Positions 1 through 64,000 of a stretch of 64,000 nt of DNA are shown piece by piece. Position 1 is the stretch's first letter. Each line of letters begins with the position of its first letter. The position numbers and the translations under genes are program-made. The notes below the pieces were generated by a model, which saw nothing but the letters and a program-made list of their open reading frames with translations, was not told the DNA's origin and searched no databases. The DNA is from Lepidurus packardi. Its lineage: Eukaryota; Arthropoda; Branchiopoda; Notostraca; Triopsidae. The DNA lies in NCBI GenBank assembly GCA_023053545.1, contig JAKZAN010000004.1, positions 7,874,001 through 7,938,000 on the forward strand, given 5' to 3'.

Positions 1-884
1 ACTTTTCTAAAAACCGAAACTTTGTATGTTATCTTTACTAAGCTACTACTCTTTACTAAGCTACCTACCAGTCTCAAAAAAGATGGATAGTTTTGTGAAT
101 TCACTCTCTCAACATAATCCTAATTATTTTCTTGAAAACATTGGAGATATGGATGCAAATTTTAAAGAAAATTATGAAGAAAATTTTGCTAGTGAAGATG
201 GAAGATGAAATGTTTGAATAGAAATTTCTTCTTTTTTTACTAAGCTACTACTTTTTACTTAGTTACTACTTGAAAGGCAACGAACGCACTGAAATGATGT
301 AAACGACAGGTAAAGTTAAGCACCTTTCTTAGTTAACATTGAAAAATCCATTTACTTCAGCATATACGACCACAATGCCTAGTATAACAATCAGTATAAT
401 CGACTATATCAGCTGCTAATAAACATAAAGAGACACAGGTACTTGATCTAGAAGCAGTGTTCGGAAAACAGTGTATAAATAAAATACATAGCTGATCAAT
501 CAAGTTTTTTATTAGTCAGTATTTGAAGACTGACTAATAAAGACTCACTGGAAAGTCAACACTACTAAAAGCTTTAGATTCCCCGTTCGTGTCAAAAGCC
601 AGTAAGAGCTTGTAAAAAAGGGTTTATCGAAGCTTTTTAACACAAGTAAACGCTAAACTCACCACATTGTACTTCACATCATAACGGGTATTGTAAAATG
701 AACATGTAGCCAACAAAAACGATCGCACTCAGACAGAGTTCATAGTCTCGGCCCCGCTTTGACCAACCTGAATAACAATCGTTTTTGTAGTGGTCTAAAA
801 TTTTTTCTTCTCTCACAAGCTCAACGCTTCGACCATATAGCAAACGGTTCACTCGACGACGAGCTGTATAGGAACGAGCAAGCC
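1..884. other. Region upstream of G1, no supported gene
   Basis: No exon of the family or other recognisable gene is seen. A 60-codon open frame at 26-208 has no recognisable feature. Short imperfect repeats of 'ttactaagctacta' occur near 37-65 and 236-270. A TATAAAT box lies at 474-480, but it is about 400 bases before the G1 start, so I cannot say it drives G1. Confidence 0.5.
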
Positions 885-3179
885 ATGGTCTCAGTAACAC
901 CTAGCGTAATAAGTAAGCCGAATTTAGCGAGTGGCAATGATCGAGAAACTTCGAGAAACATCGTGAAACATCGACTCTACAAAACAGTTTATGGTCTACT
1001 GGGTACGATCGTACTGCTGACGGTACAACCAAAGTTGGTTTATGGACGATGCGTTTTTGGAGCGGATAACATAGACCAGCTAGTACTTCGAAACAATACC
1101 ATTGTGGGCCTTATGAACGATACTTTGCTCAACTACACTGATTACAGTCACAAAGACATTGCTGAGGTTTCAAGCTTCATGCTATGGAATTATCTGCAGA
1201 AGACTTACTCACTGACGAATAAGAACTACTTGGATTTCGTTACTATGGGCAAATTGTTGGCGGTCAACTGGACAAGCGGTAAACCTTTACTATTTAAGCC
1301 GATATACAGTACTAGTATAATATTTTCCACCACTGAAATAGCAACAATGGGAGTAAAAACCAATGAAAGTTCAGTATCCCGAACTGTAGCTTCGTTCATA
1401 ACTACTGAATTTGTGGATCCACTTCATAACACGCTTCAAGCTATGGCAGTTTACTACAGTATCACACTTGGGATTTTTCGACCCAAGAAAATGCAGTTTA
1501 ACTTTACCGGTATCACCCTTACATCAAATATGAATTCTACGAACACGGCGATTCTTGATTTGGGCTGCAGTGCAGGTATCGAAAATGCTGTCTTGCAAAT
1601 TACGGAAAATTAACAGGCTAATTTACAAATATCTTCACAGGTAGCTATTTTTTATGGCGAGTTTCGACGGGTGTGTCATATAACAAAGCATTTGGCAACG
1701 CCCGCAGCGTCCAATTTGTCACAGCAGCGCTCATGGTTGAGGATGCTGTAAGAATAATTGCAATTTACGATCACAACGACTTACCCTACAAAAACTTGGT
1801 TTCTTCTTTATAGTTTGACCGATATTACAGAACACATCTTGCGTTGAACAAAGATTTTGTTAGGGTTAATGTAGTTGCTGCTCAAGACAGTTTATTGTTT
1901 CTCGTATTGCACATGGAAGCTTATTTTCTCAACAGTTCCTACAGTACTTCCTATATCAGTAGTTCAACGATTATTTCTAAGCTACCCCCAATGTACTACG
2001 ATGATCCAACAACTACGTCAGCAGGAGCGAAAGTGGACATCAGAGATTCTACTTACACTCATATTTTCAATTGTACGTCTTTATTTATTTGTCATTTTAA
2101 AGTTGTTCATTAAACTGAACTATTTCTTAGCTTCTTATCCACCCCCTACCACAGAAAGCATTCCTACAACTACCCAAACCACAACCCTAGCGTCCTCTTC
2201 ACCATCAACTGCAACGCCCTTTGTACCATCAACTGCAACGCCCTTTGTACCATCAACTGCAACGTCGTCTTCAGATTGGACTGCTTCTTCTGATCAAGTA
2301 CAAGCATCAACATCTCCCAGTATTACAAACTCTAGTATGGCAACAAGACCCATCGATGCTTCTACTGCCAACCTCACTACTGTTGGCTTGTTCACGAATT
2401 CTTCCGAGTTACCGTCAATGGCGACCCAAAACTTGCAAGGTGCCTCTTCAACTACCTTAAACGCTTCAATGCTGCTAATAAGCGTAGCAAGCTCATACAA
2501 CATAAGTAAATCTGAACAAACAACACTACCATTCCAAGCAGCAGCAGCTAGTGTATCAACCGTATCACCCAATGTAACCCAAAGCTCTCTAGATATCTAC
2601 CTGAATTCGCTGAATGCTTGGTTAGCATATGTTACGGGCTCTTCGAACCTAACCTTTTCAACATCCCAGAAAGCATCTGGAAACATGACTAATCTAACGA
2701 ACTTCAATCAAACTAACCAATCAACAACTGTCAATGGTAGCGTAATTCCCTATAATTTTTCAAACCTTGCTACCCCTGAGACCCAGACAAGAAACACAGT
2801 AAGTAAGGGCAATCAAACCGCTACCACTGCTGGAGGTATTGAGGGTGTGACAACTTTCGACCCCGATCCGTTCTTTCAGGCCCACGTTCCCAAAGTCACC
2901 AAGATTTACAATGGTAAAAGAACTTCCTTTGGTCGTCTTATTAAAATCTGTTATTATTTACAGATAACTTTCTTCTTCAAAAAATGGGAACCATTAGTCC
3001 CCTAACAACACACGCTGCGTTCTTTAGCATTACCCTACCTGTGGCAATTGGTAACAACTTCAAAGTCCTTATGCTGCAAAATCTTCTAACTAATTTTGTT
3101 TATAGGAATCATTGCAGCTGTTATTCTTTGCATGCTATGTTGGCAGGTCGATTGCCTGTTTCGGCAGCGTAAAGTTTAA
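885..3179 (+). CDS. G1: mucin-like type I membrane glycoprotein of the array family
   Basis: Exons 885-912, 988-1278, 1342-1575, 1641-1747, 1814-2072, 2131-2913, 2964-3050, 3106-3179 join in frame to about 620 aa. The start is set by the family rule of a 28-nt first exon ending in phase 1; an unspliced reading from 759 also stays open. Signal peptide (LLGTIVLLTV) ends just before the first head Cys (CVFG). The head runs to the FDRYYR exon and includes the family motifs GIFRPK and GCSAG. The stalk (exon 6) is Ser/Thr-rich with a 24-bp tandem repeat at 2202-2263 (PSTATPFV). It ends in TTFDPDPFF and KIYNG. The membrane span is followed by CMLCWQVDCLFRQRKV. It is a single, diverged member outside the repeated blocks. 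Function unknown; homology to the other members is clear, but the exact start is inferred. Confidence 0.8.
2202..2263 (+). repeat. 24-bp tandem repeat in the G1 stalk
   Basis: The unit ccatcaactgcaacgccc plus tttgta occurs twice in full and a third time in part. It codes PSTATPFV and keeps the reading frame, so copy number can change stalk length without breaking the gene. Confidence 0.9.
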
Positions 3180-3945
3180 ACTGCAGTAAAAACTATTTTC
3201 GTGTGCGGATATGAAAAATACTTAGTCGGTCTCTTCCCACTTGTTGTGGCCCTTAAATAAGTTTTCCTCACTGACATTATGTTTTCCTCACTGACAATAT
3301 TACACCTCTTCCCCCACATTTCAGTCCTTGATTTCCGTGTTTTGGGAGTCCAAAATAATTTGGTTTCGACAATCGTGATCTGTTCACACTCGAAATGCAC
3401 GAGTAGTGAACTTACCCTGCAAGTGGTATACCGTCAATGCAATTGGGGTTTACTACCGGAAGTTCTATGCTATTTCTTTTCCTTATAAACGTCAAGAACA
3501 ATACACTAGGTCACACAAGTATGTTATTCGTCTCTTGCATAACTTGCTGGGATATCCCGGCAAAGGCGTGGATTTCGTGCGCAGTGAACATTATTGGAAA
3601 ACAATAGAAGCTTTCACGTCTACCCGAGGAAAGGAAATGTGTCACACAATGACGTCCTGTTAGAAAACGAGCAAAGAATACGTTTTATTCCTACTTGCTG
3701 CTAGGAAGAATTCAGAGTGTTTTAGGCATTCAGAGTAATCGGACAGCCAAGATTTGAAGGAAATAGGAACTCAGAAGAAAGTAGTAGGCTTCATAAGGAC
3801 CAAATACATAGACATAGACTGTGCCACACAACTGTAAATCTAAAGCTTTGAGTTCTTTCCTTTCATAAGGGACACCAATTGCTCCATTAATTGGTTGGGT
3901 AAAGGTTTATACAATTTGGGAAATCGGTATCCGCAGGAAACAGCC
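3180..3945. other. Upstream region of G2, shared with 28,588-29,085
   Basis: Roughly 3335-3900 matches 28,588-29,110 on the same strand with scattered changes, so this is duplicated promoter and leader DNA of type B genes. Open frames in it (such as 3406-3663) are not kept in the second copy and are not supported as genes. Confidence 0.6.
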
Positions 3946-6900
3946 ATGGGATTATTTCCACATGTTTTGATAGGTAAGGTAAAAACAAACACTGATGGAA
4001 ATCCTAGAGATCTGAGAATCTAATTAATTGCTAACTAAAAGACAAGGAAACGTAGGGAAGTAATACCGAAAATGGGACTAACCAAACGGAAAAATAATTC
4101 TAAGGATTTCATCTCCAGTTTATCTTCGCTCATGACTGTACTGCGATTAGCATTGAATAATTAACTAGCAATTAATGATGTAAAAGCAACTCGGCATATT
4201 TGAAAAGATTAGATAGTTGAAATTTGCTGCCGTATTTTCTATCAGCGGAATGTATCAAACTTTGAGACATTTCTATGTCTTCAAGGAGGGTAAGAAATTA
4301 CTCAAAAATTGTAACAACACAGGGCAGTGCAAAGTTGACATTCAACGATTACCGGAGTTCTGTTTCTAGTGCGAAGTACCATTTCACAAGTGAAGTCATT
4401 TTTTCGCTGTTATACCTAAAATGCGAACGTAGACTTTTATTTGGCTTAATCAAGAATTTACAGAATTAACTTTCTAGCAAAAAAGTTATTGTGCAATGTT
4501 CCGAAATAGTTTAGACACTTTTTGTATTATTTTTTTTTTTACTTTCGTTCAGGTATGGGAATTACAGGATTACTTGTAGTATTAAGCTTATCAGATCTGG
4601 CAAGTGGTGGATGCGTTTTGGGTTCCAATTATACTCACCTTGTATTGCGAAACACTGCCATCTTAGATAAAATGAATAGTTCCTTATTCAACTACACGAC
4701 TGCTGCGCAAGGAGCTATTTCAAAAGTTTCAAATTTTAACATCGAAGCTTTTATACTGCAAACATTTTCCGTTAACCGAACGACCTATCCTGTTTTTGTG
4801 AGTTTGGGGAAACTGCTGACCATTAATTGGACACAAGGTGAGTCGTCACATTTACTTTGGTTAGGTAGAAGTTTGAGACATTCCAAATAGTATAATTAAA
4901 TTACTTTCTTAAATAGCAACAAGCAATGCAATCACAAACGATACAACTGACTGTGGTCTGCCTTTGAGCTCATACATTAAGCAGAAGTACGTTGATCCAG
5001 TTCACGTCGCGTTGCAAGGGCTCGCAAATTATTACAGCTTCTCAGTGGGAATCTTTCGTCCAAATCGAACTCGTTTTCAATTTTCTGGACTTGCTACAGA
5101 CTCAAATGGTATTCCTATCCTGGATTTGAATTGTTCTGCAGGTGGATACTAATAAAATTGTAATACGAATGTAGTTCAGTGCAGATTTTTGCAGGCAGTG
5201 GTTTTGTTTGGCGGCTTTCTACAAACCTAACTTACCATGCTGATTTTGATAACATGTTAAGCACTAAGTACGCCATTTTAGCCAATACGATAGAAAACGC
5301 GGTAAAAATTACACTAGCTTATTTTCATTCTTTTTAATCACTAAACTGGTATAGTTTGACCGATATTATCGGAATAACAATGTTCTAAAGAATAGCTTCG
5401 TCCGCGCATACTTTATAAGTGCGACAAAAAGAACCGACGGAGGCAATTCATTCTTGATTGGGTACATGGAAGTTTACTTCCTCAATAGCACGTACCAAGC
5501 GGATTACATAACCAGTTCAACCAACTACTATGCTATCACAGACCTGATATATAGCGACGGAAATTCAACAAGTGCAGTAATTAGCCTTTTTGATAGCACC
5601 TACACGAGGATCAATCACAGTAATAAATAAATTGTCTATTGCATGTCTAATTGCTAAACTGCCTTTGTATACTGCATGTACTACTTTCCTTCGAAGCGTT
5701 ATATGCGACATCCTCTGCCGTCGCTGCTCTGCCGGTAACATCACCAGTACTAAGTACTACGAGCTGCTCAAGGTACACTCAATAACTGAGACGAATTAAC
5801 CATAGACAATCTGTAATAACGAATTAATATGATATTTATATTGCACTATAATCACTAAACAACCCGATGGTAGCCTTAATCAAACAACAACAAGGGGTTC
5901 TACGTCTCAAGCGACTACGGTCCAAAGTGTCGCAAAAGGTGCAAATAGCTCCACTGGACTGCCTTTGACACTAGGAACTAATGCGACATCCCCCGTGTCC
6001 TCGCCAACGCTTTCAGTCACAACAGACCTTTTAACAGACACAAGTATGGATTCCAAACTCTCGACATCGATGGGAGTTCCAAATGTGACCTTCCAAACAA
6101 CATTTTCACCCTTGCAAGGATCTTCGGCTTCAAACGCACCACTGGACACTGTTAACCTTACCTCAGCAACTTTAGCAACGAGTACTACAAGTAGCGCAAG
6201 GTACATTCCAAGTCCGAATAAAACGTAAATAGTTAAATGCTGTTAATAAATTAATTTCATTTCAGCAATACCAATCAAACGAGCACCTTATCCTTAGCTA
6301 TGTCTACAACTTCAGCTACAATAACTTACCCAGCTGCAAATAGCAACTTTAATGTGGTTTCCACGTCTTATCCACAGACTCAAAATTTTACTGCAACACT
6401 TTTGACTGGACTAGTGCAAACAAATTTCAACGTAACTACGTCGGGAAGCTTGACATTTGAAAACCAGTCGTCTTTGACAGCATTTAATGGGACAGCAAAT
6501 CAATATTCCACATTTACAGGGAGCCAGACTTATCCGATTTCAGCCGGTACTACTAGCAGCTCCATCGGCAATGAGAGTGGTACCTCCGGAACCAATCTTA
6601 ATGTCGGAGGTACAACTTATGGTGTTAATACGGGGAGTAACACCAACAATGGAGGAACAACTTACGCTCCTATTATGGGGACCAATATCAGCGATGTTGG
6701 AGGTACAACTCTTGCTGCACGAACAGGGACTTCCGTCAATGACGGAGGGACCACTTTCGACCCTGATCCCTTGTTTCAAGCGAACGCTCCCGTAATCGCC
6801 AAGGTTTACAATGGTAAACCAAACCGGCTTTGGTCTGTTTACTAAAGTTTATGTTGTTACAGATTTTATCCTGCTAAGGAAATTGGGCACCATGTCTCCC

Positions 6901-7111
6901 ATAACGGAAAAAGCGACGTTCTTTAACATTACCCTACCTGCGTCTATTGGTAGATTCCTAAAATCTTATTAATATTTAACATAATGTTTAAATTGCTTTC
7001 TAGTTTACGCTCATTTTTAACTAGTATGTATTTACAGGAATCATCGCAGCCGTTATTATGTGCATGCTGTGTTGGCAGGCAGATTGCCTGTTTAGACAGC
7101 GTAAAGTGTAA
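3946..7111 (+). CDS. G2: intact type B mucin-like membrane glycoprotein (reference member)
   Basis: Ten exons: 3946-3973, 4553-4837, 4917-5141, 5195-5301, 5355-5619, 5697-5772, 5874-6200, 6266-6813, 6863-6949, 7038-7111. They sum to 2022 nt, 673 aa, with every junction in phase. Exon 1 (MGLFPHVLI) and exon 2 form the signal peptide, cleaved near the first head Cys. Head: exons 2-5, with FVSLGKL.TINWTQG, YYSFSVGIFRP, LDLNCSAG, FVWRLS and FDRYYR. Two Cys (first residue of the head, end of exon 3) recur in every headed member, so a disulphide is likely. Stalk: three exons, Ser/Thr/Asn-rich with dense NxS/T sequons, then GGTT repeats. Next come TTFDPDP, KVYNG, GTMSPITEK, a membrane span and CMLCWQADCLFRQRKV. 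Intron 1 is 579 bp, the others 50-101 bp. Likely a surface glycoprotein; molecular function unknown. Confidence 0.88.
6597..6760 (+). repeat. GGTT repeats in the type B stalk
   Basis: Degenerate 13-17 residue repeats each carry Gly-Gly-Thr-Thr preceded by an Asn-rich stretch (NVGGTTY, NNGGTTY, DVGGTTL). The last one runs straight into the conserved NDGGTTFDPDP module. The same layout is found in G4 and G5. Confidence 0.8.
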
Positions 7112-8001
7112 ACTCCAGTTAAAGAACCTCTATTTGTGAGCGAACCTCAATATATTTCCCCTACTGACCCTTATAAAATTCCTCACAGACACCTGTGAAA
7201 CACGTCTTTTGTACACAATTATCATTAAGTGTGGACAGTGCCTATTATGCAATACTCTTCAATGAGAAATTGTACGGTTCTTTGCACGATGAAATTGCCT
7301 CTTTACTTGAATGTTCCCGAAATAGTATCGTACTTAGGTCTTTGATCAATCACCCTTAGAGCTTACGCTCTAAGAATCACCCCACAATTAATTTGAAGAC
7401 ACTCTAGTAATATATATTAATATATTACAATAAAAAAATATACAAAAAGCAGAAAAGAAGACTCACGGACTTCAACCATAAAAACAAGGCACTAATGAGA
7501 AAGTAGCGTCATAAGAATGAACATCTAACGATGAATTATTCCGGCCCTAAAAGTCCAGAGTACTTCGTGTCACATGTAATGTCCAGGAATTTCTAGGTCT
7601 TTCCTAAATATTGATATTTAATACCCTGCGTAGTGAACATTCTACCAGAGCTAGGTAATAAGGACACTCGAAGTCCTTCCTATGGCCCACCTTTGAAACA
7701 AGGAGGCGCCTATAGGAATGGAGATTCATTAAGAAACGAGCAACTATATAAAGAGTCCTTTAGTTCTATTACTGCTCAGGTGAAATTCAGACGCTTTTTT
7801 GAATCCAAAGTGACAGCACGGCAAAGTTTGTTGTCACTCGAAGGAATTGAAACTGTTCAAAGCCCTAAAACAGATTGTCCCTGAACCATACCGTGAAGTC
7901 GAGAATTGCTTCTTGCCATTTACATTTAATAATAATAAAAAACTGGTCGGTTTGGAAAAGGGTTGGCAAATTTGGTATATAACATTCAAACGAGCGAAAT
8001 T
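7112..8001. other. Spacer between G2 and G3, shared with 19,513-20,451
   Basis: Non-coding DNA that matches 19,513-20,451 closely with small indels. The 7633-7884 open frame recurs in that copy, but it has no recognisable domain and I see it as chance within duplicated flank DNA. A TATATAAAG box lies at 7745-7753. Confidence 0.6.
7745..7753 (+). promoter_or_regulatory. Candidate TATA box of G3
   Basis: TATATAAAG sits about 250 bases before the G3 first exon. It is kept unchanged in the duplicate at 20,196-20,204, in front of the broken C copy. Confidence 0.4.
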
Positions 8002-8274
8002 GTGGGATTATTTCCACGTGTTAAAATAGGTAAGTTGTATGGCACAAGAACTGTCCAGCAAATAGCTATTATGCTCACTAGCAAAATGAATGTTAGAAGT
8101 TGACAAGCTAAATTAATACTATATAGATTAATGTACTCCAGTGCATATGGGGAATTTTACCTATAACGTTTCGGTAATTAGAGTTTCTTAACAAACAAAA
8201 GTCACTTGTGAGCTATATAAAAAAGTGTGTGTAATGATCCACAATAAAGTTGGACTCTTTTTCCACTTTTAGGA

Positions 8275-10728
8275 ATGGGAATGACAGGATTACTTTTAAT
8301 GTTAACCTTCCCAGGTCTAGTATTTACTGAATGCGCTTTTGGGCCAAGTAATATACAAAACCTTGTGTTACGAAACAAAACCATTTTGGACTTCATTAAT
8401 TCTGCTTTGTTTAACTACACAATGAGTGCACAAAATGTTATCTCTCAAAGTTCAAATTTTAATATTGAATACTTCATACTTCAAACATACGAGGTCAGCC
8501 ACTCAAGTTACCTTGAATTCGTTAGTATGGGGAAAATGCTCTCTATTAACTGGACAGAAGGTGAGTCTTCAATTCATTTTTTTTATTGAACTGTCTCAAA
8601 ATCATTCTTTAATGAAATAGCGACAAAAACGGCAACGATTAACGGTGCACACGGTAACCTGACGTTGGATTTGTATATCAAGCAAGCTTACAGTGACCCG
8701 GTTCATGTTGCCTTGCAAAATCTCGCAAGCTATTACAGTATCTCATTTGGAATTTTTCGGCCTTATCGAACCCAATTTCATTGTACTGGGTTTAATTCCT
8801 ATGATAATTCCTTACATATGTGTTATGCAGGTAAGAAACGTGGTAGAACAAAAAACTTATGGCAGAACTTAAACAACTCACTAAAGGAACTCTTAGATAT
8901 TGGTTTTGTTTGGAAGCTTTATTTAAACCTTATCTACAATGATGCCTTTGACAATAAGTTAGGTACTGAGTACGCAACTTTAGCAACTACGATTGAAAGC
9001 ACGGTATGGCCTACCAATAGCTCAACCCATTAATTCCAATTTAAGTGTTATAGTTTGATGAACACTACCGGACTAAGTCGGTTTATAACGGTAGTTTTCT
9101 TCGAACAAACTTTTTAAGTACAGAAAGGAGTCCTGACAATAACACAATTGGGTACATGGAAGCTTACTTTCGCAATAAGTCGTACAACGAAGACTTTATA
9201 AAGAGTTCACTGAACTTGACGCAAATCGTCATGACTTACAACGATAGAGTATCTCCGCCAAAATTACTTGGATTAATGAATTTTACCCGCATCAATCATA
9301 GTAAATACAACTTGCCTATATGCCATACATACCTAATCTAAAACGCATTATGTTTTGCTTGCGCTATTTTATCTTGAAGCTCTAAATATGCCAATCACCT
9401 TGGACACTATTCAGTTTCTACCTATGTTACAATTAAAAGGAACAAATTGGACAAGGTACCATTCCTAGAAAAGAAGACCTGACAAACTGAAGTAATAAAC
9501 TGATCTGATTTCGATTATAGTTATACAACTAGCATATGGTCCGCTGCCGGAACAACCCAAACAAAAACGAATTCTACGTCTAAAATATATGCAACTAGAA
9601 GTACCGAACAAATTTCAAGTAGTTCAAGTGAACCACCTTCGACATCACCATTACCTTTGCCGAGTGTTTTAGCCACTGTAGATACTACTACAAATAACGA
9701 AGATATAACGGGCAGTTCTAGTATGGTGTCCCTAACCCCGGTATCGACCATGATAACATTATCGAATTTAAGTGCAACATTCTCAGGCTTCCAAGAAAAT
9801 ACTTCTTATGCCCAACCCACGACCACGTTCACTACATCTGCAACTACTTTAGTAACGAGTACCAAGTTTAACACCAGGTACGCCTGTACAAATCTATTCA
9901 TTAAGTCAATAAGTGAATTGAGACCATAATTTGATGTTTACACAGCGTTCCAGATCAAACCACCATCTTCCGCTTTACCTCAACAGCCTTTTTAGGCACG
10001 ACAGCTTACAACTCTACTGCTGACAACTTGAGTGTGATTTCTGAGATTCCGGGAGCAACAACAGTTACGCCACCTTCGAATCTTACAACATCTTCATCAT
10101 ATATTCTGACCATGAATGCCACTACGTCACAAACTGCGACTATGACAGTCGATAAAAATTTAATATTCCAAACTAACCAGATTTTTCCGATCACTGCAGC
10201 TAATACTATCAGCTCCTCCAACAATGGAAGCCATCTCACAGGAAGCACTGTTAATAACGGAGGGACAGTTTCTGGTGCTAATGTGGGAAATTACACTACG
10301 AATGGAGGAAAAACTTTCGTGCCTAGCACCGGAATAAGTACCAGCAATAAAAGTACGACTCGCGTCACCAATACCGGGATCAACATCAACAACGGAGGCA
10401 CCACTTTCGACTCTGATCCATTCTTCCAAGCAGTTGTTCCCATAGTCACCAAGGTTTACAATGGTAAAGCAAATCAGCCCGTTACCGTAACTACACTTGG
10501 TCTATTGTTACAGATTACCTCCTCTTAAAGAAAATGGGCACCATGGCTCCTGTAACAGAAAAGGGAATGTTCTTTAGCATTACCCTACCAGTATCTATTG
10601 GTAGATTGTGTAAAACTTTTTTTCAGAAAATCTTCTAACTGCTATCGTTCATAGGAATCATCGCAGGCGTTATTATGTGCATGCTATGTTGGCAAGTTGA
10701 TTGCCTGGTTGGGCGGCGAAAGGTATAA
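8275..10728 (+). CDS. G3: type C mucin-like membrane glycoprotein with changed first exon
   Basis: Coding exons 8275-8560 (splice acceptor at 8272), 8621-8830, 8897-9003, 9054-9300, 9380-9455, 9521-9877, 9946-10463, 10514-10600, 10655-10728 give about 653 aa in frame. The normal 28-nt first exon is present at 8002-8029 with its GT donor, but its ATG reads GTG. The copy at 20,452 still has ATG. Translation probably starts at the exon-2 ATG, which still gives a signal peptide (MGMTGLLLMLTFPGLVFTE) before the first head Cys. The head shows FVSMGKM, YYSISFGIFRP and FDEHYR. The stalk uses three exons, as in type B, with exon 6 of exactly the same length (76 nt). The end has TTFDSDPFF, KVYNG and CMLCWQVDCLVGRRKV. 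Only intact type C gene in the window. Confidence 0.8.
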
Positions 10729-11722
10729 AAGCCGTACTTAAAATTAGGTTGCTTTTGTGTGAATGTCAATATACTCGTCAATATATCACCCCCATAATAC
10801 CTTCTGACTCTTGAAATTTTCTTCGATTTTATTTCTCACTGACAAAATTACGAAATCTTTTAAACACGTTTACCTAAACACTCTATACTGTAAGTTTAAA
10901 ATATAACCTAAACCCTAGTTGTGTAAATGTCCACCCTTACTGTTGTTTGATTGCTTTAATCAATAGAAAGCTTACTAACCAAGGATTTTCTATAACACTG
11001 ACTCCTGGTTCGGAGTAATAAGCAAAATACCCCATACAAAGACACTATTTACCCTTTTACTTGCAAGTTTTACCAAGCTACCCCTTTACTGTATCACAAT
11101 ACCATAACCCATATTTAGTTCCCGTGGTACGATCAAGTAAGCGAGGGAAGTCGACGTCAATCATATAAGTGCTTTGCATGGTCTACTTTGTATGGACCAT
11201 TAAGTGTTATGCTGAATAGCAATGATTCCTAGAACAATAATACTAGAACAAGACCTTCACCTGGAATACTGCTCTGGTATGATTCCGACAGTTGTGTATA
11301 TTCAAAGCGATAGCACGTCAAGCCAAGACAGTAAAACGTTTTTTTTTAATCGCAGAGTTGACCTCGCTCCAACTAAATACTTCTTCTAAGCAAGTATTAC
11401 TTTTTTTTTCTTAAATTGGATAAAAAAATTCCGATAACAGGTGCAAGCCTACGTCGGTCAAATGGAAAAAAATATGGATACAATATCGGAGTTATTCGCC
11501 CTTTAGGTAAAGCGGGACTGTCTGCGAAAGAGCTCATTTCCGTACTTGTTTTTAAGAGTCAGCAAACCAGGGGGATCTTTCTATGTACTATGGCAGGGAT
11601 CCGTTACTTGCGTAGGCAACTATAGTACGAGCTATAAGTAGCTTTTAGACAAAATGCCAATTTCTTTCGCAGTGTTACTTGTTGTCGTGCTATTTTACCC
11701 TTTTCTCCTTTTCATTTCGAAG
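10729..11722. other. Spacer after G3, nothing recognised
   Basis: AT-rich DNA without family exons. A 69-codon frame at 11,416-11,625 does not begin with ATG and shows no domain. No repeat of this stretch was noticed elsewhere in the window. Confidence 0.4.
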
Positions 11723-12408
11723 TGGGAATAGAAGGTTTACTGATAGTAATATGTGTGCCAAACGTTGTATTCGATGAATACGTTTTTTGGATCGAGTAAT
11801 ATAGCTCAGCTCGTATCCTAAAACCAAACCACTTTAGCCCAAATGGATTCTGCGTTACTAATCTACATTACTGCTACTCAAACGCTCGTTTACGACATCT
11901 CTGATTTTAATATCGAAAGGTTCCTACTGAAAGAACATTCCGTCAACCGAAAAACTACCTGGACTTCGTGAGCATGGGTAAATTGCAGTCTATTAACTGG
12001 ACAGAAGGTGCGTCGCAAGCCTTAAGTTTTCACTTTGCATTTTTGAGTGACACATTTACGTCCACTTTTTTGTAAACAGTTGCCGAAAGGGTGGTAATAA
12101 AACTAATACTTACAATAGTCCATGATCACCACACGGACTATTCTGGTGTCACAAATTCGAGTATAGTTTACAGACTTCTATATCATTTACAAACTAACAA
12201 TGGAGCTTCACGGATAGTGAATATGCTCCGAATATACACTAACGACTACTGTTCCTTTGAATGCTTCCTTGAAAAGGACATAAGTTCGCCCATTGTGTTC
12301 CATTTAGAAAGAATCGCCCCAAAAGAAGCTTTTACCTCCAATATAGCTCGGTGCTATTCTGACGATAGCACCGTCAAAAGGTTTTGCGCATTCGAACTGA
12401 AAGGTTAG
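11723..12408 (+). pseudogene. Type C-like remnant (exons 2-3)
   Basis: 11,723-12,007 aligns with exon 2 of G3: a signal-like start (GIEGLLIVI), then shifted frames and stops, and a recognisable end (SMGKLQSINWTEG) with a GT donor. A following stretch around 12,090-12,250 looks like a decayed exon 3. It is duplicated at about 24,870-25,110. The open frame 12,091-12,408 across it is shortened in that second copy and is not a separate gene. Confidence 0.6.
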
Positions 12409-12605
12409 TAGCTGGCTCAGACGAAATAAAGATAGACAGTAGAAAGTTACTCCGTCTTAAAGTGGTCGGCTTGTTCCATGTATGAAACTTTACTTCGCCA
12501 CACGAACTTTTAAGGCTTAATATCCAAGAAAGTTTACGTGTATACGATCCTGGAATTACCTAAGAAACACTAAATTCGGTATCGTCTTGTAAAATCGAGA
12601 AAATT

Positions 12606-14029
12606 ATGGGATTATTTAAATGTGTTATGCGAGGTAAGTAAGCAACTGAACTGAGTTATGTACAAGTTAGAAGGGAAGAAGTAGAAACAAAATACCCAAC
12701 GTTCTGTTAACGTTCTAGTTGAACCTATTTTTTTGGAAAATCTCCATTGATTTAAATTACTCGACCGCATTTAACAATACTAGAAGTATAGAGTTTGCCA
12801 GTCTTGCTTCCACGCTAGAAAATGCTGTACGATCGAGATAAATTACCATTATTTTTGCGCCGATATCAGCACAATATTCTTTTATTTTTAATAGTTTAAC
12901 GAATACTATCGCAGAAGTACGTCGATATCTCCACCGTCGATAACGTCCACCTCCAATACACAAGAGATTACGACAGTTACTACTGAACAAATTACTAGTC
13001 CACTTACAGAACTAACAACCATACGTAGTCTAGTTTCAACCGACAGCACTAGCAAACTTCCGTTGTCTACCACGTCTTCAGGAGGAACTTCCGTTCCAAA
13101 GGCTCCCAGTACTACTTCCTATCTATCATCTCTCGCGGACCCTGCTTCAATTGCCAGTACTTCATCATCTTTATCATCAGCTCTGACTCCACCTATGACT
13201 CCACCCCAAACTCCCAACGCTTTTTCCTATCCATCATCTCTAGCTAACAGCCCAGCTTCCACAACTTTAACTTCCAATACACCGTCTCTAATTAGTAGAT
13301 CTCAGATGACCATGCTCGCGAATCCCTTGTCAACCGATTATAGTGTTCCAATGAAATATACTAACGGAATGACGCAGAGAGTTGGTTCTACAAATGAAAC
13401 GACCATGTCATCCGGATCTTCTTCGAACTCTCAAAACAGCTCCAGAACGCTTCAAAATCATTGGACAAGCTCGTCATTCATGACAGATTTAATGAACACG
13501 AGCAATACATGCAAAACAACACACTGGTCACAAATAATACTGAACTTGACCACAATAAACATCAATACCGGCCTATTGCCCAGAAATTCGTCCATGTTTG
13601 CTGTTTCGAGCAACAAAACAGGAAACGCAGGAATTACCGGCAATCAAACTGGCAATGTTTCGAAAAGCGTTGACGGAGGAACCACTTTTGACCCCGATCT
13701 ATTCTTCAAAGCCAATGTACCAGTAATTCTAAAGTTTACAACGGTAAAATCATTTAGGATTCTCAAAATCCAAGCCAGGCAAATTTAATCAAAAATCGAA
13801 CAATATAGATGACTTTCTTCTGAAATCAAAAATCGGTACTTTGACTCTGATAACTTCAAAGACGACTTTCATGAGCATTACAATACCCACAGCTATTGGT
13901 AAGTTTTACGTTACATATTACCGTACTTGGGTCTTAAAGGTATAATTTCTTTTAGGAGTCGTTGTAGCTATTATAGGTTGCATGCTTTGTTTACAGATTG
14001 ATTGCTTGCGGAGAGGGAATAAAATTTGA
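12606..14029 (+). pseudogene. Broken type D gene (internal deletions and frameshift)
   Basis: First exon 12,606-12,633 (MGLFKCVMR) is intact. Compared with G6 and G7, a deletion joins the start of exon 2 directly to exon 4 near 12,722 and shifts the frame into a stop. A second deletion joins the first codons of exon 5 (FNEYYRRSTSI) to the stalk in frame near 12,940, removing the rest of exon 5 and its intron. The stalk (to about 13,745) is still open, but one base is lost in the KVYNG segment near 13,729. The last two exons survive, ending in a TGA at 14,027-14,029. Third copy of the D type. Confidence 0.8.
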
Positions 14030-14754
14030 ACATTTCTCTATCCTTTTTCTGTAACATTTCAAAGTTACATTATTCGATTTATCCCCCCTTGCACGCAAAA
14101 AAAAATATTTCGATTGCCTTATAAATATAACCTGCTTGTCTGATTAAGCTCTAGCCAAAGTGTTATGTACCATATAATGTCAAATACAGAAATGCGAAAA
14201 TACGTGACCCTTGACCCAAGTTCTTGGGCCATTTCTTGTCTTACTAGTGTTGGGCGGAAAAAAAATTAGTGCTTCATCCCTTGAAAGGCTTTTTACAAGA
14301 ATGGAAAATAAACTTGTGCAAGAAAAATAGTTATTTATGCAACCAATGTGGTTCTGGTTCGACCCATTGCCTGAACCTGACAAGGGGCGTGATATATACC
14401 CATGTTGGAGCTCCATATCGACTTGCATAAAAAAGTCAATTGATTGTCTTCTGACCTCTTTTCAGACACTTGCTTGACTTCACTATTTATGGCCAGAAAA
14501 GACGCACTAAACCTGTAATGAAGGAGATTCGTCCGTGGAATTTCCTTACTCGTTCCTAAGGTGGAAATGTCCTTTATTACTGCTACTTCAGTTCAAATGC
14601 TATTCTGACGGTTTTATTCGGGACTGAGAGCAAGCTCTAAAAAAAGTACGTTTCATAAAAGAAAGACTAAGTAACGACTCAAGAGAACTAAAAATAAAAA
14701 AAAAAAGTTCACACTTCGACTAACTCCGTTCCAAGCACCATTAGACCGCTTAAA
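14030..14754. other. Spacer upstream of the broken type E gene
   Basis: Duplicated flank DNA, also present at 27,727-28,053 (shortened) and 32,510-33,247. At the spot where G8 has a TATAAAAA box (33,133) this copy reads ctaaaaaaag, so the box is lost. Confidence 0.6.
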
Positions 14755-15683
14755 ATGGGGTACAGTTTATGTTCTGCAAAAGGTAAGTTGAAGTTAAACT
14801 CGGCCACGAACAAGTAGCAGGAGAAGAACTAGCCGGCTTAATTAAAGTTATAGTAGGATTGATGGTTTTGCTGATAACTTTGCCCGACTTTGTCCTAAGT
14901 GGATGCGAGTTCGGACCTGACACCACGGATCAACTAACAAAGAGGAACAGTGATATACTGCACATTATGAATCATAACTTGCTCCATTGCACAGACGTTA
15001 CTGACCTAGCAGTCATAAGTCTGATATGTGAGTAAATTATATTGTATCACTATATTATATTAGCTAGACAATTTGTTTGGGGAGTATCAACTGACTTACC
15101 TTACTGGGCCAAGTTAAGCGACAAAAAATTACCAATTTCGCTATTTTTGCTACCATGACTGAAAAATCTGTAAGATCAATATACGCTGCAAAATACATTA
15201 TTTATTTTACACCCATATTTCGAGGATTTGCTTTCAGATTCCGTCCGAAACAAACCTCTTTTGTCTATATTCAACTGAAATTGTTGGCGTATTTTTTCCC
15301 CCGATACATTTTTCACTCGCAATAAGAACGGTTTTGCCTCCTTGTCGTCCAATACATCTGATGCACTCACTCACTGTACTGCACATGGATCCAGATAAGG
15401 GAACCGTTGTTGTGTATAATGTTCAGGAATAAATTGAAACTTACGTTACAACTCAAACGACCCAACAATCCGAGGTTTAACTGATGGAGCGTTAATTACA
15501 ACGCACTTTTGTACATTTGGAAAATTGCTGTTGAATTGACTGAAACATTTAAAAGTAAATTGTCAAAGCACTTTTGCAAGCCATAAAGATTTTCACACAA
15601 TTTCATCACATTTCCGCTGTACCGAGTGTTCATTTTGTACGCTTTGTTGGCAAGTTGATAATTTTCCAGGAAGAAGCAACGTG
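14755..15683 (+). pseudogene. Broken type E gene
   Basis: First exon 14,755-14,782 (MGYSLCSAK) and the front of exon 2 (from 14,854; TLPDFVLSG then CEFGPD) match G8. At about 15,028 the sequence jumps to the intron before exon 4 of the G8 pattern. Exon 4 remains at about 15,063-15,168. Exon 5 dissolves after a few codons. A last-exon remnant at about 15,627-15,683 still reads LCWQVD before a TAA. No continuous reading is possible. Confidence 0.75.
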
Positions 15684-16377
15684 TAAAATATATCTATTAT
15701 TTTCATTTGCACCACAAGTAGTTGGACTCACCTTGTGAATCCTACTTATCAATAATAATTAACTAATGTTAATAAGAATGCGAAGGATTATTACATTTTC
15801 TCCACCTGTATCACAAGGGATACTTATTTACCCAGGGACCTTTTTTGCTCACCGTACCAGGGGTATACGCAAGGATTGTAACCATTGGAACATGCTTGGG
15901 CTTTTATTTTCTCTGGATTACTGCCCTTATGAACCTTATACAGTACACTTGGTCATACAAGTATTCCAGGATATCGGAAAACCTCCTACATGGTCCTTCA
16001 CCAACTTGTTGTCTTATTTCTTTTCATGTTCAATAGTAGTTGTAACATTTCGGTAGACCTTTATTGCATGAAACAAAGGAATGGCTTCGAGTCTACCCGT
16101 ATACGGGATGCGGCTGTGCTTCGATACCACCTCAGGTTTGTTGCATAGGCGTTGTCTTTATAGCAATACATCGACTCTAACATACTCAGATGGGCAGTAG
16201 GCTTTGAAGAGACCGACAAGAAACAACTTTTCCCAGGATACTTAAGGCTGCTGCTTGCATTAATAAAATCCAAAGCTGGATTAATTTTCAAAGTGATTTT
16301 TATTCTTCAGGAAACTGTGCAGAAAAAACGTTACATTTCGAATACTACAACCGAGATACTACAACTACAACCTTGTT
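15684..16377. other. Spacer before G4, nothing recognised
   Basis: No family exon was recognised. A 96-codon open frame (15,766-16,056) has no domain or signal that I can identify. From about 16,330 the sequence matches the area near 20,985-21,043, the recombined leader of G5. Confidence 0.4.
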
Positions 16378-19300
16378 ATGACAGGTAAGGTAAAAACAAA
16401 CACTGATGGCAACCCTTGAGATCTGAGAATCTAATTATCGCTAACTAAAAGACAAGGAAACGAAAGGAAGTAATATATATAAAATGGGACTAACCAACGG
16501 AAAAATAATTCTAAGGATTTCATTTCTAGTTTTTCTTCGCCCATGACTACTGCGATTATCATTGAATAATTAACTAGCAATTAGTGATGTAAAAGCAACT
16601 CGGCATATTTGAAAAGATTAGATAGTTGAAATTTGCTGTCGTATTTTCTATCAGCGGAATGTATCAAACTTTGAGACATTTCTATTTGTTCAAGGAGGGT
16701 AAGAAATTACTAAAAAATAGTAACAACACAGGGCAGTTCAAAGTTGACATTCAACGATTACCTTAGTTCTGTTTCTAGTGCGAAGTACCATTTTACAAGT
16801 GAAGTCACTTTTTCATTGTTATACGTAAAGTGCGAACGTAGACTTTTATTTGACTTAATAAAGAATTTACAGAATTAACTTTATAGCAAAAAAATTATTG
16901 TGCAATGTTCCGAAATAGTTTAGACACTTTTTTTATTATTATTTTACTTTCGTTCAGGTATGGGAATTGCGGGATTACTTGTAGTATTAAGCTTATCAGA
17001 TCTGGCAAGTGGTGGATGCGTTTTCGGTTCCAATTATACTCACATTGGATTGCGAAACACTGTCATCACAGCTAAAATTAATAGTACCTTATTTAACTAC
17101 ACGACTGCTGCGCAAGCAGCTATTTCAAAAGTTTCAAATTTTAACATCGAAGCTTTTATACTGCAAACATTTTCTGCTAACCGAACGACCTATCCTGTTT
17201 TTGTGAGTTTGGGGAAACTGCTGACCATTAATTGGACACAAGGTGAGTCGTCACATTCACTTTGGTTAGGTAGAAGTTTGAGACATTCCAAATAGTAAAA
17301 TTAAATTACTTTCTTAAATAGCAACAAGCAATGCAATCACAAACGATACAATTGACTGTGGTCTGACTTTGAGCTCGTACATTAAGCAGAAGTACGTTGA
17401 TCCAGTTCACGTTGCGTTGCAAGGGCTCGCAAATTATTACAGCTTCTCAGTGGGAATCTTTCGTCCAAATCAAACACGTTTTCAATTTTCTGGACTTGCA
17501 ATAGACTCAAATGGTATTCCTATCCTGGATTTGAACTGTTCTGCAGGTATATACTAATAAAATTGTAATACGAATGTAGTTCAGTGCAGATTTTTGCAGG
17601 TAGTGGTTTTGTTTGGCGGCTTTCTACAAACCTAACTTACCATGCTGATTTTGATAACGTGTTAAGCACTAAGTACGCCATTTTAGCCAATACGATAGAA
17701 AACGCGGTAAAAATGACACTAGCTTATTTTCATTCTTCTTAATCACTAAACTGGTATAGTTTGATCGCTATTATCGGAATAACACTGTTCTAAAAAATAG
17801 CTTCGTCCGCGCAAACTTTATAAATGCGACAAGAAGAGACACTGGAAGCACTTTAGTCTTGATTGGGTACATGGAAGTTTATTTCCTCAATAACACGTAC
17901 CAAGCGGGTTATATAATCAGCTCAACGAACTACTATGCTATCACAGAATTGATTTATAACGACGGAGTTTCAACACGTGCAGTAATTGGCCTTTTCGATA
18001 GCACCCACACGAGGATCAATCACAGTAATAAATAGTTTGTCTATATTGTGTCTAATTGCTAAAGTGCCTGTATATACTGCATGTACTATTTTCCTTCAAA
18101 GCTTTATATGCGACATCCTCTGCCGTCGCTGCTCTGCCGGTAACATCACCAGTACTAAGTACTACGAGCTGCCCAAGGTACACTCAATAACTGAGACGAA
18201 TTAACCATAGACAATCTTCAATAACGAATTAATCTGATATTTATATTGAACTATAATAACTAAAAAACGTGATGGCAGCCTTAATCAAACAACAAGGGGT
18301 TCTACGTCTCAAGCGACTACGGTCCAAAGTGTCGCAAAAAGTGCAAATAGTTCCACTGGACTGCTTTTGACACTAGGAACTAACGCGACATCCCCCGTGT
18401 CCTCGCCAACGCTTTCAGTCACAACAGACCTTTTAACAGACACAAGTATGGATTCCAAACTCTCGACATCGGTGGGAGTTCCAAATGTGACCTTCCAAAC
18501 AACATTTTCACCCTTGCAAGGATATTCGGCTTCAAACGCACCACTGGACACTGTTAACCTTACTTCAGCAAATGTAGCAACGAGTAAAACTAGTAGCTCA
18601 AGGTACATTCCAAGTCTGAATAAAACGTAAATAGTTAAATGCTGTTAAGAAATTAATTTCATTACAGCAATACCAATCAAACGAGCACCTTATCCTTAGC
18701 TGTGTCTACAACTTCAGCTACAATAACTTACCCAGCTGCAAATAGCAACTTTAATATGGTTCCCACGTCTTATGCACAGACTCAAAATTTTACTACAACA
18801 CTTTTTACTGGACTAGAGCAAACAAATTTCAACGTAACTACGTCTGGAAGCTTGACATTGGAAAACCAGTCGTCTTCGACAGCATATAATGGGACAGCAA
18901 ATCAATATTCCACATTTACAGGGAACCAGACTTTTCCGATTTCAGCCGGTACTACTAGCAGCTCCATCGGCAATGAGCGTGGTACCTCCGGAACCAATCT
19001 TAATGTCGGAGGTACAACTTATGGTGTTAATACGGGGAGTAACACCAACAATGGAGGAACAACTTACGCTCCTATTATGGGGATCAATATCAGCGATGCT
19101 GGAGGTACAACTGTTGCTGCACAAACATGGACTTCCGTCAATGACGGAGGGACCACTTTCGACCCTGATCCCTTGTTTCAAGCGAACGCTCCCGTAATCG
19201 CCAAGGTTTACAATGGTAAAGCAAATCGGCTTCGGTCTGTTTACTAAAGTTTATATTGTTCAGATTATATCCTGCTAAGGAAATTGGGCACCATGTCTCC

Positions 19301-19512
19301 CATAACGGAAAAAGCGACGTTCTTTAACATTACCCTACCTGCGTCTATTGGTAGATTTCTAAAATCTTATTAATATTTAACATAATGTTTAAATTGCTTT
19401 CTAGTTTACGCTCATTTTTAACTAGTATGTATTTACAGGAATCATCGCAGCCGTTATTATGTGCATGCTGTGTTGGCAGGCAGATTGCCTGTTTAGACAG
19501 CGTAAAGTGTAA
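16378..19512 (+). CDS. G4: intact type B mucin-like membrane glycoprotein
   Basis: Exons 16,378-16,384, 16,958-17,242, 17,322-17,546, 17,600-17,706, 17,760-18,024, 18,102-18,177, 18,279-18,602, 18,668-19,215, 19,264-19,350, 19,439-19,512 join to 665 aa without a stop. Exons 2-10 have the lengths of G2 except for one codon missing in exon 7. The normal first exon (MGLFPHV...) is replaced by foreign sequence that leaves only ATGACAG before the same donor. The start is therefore either this 7-nt exon or the exon-2 ATG at 16,960; both give a signal peptide. Differences from G2 are scattered mostly in head and stalk. The tail CMLCWQADCLFRQRKV is identical. Recent duplicate; expression depends on whether the new leader has a promoter. 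Confidence 0.82.
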
Positions 19513-20451
19513 ACTCCAGTTAAAGAACTTATATTTGTGAGCGAACCTCAACATATTTCCCCTACTGACCCTTATAAAATTTCTCACGGACACCTGTGAA
19601 ACACGTCTTTTGTACACAATTATCATGAAGTGTGGAAAGTGGCTATTATGCAATAGTCCTCAAAGAGAAATTTTGCGGTTCTTTGCACGGAGAAATAGGG
19701 CCTCTTATGAATGTTCCCGAAGTAGTATCGCACTAAGGTCTTTGATCAATCACCCTTTAGATCATATATACGCTCTAAGGATCACCCCACAATTAATTTG
19801 AAAACATTACCCTAAAAGAAATAAATATATTACAATAAAAAATATACAAAAAGCAGAAAAGAAGACTCAAGGACTTCAACCATAAAAACAAGGCACTAAC
19901 AATCTTGATTCAATACAATATAGAATGCAAGAAGAGCGAGCCTATTTACGAGAAAGTAGTGTCATAAAAATGAACATCTAACGAGTAATTATTCCGGCCC
20001 TAAAAAGCCAGAGACTCGTGTCACATGTAGTGTCCAGGAATTTCTAGGTATTTCCTAAATATTGATATTTACTACCCTGCGTAGCGAACATTCTACCAGA
20101 GCTAGGTAATAAGGACACTCGAAGTCCTTCCTATGGCCCACCTTTGAAACAAGGAGGCGAATATAGGAATGGAGATTCTTTAAGAAACGAGCAACTATAT
20201 AAAGAGTCCTTTAGTTCTATTACTGCTCAGGTGAAATTCAGACGCTTTTTTGAATCCGAAGTGACCGTACGGCAAAGTTTGTTGTCACTCGAAGGAATTG
20301 AAACTGTTCAAAGCCCTAAAACAGATTGCCCCTGAACCATACCGTGAAGTCAAGAGTTGCTTCTTGCCATTTACTTTTAATAATAATAAAAAAACTGGGC
20401 GGTTTGGGAAAGGGTTGGAAAATTCGGTGTAGCATTCAAACCAGCAAAATT
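19513..20451. other. Spacer after G4 (duplicate of 7112-8001)
   Basis: Flank DNA carried with block II; it holds the TATATAAAG box at 20,196-20,204. The open frame 20,144-20,335 is the counterpart of 7633-7884, with no domain seen. Confidence 0.55.
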
Positions 20452-20950
20452 ATGGGATTATTTCCACGTGTTAAAATAGGTAAGTTGTACGGCACACCTG
20501 AACTATCCAGCAAATAGCTATTATGCTCATTAGCAAAATGAACGTTAGAAGTTCCCACGCTAAATTAATCCTATATTGATTAACGTTCTCCAGTGCATAT
20601 GGGGAATTTTACCTATAACGTTTCGGAAATTCGAGTTTCATAACAAAGAAAAGTCATTTGTGAGCTATACAGAAAAGTGTGTAATGCTCCATAATAAAGT
20701 TCGACTCTTTTTCCAGTTTTAGATGTGGGAATGACAGGATTACTTTTAATTTTAAGCCTCCCAGGTCTAGTATTTACTGAATGCACTTTTGGGTCGAGTA
20801 ATATACATGATCTTGTGTAACGAAACAAACCATTTTGGACTTAATTCAACTTTGCTTACCTGCACAATGAGATCACAAAATCTTTTGTCTCAAAGCTCAA
20901 AATTTAATATTCGAATATTACACCCGAGTTATGGGATTAATTCCTTACGT
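20452..20950 (+). pseudogene. Truncated copy of the type C gene G3
   Basis: First exon 20,452-20,479 keeps the ATG that G3 has lost (MGLFPRVKI). Exon 2 starts at 20,723 and reads through the signal peptide and CTFGSSN, then meets TAA at 20,818-20,820. After further decay it is cut near 20,940-20,990, where it joins the leader of G5. Exons 3 onward are absent. Confidence 0.8.
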
Positions 20951-21043
20951 TACGATAAGTACGTACAAAAGTCTAATCATACGAGGAAAGAAACGTCTAT
21001 ATTTCGAATACTACAACCGAGATACTACAACTACAACCTAGTT

Positions 21044-24000
21044 ATGACAGGTAAGGTAAAAACAAACACTGATGGAAACCCTTGAGATCTGAGAAGCTAA
21101 TTAGTTGCTAAATAAAAGACAAGGAAACGTAGGGAAGTAATATATCGAAAATGGGACTAACCAAACGGAAAAATAATTCTAAGGATTTCATCTCCAGTTT
21201 TTCTTCGCTCATGACTGTACTGCGATTATTATTGAATAATTAACTAGTAATTAGTGATGTAAAAGCAACTCGGCATATTTGAAAAGATTAGATAGTTGAA
21301 ATTTGCTGTCGTATTTCCGTCAACGGAATGTATCAAAATTTGAGACATTCCTAGTTCTTCAATGAGGGTAAGAAATTACTCAAAAATAGTAACAACACAG
21401 GGCAGTGCAAAGTTGACATTCAACAATTACCGGAGTTCTGTTTCTAGTGCGAAGTACCATTTCACAAGTGAAGTCATTTTTTCGCTGTTATACCTAAAGT
21501 GCGAACGTAGAGTTTTATTTGGCTTAATCAAGTATTTACAGAATTAACTATCTAGCAAAAAAATTATTGTGCAATGTTCCGAAATAGTTTAGATAATTTT
21601 TTATTATTTTTTTTACTTCTTTCAGGTATGGGAATTGCAGGATTACTTGTAGTATTAAGCTTATCAGATCTGGCAAGTGGTGGATGCGTTTTCGGTTCCA
21701 ATTATACTCACCTTGGATTGCGAAACACTGCCATCTTAGCTAAAATGAATAGTTCCTTATTTAACTACACGACTTCTGCGCAAGGAGCTATTTCAAAAGT
21801 TTCAAATTTTAACATCGAAGCTTTTATACTGCAAACATTTTCCGTAAACCAAACGACGTATCCTGTTTTTGTGAGTTTGGGTAAACTGCTGACCATTAAT
21901 TGGACACAAGGTGAGTCTTCACATTCCCTTTGATTAGGTAGAAGTTTGAGCAGTTCCAGAATAGTCAAAGCAAACAACTTTCTTAAATAGCAACAAACAA
22001 TGCAACGACAAACGGTACAACTGACTTTGGTCTGACTTTGAGCTCGTACATTACGCAAAAGTACGTTGGTCCAGTTCACGTTGCGTTGCAATGGCTCGCA
22101 AATTATTACAGCTTCTCAGTGGGAATCTTTCGTCCAAATCAAACACGTTTTCAATTTTCTGGACTTTCAACAGACTCCAATGGTATTCCTATCCTGGATT
22201 TGAATTGTTTTGCAGGTAGGTACTAATAAAGTTGTAATACGAATGTAGTTCAGTGCAGATTATTGCAGGCACTCGTTTTGTTTGGCGGCTTTCTACAAAC
22301 CTAACTTACCATGCTGATTTTGATAACGTGTTAAGCACTAAGTACGCAATTTTAGCCAATACGATAGAAAACGCGGTAAAAATTACACTAGATTATTTTC
22401 ATTCTTTTTAATCACTAAATTGGTATAGTTTGACCGATATTATCGGAATAACAATGTTCTACAAAATAGCTTCGTCCGCGCAAACTTTATAAGTGCGACA
22501 AAAAGAACCGAAGGAGGCAATTTATTCTTGATTGGGCACATGGAAGTTTACTTCCTCAATAGCACGTACCAAGCGGATTATATAAACTGTTCAACCAACT
22601 ACTATGCTATCACAGACCTGATCTATAGCGACGGAAATTCAACAAGTGCAGTAATTGGCCTTTTTAACAGAAACTACACGAGGATCAATCAAAGTAATAA
22701 ATAGTTTGTCTGTATTATGCCTAATTCATAAAGTGCCTTTATATACTGCATGTACTATTTTTTTTCGAAGCGTTATTTGCGACATTCTCTGCCGTCGCTG
22801 CTCTGCCGGTAACAGCACCAGTACTAAGTACTACGAGCTGCCCAAGGTACACTCAATAACTGAGACGAATTAACCATAGACAATCTGCAATAACGAATTA
22901 ATATGATATTTATATTGCACTATAATCACTAAACAATCCGATGGTAGCCTTAATCAAACAACAAGGGATTCTACGTCTCAAGCGACTTCGATCCAAAGTG
23001 CCGCAGAAAGTTCAAATAGTTCCACTGGACTGCCTTTGACATTAGGAACTAATGCGACATCCCCCGTGTCCTCGCCAACGCTTTCAGTCACAACAGACCT
23101 TTTAACAGACACAAGTATGGATTCCAAACTCTCGACATCGGTGGGAGTTTCAAATGTGACCTTCCAATCAACATTTTCGCCCTTGCAAGAATCTTCGGCT
23201 TCAAACGCACCACTGGACACTGTTAACCTTACTTCAGCAACTATAGCAACGAGTACAACAAGTAGCGCAAGGTACATTCCAAGTCCGAGTAAAACGTAAA
23301 TAGCTAAATGCTGTTAAGAAATTAATTTCATTACAGCAATACCAATCAAACGATCACTGTATCCTTAGCTGTGTCTACAACTTCAGCTACAATAACTTAC
23401 CCAGCTGCAAGTAGCAACTTTAATGTGGTTTCCACGTCTTATGCACAGACTCAAAATTTTACTGCAACACTTTTGACTGGACTAGTGCAAACAAATTTCA
23501 ACGTAACTACGTCGGGAAGCTTGACATTGGAAAACCAGTCGTCTTCGACAGCATATAATGGGACAGCAAATCAATATTCCACATTTACAGGGAGCCAGAC
23601 TTATCCGATTTCAGCCGGTACTACTAGCAGCTCCATCGGCAATGAGAGCGGTACCTCCGGAACCAATCTTAATGTCGGAGGTACAAATTATGGTGTTAAT
23701 ACGGGGAGTAACACCAACAATGGAGGAACAACTTACGCTCCTATTTTGGAGACCAATATCAGCAATGCTGGAGGTACAACTGTTGCTGCACGAACAGGGA
23801 CTTCCGTCAATGACGGAGGGACCACTTTCGACCCTGATCCCTTGTTTCAAGCGAACGCTCCCGTAATCGCCAAGGTTTACAATGGTAAAGCAAATCGGCT
23901 TCGGTCTGTTTACTAAAGTTTATATTGTTACAGATTATATCCTGCTAAGGAAATTGGGCACCATGTCTCCCATAACGGAAAAAGCAACGTTCTTTAACAT

Positions 24001-24183
24001 TACCCTACCTGCGTCTATTGGTAGATTCCTAAAAATCTTATTAGTATTTAACATAATGATTAAATTGCTCTCTAGTTTACGCTCATTTTTAACTAGTATG
24101 TATTTACAGGAATCATCGCAGCCGTTATTATGTGCATGCTGTGTTGGCAGGCAGATTGCCTGTTTAGACAGCGTAAAGTGTAA
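21044..24183 (+). CDS. G5: intact type B mucin-like membrane glycoprotein
   Basis: Exons 21,044-21,050, 21,626-21,910, 21,991-22,215, 22,269-22,375, 22,429-22,693, 22,771-22,846, 22,948-23,271, 23,337-23,884, 23,934-24,020, 24,110-24,183 give 665 aa in frame. Exon lengths match G4 exactly, and the odd 7-nt first exon (ATGACAG) is shared, so G4 and G5 come from one already recombined ancestor. Exon 3 differs at telling places (QKYVGPVHVALQWL against QKYVDPVHVALQGL). Exon 5 gains a Cys (INCSTN). The module TTFDPDPLF, KVYNG and the Cys-rich tail are unchanged. Same unknown role as G2. Confidence 0.82.
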
Positions 24184-24378
24184 ACTCCTGTTCAAAAACC
24201 TCTATTTGTGAGCGAACCTCAATATATTTCCCCTACTGACCCTTATAAAATTCCTCACGGACACCTGTGAAACACGTCTTTTGTGCACAATTATCATGTG
24301 GATAGTGCCTGTTATGCAATAGTCCTCAATGAGGAATTTTACGGTTCTTTGCACGGGGAAATAGGGCCTCTTTACTTG

Positions 24379-24494
24379 AAATCTCGCAAGCTATTACAGT
24401 ATCTCATTTGGAATTTTTCGGCCTAATCGAACCCAATTTCATTGTACTGGGTTTAATTACCGTGATAATAATTCCTTACATATGTGTTATGCAG
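24379..24494 (+). pseudogene. Fragment of type C exon 3
   Basis: Matches 8719-8830 of G3, including the coding of YYSISFGIF and the final Ala-Gly junction codon, but with a small insertion. The donor GTAAG is lost (GCAG is followed by TGTGGA). Confidence 0.8.
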
Positions 24495-24688
24495 TGTGGA
24501 AATAATGAAAAAAAGCTCCATGGGGCATCTCCACACAGAGAATTCTCTTTTCGTTGGAAATTATTGGAGTCCCATTTTTTAAGAAACACTTTCCAGGCAT
24601 TTCCAAACAGCAAAACATTCCTTACACTGCGTTATGTAACGTTTTTCCTCCCTGACTGTATACCGAATCTTGTAATCATATACAAGTC

Positions 24689-24869
24689 ACACGTCAAAGG
24701 AAACTGGGGCATGTGGAATAAGAGTAACAGTGCCCTTTAATTAGCTACCAAGGCAATAAAACTACTTCTTACAATAGTTACACGTCAAAGGAAACGGGGA
24801 CTTGTGGAATAAGAGTAACAGTGCCCTTTAATTAGCTACCAAGACAATAAAACTACTACTTACAATAGT
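24689..24869 (+). repeat. 91-bp direct tandem duplication
   Basis: Two adjacent copies starting at 24,689 and 24,780, beginning acacgtcaaaggaaac and ending cttacaatagt, differ by a few bases. Non-coding. Confidence 0.85.
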
Positions 24870-25357
24870 CCCACGATCACCACACGGACTATTCTGGTGT
24901 CAAAAATTTGAGTATACTTTACGGACTTCTATATCATTTACAAACTAACAACGGAGTTTCACGTATAGTGAATATGCTCCGAATATACACTAACTACTAC
25001 TGTTCCTTTGAATACTTCCTTGAAAAGGACATAAGTTCGCCCATTGTGTTCCATTTAGAAAGAATCGCCCCGAAAGAAGCTTTTAACCTCCATTATAGCT
25101 CGGTGCCATTCTGACGATAGCACCGTCAAAAGGTTTTGCGCATTCGAACTGAAAGGTTAGTAGCTGGCTCAGACTAAGTAAAGATACACAGTAGAAAGTT
25201 ACTCCGTTTCAAAGTGGTCGGCTTGTTAAACGTATGAAACTTTACTTCGTTACACGAACATTTAAGACTTAAGATTCAAGAACGTTTACGTGTATAAGAT
25301 CCTGGGATTACCTAAGAAACACTAACTTCGGTATCGTTTCGTAAAATCGAGAAAGTT

Positions 25358-27726
25358 ATGGGATTATTTCGATGTGTTATGCGAGGTAAGTAAGCAACTG
25401 AATTGAGTTATGTACAAGTTAGAAGGGAAGCAGTAGAAACAACATACCCAACGTTCTGTTAACGTTCTAGTTGGGCTGGTGATACTACTAATAGCTTTAA
25501 CGGATATGGCTCTTTGCGAATGTGTCTTCGGACCCGATAACGTAAATCAGCTAATACGGCGGAACAATACCATTATCGACATTATGAATGATACTCTGGT
25601 CAACTACACAGCAATAATTGACACAGAAATCACTACAAAATACGCGGGCTATAGCGTATCGGCTTACTTAAAAAAGCAATACAACATAACGTCAGCTAAC
25701 TACCTCAATTTTGTCAGGATGGGTAAATTGTTGGCCATCAATTGGTACACTGGTAAATTTCTCTTGGCTTCTTCCCTTACCATGAGTTTTATATATATAT
25801 ATATATATTTTCCCAATTTTCGAGCAGTAGCAACTACACTAAATGCAATGGACCCTCAAGGCATGTCTTCGCACATTAATACTAGCTACACAGTTCCTCT
25901 ACATGCCAAACTTCAAGACATTGCTAGTTTATACAGTTTCTCGCTTGGCATTTTCCGTCCAAAGAATTTGCAGTACAACTTTACGGTTTTAAAGAATGAT
26001 TCTACCGTCACTGGAAATTTTTCCCTAGACAACACTTGTATTGCGCGTAACTAACTACAAAGACTCGAATAATTATTGCAAAGCTTAAAGAAAGTGATAC
26101 AGTATTGAAAATTTTATAGGAACCTATTTTCTTTGGAAAATCTCAACTGATTTAAATTACTCGACCGCATTTAACAATACTAGAAGCATAGAGTTTGCCA
26201 GTCTTGCTTCCACGCTAGAAAATGCTGTACGATTGAGATAAATTACCATTATTTTTGCGCCGATATCAGCACAATATTCTTTTATTTTTCATAGTTTAAC
26301 GAATACTATCGCAGAAATACGTCGATATTGAACACAGAGTTTGTTCGGGCTAATCTGATCTACGTGAACGAAAGTAATAGGAAAGTAACTGCCTACATGG
26401 AAACCTATTTCTTCGGTTATTCTTATGAAATCCAAAATATCACCAACTTAACGTCCCTAGCTGGGTTTCAAGCGATGTGGTATAACGACGGAGTCACAAG
26501 AACTCTGCTTACTCTCAGCATGAACTCGACGTTTATCACAAGCGGTAATGCTTCTCTACCTGCATGGGCCAAAATTTTATTAAAATTTCCACAGCTTCAC
26601 ACCCGCCTATTAGTACCACCCCGTCGACGTCCCCCTCCAACACACAAGAGATTATGACAGTTACTACTGAACAAATTACTAGTCCACTTACAGAACTAAC
26701 AACCATACGTAGTCTAGTTTCAACCGACAGCACTAGCATACTTCCGTTGTCAACCACGTCTCCAGGAGGAACTTCCGTTCCAAAGGCTCCCAGTACTACT
26801 TCATATCTATCATCTCTAGCGCACCTTGCTTCAATTGCCAGTACTTCATCATCTTTATCATCAGCTCTGACTCCACCTATGACTCCACCCCAAACTCCCA
26901 ACGCTTTTTCCTATCCATCATCTGTAGCTAACAGCCCAGCTTCTACAACTTTAACTTCCAATACACCGTCTCTAATTAGTAGTTCTAAGATGACTATGCT
27001 CGCGAATCCCTTGTCAACCGAATATAGTGTTCCAATGAAATATACTAACGTAATGACACAGAGAGTTGGTCCCACAAATGAAACGACCATGTCATCCGGA
27101 CCTTTTACGAACTCGCAAAACAGCTCTATAACGGTTCAAAATCCTTGGACAGGCTCGTCAATCATGGCAGATTCAATGACCACGAGCAATACCTCCAAAA
27201 CAACACACTGGTCGCAAATAATACTTAACTTGACCACAATTAACATCAATACCGGCCAATTGCCAAGCAATTCGTCCACGCATGCTGTTTCGAGCAACAA
27301 AACAGGAGAGACTGGAATTACCGGCAATCAAACTGGCAATGTTTCGAAAAGCGTTGACGGAGGAACCACTTTTGACCCAGATATATTCTTCAAAGCCAAT
27401 GTACCAGTAATTACTAAAGTTTACAATGGTAAAATCATTTAGGATTCTCAAAATCCAAGCCAGACAAATTTAATAAAAAATCGAACTATATAGATGGCTT
27501 TCTTCTGAAATCAAAAATCGGTACTTTGACTCCTATAACTTTAATGACGAGTTTCATGAGCATTACAATACCCACAGCTATTGGTAAGTTTTACGTTATC
27601 TATTACCGTATCTGGGTCTTAAAGGTATAATTTATTTTAGGAGTTATTGCAGCTATTATAAGTTGTGTGCTTTGTTTACAGATTGATTGCTTGGGGAGAG
27701 GAAATAAAATGTTAAAATTTTTCTAG
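25358..27726 (+). CDS. G6: intact type D mucin-like membrane glycoprotein
   Basis: Exons 25,358-25,385, 25,471-25,752, 25,831-26,046, 26,120-26,226, 26,295-26,544, 26,595-27,428, 27,494-27,583, 27,641-27,726 give 630 aa. First exon MGLFRCVMR, signal peptide to CECVFGPDN, head with FVRMGKLLAINWYTG, YSFSLGIFRPK, FLWKIS and FNEYYRRNTS. Unlike types B and C, the stalk is one exon of 834 nt. It ends TTFDPDIFF and KVYNG, then GTLTPIT, the span, and CVLCLQIDCLGRGNK. The family stop after NK(I) is lost by a two-base change, so the tail continues MLKFF to TAG. Intron 2 (78 bp) is open in frame and carries an AT microsatellite at about 25,788-25,806. Near twin of G7. Confidence 0.85.
25788..25806. repeat. 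AT microsatellite in G6 intron 2
   Basis: A run of (ta)n close to the acceptor of intron 2. The matching G7 intron has an A-run instead, so this tract arose or expanded after duplication. Confidence 0.85.
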
Positions 27727-28053
27727 CACTTTTCTGTAACATTTCCGAGTTACTTTATTAGATTTATCCTCACCTGCATAATAAAAATATTTCCATTGTC
27801 TTATAAAGATTACCTGCTTGTCGGATTAAGCTCTAGTCAAAGTGTGTTGTGTACCATATGATGTGAAATACAGAAAGGCGAAAATACGTGACCCTTGACC
27901 CAAGTTCTTGGGCCATTTCTTGTCTTACTAGTGTTGGGCGGAAAAAAAATAAATTTCGTAAATGAAAGACTAAGTAACGACTCAAGAGAACTAAAACTAA
28001 AAAAAGTTCACACTTCGATTAACTCCGTTCCGAGCAACATTAGACCGCTTAAA
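27727..28053. other. Spacer between G6 and the broken type E gene
   Basis: Shortened version of the D-to-E spacer seen at 14,030-14,754. The 73-codon frame at 27,895-28,116 runs into the first exon of the pseudogene and is not supported as a gene. Confidence 0.5.
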
Positions 28054-28437
28054 ATGGAGTACAGTTTATGTTCTGCAAAAGGTAAGTTGAAATTAAACTC
28101 GGTCACGAACAAGTAGCAGGAGAAGAACTACACGGCTTAATTAAAGTTAAAGTAGGATTGATGGTTTTACTAATAACTTTGCCCGACTTTGTCCTAAGTA
28201 GATGCGAGTTCGGACCTGACACCACGGATCAACTAACAAAGACGAACAGTGATATACTGCACATTCTGAATGATAACTTGCTCCATTGCACAGACGTTAC
28301 TGACCTAGCAGTCATAAGTCTTTAGACTTTTTCGTTTAGCTTGAGGCAATATCTAAAAAATGGTCACTCCCTAACGTCAGCAAACTATCTCGACTTCGTA
28401 TGTATGTGCAAACTTGTTGCCATCGACTGGAAAAGTG
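28054..28437 (+). pseudogene. Truncated type E gene
   Basis: First exon 28,054-28,081 (MEYSLCSAK). Exon 2 begins at 28,153 and reads through signal and head start (CEFGPD) to a TAG near 28,324, where G8 codes Ser. The rest of exon 2 remains up to a donor at 28,438. No later exons follow; DNA like 3335-3900 begins near 28,588. It shares several changes with the block I copy (TLPDFVLS, LLHCTDVTDL). Confidence 0.8.
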
Positions 28438-29169
28438 GTAAGTATCTATTTCTAGTTTACTCAAGTGAAGAACTCTCATCTAAGTAAAAAAACAATATTG
28501 TTTCTACAATAATCGGCTCATTGGGGAAAAACAGTAAGCATATATCGTTCGCAACTAACACGGCATTTGTTTACTGTCTTTACGGTTGGGAGTCCAAAAT
28601 AATTTGGAATCGACAATCGTGAATCTGTTCACATTAGAAATGCAGGAGTAGTGAGCTTACCCTGCAAGTGGTATTGCAATTGGGGTTTACTGCCGAAAGT
28701 TCTATGCTTTTTATTTTATTTATAAAAGTAAAGAACAATAGACTAGGACACACAAGTATGTTATTCGTCTCTTGCATAACTTGCTGGGACATCCCGGCAG
28801 AGGCGTGGATTTCATGCGCAGTGAACATTATTGGAAACCAATAAAAGCTTTTGAGCCTACTTGTGTCGCGCAATGACGTCCTGTTATAAAACGAGGAAAG
28901 AATAGGTTTCTTTCCTACTTGCTGCTAGGAAGAATTCAGAGTGTTTTAGGCCTTCAGAGTAATCGGACAGCCAAGATTTGAAGGAAAAAGGAACTCAGAA
29001 GAAAGCAGTACGCTTCGTAAGGACGAAATACGTAGACATAGACTGTGCCACACAACCGTAAATCTAAAGCTTTGAGTTCTTTCCTTTCATAAGGGACACT
29101 TAATGCTCGATCAAGTGGTTGAGTAAAGGTTTATACAGTTTGGGATATCGGCACCCACAAGAAACAGCC

Positions 29170-29880
29170 ATGGGATTATTTCCACATGTTATAACAGGTA
29201 AGGTAAAAACAAACACTGATGGCCACCCTTGAGATCTGAGAATCTAATTAATTGATAATAAAAAGACAAGGAAACGTGGGGAAGTAATATATCGAAAATG
29301 GGACTAACCAAAAGGAAAAATAATTCTAAGGATTTCATCTCCAGTTTTTCTTCGCTCATGACTGTACTGCGATTATCATTGAATAATTAATTAGCAATTA
29401 GTAATGCGAAAGCAACTCGGCATATTGGAAAAGATTAGATAGTTGAAATTTGCTGTCGTATTTTCTATCAGCGGAATGTATCAAACTTTGAGACATTTCT
29501 ATTTCTTCAAGGAGGGTAAGAAATTACTCTAAAATAGTAACAACACAGGGCAGTACAAAGTTGTCATTCAACGATTACCAGAGTTCTGTTTCTATTGCGA
29601 AGTACCATTTCACAAGTGAAGTAATTTTTTCGCTCTTATACGTAAAGTGCGAACGTAAAATTTTATTTGGTTTAACCAAGAATATACAGAATTAATTTTA
29701 TAGAAAAAAATTATTGTGCAATGTTCCGAAATAGTTTAGACCTTTTTATTATTTTTCTACTTTCGTTCAGGTATTGGAATTGCAGGATAACTTGTAGTAT
29801 TAAGCTTATCAGATTTGGCAAGTGGTGGATGCGTTTTCGGTTCCAATTATACTCACCTTGTATTGCGAAACAATACAAGG
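29170..29880 (+). pseudogene. Truncated type B gene
   Basis: First exon 29,170-29,197 (MGLFPHVIT) is the undisturbed type B form, followed by the usual long intron. Exon 2 starts at 29,771, but TTA is changed to TAA at 29,788-29,790, after six codons. The copy is cut at about 29,875, within the codons after the first head Cys, and joined to the D-type upstream DNA. Confidence 0.85.
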
Positions 29881-29887
29881 TGCCAAT

Positions 29888-29916
29888 GACGGTGCTATTC
29901 TGGCGATAGCACCGTC
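29888..29916 (+). repeat. Perfect 10-bp inverted repeat upstream of G7
   Basis: GACGGTGCTA (29,888-29,897), a 9-base loop, then TAGCACCGTC (29,907-29,916). Copies with slightly shorter stems lie upstream of the other two D genes, near 12,352 and 25,106. Confidence 0.7.
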
Positions 29917-30146
29917 AAAAGGTTTTGCGCATTCGAACTGAAAGGTTAGTAGCTGGCTCAGACGAAGTAAAGATACACAGTAGAAAGTTTCTCCGTTTCA
30001 TAGTGGTCGGCTTCTTCCACGTATGAAACATTACTTCGCCACAGGAACTTTTAAATCTTAATATTCAAGAAAGGTTACGTGTATAAGATCCTGGAATTAC
30101 CTAGAAAACACTAAATTCGGTATCGTCTTGTAAAATCGAGAAAGTT

Positions 30147-32509
30147 ATGGGATTATTTCGGTGTGTTATGCGAGGTAAGTAAGCAAATGAATTGAGTTAT
30201 GTACAAAATAGAAGGGAAGAAGTAGAAACAACATACCCAACGTTCTGTTAACGTTCTAGTTGGACTGGTGATACTACTAATAGCTTTAACGGATATGGCT
30301 CTTTGCGAATGTGTCTTCGGATCCGATAACGTAAATCAGCTAATACGGCGGAACAATACCATCATCGACATTATGAACGCTACTCTAGTCAACTACACAG
30401 CAGTAATTGACAAAGAAATCAGTACAAATTATCCGGGCTATAGCGTATCGGCTTACTTAACAAAGCAATACAACATAACGCCTGCTAACTACCTCGATTT
30501 TGTCAGGATGGGTAAACTGTTGGCCATCAATTGGTACACTGGTAAATTTCTCTGGGATTCTTCATTTACCATTATTTAAAAAAAATACTTTTTCCCAATT
30601 TTCGAGCAGTAGCAACTACACTAAAAGCAAGTGACCCTCAAGGCATATCTTCTATCATAAATACTAGCTACACAGTTCCTCTACATGCCAAACTTCAAGA
30701 CATTGCTAGTTTATACAGTTTCTCGCTTGGCATTTTCCGTCCAAAGAATTTGCAGTACAACTTTACTGTTATAAAGAATGATTCTACCATCACTGGAAAT
30801 TTTTCCCTAGATAACAGTTGTCTTGCGGGTAACTAACTACAAAGACTCAAAGAATTATTGCAAAGCTTAAAGAAAGTGATACAGTATTGAAAATTTTATA
30901 GGAACCTATTTTCTTTGGAAAATCTCAACTGATTTAAATTACTCGACCGCATTTAACAATACTAGAAGCATAGAGTTTGCCAGTCTTGCTTCCACGCTAG
31001 AAAATGCTGTACGATTGAGATAAATTACCATTATTTTTGCGCCGATATCAGCACAATATTCTTTTATTTTTCATAGTTTAACGAATACTATCGCAGAAAT
31101 ACGTCGATATTGAACACAGAGTTTGTTCGGGCTAATCTGATCTACGTGAACGAAAGTAATAGGAAAGTAACTGCCTACATGGAAACCTATTTCTTCGGTT
31201 ATTCTTATGAAATCCAAAATATCACCAATTTAACGTCCCTAGCTGGGTTTCAAGCGATGTGGTATAACGACGGAGTCACAAGAACTCTGCTTACTCTCAG
31301 CATGAACTCGACGTTTATCACAAGCGGTAATGCTTCTCTACCTGCATGGGCCAAAATTTTATTAAAATTTTATTAAAATTTTTTCACAGCTTCACACCCG
31401 CTTATTAGTACCACCCCCTCAACGTCCACCTCCAAGACACAAGAGATTACGACAGTTACTACTGAAAAAATTACTAGTCCACTTACAGAACTAACAACCA
31501 TAAATAGTCTAGTTTCAACCGACAGCACTAGCATACTTCCGTTGTCAACCACGTCTCCAGGAGGAACTTCCGTTACAAAAGCTCCCAGTACTACTTCCTA
31601 TCTATCATCTCTTGCGGACCTTGCTTCAATTCCCAGTACTTCATCATCTTTATCATCAGATCTGACTACACCTATGACTCCATCCCAAACTCCCAACGCT
31701 TTTTCCTATCCATCATCTCTAGCTAACAGCCCAGCTTCCACAACTTCAACTTCCAATACACCGTCTCTAATTAGTAGTTCTCAGATGACCATGCTCGCGA
31801 ATCCTTTGTCAACCGAATATAGTGTTCCAATGAAATATACTAACGGAATGACGCAGACAGTTGGTCTCACAAATGAAACGACCATGTCATCCGGATCTTC
31901 TTCGAACTCTCAAAACAGTTCCACAACGCTTAAAAATCCTTGGACAAGCTCGTCAATCATGGCAAACTTAATGAACACGAGCAATACATCCCAAACAACA
32001 CACTGGTCACAAATAATACTTAACTTAACCACAATTAACATCAATACCCGCCTATTGCCCAGCAATTCGTCAACGCTTACTGTTTCAAGCAACACAACAG
32101 GAAACGCTGGAATTACCGGCAATCAAACTGGCAATGTTTCGAAAAGCGTTGACGGAGGAACCACTTTTGACCCCGATCTATTCTTCAAAGCCAATGTACC
32201 AGTATTTACTAAAGTTTACAATGGTAAAATCATTTAGGATTCTCAAAATCCAAGCCAGACAAATTTAATAAAAAATCGAACTATACAGATGACTTTCTTC
32301 TGAAATCAAAAATCGGTACTTTGACTCCTATAACTTTAATGACGAGCTTCATGAGCATTACAATACCCACAGCTATTGGTAAGTTTTACGTTACATATTA
32401 CCGTACTTGGGTCTTAAAGGTATAATTTCTTTTAGGAGTTGTTGCAGCTATTATAAGTTGTGTGCTTTGTTTACAGATTGATTGCTTGGGGAGAGGGAAT
32501 AAAATTTGA
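30147..32509 (+). CDS. G7: intact type D mucin-like membrane glycoprotein
   Basis: Exons 30,147-30,174, 30,260-30,541, 30,613-30,828, 30,902-31,008, 31,077-31,326, 31,390-32,223, 32,289-32,378, 32,436-32,509 give 626 aa. All lengths match G6 except the last exon, which keeps the normal stop (GRGNKI). Exons 4-5 and the intron between them are almost identical to G6 (I noticed one base change in about 400), while the stalk exons differ by many substitutions. The juxtamembrane part reads TTFDPDLFF and FTKVYNG. The first exon and promoter region are of the normal type D form. Same unknown surface role. Confidence 0.85.
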
Positions 32510-33247
32510 AAATTTTTCTACCACTTTTCTGTAACATATCCGAGTCTCTTTATTCGATTTATCCCCCCTTGCAAGCAAAAAAAAATATTTGGATTGCCTT
32601 ATAAATATTACGTGGGTGTCTGATTAAGCTGTAGTCAAAGTGTGTTATGTAGTTAAAGCGTGTTATGATGTCAAATACAGAAGTGAGAAAATACATGAAA
32701 ATACATAAAAAATTAGTATTTCATCCCTTGAAAACAATGGAAAAACTAACTTTCTACAGGACTGTAGAAATGTTCTAACTTTCTACAAGAATGAAAAAAT
32801 AAACTTGTGCAAGAAAAATAGTTATGTATGCAACCAATGTTGTTTTGGTTCAAACCATTGCCTGAACCTGACAAGGGGCGTGATATATACCCATGTTGGA
32901 GCTCCATATCAACTTGCATAAAAAAGTCCATTAATTGTCTTTTGACCTCCTTTCAGACACTTGCCTGACTTCATTATTTGGGGCCAGAAAAGATACATTG
33001 AACCTGTAATGAATGAGATTCATGCGCGGAATTCCCTTACTCGTTCCTAAGGTAGAAATGTCGTCCTTTACTACAGTAACTTCAGTTCAAATGCTATTCA
33101 GACTATCCAGAATTCGAACTGGGAGCAAGCTCTATAAAAAGTAAATTTCATAAATGAAAGACTAAGTGGCGACTCAAGAGAACTAAACAATTTAAAAAAC
33201 CGTACACTTCAACTAACTCCGTTCCAAGCAGTATTAGACCGTTTAAA
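32510..33247. other. Spacer and promoter region of G8
   Basis: D-to-E spacer as at 14,030-14,754. A short local duplication (acttkctacar, near 32,750 and 32,777) is specific to this copy. It contains the TATA box at 33,133. Confidence 0.5.
33133..33140 (+). promoter_or_regulatory. Candidate TATA box of G8
   Basis: TATAAAAA lies 115 bases before the G8 ATG. The matching site in the broken block I copy has lost the T, consistent with decay. Confidence 0.5.
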
Positions 33248-35706
33248 ATGGGGTACAGTTTATGTTCTGCAAAAGGTAACTTGAACTTAAACTCGGCCAA
33301 GATTTCAAGTTCGAACAAGTAGCAGGATAAGAACTACACGGTCAGTTAACTACACGGAACTTACATTAAAGTTATAGTAGGATTGATGGTTTTGCTGATA
33401 ACTTTGCCCTACTTTGTCCTAAGCGGATGCGAGTTCGGACCTGACAACACGGATCAACTAACAAAGAGGAACAGTGCCATACTGCACATTATGAATCATA
33501 CCTTGCTCAATTACACAGACGTTATTGACCTAGCAGTCAAAAGTCTTTCGATGCATTCGTTTAGCTTGAAGCAATATCTAGAAAATACTCACTCCATAAC
33601 GCCAGCAAACTATCTCGACTTCGTCTGTATGGGCAAACTTTTCGCCATCGACTGGAGACGTGGTAAGCATTTATTTATAGTTTACTCAAGTGAAGAAGTC
33701 TCATCTAACTAAAAAAAATAAAAATATCGTTTCAATAATAATGGGCTTATTGGGAAAACAGCAAACCTTGCATCGTTCAAAACTACCACGGCCTTTGTTT
33801 ACTCTCTTCATATGAAGTTACAAGAATTTGCACTATACTACAGTTTTTCAATGGGAATATTTCGTCCCTATGAAACTCAGTTCAAATTCACTGGATATAT
33901 AGCAGCTACTGAATTAACTAGGGATAACTCAGCTCTGGATCTAAGTTGCATAGCAGGTAATTTTTTGTTAGAGGCAGACGTCTAAAATTGTGACTAAATA
34001 ATATTGTATCACTATATTATATTAGCTAGCCAATTTCTTTGGCAAGTATCAACTGACACGTTACTGGCCCAAGTTAAGAGACAAAAATGGCACCGATTTC
34101 GCTATTTCTTCTACCATGATTGAAAGATCAGTAAGATTAACATACGCTGCAGTATACCTTACTTATTTGACACCCACAGTTCGAGGAACATTATCGCAGA
34201 AACACAACACTGAACAACGAGTTTATTCGCGCTAATGTGATATTTGTGAACGAAAGTCAAGTCGGGAGATCAATTGTCTTTATGGAAACTTATTTCCACA
34301 ACTATTATCTTCAAGACTCTGATATTGCCAACCGCACAAAGATTGCCGATCTCCCGCATACGATATTCGACAATGGAACAGGCAGTTCAAGTATCGTGGT
34401 TATAAGTGACAATTCAGTGTATACTAAAATTTTAAGCTGTAATGACCTTTTCTTTCTATGCGCTTCTGAAGGATGTGCCATACTTAATTTGAAATAATGT
34501 ACTTCTTTTCGTAGCCAATCGACAGACTACTAATAGCCCTCCCTTCCCTGCATTAAGTCCAGAAGCAGCAACAGAACCTACGACCGAAGTAAGCGGTCCA
34601 ACAACTGTCCAAACTACAGAAGTTCCCATCACATCAGATTTTAACTTGGCTTCAACATCCAGTACAACTATGCTCTACTCGTTCGTTGCCACTGAAGAAA
34701 TCACATACGATGAACAAAGTTCTAATAGCCCCACCATCTCATCTCCAGCAGACAACGTCAAGCAAACGGGCTATCCTACAAATTCCCTTTATCAAAACTT
34801 ACCATCCTCGGCAAACGCCAGTACGCCTCCTATTTCTAACTCCGGATTAACTGAGACAACCTTTGTACCAAGTCTTTCTGTTGTTGTTGCTGTTTCGTCA
34901 GCGTCTTCTTCTACGATAAATGTATCTAGCTTGAGCAATTCGTCCCAAACAACCCCGCCGTTCCAAATACCAGCTAACTTGTCGACTACAAACTCTAACA
35001 GCAGTCTCTTGTCCAATAATTCATCAATGGCTGGTCCTCTGAGTAGCCAGACAGGAACCTTTGCACCAAGTCTTTCCGGTGCTCTAAACAGCTCCTCAAC
35101 TCTTTTAAATCCTTCGGCAATGTCTTCTTCTACGATAAATGCATCTAGCTTGAGCAATTCTTCCCAAACAACCCCACCGTCCCAAATACCAGCTAACTTG
35201 GCAACTGCAAACTCTAACAGCAGTCTCTTGTCCAACAATTCATCAACGGCTGGTCCACTGACTAGCCAGACAGGAAGCAATGGAAGTATGGTGAACCAAA
35301 CAGGAATTAACGGAAGTACGGGCAACCAGACGGGTACTGTTTCTGGAAGTATTGGAGCAGGAACCACTTTCGACCCAGATCCACTCTTCAAAGGTGATGT
35401 TCCAATAATTACAAAGGTTTACAACGGTAAAACTCACGAAACTTAAAAGGCAAACAGCTCCTAAGGTATTATTCTAGACGAATATCTGTTAAAGATGAAA
35501 ATTGGTACTATGGCTCCACTAACGGAAAATGGGGCATTTTTTACCGTTACTATACCAGCAGCTATTGGTAAGTTTTAAGCTAGTATTTCTGACCTTTATT
35601 AACTTCTAATTAATATTTTCTTTCATATATAGGAATCACTGCTGTTGTTATCTTTTGCTTACTTTGTTGGCAAATTGACTGCCTTTCTGGTCGAAACAAA
35701 GTTTAA
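33248..35706 (+). CDS. G8: type E mucin-like membrane glycoprotein with shifted exon-4 splice site
   Basis: Exons 33,248-33,275 (MGYSLCSAK), 33,378-33,662, 33,762-33,956, 34,030-34,130, 34,180-34,438, 34,515-35,426, 35,478-35,567, 35,633-35,706 give 647 aa. With the acceptor used by relatives (exon start 34,026), exon 4 would be 105 nt and out of frame. An AG four bases later restores the frame but recodes the front of the exon (ANFFGKYQLTRYW against SQFLWQ-STD). Head: CEFGPDN, FVCMGKLFAIDW, YYSFSMGIFRP, LDLSCIAG. Stalk: one exon with a duplicated stretch (units near 34,904 and 35,123, 219 bp apart). End: TTFDPDPLF, KVYNG, GTMAPLTE, CLLCWQIDCLSGRNKV. Only intact type E gene here. Confidence 0.78.
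34904..35290 (+). repeat. 219-bp repeat in the G8 stalk
   Basis: Two copies coding SSSTIN[VA]SSLSNSSQTTPP and the following 30 or so residues, offset 73 codons. In-frame stalk growth by duplication. Confidence 0.8.
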
Positions 35707-36502
35707 TAGTGACTCGTCCATTTGAACTTGTTTATTTATTCAATATGTGAGCTGAATTCCTTGTATTTACACACCATTTACACGCTTGGGTATCTCCTCA
35801 ACTGTTTATCTCCGTTACTTTATAAATACAGTTGAATTCGAAAAGCAAATTACTACAATTATTAACTTAAACATTTTTATCTAGGAAAATTAAACAACTC
35901 CACTAAAGTTATCCAACATATTTACTATCTAACTTGAGCTATTTTTCTTTTACTAAATCAATCTTTTTAAACGCATTTATAGTGTTCGTCCTTATAGGTC
36001 AACCTAAACCATAAAATGCCTGTAGTATGAACACTCTTAGCTCATGAAAAACCGGACCCACGTACTTAACGATTAAATGAATAGCGACATTACTGGAAGG
36101 GTCTAGGCTATAAAAAAATAATAATCCTAAAAATCCAATAAACTATATGACCTCGCATACGTCGTGTTGACGAGTATATCCTACAGGAAATGGGGCTACT
36201 TTACTGCATACTGATTCACATAACTCCAGTAAAATTTTTTTGGCTGATGAGTAAAAAAGAACGACGGTCCGTTGACAACCTTCACCTTCAGGAATCCATT
36301 ACAGCAATGGGTTTTTGTCCAACCACCCCTTCTGCATAAAGTCAGCTCTTTCTTCCACTTTAGTTCAGTTGACAACCAAACGGCTTCATGCCTTCAGGCT
36401 AATAGCAGCTCTTAGAACTTCGATTAGAAGTTACGCTAAACCCAAATACTTCCTACGGATACCCTCGCTCGGATTACATCCATACCAGAGAAGGTTGGAA
36501 AG
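35707..36502. other. Spacer between G8 and G9
   Basis: AT-rich DNA with no family exon recognised and no match to the block spacers noticed. An ATG-started frame at 36,315-36,527 overlaps the G9 first exon in another frame and is not supported. Confidence 0.45.
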
Positions 36503-38746
36503 ATGGGAATTTTCCCGTACGCTATGAAAGGTAAGTGAATAGGCCGTAGTGTGACTTTGAACAAAGATAACCCGAGTTACAGTTACTCAAAACGTGGTGG
36601 AATTAGGAGTAAAAAGCTTAACGTGGGAGTTATTAGTAGGTTTGCTGGTAATACTGGCAACTTTACCAGAATTCGCTCTTAGTGGATGCGTCTTCGGGCC
36701 TGACAACACGGATCAACTAGTGAACAGGAACAATACCATTATGGGCATTATGAACGATACTTTGGTCAACTATACGATCGCAGCTGGCGAGGCAATCAAA
36801 AATAATTCTTTGGATTTTGACTTGTGGAATTATCTAACAACTAATTACAAGACGACAGTCGATAACTATCTCCAATTTGTAAGCATGGGCAGATTGTTGC
36901 GAGTCAATTGGTCAACCGGTGAGTTACTTTTACAGTTTTAGTTCTACTTCACGAAAAGCTTTATCGAGTGTAAGTTACCGATGGTTTCAAGTAGCAGTGA
37001 GTGGACTTAACGCAAATGAAACATCGTTGTTTGTTTCAACTATTAATACGAGCTTCATTACTCCTATTCACGAGAAACTACAAGACCTTGCAGTATACTA
37101 CAGTTTTTCATTGGGAATATTCCGTCCCAAGCAAATACAGTTTAACTTTACTGGAAAAATAGACAATTCTACCTCCACGGGTAGTTCAAGTCTGGACTTG
37201 AGTTGCATGGCGGGTAATACACTGCTTAAAATATAAAATACATTGAGTACGTATTGAGATACAGTTATGCGGACCTTTTAGGTAGCCAGTTTCTTTGGCG
37301 ACTTTCCAGCGACTTATTTTACGCTGTTGCGGATGACGATACCAGAACTACGCAATTCGCAACTGTAGCTAGCATGGTTGAAAGAGCTGTAAGAGATGCT
37401 CAAGCAATAGTATCAACTGATGCTAAACGCTATTATTTTATAATCTTAGTTTGAAGAATACTATCGCAGAAATACTTCGACACTAAATAAGGAGTTCATT
37501 CGGGCTAATCTTATGTCTTTGTACGGATCCGATAGCAGGTCCGTCATGTTTGTCGAAATTTATTTCCTCAACAATTCTCTTCAAGTTGACGATATCACTA
37601 GCCTTACAAAGGTTACCGAACTCCCGGTTATGACCTTCAACAACGGAACAAACACTCCAAAACCCGTAGTTTTAAGCGCAAATTCACTCTACACTAAAGT
37701 GGCAAACTGTAATGTCTACTAATGTGTGTGCGATCTTCCAAACGTGTGCTAACCTTTATACCACTATTTCCTTAGCTACTTATCCGGTCACGAGCTTCGT
37801 CTCAGGGACCCTTACAAAAAACGGAATGTCTACGATCACTAGCAGCTCTAATACTAGCCTAAATCCTACAAGTACCACTCCAAGAACGGAAAGTGAATCC
37901 ACAGATGCCACTCTACTTTTGAATTATACTACTGGCACCTTCTCTTTATCCACTCTACTTGGCTATTCTACTAAAACCGCACCGGAAACTACCTCACTAA
38001 CAGACTCTTTTTTATCGAATTACACATCGACGACTCGTAACAGTGCCCTATTTACAACTTTAGTCAATACTTCAGACCAAAACTTGCTATTGTCTTCAAA
38101 TACCGGGATAGTACAAGTCAATACTTCGGAAGTATCCCAGATAAATTCTGGCACGAATTTAAGTACCACATCGTCTGCTTCCTTTTCAAGCTTAATAGAT
38201 AGCTATACTTTGACTGCGTCACCAACTATGGCAGCTTTGTCCAATACGAGCGGTTCATCACAAGCAATCCAGTTGTCCGAAATTCTAGCCAATTTGACCA
38301 CAGCCACTGTTAATGGCAGCCTACTTTCCAGTAACTCATCAACCCTTGTTATTCTGAACAATCTCACAGGAAGTACTGGAAGTATGGGCAATCAAACAAG
38401 TAATGTCAACGGAAGTATTAACGGAAAAACCACTTTCGACCCTGATCCCTTCTTCCAAGCAAAGGTTCCCGTAATTACTAAGGTTTACAATGGTAAAATA
38501 TCCGAAACTAAAAGCAAATAGCTCTTAAGGTATGTTTCCTTTTCGGTAGATGAATACCTGTTAAGAATTAAAATCGGTACTACGGCTCCACTAACAGAAA
38601 AAGCGGCGTTTTTTAGCATTACAGTACCAGCAGCTATTGGTAAGCTTTAGTTCATTTGTATTTCTGCCTTAGAAATGTTTAACTCATTGTACTTCATAGG
38701 AATTATCGCAGTAGCTATCCTTTGCATGTTTTTCTGGCACGCTTGA
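36503..38746 (+). CDS. G9: mucin-like membrane glycoprotein lacking the Cys-rich tail
   Basis: Exons 36,503-36,530 (MGIFPYAMK), 36,637-36,918, 36,995-37,213, 37,282-37,388, 37,450-37,708, 37,776-38,492, 38,550-38,639, 38,700-38,746 give 582 aa. The head is close to the family consensus (CVFGPDNTDQ, FVSMGRLLRVNWSTG, YYSFSLGIFRPK, LDLSCMAG, QFLWRLS, FEEYYRRNTS). Stalk is one exon. TTFDPDPFF, KVYNG and GTTAPLTEK follow, then the span (GIIAVAILCMFFW). An extra base after the codon for Trp changes the frame, so the protein ends HA-stop where relatives have Q.DCL; downstream bases still resemble the lost tail codons. Also, the first Cys of the CxxC pair is present but the second is Phe. Otherwise intact, so probably a working gene with an altered tail, or very recently disabled. 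Confidence 0.82.
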
Positions 38747-39470
38747 TCTCCTACCTGGACGGAAACAACACAAATTGGCACTCTACCCCTATCCAGACAG
38801 TTTATTTTTTGAAACGAAAACCTTAAGCAGGTCAATAATTAATTAAACACGTTAACATGTTTTATAGTGAACACTTTTCGGTGGTTAACTGTTCTTTACA
38901 CTGTTCTATGCCCATACATTAACACTTGTAACCTGTTGAATACATCAACCTCAAGTTTCACTTACACAGTTAAGGCTCCCATATACCTTAGCTTACAGAT
39001 GCGAAAGTCACAGATGGCACTGATGTTTGTTACTGTTTTTGTGAAAGCCTTGCGTAAGAAAGTAAGGAAATAAATAAACAGCCAAATGCCGGCAAATTTT
39101 CTACACTTGTTTTGCTTCTAGAAAGTACAATTTGTCACCATATTTTGCTATAGCAGCACAATTTCTCAAATAAAGTTACCCAACTTTTGAAGCAAGATTT
39201 CTTTAAAACCCCTTGTCATACTTGAAAACAATTTATGAAATAAATTTTGTCTTTTTACTGCCAGTGGAAAGTGGACAACCAATGGAAATTATGTTCGTCC
39301 ACGTATTCCACGTAGTTGAACAATTAATTTGCATACTTTAAAGATACTTTAAGGCATATTATTTTAAAGCATTTTAACAGACTGTAAATAAATACGAAAT
39401 GCTTTGATTGCACATAGACTGTTGGGGCGAGGATGACAAAAACATGAACTTAAGTCAAGGGTGTTGCTAA
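38747..39470. other. Spacer between G9 and the transposon
   Basis: Begins with the out-of-frame relic of the G9 tail codons (to about 38,790). The rest is AT-rich. A 68-codon frame at 38,867-39,073 has no recognisable feature. Confidence 0.45.
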
Positions 39471-39554
39471 GGGTGGACTCACACTGGAGTGCCTAAGCCC
39501 TTAAGGATAGACACCTCACAGACACCAACACGTCTATCTGCGGTGAGCAGGAGG
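39471..39554 (+). repeat. Left terminal inverted repeat
   Basis: Pairs with 40,029-40,112 on the other strand. Confidence 0.9.
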
Positions 39555-40028
39555 TAGAGGCGGAGACTAGGTATTAGTAGGATGTGGCGATAATAACTTG
39601 TAAGTACAATGCGTGGCTAGATTTACACAAGAATACTCTGGTCTGAGACAAGGTCATATGACGAAGGTTAACAAGGATCAAAAGAAACATTCCACATGTT
39701 AATCAATGACAATAACATTGTACTACAAATCTTAGTTATTTTTCCCCAACCTTTCCACTACCACGTGTATTCCTAAGTCACGTGACTATACTCTCGTCAT
39801 TCGTTGGTCAAACACCCTTTTTTGTGACCCTGCCTCATTCAATTAACGGGTTATCCATAGCTAGCGACCCAAAAAGACCACTGCCCGCTAATTGAAGGTA
39901 AAGGACGTCCTGGCACTCTCTTAGGGACTTTAGGCCTCATAGGCACCCAGTGTGAGGCCACCCTTACTAACCGTCTCCCTCTTAGGCATTCAAGCCAATG
40001 GGAAGGGGTTGTAGAGCCTTAGGGTGTT

Positions 40029-40112
40029 CCTCCTGCTCACCGCAGGTAGACGTGTTGGTGTCTGTGAGGTGTCTATCCTTAAGGGCTTAGGCACTCCAGT
40101 GTGAGTCCACCC
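40029..40112 (-). repeat. Right terminal inverted repeat
   Basis: Reverse complement of 39,471-39,554 with one or two mismatches (GTAGACG against GTCTATC side). Confidence 0.9.
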
Positions 40113-40443
40113 TAAGAAGACTATAAAGTATTTTATCGTTCTTCCAAGACGCGAAATCTTTTCTTGTTAAGCGCTTTTGTTTCGTGTTAAAAGAAAACGA
40201 ATATATGAAATTAAATAGTGTTTTGTCAGGATCAAAATGTTATTTTGGATTAACCGAATGTTATTTGCGTTAACCAGAATGTTATTTTGCGTTTTACATG
40301 TTAAGCGTTATTGTGTTAAGCGATTTCCAATGTATGGTTAATTTTACCGTAAAGAAAAGTACTGAATTTCTGAAAAAGTACTGAATTCGATTGCACGCCA
40401 CAGGTTTTATTTATTACTACGACCTTCAGTCTTTCGCTTCACA

Positions 40444-41237
40444 GGAAGCTCCAAGACATTGCAATAGACTATAGTTTTTCATTGGGAATTTTCCGTCCCA
40501 AGGAAATCAAGTTCAACTTTATGAGAACTAAAGATTCAAGCTCAATGGACAACTCGAATCTCGCTACGAAGTGCATGGCAGACTAGTTAATTACGACCAG
40601 GTGCATATGAACAAGCGAGTAAAGGTATATATAAAAGTATTTAGGGAGCCAATTTCTTTTGAGAATTCCCGGTACTTTGATTATTGGTACGACTTCGAAT
40701 GCGTCACCTAATACTACGGCTCTGTCTACTATGAGTAATTCATCCCAAACTTACCGGTCATCCGAAGAAACAGCTATTTTGACTTCACCAGCTTCTAATA
40801 CTAGCATACTATTGCCTAGCGTTTCATCAATAGACTGGGTAGTCCGTTACTTACCGAGAATACAGGAACTACAGAAAAAACGACTGTTTCGACGCTGACC
40901 CATTCTTCAAACCAACGTTCCGGTAATACGCAAGGTTTACAATGGTAAGACACCAAAATCTATAAACTCCTCAATAAACTACACATAATTTAAATAGTTT
41001 GTGTCCTACTTAAATCTCAAGTTGGAATAATTACTCATGTAACACAAGAAGCGGCTTTTGTGAGAATTACTATATCAATAGCGGCTGGTAGGTTCTAACA
41101 GTTAACTTATTTTAGAAGAAATCATAGCGAATTTATTATTCCCAGGAATTATTTTCTGTCCATTCTGCCTCCAAGTCGGTTGGTTAGGTCAGCGAAGGAA
41201 AAAGAAGAAAATGCAGGATCCTAAATATAGATCCTGA
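40444..41237 (+). pseudogene. Decayed array member beside the transposon
   Basis: The first exons are gone. Exon 3 is partly present from 40,444 (KLQDIAIDYSFSLGIFRPK, then KCMAD and a stop). A stub of exon 4 (SQFL) near 40,650 runs directly into a short stalk. The juxtamembrane motif is damaged (FDADPFF in shifted frames near 40,890-40,948, then KVYNG with donor). The last two exons remain at about 41,010-41,085 and 41,146-41,237; the latter has a Lys-rich tail of its own (QRRKKKK). No usable start. Confidence 0.8.
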
Positions 41238-41838
41238 TATTAGCCTTTCCTGGGCGTCTGTAAGCTATTATGGGGAGGAAGGGACATTCATTGTTGTTCT
41301 CAGACACTACTTTATTCTATTATTCTGTCACTATTCTCCTTAATAAATCCACCCCTTCATGGAGACATAAAATACACATTTCAACCATTCCTGCTTCCCT
41401 TTGTTTGACCTCAATCAAAGCCACCATTTCACGCTTCAATTACATAACCAACCTTATTTGAATCTAACAAACAGCCAATACATGTAGTGTCAAGTGTAAG
41501 TAAAGTGCAATAGAGCTTTAGTCGCAGTAACATCCCCATCCTGTATTCAGCACATCCTGTTGGAAACTCAAGCAGCGCTGTTTTACGACAGTTCTGCAGA
41601 ACACAATAGGTCAAGACAAAGAATGTATAGGACCAAAGACCTTTTCATTCTTTCGAGTCACACATGCGTCAATCCGCGTCGACATTAATTGCAAATCGAA
41701 CGCAGGTCACAGAACTCTTTGATTGCGATGTATTGTTACTGTATCTCTAACGAAGGACGTACGAAACCTAACCATGTTACAGCCAACCTATAAGTACTGG
41801 CGTGCACCACTAAAATCGTGTCAGAGATTGGGATGGCG
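41238..41838. other. Spacer and likely promoter region of G10
   Basis: No exon recognised. Open frames on both strands (41,270-41,461, 41,429-41,614) overlap each other and show no family feature or domain. Confidence 0.4.
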
Positions 41839-44281
41839 ATGGCTGTTTTACAATATTTTGGGAGAGGTATGGCTAGTGGAGCTAACACTTTTTGTGTAAA
41901 GCGTGTGTTGTGGCGTTTCTGCTAATCCTTGATATTGAACAAACTTCCGTTTTGTGATTTTAGGTGGCATTCTGCTTTTACTGATCGCTGTACCACTACT
42001 GGCTAGTTCGGAATGCGAGTTTCAATCCAGCATTGGCAGATTAGTTCAGAGGAATAACACCATTTTAGGCGTTATGAACGATACGCTCATACGTTTTACG
42101 CGAAACGCAACTACAAAAATCCTATCTGTTTCAAGTTTCAATTTAAATACGTATTTACAAAGCAAAGAAGCTTATCAGACGAACAGCTTGCAATATGTGG
42201 CTCTCGGCGGCTTGAATGTTGATTGGGCAAGTGTAGCAAATGGTAAGTGTGTCTCTTTTCGAATTCGCTAAATTAAAAAAAATGTGGTGGAAATTTTCAA
42301 GGTTTTACTTTAACGGACTCGTCTATTGGCAACTTGGGTGCACATATTCTGAGCGTATACGTAATCCCGGCACATAAGCTACTGCAGGACTTGGCTACAG
42401 CTTATAGTATTTCCTACGGCCTTTTTAGACCCAAATCTGACCAGTATGGGTTCTATGGAATGTTCGATAATGCTACGAGTAATCTGGATATCGGAAATCT
42501 TAACCAAAATTGCGTAGCTGGTACAAAGAAAATAAGCAATAACTGTGAAAAAAACATTAAATGTTTATTTCAGGGAGACGATACTCACTTCCGTCAATTA
42601 AGGTGAACCTAACATGGACAACTGATTATCAAAATAGCAATAGTTCCAAATTTGCCGAGTTGGCATACACCTTGGACACGTTTGTATGACCTACTCCTTA
42701 CCATAAATCCAGCATAATATGTGAATTACATGTTGCAGTTTGACCAACTTCTTAGGGTCAGTACTTCGGCTGTCTCGAATGATTTCGTTAGATGCAGCGT
42801 TTTAAGCTGCTACACCTTTCTTACGTTAACATACTGCGGCATGGAGGTGTATTTACTTAGTAGCTCCGACAAATCAGCGGATATAAGAAAAGTCATTTAC
42901 CCAAGCCTTGGAACCTCGTATAACACAAACTTGGCTAGTGGCGCAAGAATTAATCTAGATACCTTCACTTCACTACTGTCAGCTAGTAAGTCAAAATATT
43001 AGTCTTGGTACGCAAAGGGTTAAGCTAAATTGAAATCATTCCCTTTCAAGGTGCAATACCGGCTACCACTATAGCTACAACCGTAACTCCAGACACAACT
43101 GTGGTTACTACGGGTTCAAGAGCAGCAACAGCAAGGTAAGAGTAGTATCAGTGATAAACCCTTAATTAGTTTAAAACCTAATGAGTTAATTCCTGTTCGA
43201 CTCAACGCACTAGCATCGGAAGCACCACAAATTCAATCTTCACCTCTTTTATGTCGACAAGTTATACTTCAATTACGCATTTGTCAACTCTTGCCCCTAT
43301 CTTAAATTCGACGTCGTTCGGTAGTCAAACGCACCCTTCGGATCCTTCAACACTTGTGTCGACCACTGTCTCATCAACAGGCTTCCTTCAGACCAATTCT
43401 ACTGCTACTCCCATAATACTACCTTCAACGCCATCTTTAACCTCTCTCTTTTCGATATCCACATACGGCGCAAACCTAACTACATCAGCATCTTCTGCTT
43501 TATCTACGTACAATGAAAGTATGACAGTGTCAACCGGAGCTGTAAGTATTTATTACAAGTAGGTACTCGATTTACATACTTATCTTCCTGACAGTCTCAG
43601 CCATCTACCATTACAAAATCTGCAAGTATTTCTAACAGCTTGGAAGACATTTCAACCACCAAAACTTTCAACAGTACCGAAAACCTCAATGTTTCGTCAT
43701 TTCAAAATGTTTCGACAACAATATCTTTGATCTCAAATGCTTCTCCTACTAATTCGACAGCTTTTCCATCCAATTCGACGGCTTTTCCATCCATTTCGAC
43801 GGCATCTCTCTCTAATTTAACGTCTTTTCCTTCCAATTTGACGGCTTCTAATTTAACGGTCACTAACTCAAACCAGAACACCTTATCTTCCCTTTCTTCT
43901 AATGTTAGTCCTCCTGCAAAACCTATCTATATATCAACAACTTTCGATCCTGACCCATTTTTCAAAGCAGAAGTCCCTGTCATAACGAAAGTTTACAATG
44001 GTATAGCCTCTACAGTAGTCTATAGGCACAACATTAATACGTTACTTTTTAGATGAGTACTTGCTGAAGTTACAGGTTGGAACCATGATGTCCCTAATGG
44101 CAAAGGCAACATTTTATAGTATCACTATCCCAGCAGCTATTGGTAAAAAAATTGTCTTCATTAATTTTTAAGAAGTAGTTCATTTTCTTACAATTCAGGT
44201 ATTACTGCAGCCATTATTGTCTGCCTCGTTTGTCTGCAGATAGATTGCTTTCACCCAACAAAAAAAGTAAATTCCCGATAA
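41839..44281 (+). CDS. G10: diverged mucin-like membrane glycoprotein
   Basis: Exons 41,839-41,866, 41,964-42,242, 42,302-42,520, 42,574-42,683, 42,739-42,985, 43,051-43,135, 43,214-43,541, 43,595-44,000, 44,053-44,142, 44,199-44,281 give 624 aa. I choose the second ATG (41,839) because it makes the 28-nt first exon of the family (MAVLQYFGR); 41,833 would add Met-Ala. Signal peptide ends before CEFQSS. Head motifs are weaker (YVALGGLNVDW, YSISYGLFRPK, QNCVAG, FDQLLR) and exon 5 has extra Cys residues. The stalk has three exons like types B and C, with an added phase-0 intron; it carries repeats of NSTAFPS near 43,745-43,820. TTFDPDPFF, KVYNG, GTMMSLM, the span and CLVCLQIDCFHPTKK follow. Confidence 0.8.
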
Positions 44282-44710
44282 AGAAACCTGAATTCCGACC
44301 CTCTGGTAGAAGTAGAATGTGCATAAAGTGTTCAAGGTGTTGGAGCAGCGTGTTTGCATGTTGGAGTGCTTTTAAATATCATACAGTATTGTATACTGTA
44401 CACAATAGAGCATGAGACACAAAGTACCCATTGTGACACGCTTTCAACAAAAACGGCCTTTTTGTTAAAATGTTGTTAAAATTTTTGTTAAAATGTCTTG
44501 TTCTTCAATGAATTTTTACAACGAAAACCGAAACATATTCATACAACAAAGGGCTTTTTGAAGTATATTTGCTGCATAGTTCGCATGAAATCATCACATT
44601 AGTCGACACATATATAGCCCAAGGGTCAACCTGACTTCACTACCGAACCTGAGTTCACTATTCGAATAAGCTCATTCGTTTGACGGAACTAATAAAGACA
44701 AGACCTAAAA
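44282..44710. promoter_or_regulatory. Intergenic region with candidate promoter of G11
   Basis: A TATATAG box at 44,611-44,617 lies 94 bases before the G11 ATG, which leaves room for a start site near 44,640. No other feature seen. Confidence 0.45.
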
Positions 44711-46792
44711 ATGAAGTCTTTCCTCACATCTAAGTTTAAAGTGTTCATCTTATTCCAAGTTCTAAATATCTTCTGTGCAATTAATAAAGTAAGGTCAGAG
44801 GAATGGGTGGACGGGTGTCAGCTCAACTCAACTTTCCGAGATGCTCGCAACGACTATTTAAGCCAAACTGTTCAAAATGAACTGATTGAAGCTACTAATA
44901 CAACCGGCTTGCGCATGGTGACAAATCTCGGTTATTCAAAATTGAGAAATTACGTCCTCAAATATACAAACGACACTTTCATGCTATACTTTATAAGCTA
45001 TGGAGGATTGTTGAACATGAACTGGAAAGAAGAAAGTATAGTAAACCACAAGCACTAGAATTCGAAGTTAATCTTAAACCATTTTAGCTCCGATTTTATT
45101 GACGAGAGATTACTTCTACGGCCAAATCTTTCAGTACTATATCACCCCCCAACATAAAAGATTATACGATAACGCGACAAGCACTGGATACTCCTTCGGA
45201 GCATTCCGCCCAAGGCAACACCGACATTACGCTGGTTACCTACCCGATAAACAGAATCCTCTGCCGCGATGTAACATAAGTCAGTTCACCGCGTTGATTT
45301 TACCCGAAAGAAACGTTTCATAAGAATATTTTTTAGGTTTTAATCATCTAGTTAACTTCTCTCTCGAATGTGCCCCACTTTTGGCAGTCGCCTTTATCCC
45401 AAAGAATGATTTCAACTATAGCATATGGTGTGCTACATTAGAAGCAACGGTAAATTTAAGCTTTTATGGACTAAGCAATCAATATCATGGATTTGCAAGA
45501 ATTTGTTTAATAGGTTGACGAATATTTCTTCTCGCTATACGATTTCTATTACGTAAATAGTAAAGTAGTCAACGCTAATAAAACTGCAAGTAACGCCACC
45601 TTGGTTGACGTGAAAATGCGAATTTATTTCGCAAATGCGTTTGACTTCGACTGGGAAGACAGTATAAATGAAGCGGTCCAAAATATGACGCAAATACAAT
45701 TCACCTACAACAACATTACCGTAGCGCTCCAAGAACCTTTGATCCATAACTGTAACTGTTTTTGCACGCATCCTATAAATTTATTCGCTTTTCTTCCCGA
45801 TATAGGTACCAGCTTCTACAACGAATCAGAACAAAGCGGAAATGCTTGCAACTTTCTTGCGTCCACGAAGTCCGAATCCGTGCAGCCAACATCAAATGAA
45901 CAAACGACAATGACCACCCTCCTGACTACAATCCCTGAGGAAGTAATCACTACGACAGTATATGTAACCAATTCCACTCCCAGTACAACGACCAGTACTG
46001 TAATACCTGCTAGAATCTCAACAACTAGCACTACTTTAGCAACTACGCGGTCTACAACTCAATCAAGCCGAGTTTCGGAATCTTCTTCCCATTCGACCAG
46101 TACCTCCTTACAGCCCAATTCGACAGTCTTTGTGACTGATGCATCATTCTTAAGCACTACCATTACAAATGACCCGACTACTGGAATGACTACTACCCTG
46201 TCACCAGAAACTTCGGCTACGATTCTAACAACTAACTCGTTCACTAATCTTAGCTCAATCGCTGGACTGTCAAACGAAACTACATCTTGGTCTAACCTAA
46301 CCTCGACTAATGGGTTTCAAAACCTGGTAGCTTCATTATATTCAACATCAACTTCTGGATTATCAAATGGGACTTTCAACTTGACTAAATCAGTAAATGG
46401 GTCAACTGGCGCACGTACAACGCCATATGATGACGACCCTTTTTTCAGAGCAGTGGTACCGGTTGTTACTAAAGTTTACAACGGTAAAATTACTAAACAT
46501 ACACATAGCATACAGTAATAGTACAAAGCGCAAACTATTACTTAGATCCCGTCTTGATAAGACCCTTAGCGGGTACTATGGCACCTCTGCTTGGAAAGAA
46601 GGAACTGGTCCTAATTACCATACCATCAACAGTAGGTAGGAAACTTTTCCATTAAAAGTAAGACAGACTATATTAATTATTCATTTTCATGTTTCTTCTT
46701 TAGCATTCATATTGGCGGTTTGCTTATGTCTGTGTTGCATTCAACTGGATTGGGTTGTCTTGCTACAACCCAAAGCCAAGAAGCAACCTTAG
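44711..46792 (+). CDS. G11: strongly diverged mucin-like membrane glycoprotein
   Basis: Exons 44,711-45,035, 45,088-45,279, 45,337-45,449, 45,514-45,751, 45,806-46,483, 46,522-46,635, 46,704-46,792 give 582 aa. The first two family exons are fused, so the intron in the signal peptide is gone. Signal peptide VFILFQVLNIFCAI; head begins DGCQLNST and keeps the second Cys (LPRCNIS) and GAFRPRQ. The 54-bp intron before the stalk is open and in frame, so its retention would add 18 residues. Stalk one exon. The module is altered (PYDDDPFF, VVTKVYNG) and the following exon is longer, with GTMAPLLG. The span and tail read CLCLCCIQLDW, so the usual DC is DW. AATAAA at 46,827-46,832. Confidence 0.8.
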
Positions 46793-48030
46793 TAAACGCC
46801 TTGAACTTTCTGCTTTTGTAACCATAAATAAACAAGCTCCTAAAGCACATCACTTACAGTGTTTAAAGTGGTAAAAATACTCTCAAAAAGGAGTGGGATT
46901 ATATGTTCTTTCACTACCTTTAATTACAACTAAAAACACCTATCAAGGCACATTATTTGCAGTCTTCAAAAGTGATCAAAATTCCATATTTATCTCCTTA
47001 CTTTGCCTTAAAAAAAATTATTACTTGGCCGTCTATCTAAATAGCATGTAACGCGTGCCAGATTAACTCCGAACGCGTGTCAGGCTAAGTGCAAATACCA
47101 TTAGTTTAGCACGTATTTGTGATGTAGGCAACGCGAGATGTCCATTTCGCTTAAACTTTTGAGTGTTTTGATTTTGGCTAGCAAAAAGGATAGAGGATAA
47201 ATATTAAATTTTCTTTCCGAACACTTTCACTTATCACTAAACACGACGAAAAACTAAGAACTACACGCACAATAGTCTTGCCCGAAATGTCAACCACATT
47301 TGACCGCTTGAAATAGGACATAAACCAGCTAACAGGGGGCTCGCTTTGCTTAGGCCTCTGAGCCCCCTAGGAACCCCTATAATAATTATTTTTGCGTTGT
47401 TTGTTATATTATGAATGCAAAAGTACTACTTACCTGTTTACAGTGTAATAAAACTTAAGTGTTGAATAAAAGGTCTTTTATTCCAGATTACAGTTCCAGC
47501 CTCGCATTGCTAGGAAACACAATTTCATTTTATTTTGTAAATTTATTAACTTAAAAATTTTTGTACAAATTAATCAAAATGTATTGCAAGAATGCCGAAG
47601 TAAAGCTCATTGGTCTGCAAGGTCAACCGCAACGTTCCATATATCAATAATTCTTCTTACTGACAGTTCTGATTGCTATCTACACTTCTTGTTGGACATA
47701 TGCCGGCAATTGACTTTTCTTTCCATTTAGGAAACAAAAAGCTACTTCTTTTCTATCAAACCCGGTCACTGGTCATACGGCTAAAATGACAATGGAACCA
47801 CACCAACCGAATGTAGTCTTCGTTTTTTCTTTCGTGTTTTGTTTGCGGCCGCCCTGTGTATCTCGTTGCTATTCAATGGTTATTGGGAATGGGGATTGGT
47901 TAATCCAAGAAAAAGAAGGGCTTTTTGTTTACAGAAAACTTAAGAAGAGCTTTCTTTGATTAGTTGGAGGAGCCATTCGTCTCTACTACACGGTCCTGAC
48001 AAGGTGAAGAAACGTTGTCCAGAAATCGCT
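46793..48030. other. Spacer between G11 and G12
   Basis: Over 1.2 kb without family exons. A 9-bp inverted repeat (AGGGGGCTC at 47,334-47,342, GAGCCCCCT at 47,360-47,368) with a 17-base loop is the most GC-rich spot. AATAAA near 46,827 probably ends the G11 transcript. No other gene seen. Confidence 0.5.
46827..46832 (+). terminator. Candidate polyadenylation signal of G11
   Basis: AATAAA 35 bases after the G11 stop codon. Confidence 0.5.
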
Positions 48031-49421
48031 ATGGGAAATTTGAGTGAAGTGCTGATATTACTTGCTATTTTTCCAACAGTTTGTTTTGGAGCTGCTGCCA
48101 CAGTAATACTTCCAACCGACAAGTAATACTTTTAGATTCTTACTATACGTTCGGATTTAATTTTCCTTACATGTACTTGTACAAGACCAGACTCAAATTT
48201 TACGATTCCAAACCCGCAAGACGGAAAAGTCAAGTCCATCGACATTACCTCGAGCAATGCGTTAACAGAAGATCCAGTGACTAAAACTACGTCTGGAAGC
48301 CAAGAAACCAGTTCTTCAACAGGGAATCCAACCACGACAACAATCAACAGCACGCCCTTAACCACAGCGACTACTAGTTCGGTCAATCTAACAACGCTTT
48401 CTACTTCCAATACCCCACTTGCAACCATAGTCCAAAACGTTTCAACCACAGCTTCAGGAATCTTTTTAGAGATCATAAGGGCTAGCTTAACCAACTATCA
48501 GTCAACGTCAATTAACGAGACGACTATTGTCTCAACCTCTTGGTCCACCGTGCTAGATTCCATTCTTAGCTCGACAGCTTCCTCCTATTCTAATTCTAGT
48601 GTGTCAAATACGACCTTGATGACACAGTCGACTGGAACTTCTACTGTTGGCCTAACGGAACTCAATTTGACGTCTACGTTGACATCACAAACGACCGATG
48701 TGTCTATGACCGAAATTACGACTCCTACAGATTCGACTGTTATAACAAGCCCGATTTCTTCGTACATCTCCGGCAGTGAAGAAATCCTTTCGTCGAACCC
48801 GGAGTTTATAATCACTTCCACGAAGGAAATGACACCCCTCCCTTTTTCTTCGACGTCAAATTTTTTTTCCAATATTCCAATTGCAAGCGCACTTATAATC
48901 ACCATTAAGACTGCTGTTTCTGACGTTGGAAGTACGGCGAACGATTTAAAAGTTACAGAAAACTTTTCTAGTCTGAATACGAATAAGGTATCAGCTTTAG
49001 GTTCTATGGCAATAAAAACAATTTTACCTTCTTTCTCGTACGATAAGGAAGATCTAACTACTTTCGATCCTGATCCGTTTTTCAAAGCCGTTGCTCCGGT
49101 GTTTCCCAGAATATTTAATGGTATAAGTTTAATTATGATTATATTCCTAACTTCAACGTATTTAATTTAGATCGCAATTTGCTGAAGTCCGCTATTGGTT
49201 CCAGCTCGCCTCTTACAGCGGAAGACAGATTTTATTATATCACTGTTCCCGCCTTTTTGGGTAAAATTCACGTGAACGTTTATATGTGATTACGTAGCAC
49301 GTTCTCTAGCTCTTTTTAATTAGGTATCGTGTTATCGTCAGTTTTTTGCCTATTTTGCTGGCATTCTGACTGCTTTGGAGCTGGTAAAAGTAAAGAAAAG
49401 GTCCCTCTCATGACTGCTTAG
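48031..49421 (+). CDS. G12: headless paralog, signal peptide plus stalk plus membrane anchor
   Basis: Exons 48,031-48,122, 48,186-49,120, 49,171-49,260, 49,324-49,421 give 404 aa with consistent phases (2,1,1). The first exon codes a complete signal peptide (MGNLSEVLILLAIFPTVCFG). It goes directly into a 311-residue Ser/Thr/Asn-rich stalk; the Cys-bounded head and its four exons are absent, and I find no decayed head exons before it. The end is fully conserved: TTFDPDPFF, FPRIFNG, then SPLTAEDRFYYIT, the span and CLFCWHSDCFGAGKSKEK. Either a head-loss derivative or a gene form that has only the shared anchor. The open frame shows no stop or frameshift, which favours a working gene. AATAAA at 49,626-49,631 and 49,630-49,635. 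Confidence 0.8.
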
Positions 49422-50067
49422 CTTTTACAACCATTTGCGGCGACGGCGGCACGACGGGGGCCGACAATTTATCGTTGTGCATAAGTACATTTTCTTCGCT
49501 CTGCACCTGAGGAGCGTGTACACTATCGATTACCGCTTACTGCTGTGGAATGGAACCAACACTCAACCTTCCCCGCCTTTCTTTTAAGCTTAACTGTTTA
49601 TCTGACTGCTGATTTAGCTTCAATCAATAAATAAAGTGGTTGCACTTAAGATAGTCTCATTTGTCTATTATTGATTCATCTTTATTTACAGTTTCACCCG
49701 TCTGAAACTGTGTTTAATTGGGCACACTTCTGATGAATTGGTGACTTAAGTAAGGGAAATTACATTCTTTGAAAGTGTTTAAATATTGATGATATTCGTT
49801 AATACTATGCATGCTGCCCCAGTTCACAATCGTTGGTACTAATGATCGTTCCTAGTAGTCAATAGGCCAATCACCTTGTAGTTGAAATTTTTTGGAAGGA
49901 AATATCAAAGGACAAAGGTCTCCTAAAGTAAAATAGAGTGCACATTTTATACGCTCATTCGTGTGTACGGCGTCTTCAAAGTTGGTCGTCTTGTTTAAAG
50001 TAGGAAGTACGGTAAAAAGTTGATAGGAGTAGGTTGGTAGAAAAACGGGAAAGGAACGCACCTAGTT
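49422..50067. other. Spacer between G12 and G13
   Basis: Holds the G12 polyadenylation signals near 49,626-49,635. No exon or clear TATA box for G13 identified. Confidence 0.45.
49626..49635 (+). terminator. Candidate polyadenylation signals of G12
   Basis: Two overlapping AATAAA hexamers about 205 bases after the stop codon. Confidence 0.5.
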
Positions 50068-53000
50068 ATGATCTCTAGTTCTGTGGTTTTAATTCAGCGT
50101 TTCAATGGATTCGCGTTTGCACTACTATTTTCCGTATCCATAACCCTAATTGGAAGCGTAAACGGTGTTTGTCAATTTGGAGCTTCAGATGGTGACATGC
50201 TAGCTTGGAGGAACTCGACCATCGAGAATATGTTCAACGCGACTTACTTGAATATCACCTTAGCTGCAAATAGAACGTTGGGCAGTTTGACGTCGGATAA
50301 TTACAGCTTAATCAGAACTCTAGAAAATAATTTTTTAGTCCCGTATTCCTTAGCATTGGTGAACATTAAAGATCAAGACTTCAATACGATTGACTGGAAA
50401 TTCGAAACTTACGGTAGGATATGTTGTCTAATTATACTATACTTTATTGTAAGTTATGCTTTTCTAAGGTATAACTGTCAAACAAGGCAACGTTTCAGTG
50501 GACTTAGTTCAGTATATTGCGAGCATTTATACATATCCATTACATAAGGCGTTTAACGAAATTACTCAAAACTTCAGCTACTCATTTGGCTTGTTTCGCA
50601 CCGTGAATTTGCTTTACCGCTTCAAAGGCGTGGAGTTGAATGCCACTAGTAGATATCAACCATACATACCTTCCGGGTATTGCTACTCAAGTAAAATATC
50701 TCCTCGCTTTTGGAATCTAATTCAATGACCAAAGAAACTCATCTTTTATCCGCCACTTTAGCAACTCGTTACCTGGTTAACGTTACTACGTCCTACGTCA
50801 CTTCAGCTTCCTCGGTATATGATACCATATCCCCCATTTTGGCGCTTGGAGATTTCTTCGATATAATTGATCGGAGAGTAATTTATTAACTATTTCTTTA
50901 AAAATATACATGTATTTGTTTATAGTTCGACGGATATTTCCGAACAAATGGTAGCAAGTTTCAAGGAAGATTTTGTCGTGCTAGCGTTTTGAATTATACT
51001 TTGACTACCAGAGATAAGAATGGCTCTGTTGTTATGGAATTGTACTTTGTGAACGCTACTAATTCAATCGAAATGGCCGAATTCCTTTTCACACAGTCTA
51101 ATTATGCGGACAGATACTTCCTCGGTACTAATTATACGTACTCGAAATCATGGACAACTTACGAGGGTGAAATCCGAATGTATAATCCGTACATACTTTC
51201 TGGTAAATCGTCAATTTAATGGTCTTAAAAATTACTATGTAAGTAAATTTCTTAGTTCAAGGCTTGGGAACCCCTTCCACTTCGACTACCGTCCTACCAA
51301 ACACTACCACCAGTGCGCTAAACATTTCCTCAGGATGGAATACGAGCAGCTTAACTAATAACACTGCGAGTTTAAACGCTACATCTATTTCAAACCCAAA
51401 CATTACTACTAGCCTACCAAAAGTCAATACAACGCTGAATTTAGCGCCCGTTTTGGAGTTAAATACGACCACTACTCGCATACCTAGCGTCACTACATTG
51501 AACAGTACCTCAGGCTGGAATACGACCATTTTAACTAATAGCACTACGAATGTAAACGCTACGACTATTTCTAACCGAAACGTTACCACCACCTTACCAA
51601 AAGTCAATACGACGGAAATTATAGCGCCCGTTTTGTATGCAAATGCGAGCACTACGCGGTTACCTATCGCTACTACATTGAACGGTACCTCAGGATGGAA
51701 TACGAGCAGCTTAACTAATAACACTGCGAATTTTAACGCTACATCTATTTCGAACCAAAATGTTACTACTAGCCTACCAAAGGTCAATGCAACGCTAAAT
51801 TTAGCGCCCGTTTTGGAGGTAAATACAACGACTACTCGCATACCTAGCGTCACTACATTGAACAGTACCTCAGGCTGGAATACGACCATTTTAACTAATA
51901 GCACTACGAATGTAAACGTTACGACTACTTCTAACCGAAACGTTACCACCACCTTACCAAAAGTCAATACGACGGAAACTATAGCGCCCGTTTTGTTTGC
52001 AAATGCGAGCACTACGCGGTTACCTATCGCTACTACATTGAATGGTACCTCAGGCTGGAATACGAGCAACTTAACTAATAACACTTCAAATTTAAACGCT
52101 ACATCTACTTCGAACCAAAATGTTACTACTAGCCTACAAAAAGTCAATACAACGCTAAATTTAGCGCCCGTTTTGAATTTAAATATGACCACTACTCGCA
52201 TACCTAGCGTCACTACGTTGACCAGTACCTTGGGATGGAATACGACCATTTTAACGAATAGCACTACGAATATAAACGCTACGACTATTTTGAAGCGAGA
52301 CATAATCGGCGGCTTATCAAATTCAACTACGACAACAAATGCGACGTTCATTTTTGCGACAAATACGTCAACTACTTACCTACCTAACATCACCATGACG
52401 TCCAACATCTCTTTTAATCAAAAGTCCGTTGTAACGACCACTACCCCAACGAACATCAGTACGACGTTGAATTTCCTTTCCGTTTTCAAAGAAAACATGG
52501 CTAGCAGCTTACCAAACACTACCGTAACTCTAAAACTTACTTCTATTCCAACAGTACTATATACTATTACTACACAGCTGCGGAATATTACCACGACCTT
52601 AAACGTTCCTTTTCTTCCGAAAACAAATACAACCAACACAAAATTGTCGAATGTTACTACACCGTTAAGTTTGACATTTGCCCCTCAAGCAAGCGCAAAC
52701 ACTACCAGTCTACCTGCTAATATTTATGACAATTATCCAGACTACTATGACACTAACTCATCAAGCGAAAACTCGTCATATCTGAACGATAAGAACTCTA
52801 CAGGCTATAATCAAAACTCCTCTTTTGTTTGGCCAAACGGTACCAATTCGCCTTACACCAATCTGACGTCGTCCTCAAAAATACCTACAAATCTTACTAC
52901 GCTTGCGACCTCTTCCTTTTATACTGCGTAATACTGATTTACTAACAAGTTCCGGTTAATTTTTAAAATTATAGGGGTTTTAACATAACGTCATCGTCGA

Positions 53001-53708
53001 CTTCGCGAAGAATCGTTACAAACGCGACGACTTCTGCTTCAAATTTTACTACTTTTACTCCGCTAATTCGTAGCACGTCCACCAAAGCTACGAGCACCTC
53101 TACAATTCTGCATAATTCCACTATGCCAATAAAAAATACAACAATTTGGAGTACCTTGCCTGTTATAATAACCGTGTTGAAGAATACTGTAAAGTTTTCT
53201 GAAATATCCCTCAAAATTTTGCTGAGAACTTTATTTCGTCTAGTCTATGGTCTCTTCAACCTTGAAAACCACTACAACACCGTATTCGCAGAACTCTTCT
53301 GGTACTTCCACTCCTACCAAAAAAGCAACAATTATTCCAATCGATCAAACGACCTTTGATTCGGATCCTTTCTTCAAGGCTGTTGTACCAGAAATCCGCA
53401 AAGTCTATAACGGTGATTGATTGATTATTTAAAAGGAATGGATGAGCTAACATATATTTGCTTTTGCAGATAAAGTTCTTATGAAACAGTTTGTGACAAT
53501 GCCCCCTGTGACAGCAAACAAGTTTTTCTACACTATAGCGATCCCAACTGGGATTTGTAAGTTTTACGCATTTAAATATCATTATATTATGTGTAATATC
53601 ATAACTGTGCTTATAGGTATGGTCTTATTTTCAATGTGCTGTTTGGTTTGTCTTAACATTGATTGCGCCGCTGCTATAGCTAAGAAAAAGAAGTATACAA
53701 ACGAATAA
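50068..53708 (+). CDS. G13: giant-stalk mucin-like membrane glycoprotein
   Basis: Exons 50,068-50,413, 50,499-50,690, 50,762-50,877, 50,926-51,202, 51,256-52,927, 52,975-53,188, 53,244-53,412, 53,470-53,556, 53,617-53,708 give 1054 aa, the longest member. Family exons 1 and 2 are fused as in G11. Head: signal to CQFGASDG, YSFGLFR, SGYCYSS, FDGYFR, all diverged. The first stalk exon (557 codons) is built of six 60-residue repeats (SGWNT.. to ..TTLN) followed by further Asn-Thr-rich sequence. Two more stalk exons follow, separated by a phase-0 intron (53,189-53,243) as in G10. TTFDSDPFF, RKVYNG, MPPVT, the span and CCLVCLNIDCAAAIAKKKK close the protein. Almost every repeat carries several NxS/T sequons, so the ectodomain must be very heavily N-glycosylated. 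Confidence 0.83.
51325..52320 (+). repeat. 180-bp coding repeats in G13 stalk
   Basis: Six copies with an exact 180-bp period; odd and even copies resemble each other most (360-bp higher-order unit: NTSSLTNNT form and NTTILTNSTTN form), so growth was by doubling of a pair. The last copy fades near 52,300. Confidence 0.92.
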
Positions 53709-54851
53709 CGTTCAAGGCATAGTTATATTTTGGCTTCATCACTTAATTGGTGCCTTACAGTAATGTATAGCTGAGTAGGCTACATTTCTTTTTGCCGTTA
53801 ATTATACATCTATAGAATTGCAAGTATACAATTGAGGATTTGATTGATTCAGTATCTATACGTCACTTACTGTCTTGTTAGTTTGCCCATTTTTTGCTAT
53901 ACGTAATATTTCAATCAATGTTATTTAAGCATAAATACATACCTTTCAGTCATATCAACGCGTTTTGAGATGTTTGCTAAATTCTCTAAATAAAGGTCAA
54001 GTTTGTGTTTACAGCGAATAAATGCGGAGATTTTTAAAAAAAGACCTCTTGCAGAGTAACAACCTGAAGATTAGCGAAATGGGGAAGTATTTAAATCTTG
54101 TCAAAGTAATGTCATTTGAGTTTTGTTAAAAATCCCAGATATTCCCTGCACGAATTCCAAGAAAAAGGTGTCGGAAGATCGACATTAAGCGCCTTTAGCT
54201 TGAAGTAAAATCTGAGGAAGATTCTAATCTTTCTATAATAAATTTTCCTGAGATTTTACTTGTTGATGGAGTAGGATCATATGAAAAAGTTCTACGCAAA
54301 AGGTGTGTGTTGTATGTTGCCGGGGCAACTCGTGTAACCCATACGTGGCCTGACCCAGGGTTTCCACGTCTTCCAGTCGTGAAAGTTTATCATGCATAGC
54401 AATATTGACCTGTTGCCAGGATCCCTGTCACCTTTTGACCCCAACTGATCGCTCTTGGCACCCTTTCACTGGACATAAACGACTAGTCACAAAAGGAATT
54501 TGCTACTGCTCTGCGCGTCATCAACACTGTCTGGACCAAAAGGTCAAGGCAACATGCGACATTTGCGGATATGTTACTAACTTTAGGAAGACATTTTTTT
54601 TACATGAAAATATAGTTAATTTTTTATCAGAAAAATTAGACAAAAATATCGTTTTTGTTTGTTTATTTCCAAGCAGTAAAGTATCAAGAACATTAGAATT
54701 GTATCCCACTCTATATATTTCGTGTATAGTTTAAACGCTTCAAGAACCATAATAACATACGGTGTGTTAAATCATCACAGTGCGGTTAATTTGAGCAAAA
54801 GTATTAGGCACAGCAGTTCAAGTTTAGTTATTGAAGTGTTTTTCAGAGCAG
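53709..54851. other. Spacer between the convergent genes G13 (+) and G14 (-)
   Basis: AATAAA at 53,989-53,994 may end G13. A 109-codon frame at 54,405-54,734 has no recognisable domain; a CxxC pair within it (CDICGY) is too little to call a zinc finger. Nothing else seen. Confidence 0.45.
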
Positions 54852-57170
54852 TTAAGGTACTGCGACAGTTTCCTTCTTTTTCCCACAATCAGCTTGCAGG
54901 CAACACATGCATCCAGTAGTTAGCAAGATGAGCACTAGGTTTAAACATTAGGTTTAATAAATTTCTCAATAGGTACTAAGTTTCTCGTACCGACTATAGC
55001 TGGGATAGTTATGGTCATCATAAATGTTGTAAAAGGGATAGGCGTTGGAGCTGAAGGAATGTCATGCTTTTCCGGCGCAATCGAAGGTTTACCTAGAAAT
55101 TTTCCCAGATTAATTTACTAAAGACCACCAGCCACTTGAGTAGGAAACTTGTAATTGTAGGCGAAGTATTGGACAATCGGGTTGACGACGTGTTGGTTAC
55201 TTTCCACGACGAGGTATATGAACCAGCTGGAAGGCCTGATAAAGTACTAGTCAAACCAGATACAAGGTAATTTGAAGTGTTTGCCCCACTGGTCGAAGAA
55301 ACGTTTAAACTGGGCACGTATGTACTTGTTTTGGGTACAGGAGATACAGTAGTCGAACCAGATAGAAGGTAATTTGAAGTATTTGCCCCACCAGTCAGCG
55401 AGATGTTTAAACTCGGCGCGTCTGTACTTGTGCTGTGTAAAGGAGATACAATACCAGTTGAAGCGGTTGCAGTGAAACAGTTATTGGTTACTCCGATATC
55501 TTTCAAAACCGCTTGAACATCACTCACGTTGAATTCTAAGAAATAAAGTCGTGAATAACTTAAAAAGCGATTTATTTCTGATTACCTTTATAGCAGTTTA
55601 GGCTTAGCTGCATTATCGTAAGATTGATTGTTGCGTAAGATCCGTAAAAATTTGCCAAATTTGCACTGTAATTCTGGAAATAGACCACGAATTTCATCCC
55701 TGAGTTCCCATTATATTCTAGATTTGTAAAACTCGAATTCCATGTTGATTTAGCCAGGGATGAACTCATCTTTAACAATACAATTAAATTATTTTACTAC
55801 CTAAAAAAAATTCATAAGTAATCTTCTTACCTGAGTGCTTAAGTCCTCAATAGAAGCAGCTGAAAGAGGAGTTGCATCCAAAAATGCCATAAAACCTATG
55901 AAATCATTTCGTAATAAGGTTAAAGTGGCATTTCTATAGCTGCCTCATACCTGCCGTGCAATTACAGATGTAACTCCATGGATAAGTACGGGGTGGGCTT
56001 ACTACCAAGCCAGGATACCTCATGGTAAGCCATGGCTTATACATTCCCAAGGTAATTCCAAAGTGGTTGGTCGAATTACGATTAAGGTCGTGAATTAACC
56101 AAATGGCGGAGCTAATAGTTTGGTTAATAAAAGCTAAATCTTGAGTTGATAACGTAATGTTTGTCAATTTTGCCATCATTGCAGTCCAGTCCGTAAGATT
56201 TAAAGTTCCATTATATGACAAATCCCCGAAATCGGATCTAGGGTACTTTGTAATAATAGCTTGCGTCCAATTATAGCTTGCTCCATATTTAAGAACCAGA
56301 AATCCCGAATGGGCGTCGATCAAAGCCTTGATTTTTCTTGGCAAGATAATCTTCCGCAGTACGTCCGACTTGTCTGCTACTATTGCAGCATTAACGCTAC
56401 AATTACACGTGATTCCGTTATTGGAATACTCCACATCCGTTAGCGAAAAACCTTTGAGTCAAAATTAATCAATATAATGCTGTGACCATGGATAGTGCTG
56501 ATTTACCTGTGCTATTGATTAGGGCTGCGAGTGACGTTATCGTGTTGTTCAATGAAGTTGAATTGAACAAGGTGCTTAGTAAGCCTCTTGAATTAAGATA
56601 ATTTAGAGTGTTATTTAGCAGGGATGCTAGTTTAACCAGATCAGTGCCATTCAGTAAGGTCAAATTAAGAGAACTCAAAGTTGTTGCGTTCAACAGCAGG
56701 TTCAGGGAAGGAAGATTCGTGCTGTTCAACAACGCAGTTAAATTAAGTAGACTTGAAGACGTTGTGTTAAGCAACGCAGCTAATTTAGCTGGATCAGTAC
56801 CGTTCAACAACGAAGCTAAATTAGACGAATTTGCTGTTGCGTTTAGTAAGGAGGTAAGTGATGCAATATCAGTAGTATTGAGTAACGTAGTTAAGTTAGC
56901 GAGATTCTGGGAAGTTGTGTTCAACAGTGAGACTACTTGAGTCGGATCATTGACCGTCACTAGAGAAGTAAGCGAATTCAAAGATGACGAATTAACTGAG
57001 GAGGCTGGTGAGGATAGACTAGTGTTATTCAATGAAGAAGTATTTAAAATGGTAGTGAAGTTTGTTGAAGTAGGGAGTAGAGTAACCGATATAAACGCTA
57101 AACTGAATTTCAGAGGAATTAATAGTAAGTAGACTACCACATTGTACATTCTAAATGCTGAAAACCGCAT
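54852..57170 (-). CDS. G14: reversed family member with a stalk placed before the head
   Basis: Exons (minus): 57,170-56,507; 56,451-55,951; 55,895-55,831; 55,769-55,586; 55,535 to about 55,150; 55,092-54,991; 54,934-54,852. Exon 1 codes a signal peptide (VVVYLLLIPLKFSLAF) and then about 190 residues of Leu-Leu-Asn-Xaa-Thr repeats. Only after this comes the head: CNCSVNAA, then HFGITLGMYKP and YICNCTAG, matching GIFRP and LDLSCMAG of the others, with family exon phases. A short Ser/Thr stalk with a duplicated stretch (PSLN[IV]S..GANTSNYL) follows. The donor of exon 5 is unsure; a weak GTTTCC site would give a 56-bp intron. TTFDPDPFF is not recognisable. The last exons read MTITIPAIV and CMCCLQADCGKKK, clear family marks. 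About 650 aa. Confidence 0.7.
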
Positions 57171-57552
57171 TTCTGTAATACTGCTTTCACACTTAAATCG
57201 ACACTCTTATCGAGAACAAGAAAGGGATTGAACTGGGTAGAACGTTACAACACGTCTGCGAAACACGTAGACTGTGAGCTCTTGTGTTCGGAATGAAAGA
57301 CCCCTTTATTACACCCTTCTGATCAATGTTATGTTTCCCGGCACTTCAATAAGCTCTTACAGGCTTTCTACCCTAGCTTTCCTTTTTAGTCACATTTCTC
57401 TTTAGTCGAATTAAAGGTGTAATGATTATAAGAGCTCTGAGTACAGTTTAAATAGTCAAAAACACATCAATCGCGTTGACGTCAACTCGTTTTTTATGAT
57501 GGGAATGACTGCCAATGTTGTAAAGATAAATCCACGGTACACTAGACGTTTC
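57171..57552. other. Intergenic region upstream of G14 and downstream of arrestin
   Basis: No gene recognised. Probably carries the G14 promoter and the arrestin 3' untranslated region; no clear TATA box or AATAAA was found. Confidence 0.45.
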
Positions 57553-59356
57553 TTAAGTTCTCTCCGCCATACGAAGTCGTGCAAAATCTTCAAAAACAAT
57601 GTTCTCATCATCATCGTCCTTGGCATAATTTTGGTTGAAACGGCTCCTTTCTTCCTTTTCCATTCCGGGTTTACCCTTGCCGTATTTATCCGATGTACCT
57701 GCGCTTTCAATGACAGTTTTAGTACGAAAAACCCCTTTTTATGTCAGTAAATAATAACCTGGAACCGGGTGCATAAGTTTCATGGGGACATCAGCAACCA
57801 AATCTCCAGCCAGGGCACCCAGACTGAGTTTGACTCTAATGCTGTAAGAAACAACAAAACCTGTCGCTTCGGAGGTCTTATTGTCAGCCACTAACGTGGA
57901 GGAAGCCAGATTGACATCATCGTCCTATTTTTTTTTCTACTTTTTAGGCTTATGTTCCTGTGATAATGTATTGCGTGGTAACTTTAATTACTTTCAAGTG
58001 TCCGTCTAAGGCAATTCCACGTTTGTCTTTGTTGGTGGCAACTAAAGGCGAGAGAGTGAAGACTTTGCTTAAAGACGAGCCGGGGGTAATGGGACAACCT
58101 TCTCGACTTTCTAACTGCGCAACGCCTTTTGAGTATTGGCCGTTTATCACCGTAATTTCGACATTTTGCAACACCGAAACCTAAGAAAATAATTTCTTAT
58201 TTTAGTTGGAATTTTATTTTACTTGAAGTCTGTGTTACCGAAATTCGTTTGACAGACTTCTTGGAGCCATTATTAATCGAAACATTCACGTTTACAGGCT
58301 CGCCATGATAATACAGCTCTTTATCTAGCGTGGTCTCCAACGTAATTTTGCCGGAGGAAAATGTAAATCCTTTGCTCACAATTGTACTCGGTTGCTTTGT
58401 ACTCCTTCCCAGTGGAGCATATTGCACCTATATTTCAAGAAAAACAATGTTCCAATTAAATAAATCAATAATTTTTTGTTCAAATCCCATAAGTAAAATA
58501 CAGAATAACCGTGTTCATATTAATTTTTAACAATGACAATAATATTGGTAATAATTTTTGCACCAATGTTAATAATGTTATTTAATTATTTTTGGAAAAT
58601 GAAATTTCACTAGCATGATTTTTTAAAATTGCGAATTACCTTGCGAATAGCCATAGATACAGTCGAGCGTCTATGAGCTTTATCATCAGGCGAATCTCCC
58701 ACAAAAGTACGCATATCGTATTCCACGCCGATTGGAGCGCCTGTTTTTGCATTACGAAAAGAAATGTTATTGAAAAAGTTTTACTGAAATAAATCAAATA
58801 GAAAACCTTGGGGTCCGCTTCCTTCCTGCAACACAATGGACGGAGGAGCTGTGGTGGGCAATTGAAAAGTGAATGCGTACGCGTTTTTACCCAGTTTCTT
58901 TAGAAGTCGTTCCTAGGAAAAGTAAAAAACCTATTCACGTGAACTTATTCGGGTAGATTTATCTTTTTAACGTACTTGAAGAGGAGAGTGTTGAATTTTC
59001 TTATTGGTATTAGGGGCGACTTGTTCCTGCACGAGAATCAATTCTTTGGAGAATTTCAAGCCCATGACTTCATCCTGCTCCCGACCATAACGGAAAGTTG
59101 TGATAACTTGTCCGAAAACCTTCCGTTCTTTCAAGTAATCATCGTCGACCACTACCACGCCTTCAATGGGGTCAACATGATCTAAATGATCGACGAAATC
59201 ACGCTTTCCAAGGTACACAGTGACTTTACCTTAAGAAATAGAAAACCGAAATGAGACGTTAAAGAAACGTATTTGCGTTTTCCTCTCTTCACTTGGAAAC
59301 GATTATACGGTACCGTTTGGAGAGGTCTTTTTAAACACTTTAACTGTTGCCACCAT
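57553..59356 (-). CDS. Arr2: Visual-type arrestin (arthropod Arr2-like)
   Basis: Exons (minus): 59,356-59,314; 59,229-58,976; 58,912-58,807; 58,740-58,640; 58,427-58,239; 58,180-57,992; 57,924-57,759; 57,698-57,553, giving 397 aa, the usual arrestin length. Arrestins bind light-activated, phosphorylated rhodopsin (or other receptors), stop G-protein signalling and can start endocytosis. Seen: N-domain VFKKTSPNG, YLGKRDFVDH and RYGREQDEVMGL; C-domain SKGFTFSSGKITLE, LYYHGEPVNVNVS, GCPITPG, NLASSTLVAD and LMHPVPG; C-tail DDDDENIVFEDFARLR, the segment that clamps the basal state. SKGFTF and the NIVFEDFAR tail fit insect and crustacean visual arrestins better than beta-arrestins (from memory of the family). 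All introns are short. Single copy, no link to the array seen. Confidence 0.93.
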
Positions 59357-59443
59357 TTTATCGTCGGAGAGATGTTGTTGCTAACACAGTAAACTACAGC
59401 ACAAGAGAGAGTTCTTAGTTCTGGAAATGTGAGCAAGCCCTAG

Positions 59444-59451
59444 CTTTTATA
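59444..59451 (-). promoter_or_regulatory. TATA box of the arrestin gene
   Basis: TATAAAAG on the minus strand, about 90 bases before the arrestin ATG, within the reading CTATAAAAGCTAGGGC. Confidence 0.65.
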
Positions 59452-59577
59452 GATAGACATTTTTGGGTAATCCAATTTGGCCGGTTGTGATGACGTTGAC
59501 TAAATGCAAAGAAGCCGTTCTAATTATCGTGCGTTAGAACGTGGCACACAGAAGGCTATAGAGAGGGTAATTCTGCC

Positions 59578-59946
59578 TTAATCTGCAAAATTAGTTTGCT
59601 CTTTTAGTTTTGCGAATAATGAAGTAAAATTTTGCTGGAATGGAAAATTGGTGGAATTGAATGAATACGCATAAGAATTGGCAGTAAATTGTTGCATGAC
59701 TTGTGTAGTTAATCCAATAAGCAAGTTAGGTCGATTTATACTTGGTATTGCCCTTAATAGGTTTATTGTTCTTCTGACGTTTTTAACGCTGTCTTGTCCT
59801 TGTTCTGAAGATATGGAAAGGAAAGAAAAGGTGGAAGCCTTTTCCTTTTTGCTGTTGCCTTTCCCTTGTGTAAAGACAGGGAAACCGAAACTTCTGGTGA
59901 CCGCGCGGTGCACAGGAAAACGGAAATATGCGGTTGAAGAAAACAT
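59578..59946 (-). CDS. Hypothetical small protein (122 aa), uncertain
   Basis: Single open frame, not recognised. The N-terminus is rich in Phe, Arg and Ser without acidic residues (FRFPVHRAVTRSFGFPVF), which could be a mitochondrial presequence; a Lys-rich stretch and a Gln/Phe/Asn-rich end follow. The opposite strand has an open frame of similar length, so coding is not certain. It sits between arrestin and the convertase. A near-palindromic TTATATATAAAG lies only about 25 bases before the ATG, too close to serve as its TATA box from this start. Confidence 0.25.
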   Translation of the reverse strand: MFSSTAYFRFPVHRAVTRSFGFPVFTQGKGNSKKEKASTFSFLSISSEQGQDSVKNVRRTINLLRAIPSINRPNLLIGLTTQVMQQFTANSYAYSFNSTNFPFQQNFTSLFAKLKEQTNFAD

Positions 59947-59971
59947 GAAATAGAGACCTAAACCTGAGCTT

Positions 59972-59981
59972 TATATATAAG
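59972..59981 (+). promoter_or_regulatory. TATA box of the proprotein convertase gene
   Basis: TATATATAAG lies 45-54 bases before the ATG at 60,026, so transcription would start close to 60,003 with a short leader. Confidence 0.6.
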
Positions 59982-60025
59982 ATAACTTTTTAGTACTAAT
60001 CAAGATTCGGTACTGCTCATTCGTT

Positions 60026-62539
60026 ATGTTGCAGCTCCAGCTAATCATTGTTTGTTCTTTACTAATTGTCCTTTCCCTAGGGCGGCACTTAAGCCGTCAT
60101 GTAGTGGTTCAAGTTCAAGGTAGACGAGTGCGTGAATTGATGCGGGATTACGATTTGGAACTTTTATCAGATGTATAAGAAATATCTATTTTACATTATT
60201 TTCTCTATGTGATTTGACTTCTTGAGTTAACGAAGTATTACTGTAGGTTTTCCCTGGATCGTACCATTTTTGGTCTCCACCCTTTGAATCCTCAGAAGAT
60301 TCCTGGGAGTTTTTTCAAGAGTTGCGAAATGATCCTCGGGTAATTGACTTAGTCTGTGACGACTACACGAACGGGTACTATTTCCGTGCCCTTTTCATTT
60401 ATTATAGGTAAAACAAGTACACCTTCAGGAATATATTATACGAGATGCTCGTAAATCCGTTCCCCGTAACGTACTCGACCTTACCCTTCCCACGTTTACA
60501 CCTTTAAAAGACATCGATTTCAATGACCCAATGTACCCGTATCAGTGGTACCTAGTAATATTTATTTTCTTCATACTCTAGCTCCAGAATTTATTCTCAA
60601 CTTTTTTTAGCACAACGCAAATAACGAGCCGTTTCGACGTCACCTGAATGTCGTTCCTGTGTGGAAAGAAGGCTTTACTGGAAAGGGCGTGAAAGTATCT
60701 ATTTTAGACGGTGGCGTTGACCATCAGCATGCAGACATAGCTCCAAATTATGTAACTTCGAAGCCTTCTTTTTCTACGAGAAAACCTTAGCAATGCCTTA
60801 TTCCAGGACGCTGAAATCAGTGGGAACGTAGCGGATCATGAGCAAAACTCCGATGATCCTTTCCCCTCTGGCCAGTCCGAGAACGAGAGTCATGGGACAT
60901 ATTGTGCTGGTATTGTTGGAGCTGTAGCGAATAACAGTGTTTGTGGCGTCGGAGTCGCTTACCGGGCTGCAGTTGGAGGTATGTATGACCTGTGACTTTA
61001 CTTTAAGTTTGCAAAAGATCTAAACATTTCGTTTTTTTCGTGTTTTCAATCACTTTAGGTGTAAAGCTTCTCACTGGCGGTCGCGTTACAGACGTACAAG
61101 AAGCAAGAGCTCTTAATTACCGTTTGCATGACGTCGATATCTACAGTGCTTCATGGGGACCTCCTGATGACGGCAATCACTTGGGTGGGCCCGGTCCTTT
61201 AGCTTCGCGTGCGCTACGACGAGGGGTGGAACAAGTACTTTATATTGTCATACACATGAAATCTTTTAGCGTTTTTTATACTCTCATTTTTTTTTATAGG
61301 GCCGGCAAGGTAAAGGAGCAATATATGTCTGGGCGTCAGGTAATGGCGGGAGAAGCGATGACAATTGCAACCTAGACGGGTACGCTTCGAGTATTTATAC
61401 TTTAACTGTCAGTTCTCTCACCGCAGAAGGTACTCGGATTTTTTAGGTTTCTGATTTATAATTATCTGTATATACATTTATATACCTACATGAACTTGAA
61501 GGCTTAAGTCCTGTTTATGCCGAGCCGTGTGTTTCAACGTTAGCTAGCGTGTACGTTGGCGGGGTACGGTACGAACCCTTATCAGCTGCCGCCAATAACC
61601 GAGAAGGTCGAACAGTCAAAGTGGTAAGACTTATAACATAAAATTGTTTTAACATCTTACTGCTTACATTATTATTGTTTACTTTTTATTGCATGAAGGT
61701 TGTACCAGATGGAGAAGCAGATTGCAAGAACACTTTTCAAGGTACTTCCGCTGCTGCACCTTTAGCTGCTGGAGTTATAGCACTTCTACTGGAAGCTAAG
61801 TAATGTTTCTAAGATACTCAACTAATTTTACTTTTCCTTAACATAACTCTGATAACAGTCCTAGCTTAACATGGAGAGATGTGCAGCATATTATTATTAA
61901 GACATCTAAACCTCCCAATGTCGAGAAAGGTTGGATTACCAATGGTGCAGGTTTTAAATTCCACCCAATGTACGGATTTGGAGCATTGGACGCGGAAGCC
62001 GTTCTCAAAATGGGCCAAGGTTGGAATTCTGCACCGCTGCAGAAATTAATGTCATTTGATTGCGAGCCCGTTATTATGTAAGATCAAAACTTTATTACTC
62101 CTTATAGTTAATATAATCCTGTATTTGTAGGGAAATTTACCCAAGAAAGAGTGCGTACGGCAATGTGTGGGCTGATTGTATAAAATCTATCGAGTGTGTT
62201 AAAACTTTGGAGCATGTAACCTTAACTTTGAGCTTGAAGCATCCACATCGTGGACAACTAAGCCTAAGTTTGACTTCCCCTTCAGGTAAGGCTTCAAAAG
62301 CGACGTTAATGTGAAAGAAAAGTATGGATAATAATACATTTCATACGATAGGCACACACTCGGAACTTCTGACCATTAGAAGCTTAGATAGTAAGGCGAC
62401 CGGCTTGAATTCTTGGACGTTTGCTACAGTTCAATTTTGGGGAGAACGACCAGAAGGTTTATGGACCATTTCTGTATTTAACTACGGTACAGGAAATGGG
62501 TCTATTACAGATTGTTCGCTAAAATTGTACGGCACATAA
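60026..62539 (+). CDS. Furin/PC-type proprotein convertase, soluble form
   Basis: Exons 60,026-60,172, 60,247-60,339, 60,408-60,554, 60,611-60,751, 60,807-60,978, 61,059-61,234, 61,300-61,429, 61,502-61,623, 61,699-61,799, 61,859-62,077, 62,131-62,285, 62,352-62,539 give 596 aa. A Ca-dependent subtilisin-like protease that cuts pro-proteins after basic residues in the secretory pathway. Seen: signal peptide ([14 protein letters not shown]), short prodomain (GSYHFW; basic site near RDARKSVPR), catalytic Asp in SILDGGVDH, His in ESHGTYCAG, oxyanion Asn in WASGNGG, Ser in [11 protein letters not shown], then the P domain ([10 protein letters not shown] to LYGT). The residue after the catalytic Asp is Gly, where furins have Asp. 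The protein stops at the end of the P domain, with no Cys-rich region or membrane span, unlike furin. The Asn rules out a typical PC2, which has Asp there. Confidence 0.92.
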
Positions 62540-62694
62540 CAATAGATGCTCCAATCTAGCGAATACCACAACCTTATTGAGTTATCTCAGTGATGGGTTG
62601 GGTAGGTTTTCCTTTAAATAACCTCAAGAACCCAGGCCCAATCCTAAGAATAAGAAATAATACTTAAAATTGAACGCTTACGGAAACTTTTCAG

Positions 62695-64000
62695 TCACTT
62701 TTCCAGATCTTCCGCTTGTTGTAATGTTTCAGGAAGTGGTTGACCAGCAGTTTCGGGTAGGATAATGGTAGCGCCACCAGCAATAAGGGCAGCTATTCCG
62801 ATGATTAAATAAGGCAAAGATTCCTCTCGAAGACCCTAAGAAAATGAAAGAGATTCAGAGCTTAATTTTTTGCATTACTTTGAGGTGATAACTTACAAGA
62901 CTGGCCACAACAGGAGCCAATATGTTTCCTAAACCACTAAACGTAACGCATAAGCCCATAACAGCACTCCGAGCAGCTGTGGGAAATAGTTCCGTAGTAA
63001 AAGAATACGTTGTTCCAAAAGCCATACTGACGAAAAATTTCCCGATAAGAGAAAACGTGATAATAATTATTGGGTAACCTAAGACGCAGTTAGAGATGAC
63101 AAGATTAAGTCTCTTGTAGTAAGTGATTTTGCTTGTTTAATATGTACCTTTGAGACTACCAGCGATTACGCAGCAAATGCCACAGAATAGGAAAGAGAAA
63201 GATAATAGGACACTTCTCCCAATACGGTCAATAAGGATGATTTCTACCAATGTAGCAGGGATTTCTATCAGCGTTGTTAATTCATAATTGAGGTACATAT
63301 TTCCACCGAGATTGGTGGAAGCCATCGACAACCCGAAATAGCCTAAGCCAGCCACCATCCTGTGAAATGTATTAGGAAATGCTCAATGCTCAATTTTTTA
63401 GAACAAAATTATTAATACTCTCACCAGGCAATGAAGATTACTAAAGCACGTTTGCGAAGGGTGCGGTTTTTGAAAACCAATACCAACGAGCCCGCTTCCT
63501 GCTTTAGGGCTTTTTTGTCAATCTTGGCTTGGTTTTCTCCGAACGCTTCTGTGCTTCTCTAAAGAATGAAAAAATTACTATAGAATTCCAGAAGATTTTG
63601 AAGTACACATGAAGCTAATGGTTGTTACTAGGCAGACTTAACCGGTCCACATTGATTTCTAAATCCTTATTTGTACCTGTATATCCTCAACATCTTTATG
63701 CACATCTAAAGGAAGGAGCATATGACTCGGGATAACCTTCCCATTAGCTTTAGCCGCCACCAGGATTATCTTCTGAGCTTCCAGTAATCTGCCTTGACTG
63801 ATAAGCCAGCGGGGAGACTCGGGCAAAAACCTAGTACGTTCTTATATTATAAAGAATTTTAAAAGAAGGATATTCTAAAGGCATTGTTAATGCGTTACTT
63901 TTTAAGTGAGTCACGACTTACCACCAGTAGAAAAGGAGTAGAAAGACAGGGGCAGACAAGACACATTGTAAAGTTCTCCAGTCCCTTATAAAGTAAGACG
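62695..64000 (-). CDS. SLC22-type (organic cation) transporter, C-terminal part
   Basis: Runs off the right edge. Exons (minus): 64,000-63,922 (partial), 63,830-63,677, 63,558-63,425, 63,359-63,148, 63,078-62,897, 62,835-62,695, about 300 residues. A major facilitator membrane carrier for organic ions or related small solutes. Seen: RDWRTLQ in front of a span, [15 protein letters not shown] at the cytosolic loop edge, a long charged loop (about 85 residues), spans with YFGLSMAS and [16 protein letters not shown] before a late span, and the closing [13 protein letters not shown]. These are the usual SLC22 marks. Substrate cannot be told. Tail to tail with the convertase, 155 bases apart. Confidence 0.9.

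Follow-up and report, generated by a model that had tools for sequence, protein, structure and literature searches.

A tandem gene family of predicted single-pass surface glycoproteins with SEA homology in the tadpole shrimp Lepidurus packardi

Introduction

What kind of protein is encoded by a run of genes that repeat one membrane anchor while their outer parts differ from copy to copy, and does selection drive that difference? The question is raised by a window of 64,000 nucleotides (bases 7,874,001-7,938,000 of a 12.9-Mb contig in the 108.6-Mb genome) of the tadpole shrimp Lepidurus packardi, for which an initial annotation had described an array of mucin-like surface proteins belonging to no recognised family. 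We consider it reasonably probable (about 0.65) that the genes encode a lineage-expanded, SEA-type membrane glycocalyx made of single-pass surface glycoproteins, which would evolve as a tandem birth-and-death family.

Extent of the array

The window holds 15 copies of the TTFDPDPFF..KVYNG anchor motif, all on the + strand, and 13 of these loci look complete or nearly so. A minus-strand gene raises the tally to 14, and the array of at least 14 members announced by the initial annotation is therefore real. Its limits were drawn too narrowly: the part within the window stands, but the array runs 56 kb further to the left, where 16 further anchor motifs, found by scanning 90 kb of upstream sequence, reach window position -55,447. 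The anchor set analysed comprised 31 loci, with one doubled copy at -22,693 omitted. When the whole genome was searched with one anchor consensus, a second array of at least 11 anchor places came to light on this contig, at 7.343-7.393 Mb, together with at least two isolated loci, at 0.549 Mb of that contig and on contig C4; at 8.0345 Mb there is a head, with no anchor found at that place. Pseudogenes counted in, the family amounts to at least 46 loci genome-wide.

Loci are named here by the window position of their anchor. The members at 6750 (4510-7109), 19152 (16924-19510) and 23821 (21556-24181) form a trio, and those at 27365 (25437-27724) and 32160 (30226-32507) a pair; in all of these except 32160, as in the member at 10400 (8248-10726), the start given is the beginning of the open frame holding exon 1. 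The member at 2850 (1050-3177) has head exons at 1050-1278, 1342-1575, 1641-1747 and 1814-2072, followed by the stalk and by anchor exons running to 2913 and at 2964-3050 and 3106-3177; its start codon was not placed. The minus-strand member (54855-57170, running from about 57.2 to 54.9 kb) shares the module and has an anchor that resembles the others but lacks a TTFDPDPFF match; its pieces, assembled by eye, are a signal-peptide-like start, LLNTT-like repeats, the N-terminal module, the stalk, the anchor and a Cys/Lys tail. The LLNTT-like stretch, at 57170-56472, is an additional N-terminal feature of this member and is perhaps heavily N-glycosylated.

Some other features of the window and the assembly were recorded. 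A 91-bp tandem repeat in two copies lies between members at 24685-24875. Just outside the array there is a kexin/furin-like proprotein convertase exon (61055-61210, + strand; PDB sequence matches at E 4e-9), and at 62858-63136 on the minus strand an exon like those of Major Facilitator Superfamily transporters (Pfam E 8e-7, short of the curated cut-off). Mitochondrial COX1 has many nuclear copies across the genome; one of them is open except for one TAA when TGA is read as Trp and, translated with the invertebrate mitochondrial code, shares 98% identity with Lepidurus apus and L. couesii and 96-97% with Triops, which places the animal among the tadpole shrimps, in or near Lepidurus. Contigs C52 and C214 carry bacterial-type COX1 without internal stops and perhaps come from co-sequenced bacteria.

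Exon plan

Heads were located by a purpose-written spliced protein-to-DNA alignment, with the head of one gene, that at 38429, as query. This gene (36503-38746) provided an end-to-end model of eight exons and 608 aa (36503-36530, 36583-36918, 36992-37213, 37282-37409, 37450-37708, 37776-38492, 38550-38639 and 38700-38746), the first exon and the start at 36583 having been placed by eye. Scores above 240 were obtained at 22 of the 31 anchor loci (1399 for the query gene itself and 244-642 for the 21 others), and the best control scores were 90 on the 31 reverse strands and 86 on 31 shuffles of the same regions. Since 30 of the 31 loci exceeded both control maxima, chance is excluded as the source of the array heads. 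A profile built from the 22 heads returned 369-953 for those same heads, the control maxima being 57.6 and 54.9; this comparison is partly circular. Of the other nine loci, six scored 122-233 and three 57-84. Heads of the second array, which lay outside the profile training, scored 69-161 in 10 of 11 cases against the control maximum of 57.6, with one at 32, and the two single loci reached 112 and 135. In the second array and the single loci, it is chiefly the N-terminal module and the anchor that resemble the main array.

Splice positions agree. In 21 of 22 heads, intron 2 lies at column 151 of the profile, and the anchor introns sit at column 22 (27 of 31 loci) and column 52 (all 31). The phases themselves, which had been thought fixed, are exactly 1,1,0 in only 14 of the 22 heads, the other models containing a frame slip or a junction that is added or displaced. 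The model at 35363 (33350-35704) contains a single frame slip in exon 3 and that at 43937 (41939-44279) one at the exon 3/4 junction, where the junction model is provisional. The locus at 49057 (48031-49419), counted among the 13, has a signal-peptide-like start, a stalk and an anchor, joined by eye, and no head was found in it. A splice path through the stalk was obtained for 14 of the 24 loci attempted (nine were dropped by the filter and one gave no path), and stalk splicing as modelled is uncertain.

SEA homology in the head

The head had been described as a Cys-bounded unit of four exons. A Cys-bounded part does exist, but it is limited to exons 1-2: this N-terminal module spans profile columns 1-149, with Cys at column 1 in 21 of 22 heads and at column 149 in 22 of 22 (36687-37213 in the 38429 gene). 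In the hand-spliced gene, the Cys that had seemed to close exon 4 came from reading on into the intron; the spliced chain has Ser. The module carries the motifs RN..I and YS.S.GIFRP and is predicted to be helical, with fair confidence in exon 1 only.

Exons 3-4 gave a different result. Of the 23 segments searched, 15 matched the SEA family PF01390 at E<=1, the best of them at 9.1e-10, and the remaining eight had no match at that threshold. When seven heads were used as Pfam queries, one, the spliced head of the 32160 member, passed the cut-off (30 bits vs 26.4), three more matched below it and three had no SEA match at E<=10. No Pfam SEA match was seen in the pieces of the minus-strand member or in those of the divergent member at 46420 (44696-46790), including its exon 4 reading. 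A profile of the exon 3-4 segments searched against the PDB retrieved 2e7v (1.6e-5), TMPRSS11D 8vis (1.8e-5) and 1ivz (0.0026), all of which we take to be SEA domains, and columns 161-237 of the whole-head profile, which fall in exons 3-4, align to 2e7v. A match to agrin (0.44) was not counted, being weaker than two unrelated reductase chains (0.2) that were themselves taken as noise. The SEA fold consists of a four-stranded sheet plus helices. On the evidence of these profiles, exons 3-4 of the main-array heads (columns from about 150) are a SEA domain; in the 38429 gene it occupies 37282-37708 and is assigned through the family profile, this head alone having no Pfam match. The profile search that the initial annotation had proposed as a check thus does reach a known domain (PF01390, TMPRSS11D), albeit one without a single defined function, and the family is no longer wholly unrecognised; what remains of that claim is that the N-terminal module, the anchor and the architecture as a whole found no relatives in the sequence searches run.

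SEA domains of the autocleaving type carry the motif G-S-V-V-V. None of the 22 aligned heads has this motif. Outside this set, GSVV is kept at the cleavage-site position in exon 4 of the divergent member at 53349 (50068-53706), whose stalk contains a 180-bp tandem repeat of 5.4 copies (51321-52294). These observations bear on the idea that the proteins make up a structural matrix (cuticle, adhesive, or coat of the egg or cyst) that is secreted or shed, the span serving for delivery only and proteases releasing the ectodomain. The SEA domain is a cleavage point in vertebrate membrane mucins, according to passages of a mucin study (PMC9578598), and the furin-like exon lies about 4 kb past the array, although such nearness proves nothing. 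The missing cleavage motif speaks against release, as does the first anchor module, the most conserved part measured, and we regard a shed matrix as unlikely, preferring a glycocalyx that stays in the membrane.

Stalk, anchor and tail

The stalks of 13 of the 15 window members contain 34-46% Ser+Thr and 2-8% Pro, the other two open frames being too short to count; this Pro content is low for a classical mucin. The stalk had been called packed with sequons. Over the 13 members there is indeed an excess (121 observed vs 88.6 expected from shuffles), but it is moderate, comes from few members and is not seen in the trio, so that dense packing does not hold for each member. The stalk of the 38429 gene (37776-38428) has 42% Ser+Thr and 13 N-glycosylation sequons in 218 aa. 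Its anchor (38429-38746) comprises the TTFDPDPFF..KVYN module and the membrane span, and ends in a tail shorter than that of many relatives. Among the window members a hydrophobic span is followed by a short tail, in many cases CxLCWQxDCLxxRxKV or similar, and 8 of 15 tails end in K-V or K-I, endings that were compared with the PDZ motif in the cytoplasmic tails of the MUC3 cluster. The sequence bears out the proposal of mucin-like, membrane-anchored proteins encoded in tandem. Their glycosylation, surface location, tissue and role are inferred.

Divergence and selection

Mean identity over 210 pairs was 75% in the first anchor module, 41% in the N-terminal module and 34% in the SEA part, confirming a variable head on a conserved anchor. 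Neighbours are more alike than distant copies (identity vs distance, Spearman -0.35 over 231 pairs, permutation p 0.001). It could be asked whether these are mostly functionless, decaying duplicates. Two clear pseudogenes lie in the window, one at 13681 (11786-14027) with stops and frame slips in the head and a frame slip in the anchor, the other at 40882 (40410-41235); fragments of heads occur near 14904, 24395 and 29830, and some heads contain frame slips, and in recent copies dN (0.034-0.082) is close to intron divergence (0.034-0.081). However, frames, splice columns and anchor have been kept though the heads average 37% identity, which makes general decay very improbable.

The diversifying selection that the initial annotation had expected was not borne out. 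Four recent pairs, including the three that the trio provides, gave head dN/dS values of 0.53-0.74 (Fisher p against equality between 0.047 and 0.29), and diversifying selection is therefore not established for the heads, where it stays unproven. In the stalks it is possible: one stalk exon of the trio showed 18, 14 and 18 replacement vs 1, 2 and 3 silent changes (raw counts); dN/dS was 0.53-1.00 in the trio's other stalk exon and 0.65 for the other pair's stalk. That single exon, together with the tandem arrangement and the variable outer parts, is what could be expected of gamete- or self-recognition proteins diverging by sexual or allorecognition conflict; the values for the heads, the second stalk exon of the trio and the other pair's stalk point the other way, and we hold such a role to be improbable.

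Discussion

A membrane-bound glycocalyx accounts best for these results. In the structure that we propose, the outer end would consist of the module enclosed by the two Cys, which is probably helical, and after it a degenerate SEA domain that probably does not cleave; the Ser/Thr/Asn-rich stalk would hold both away from the membrane, in which the protein would be fixed by the conserved juxtamembrane module, one span and the short Cys/basic tail. The likely site would be an exposed epithelium, such as that of the gut, gill or epidermis or the surface of the egg or cyst; there the variable outer parts would serve as barrier, decoy or recognition surface.

Several known systems resemble this family in part. 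Vertebrate SEA-type membrane mucins include MUC1 and MUC16 as well as MUC3, MUC12 and MUC17. The last three form a gene cluster with the order PTS, SEA, transmembrane domain and tail, and passages of the same study place SEA-type membrane mucins as vertebrate in origin (PMC9578598). As far as those passages describe them, they share with the shrimp family a Ser/Thr-rich stalk, a SEA domain, one span and a clustered arrangement, but their SEA domain sits between stalk and membrane and is mostly autocleaved, whereas in the shrimp it lies beyond the stalk and lacks the cleavage motif. The shrimp SEA is, moreover, preceded by a module without known relatives, and the shrimp stalks are short and Pro-poor. 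The shrimp order is thus module, SEA, Ser/Thr stalk, anchor, span and short tail, not stalk-SEA-span, and because of this different order and the loss of the cleavage motif we do not file the family with the SEA-type membrane mucins. Work on divergent SEA domains cited by that mucin study may already include arthropod cases. TMPRSS11D, a SEA-bearing transmembrane serine protease, is among the closest SEA sequences in solved structures to the shrimp segments, but no protease domain was seen in the shrimp proteins, and proteases of this type are oriented the other way in the membrane. Parasite surface mucin and coat arrays, like the shrimp array, consist of tandem copies with a conserved anchor and a variable outer part; the shrimp genes differ in being intron-rich, animal and SEA-bearing, and no sequence relation to parasite coats was found in the general searches run.

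A bolder reading, which we put forward only tentatively, is that an arthropod lineage independently built and expanded inverted-order SEA-type membrane mucins, in which SEA and a new helical module would form the variable tip of a highly diversified recognition or decoy coat in a vernal-pool crustacean. More generally, a crustacean family with some 46 loci, pseudogenes included, whose main array joins SEA, stalk and span would show that vertebrates are not the only animals in which this combination came about, and that its order can differ; the locus is also a compact one for asking how surface coats diversify.
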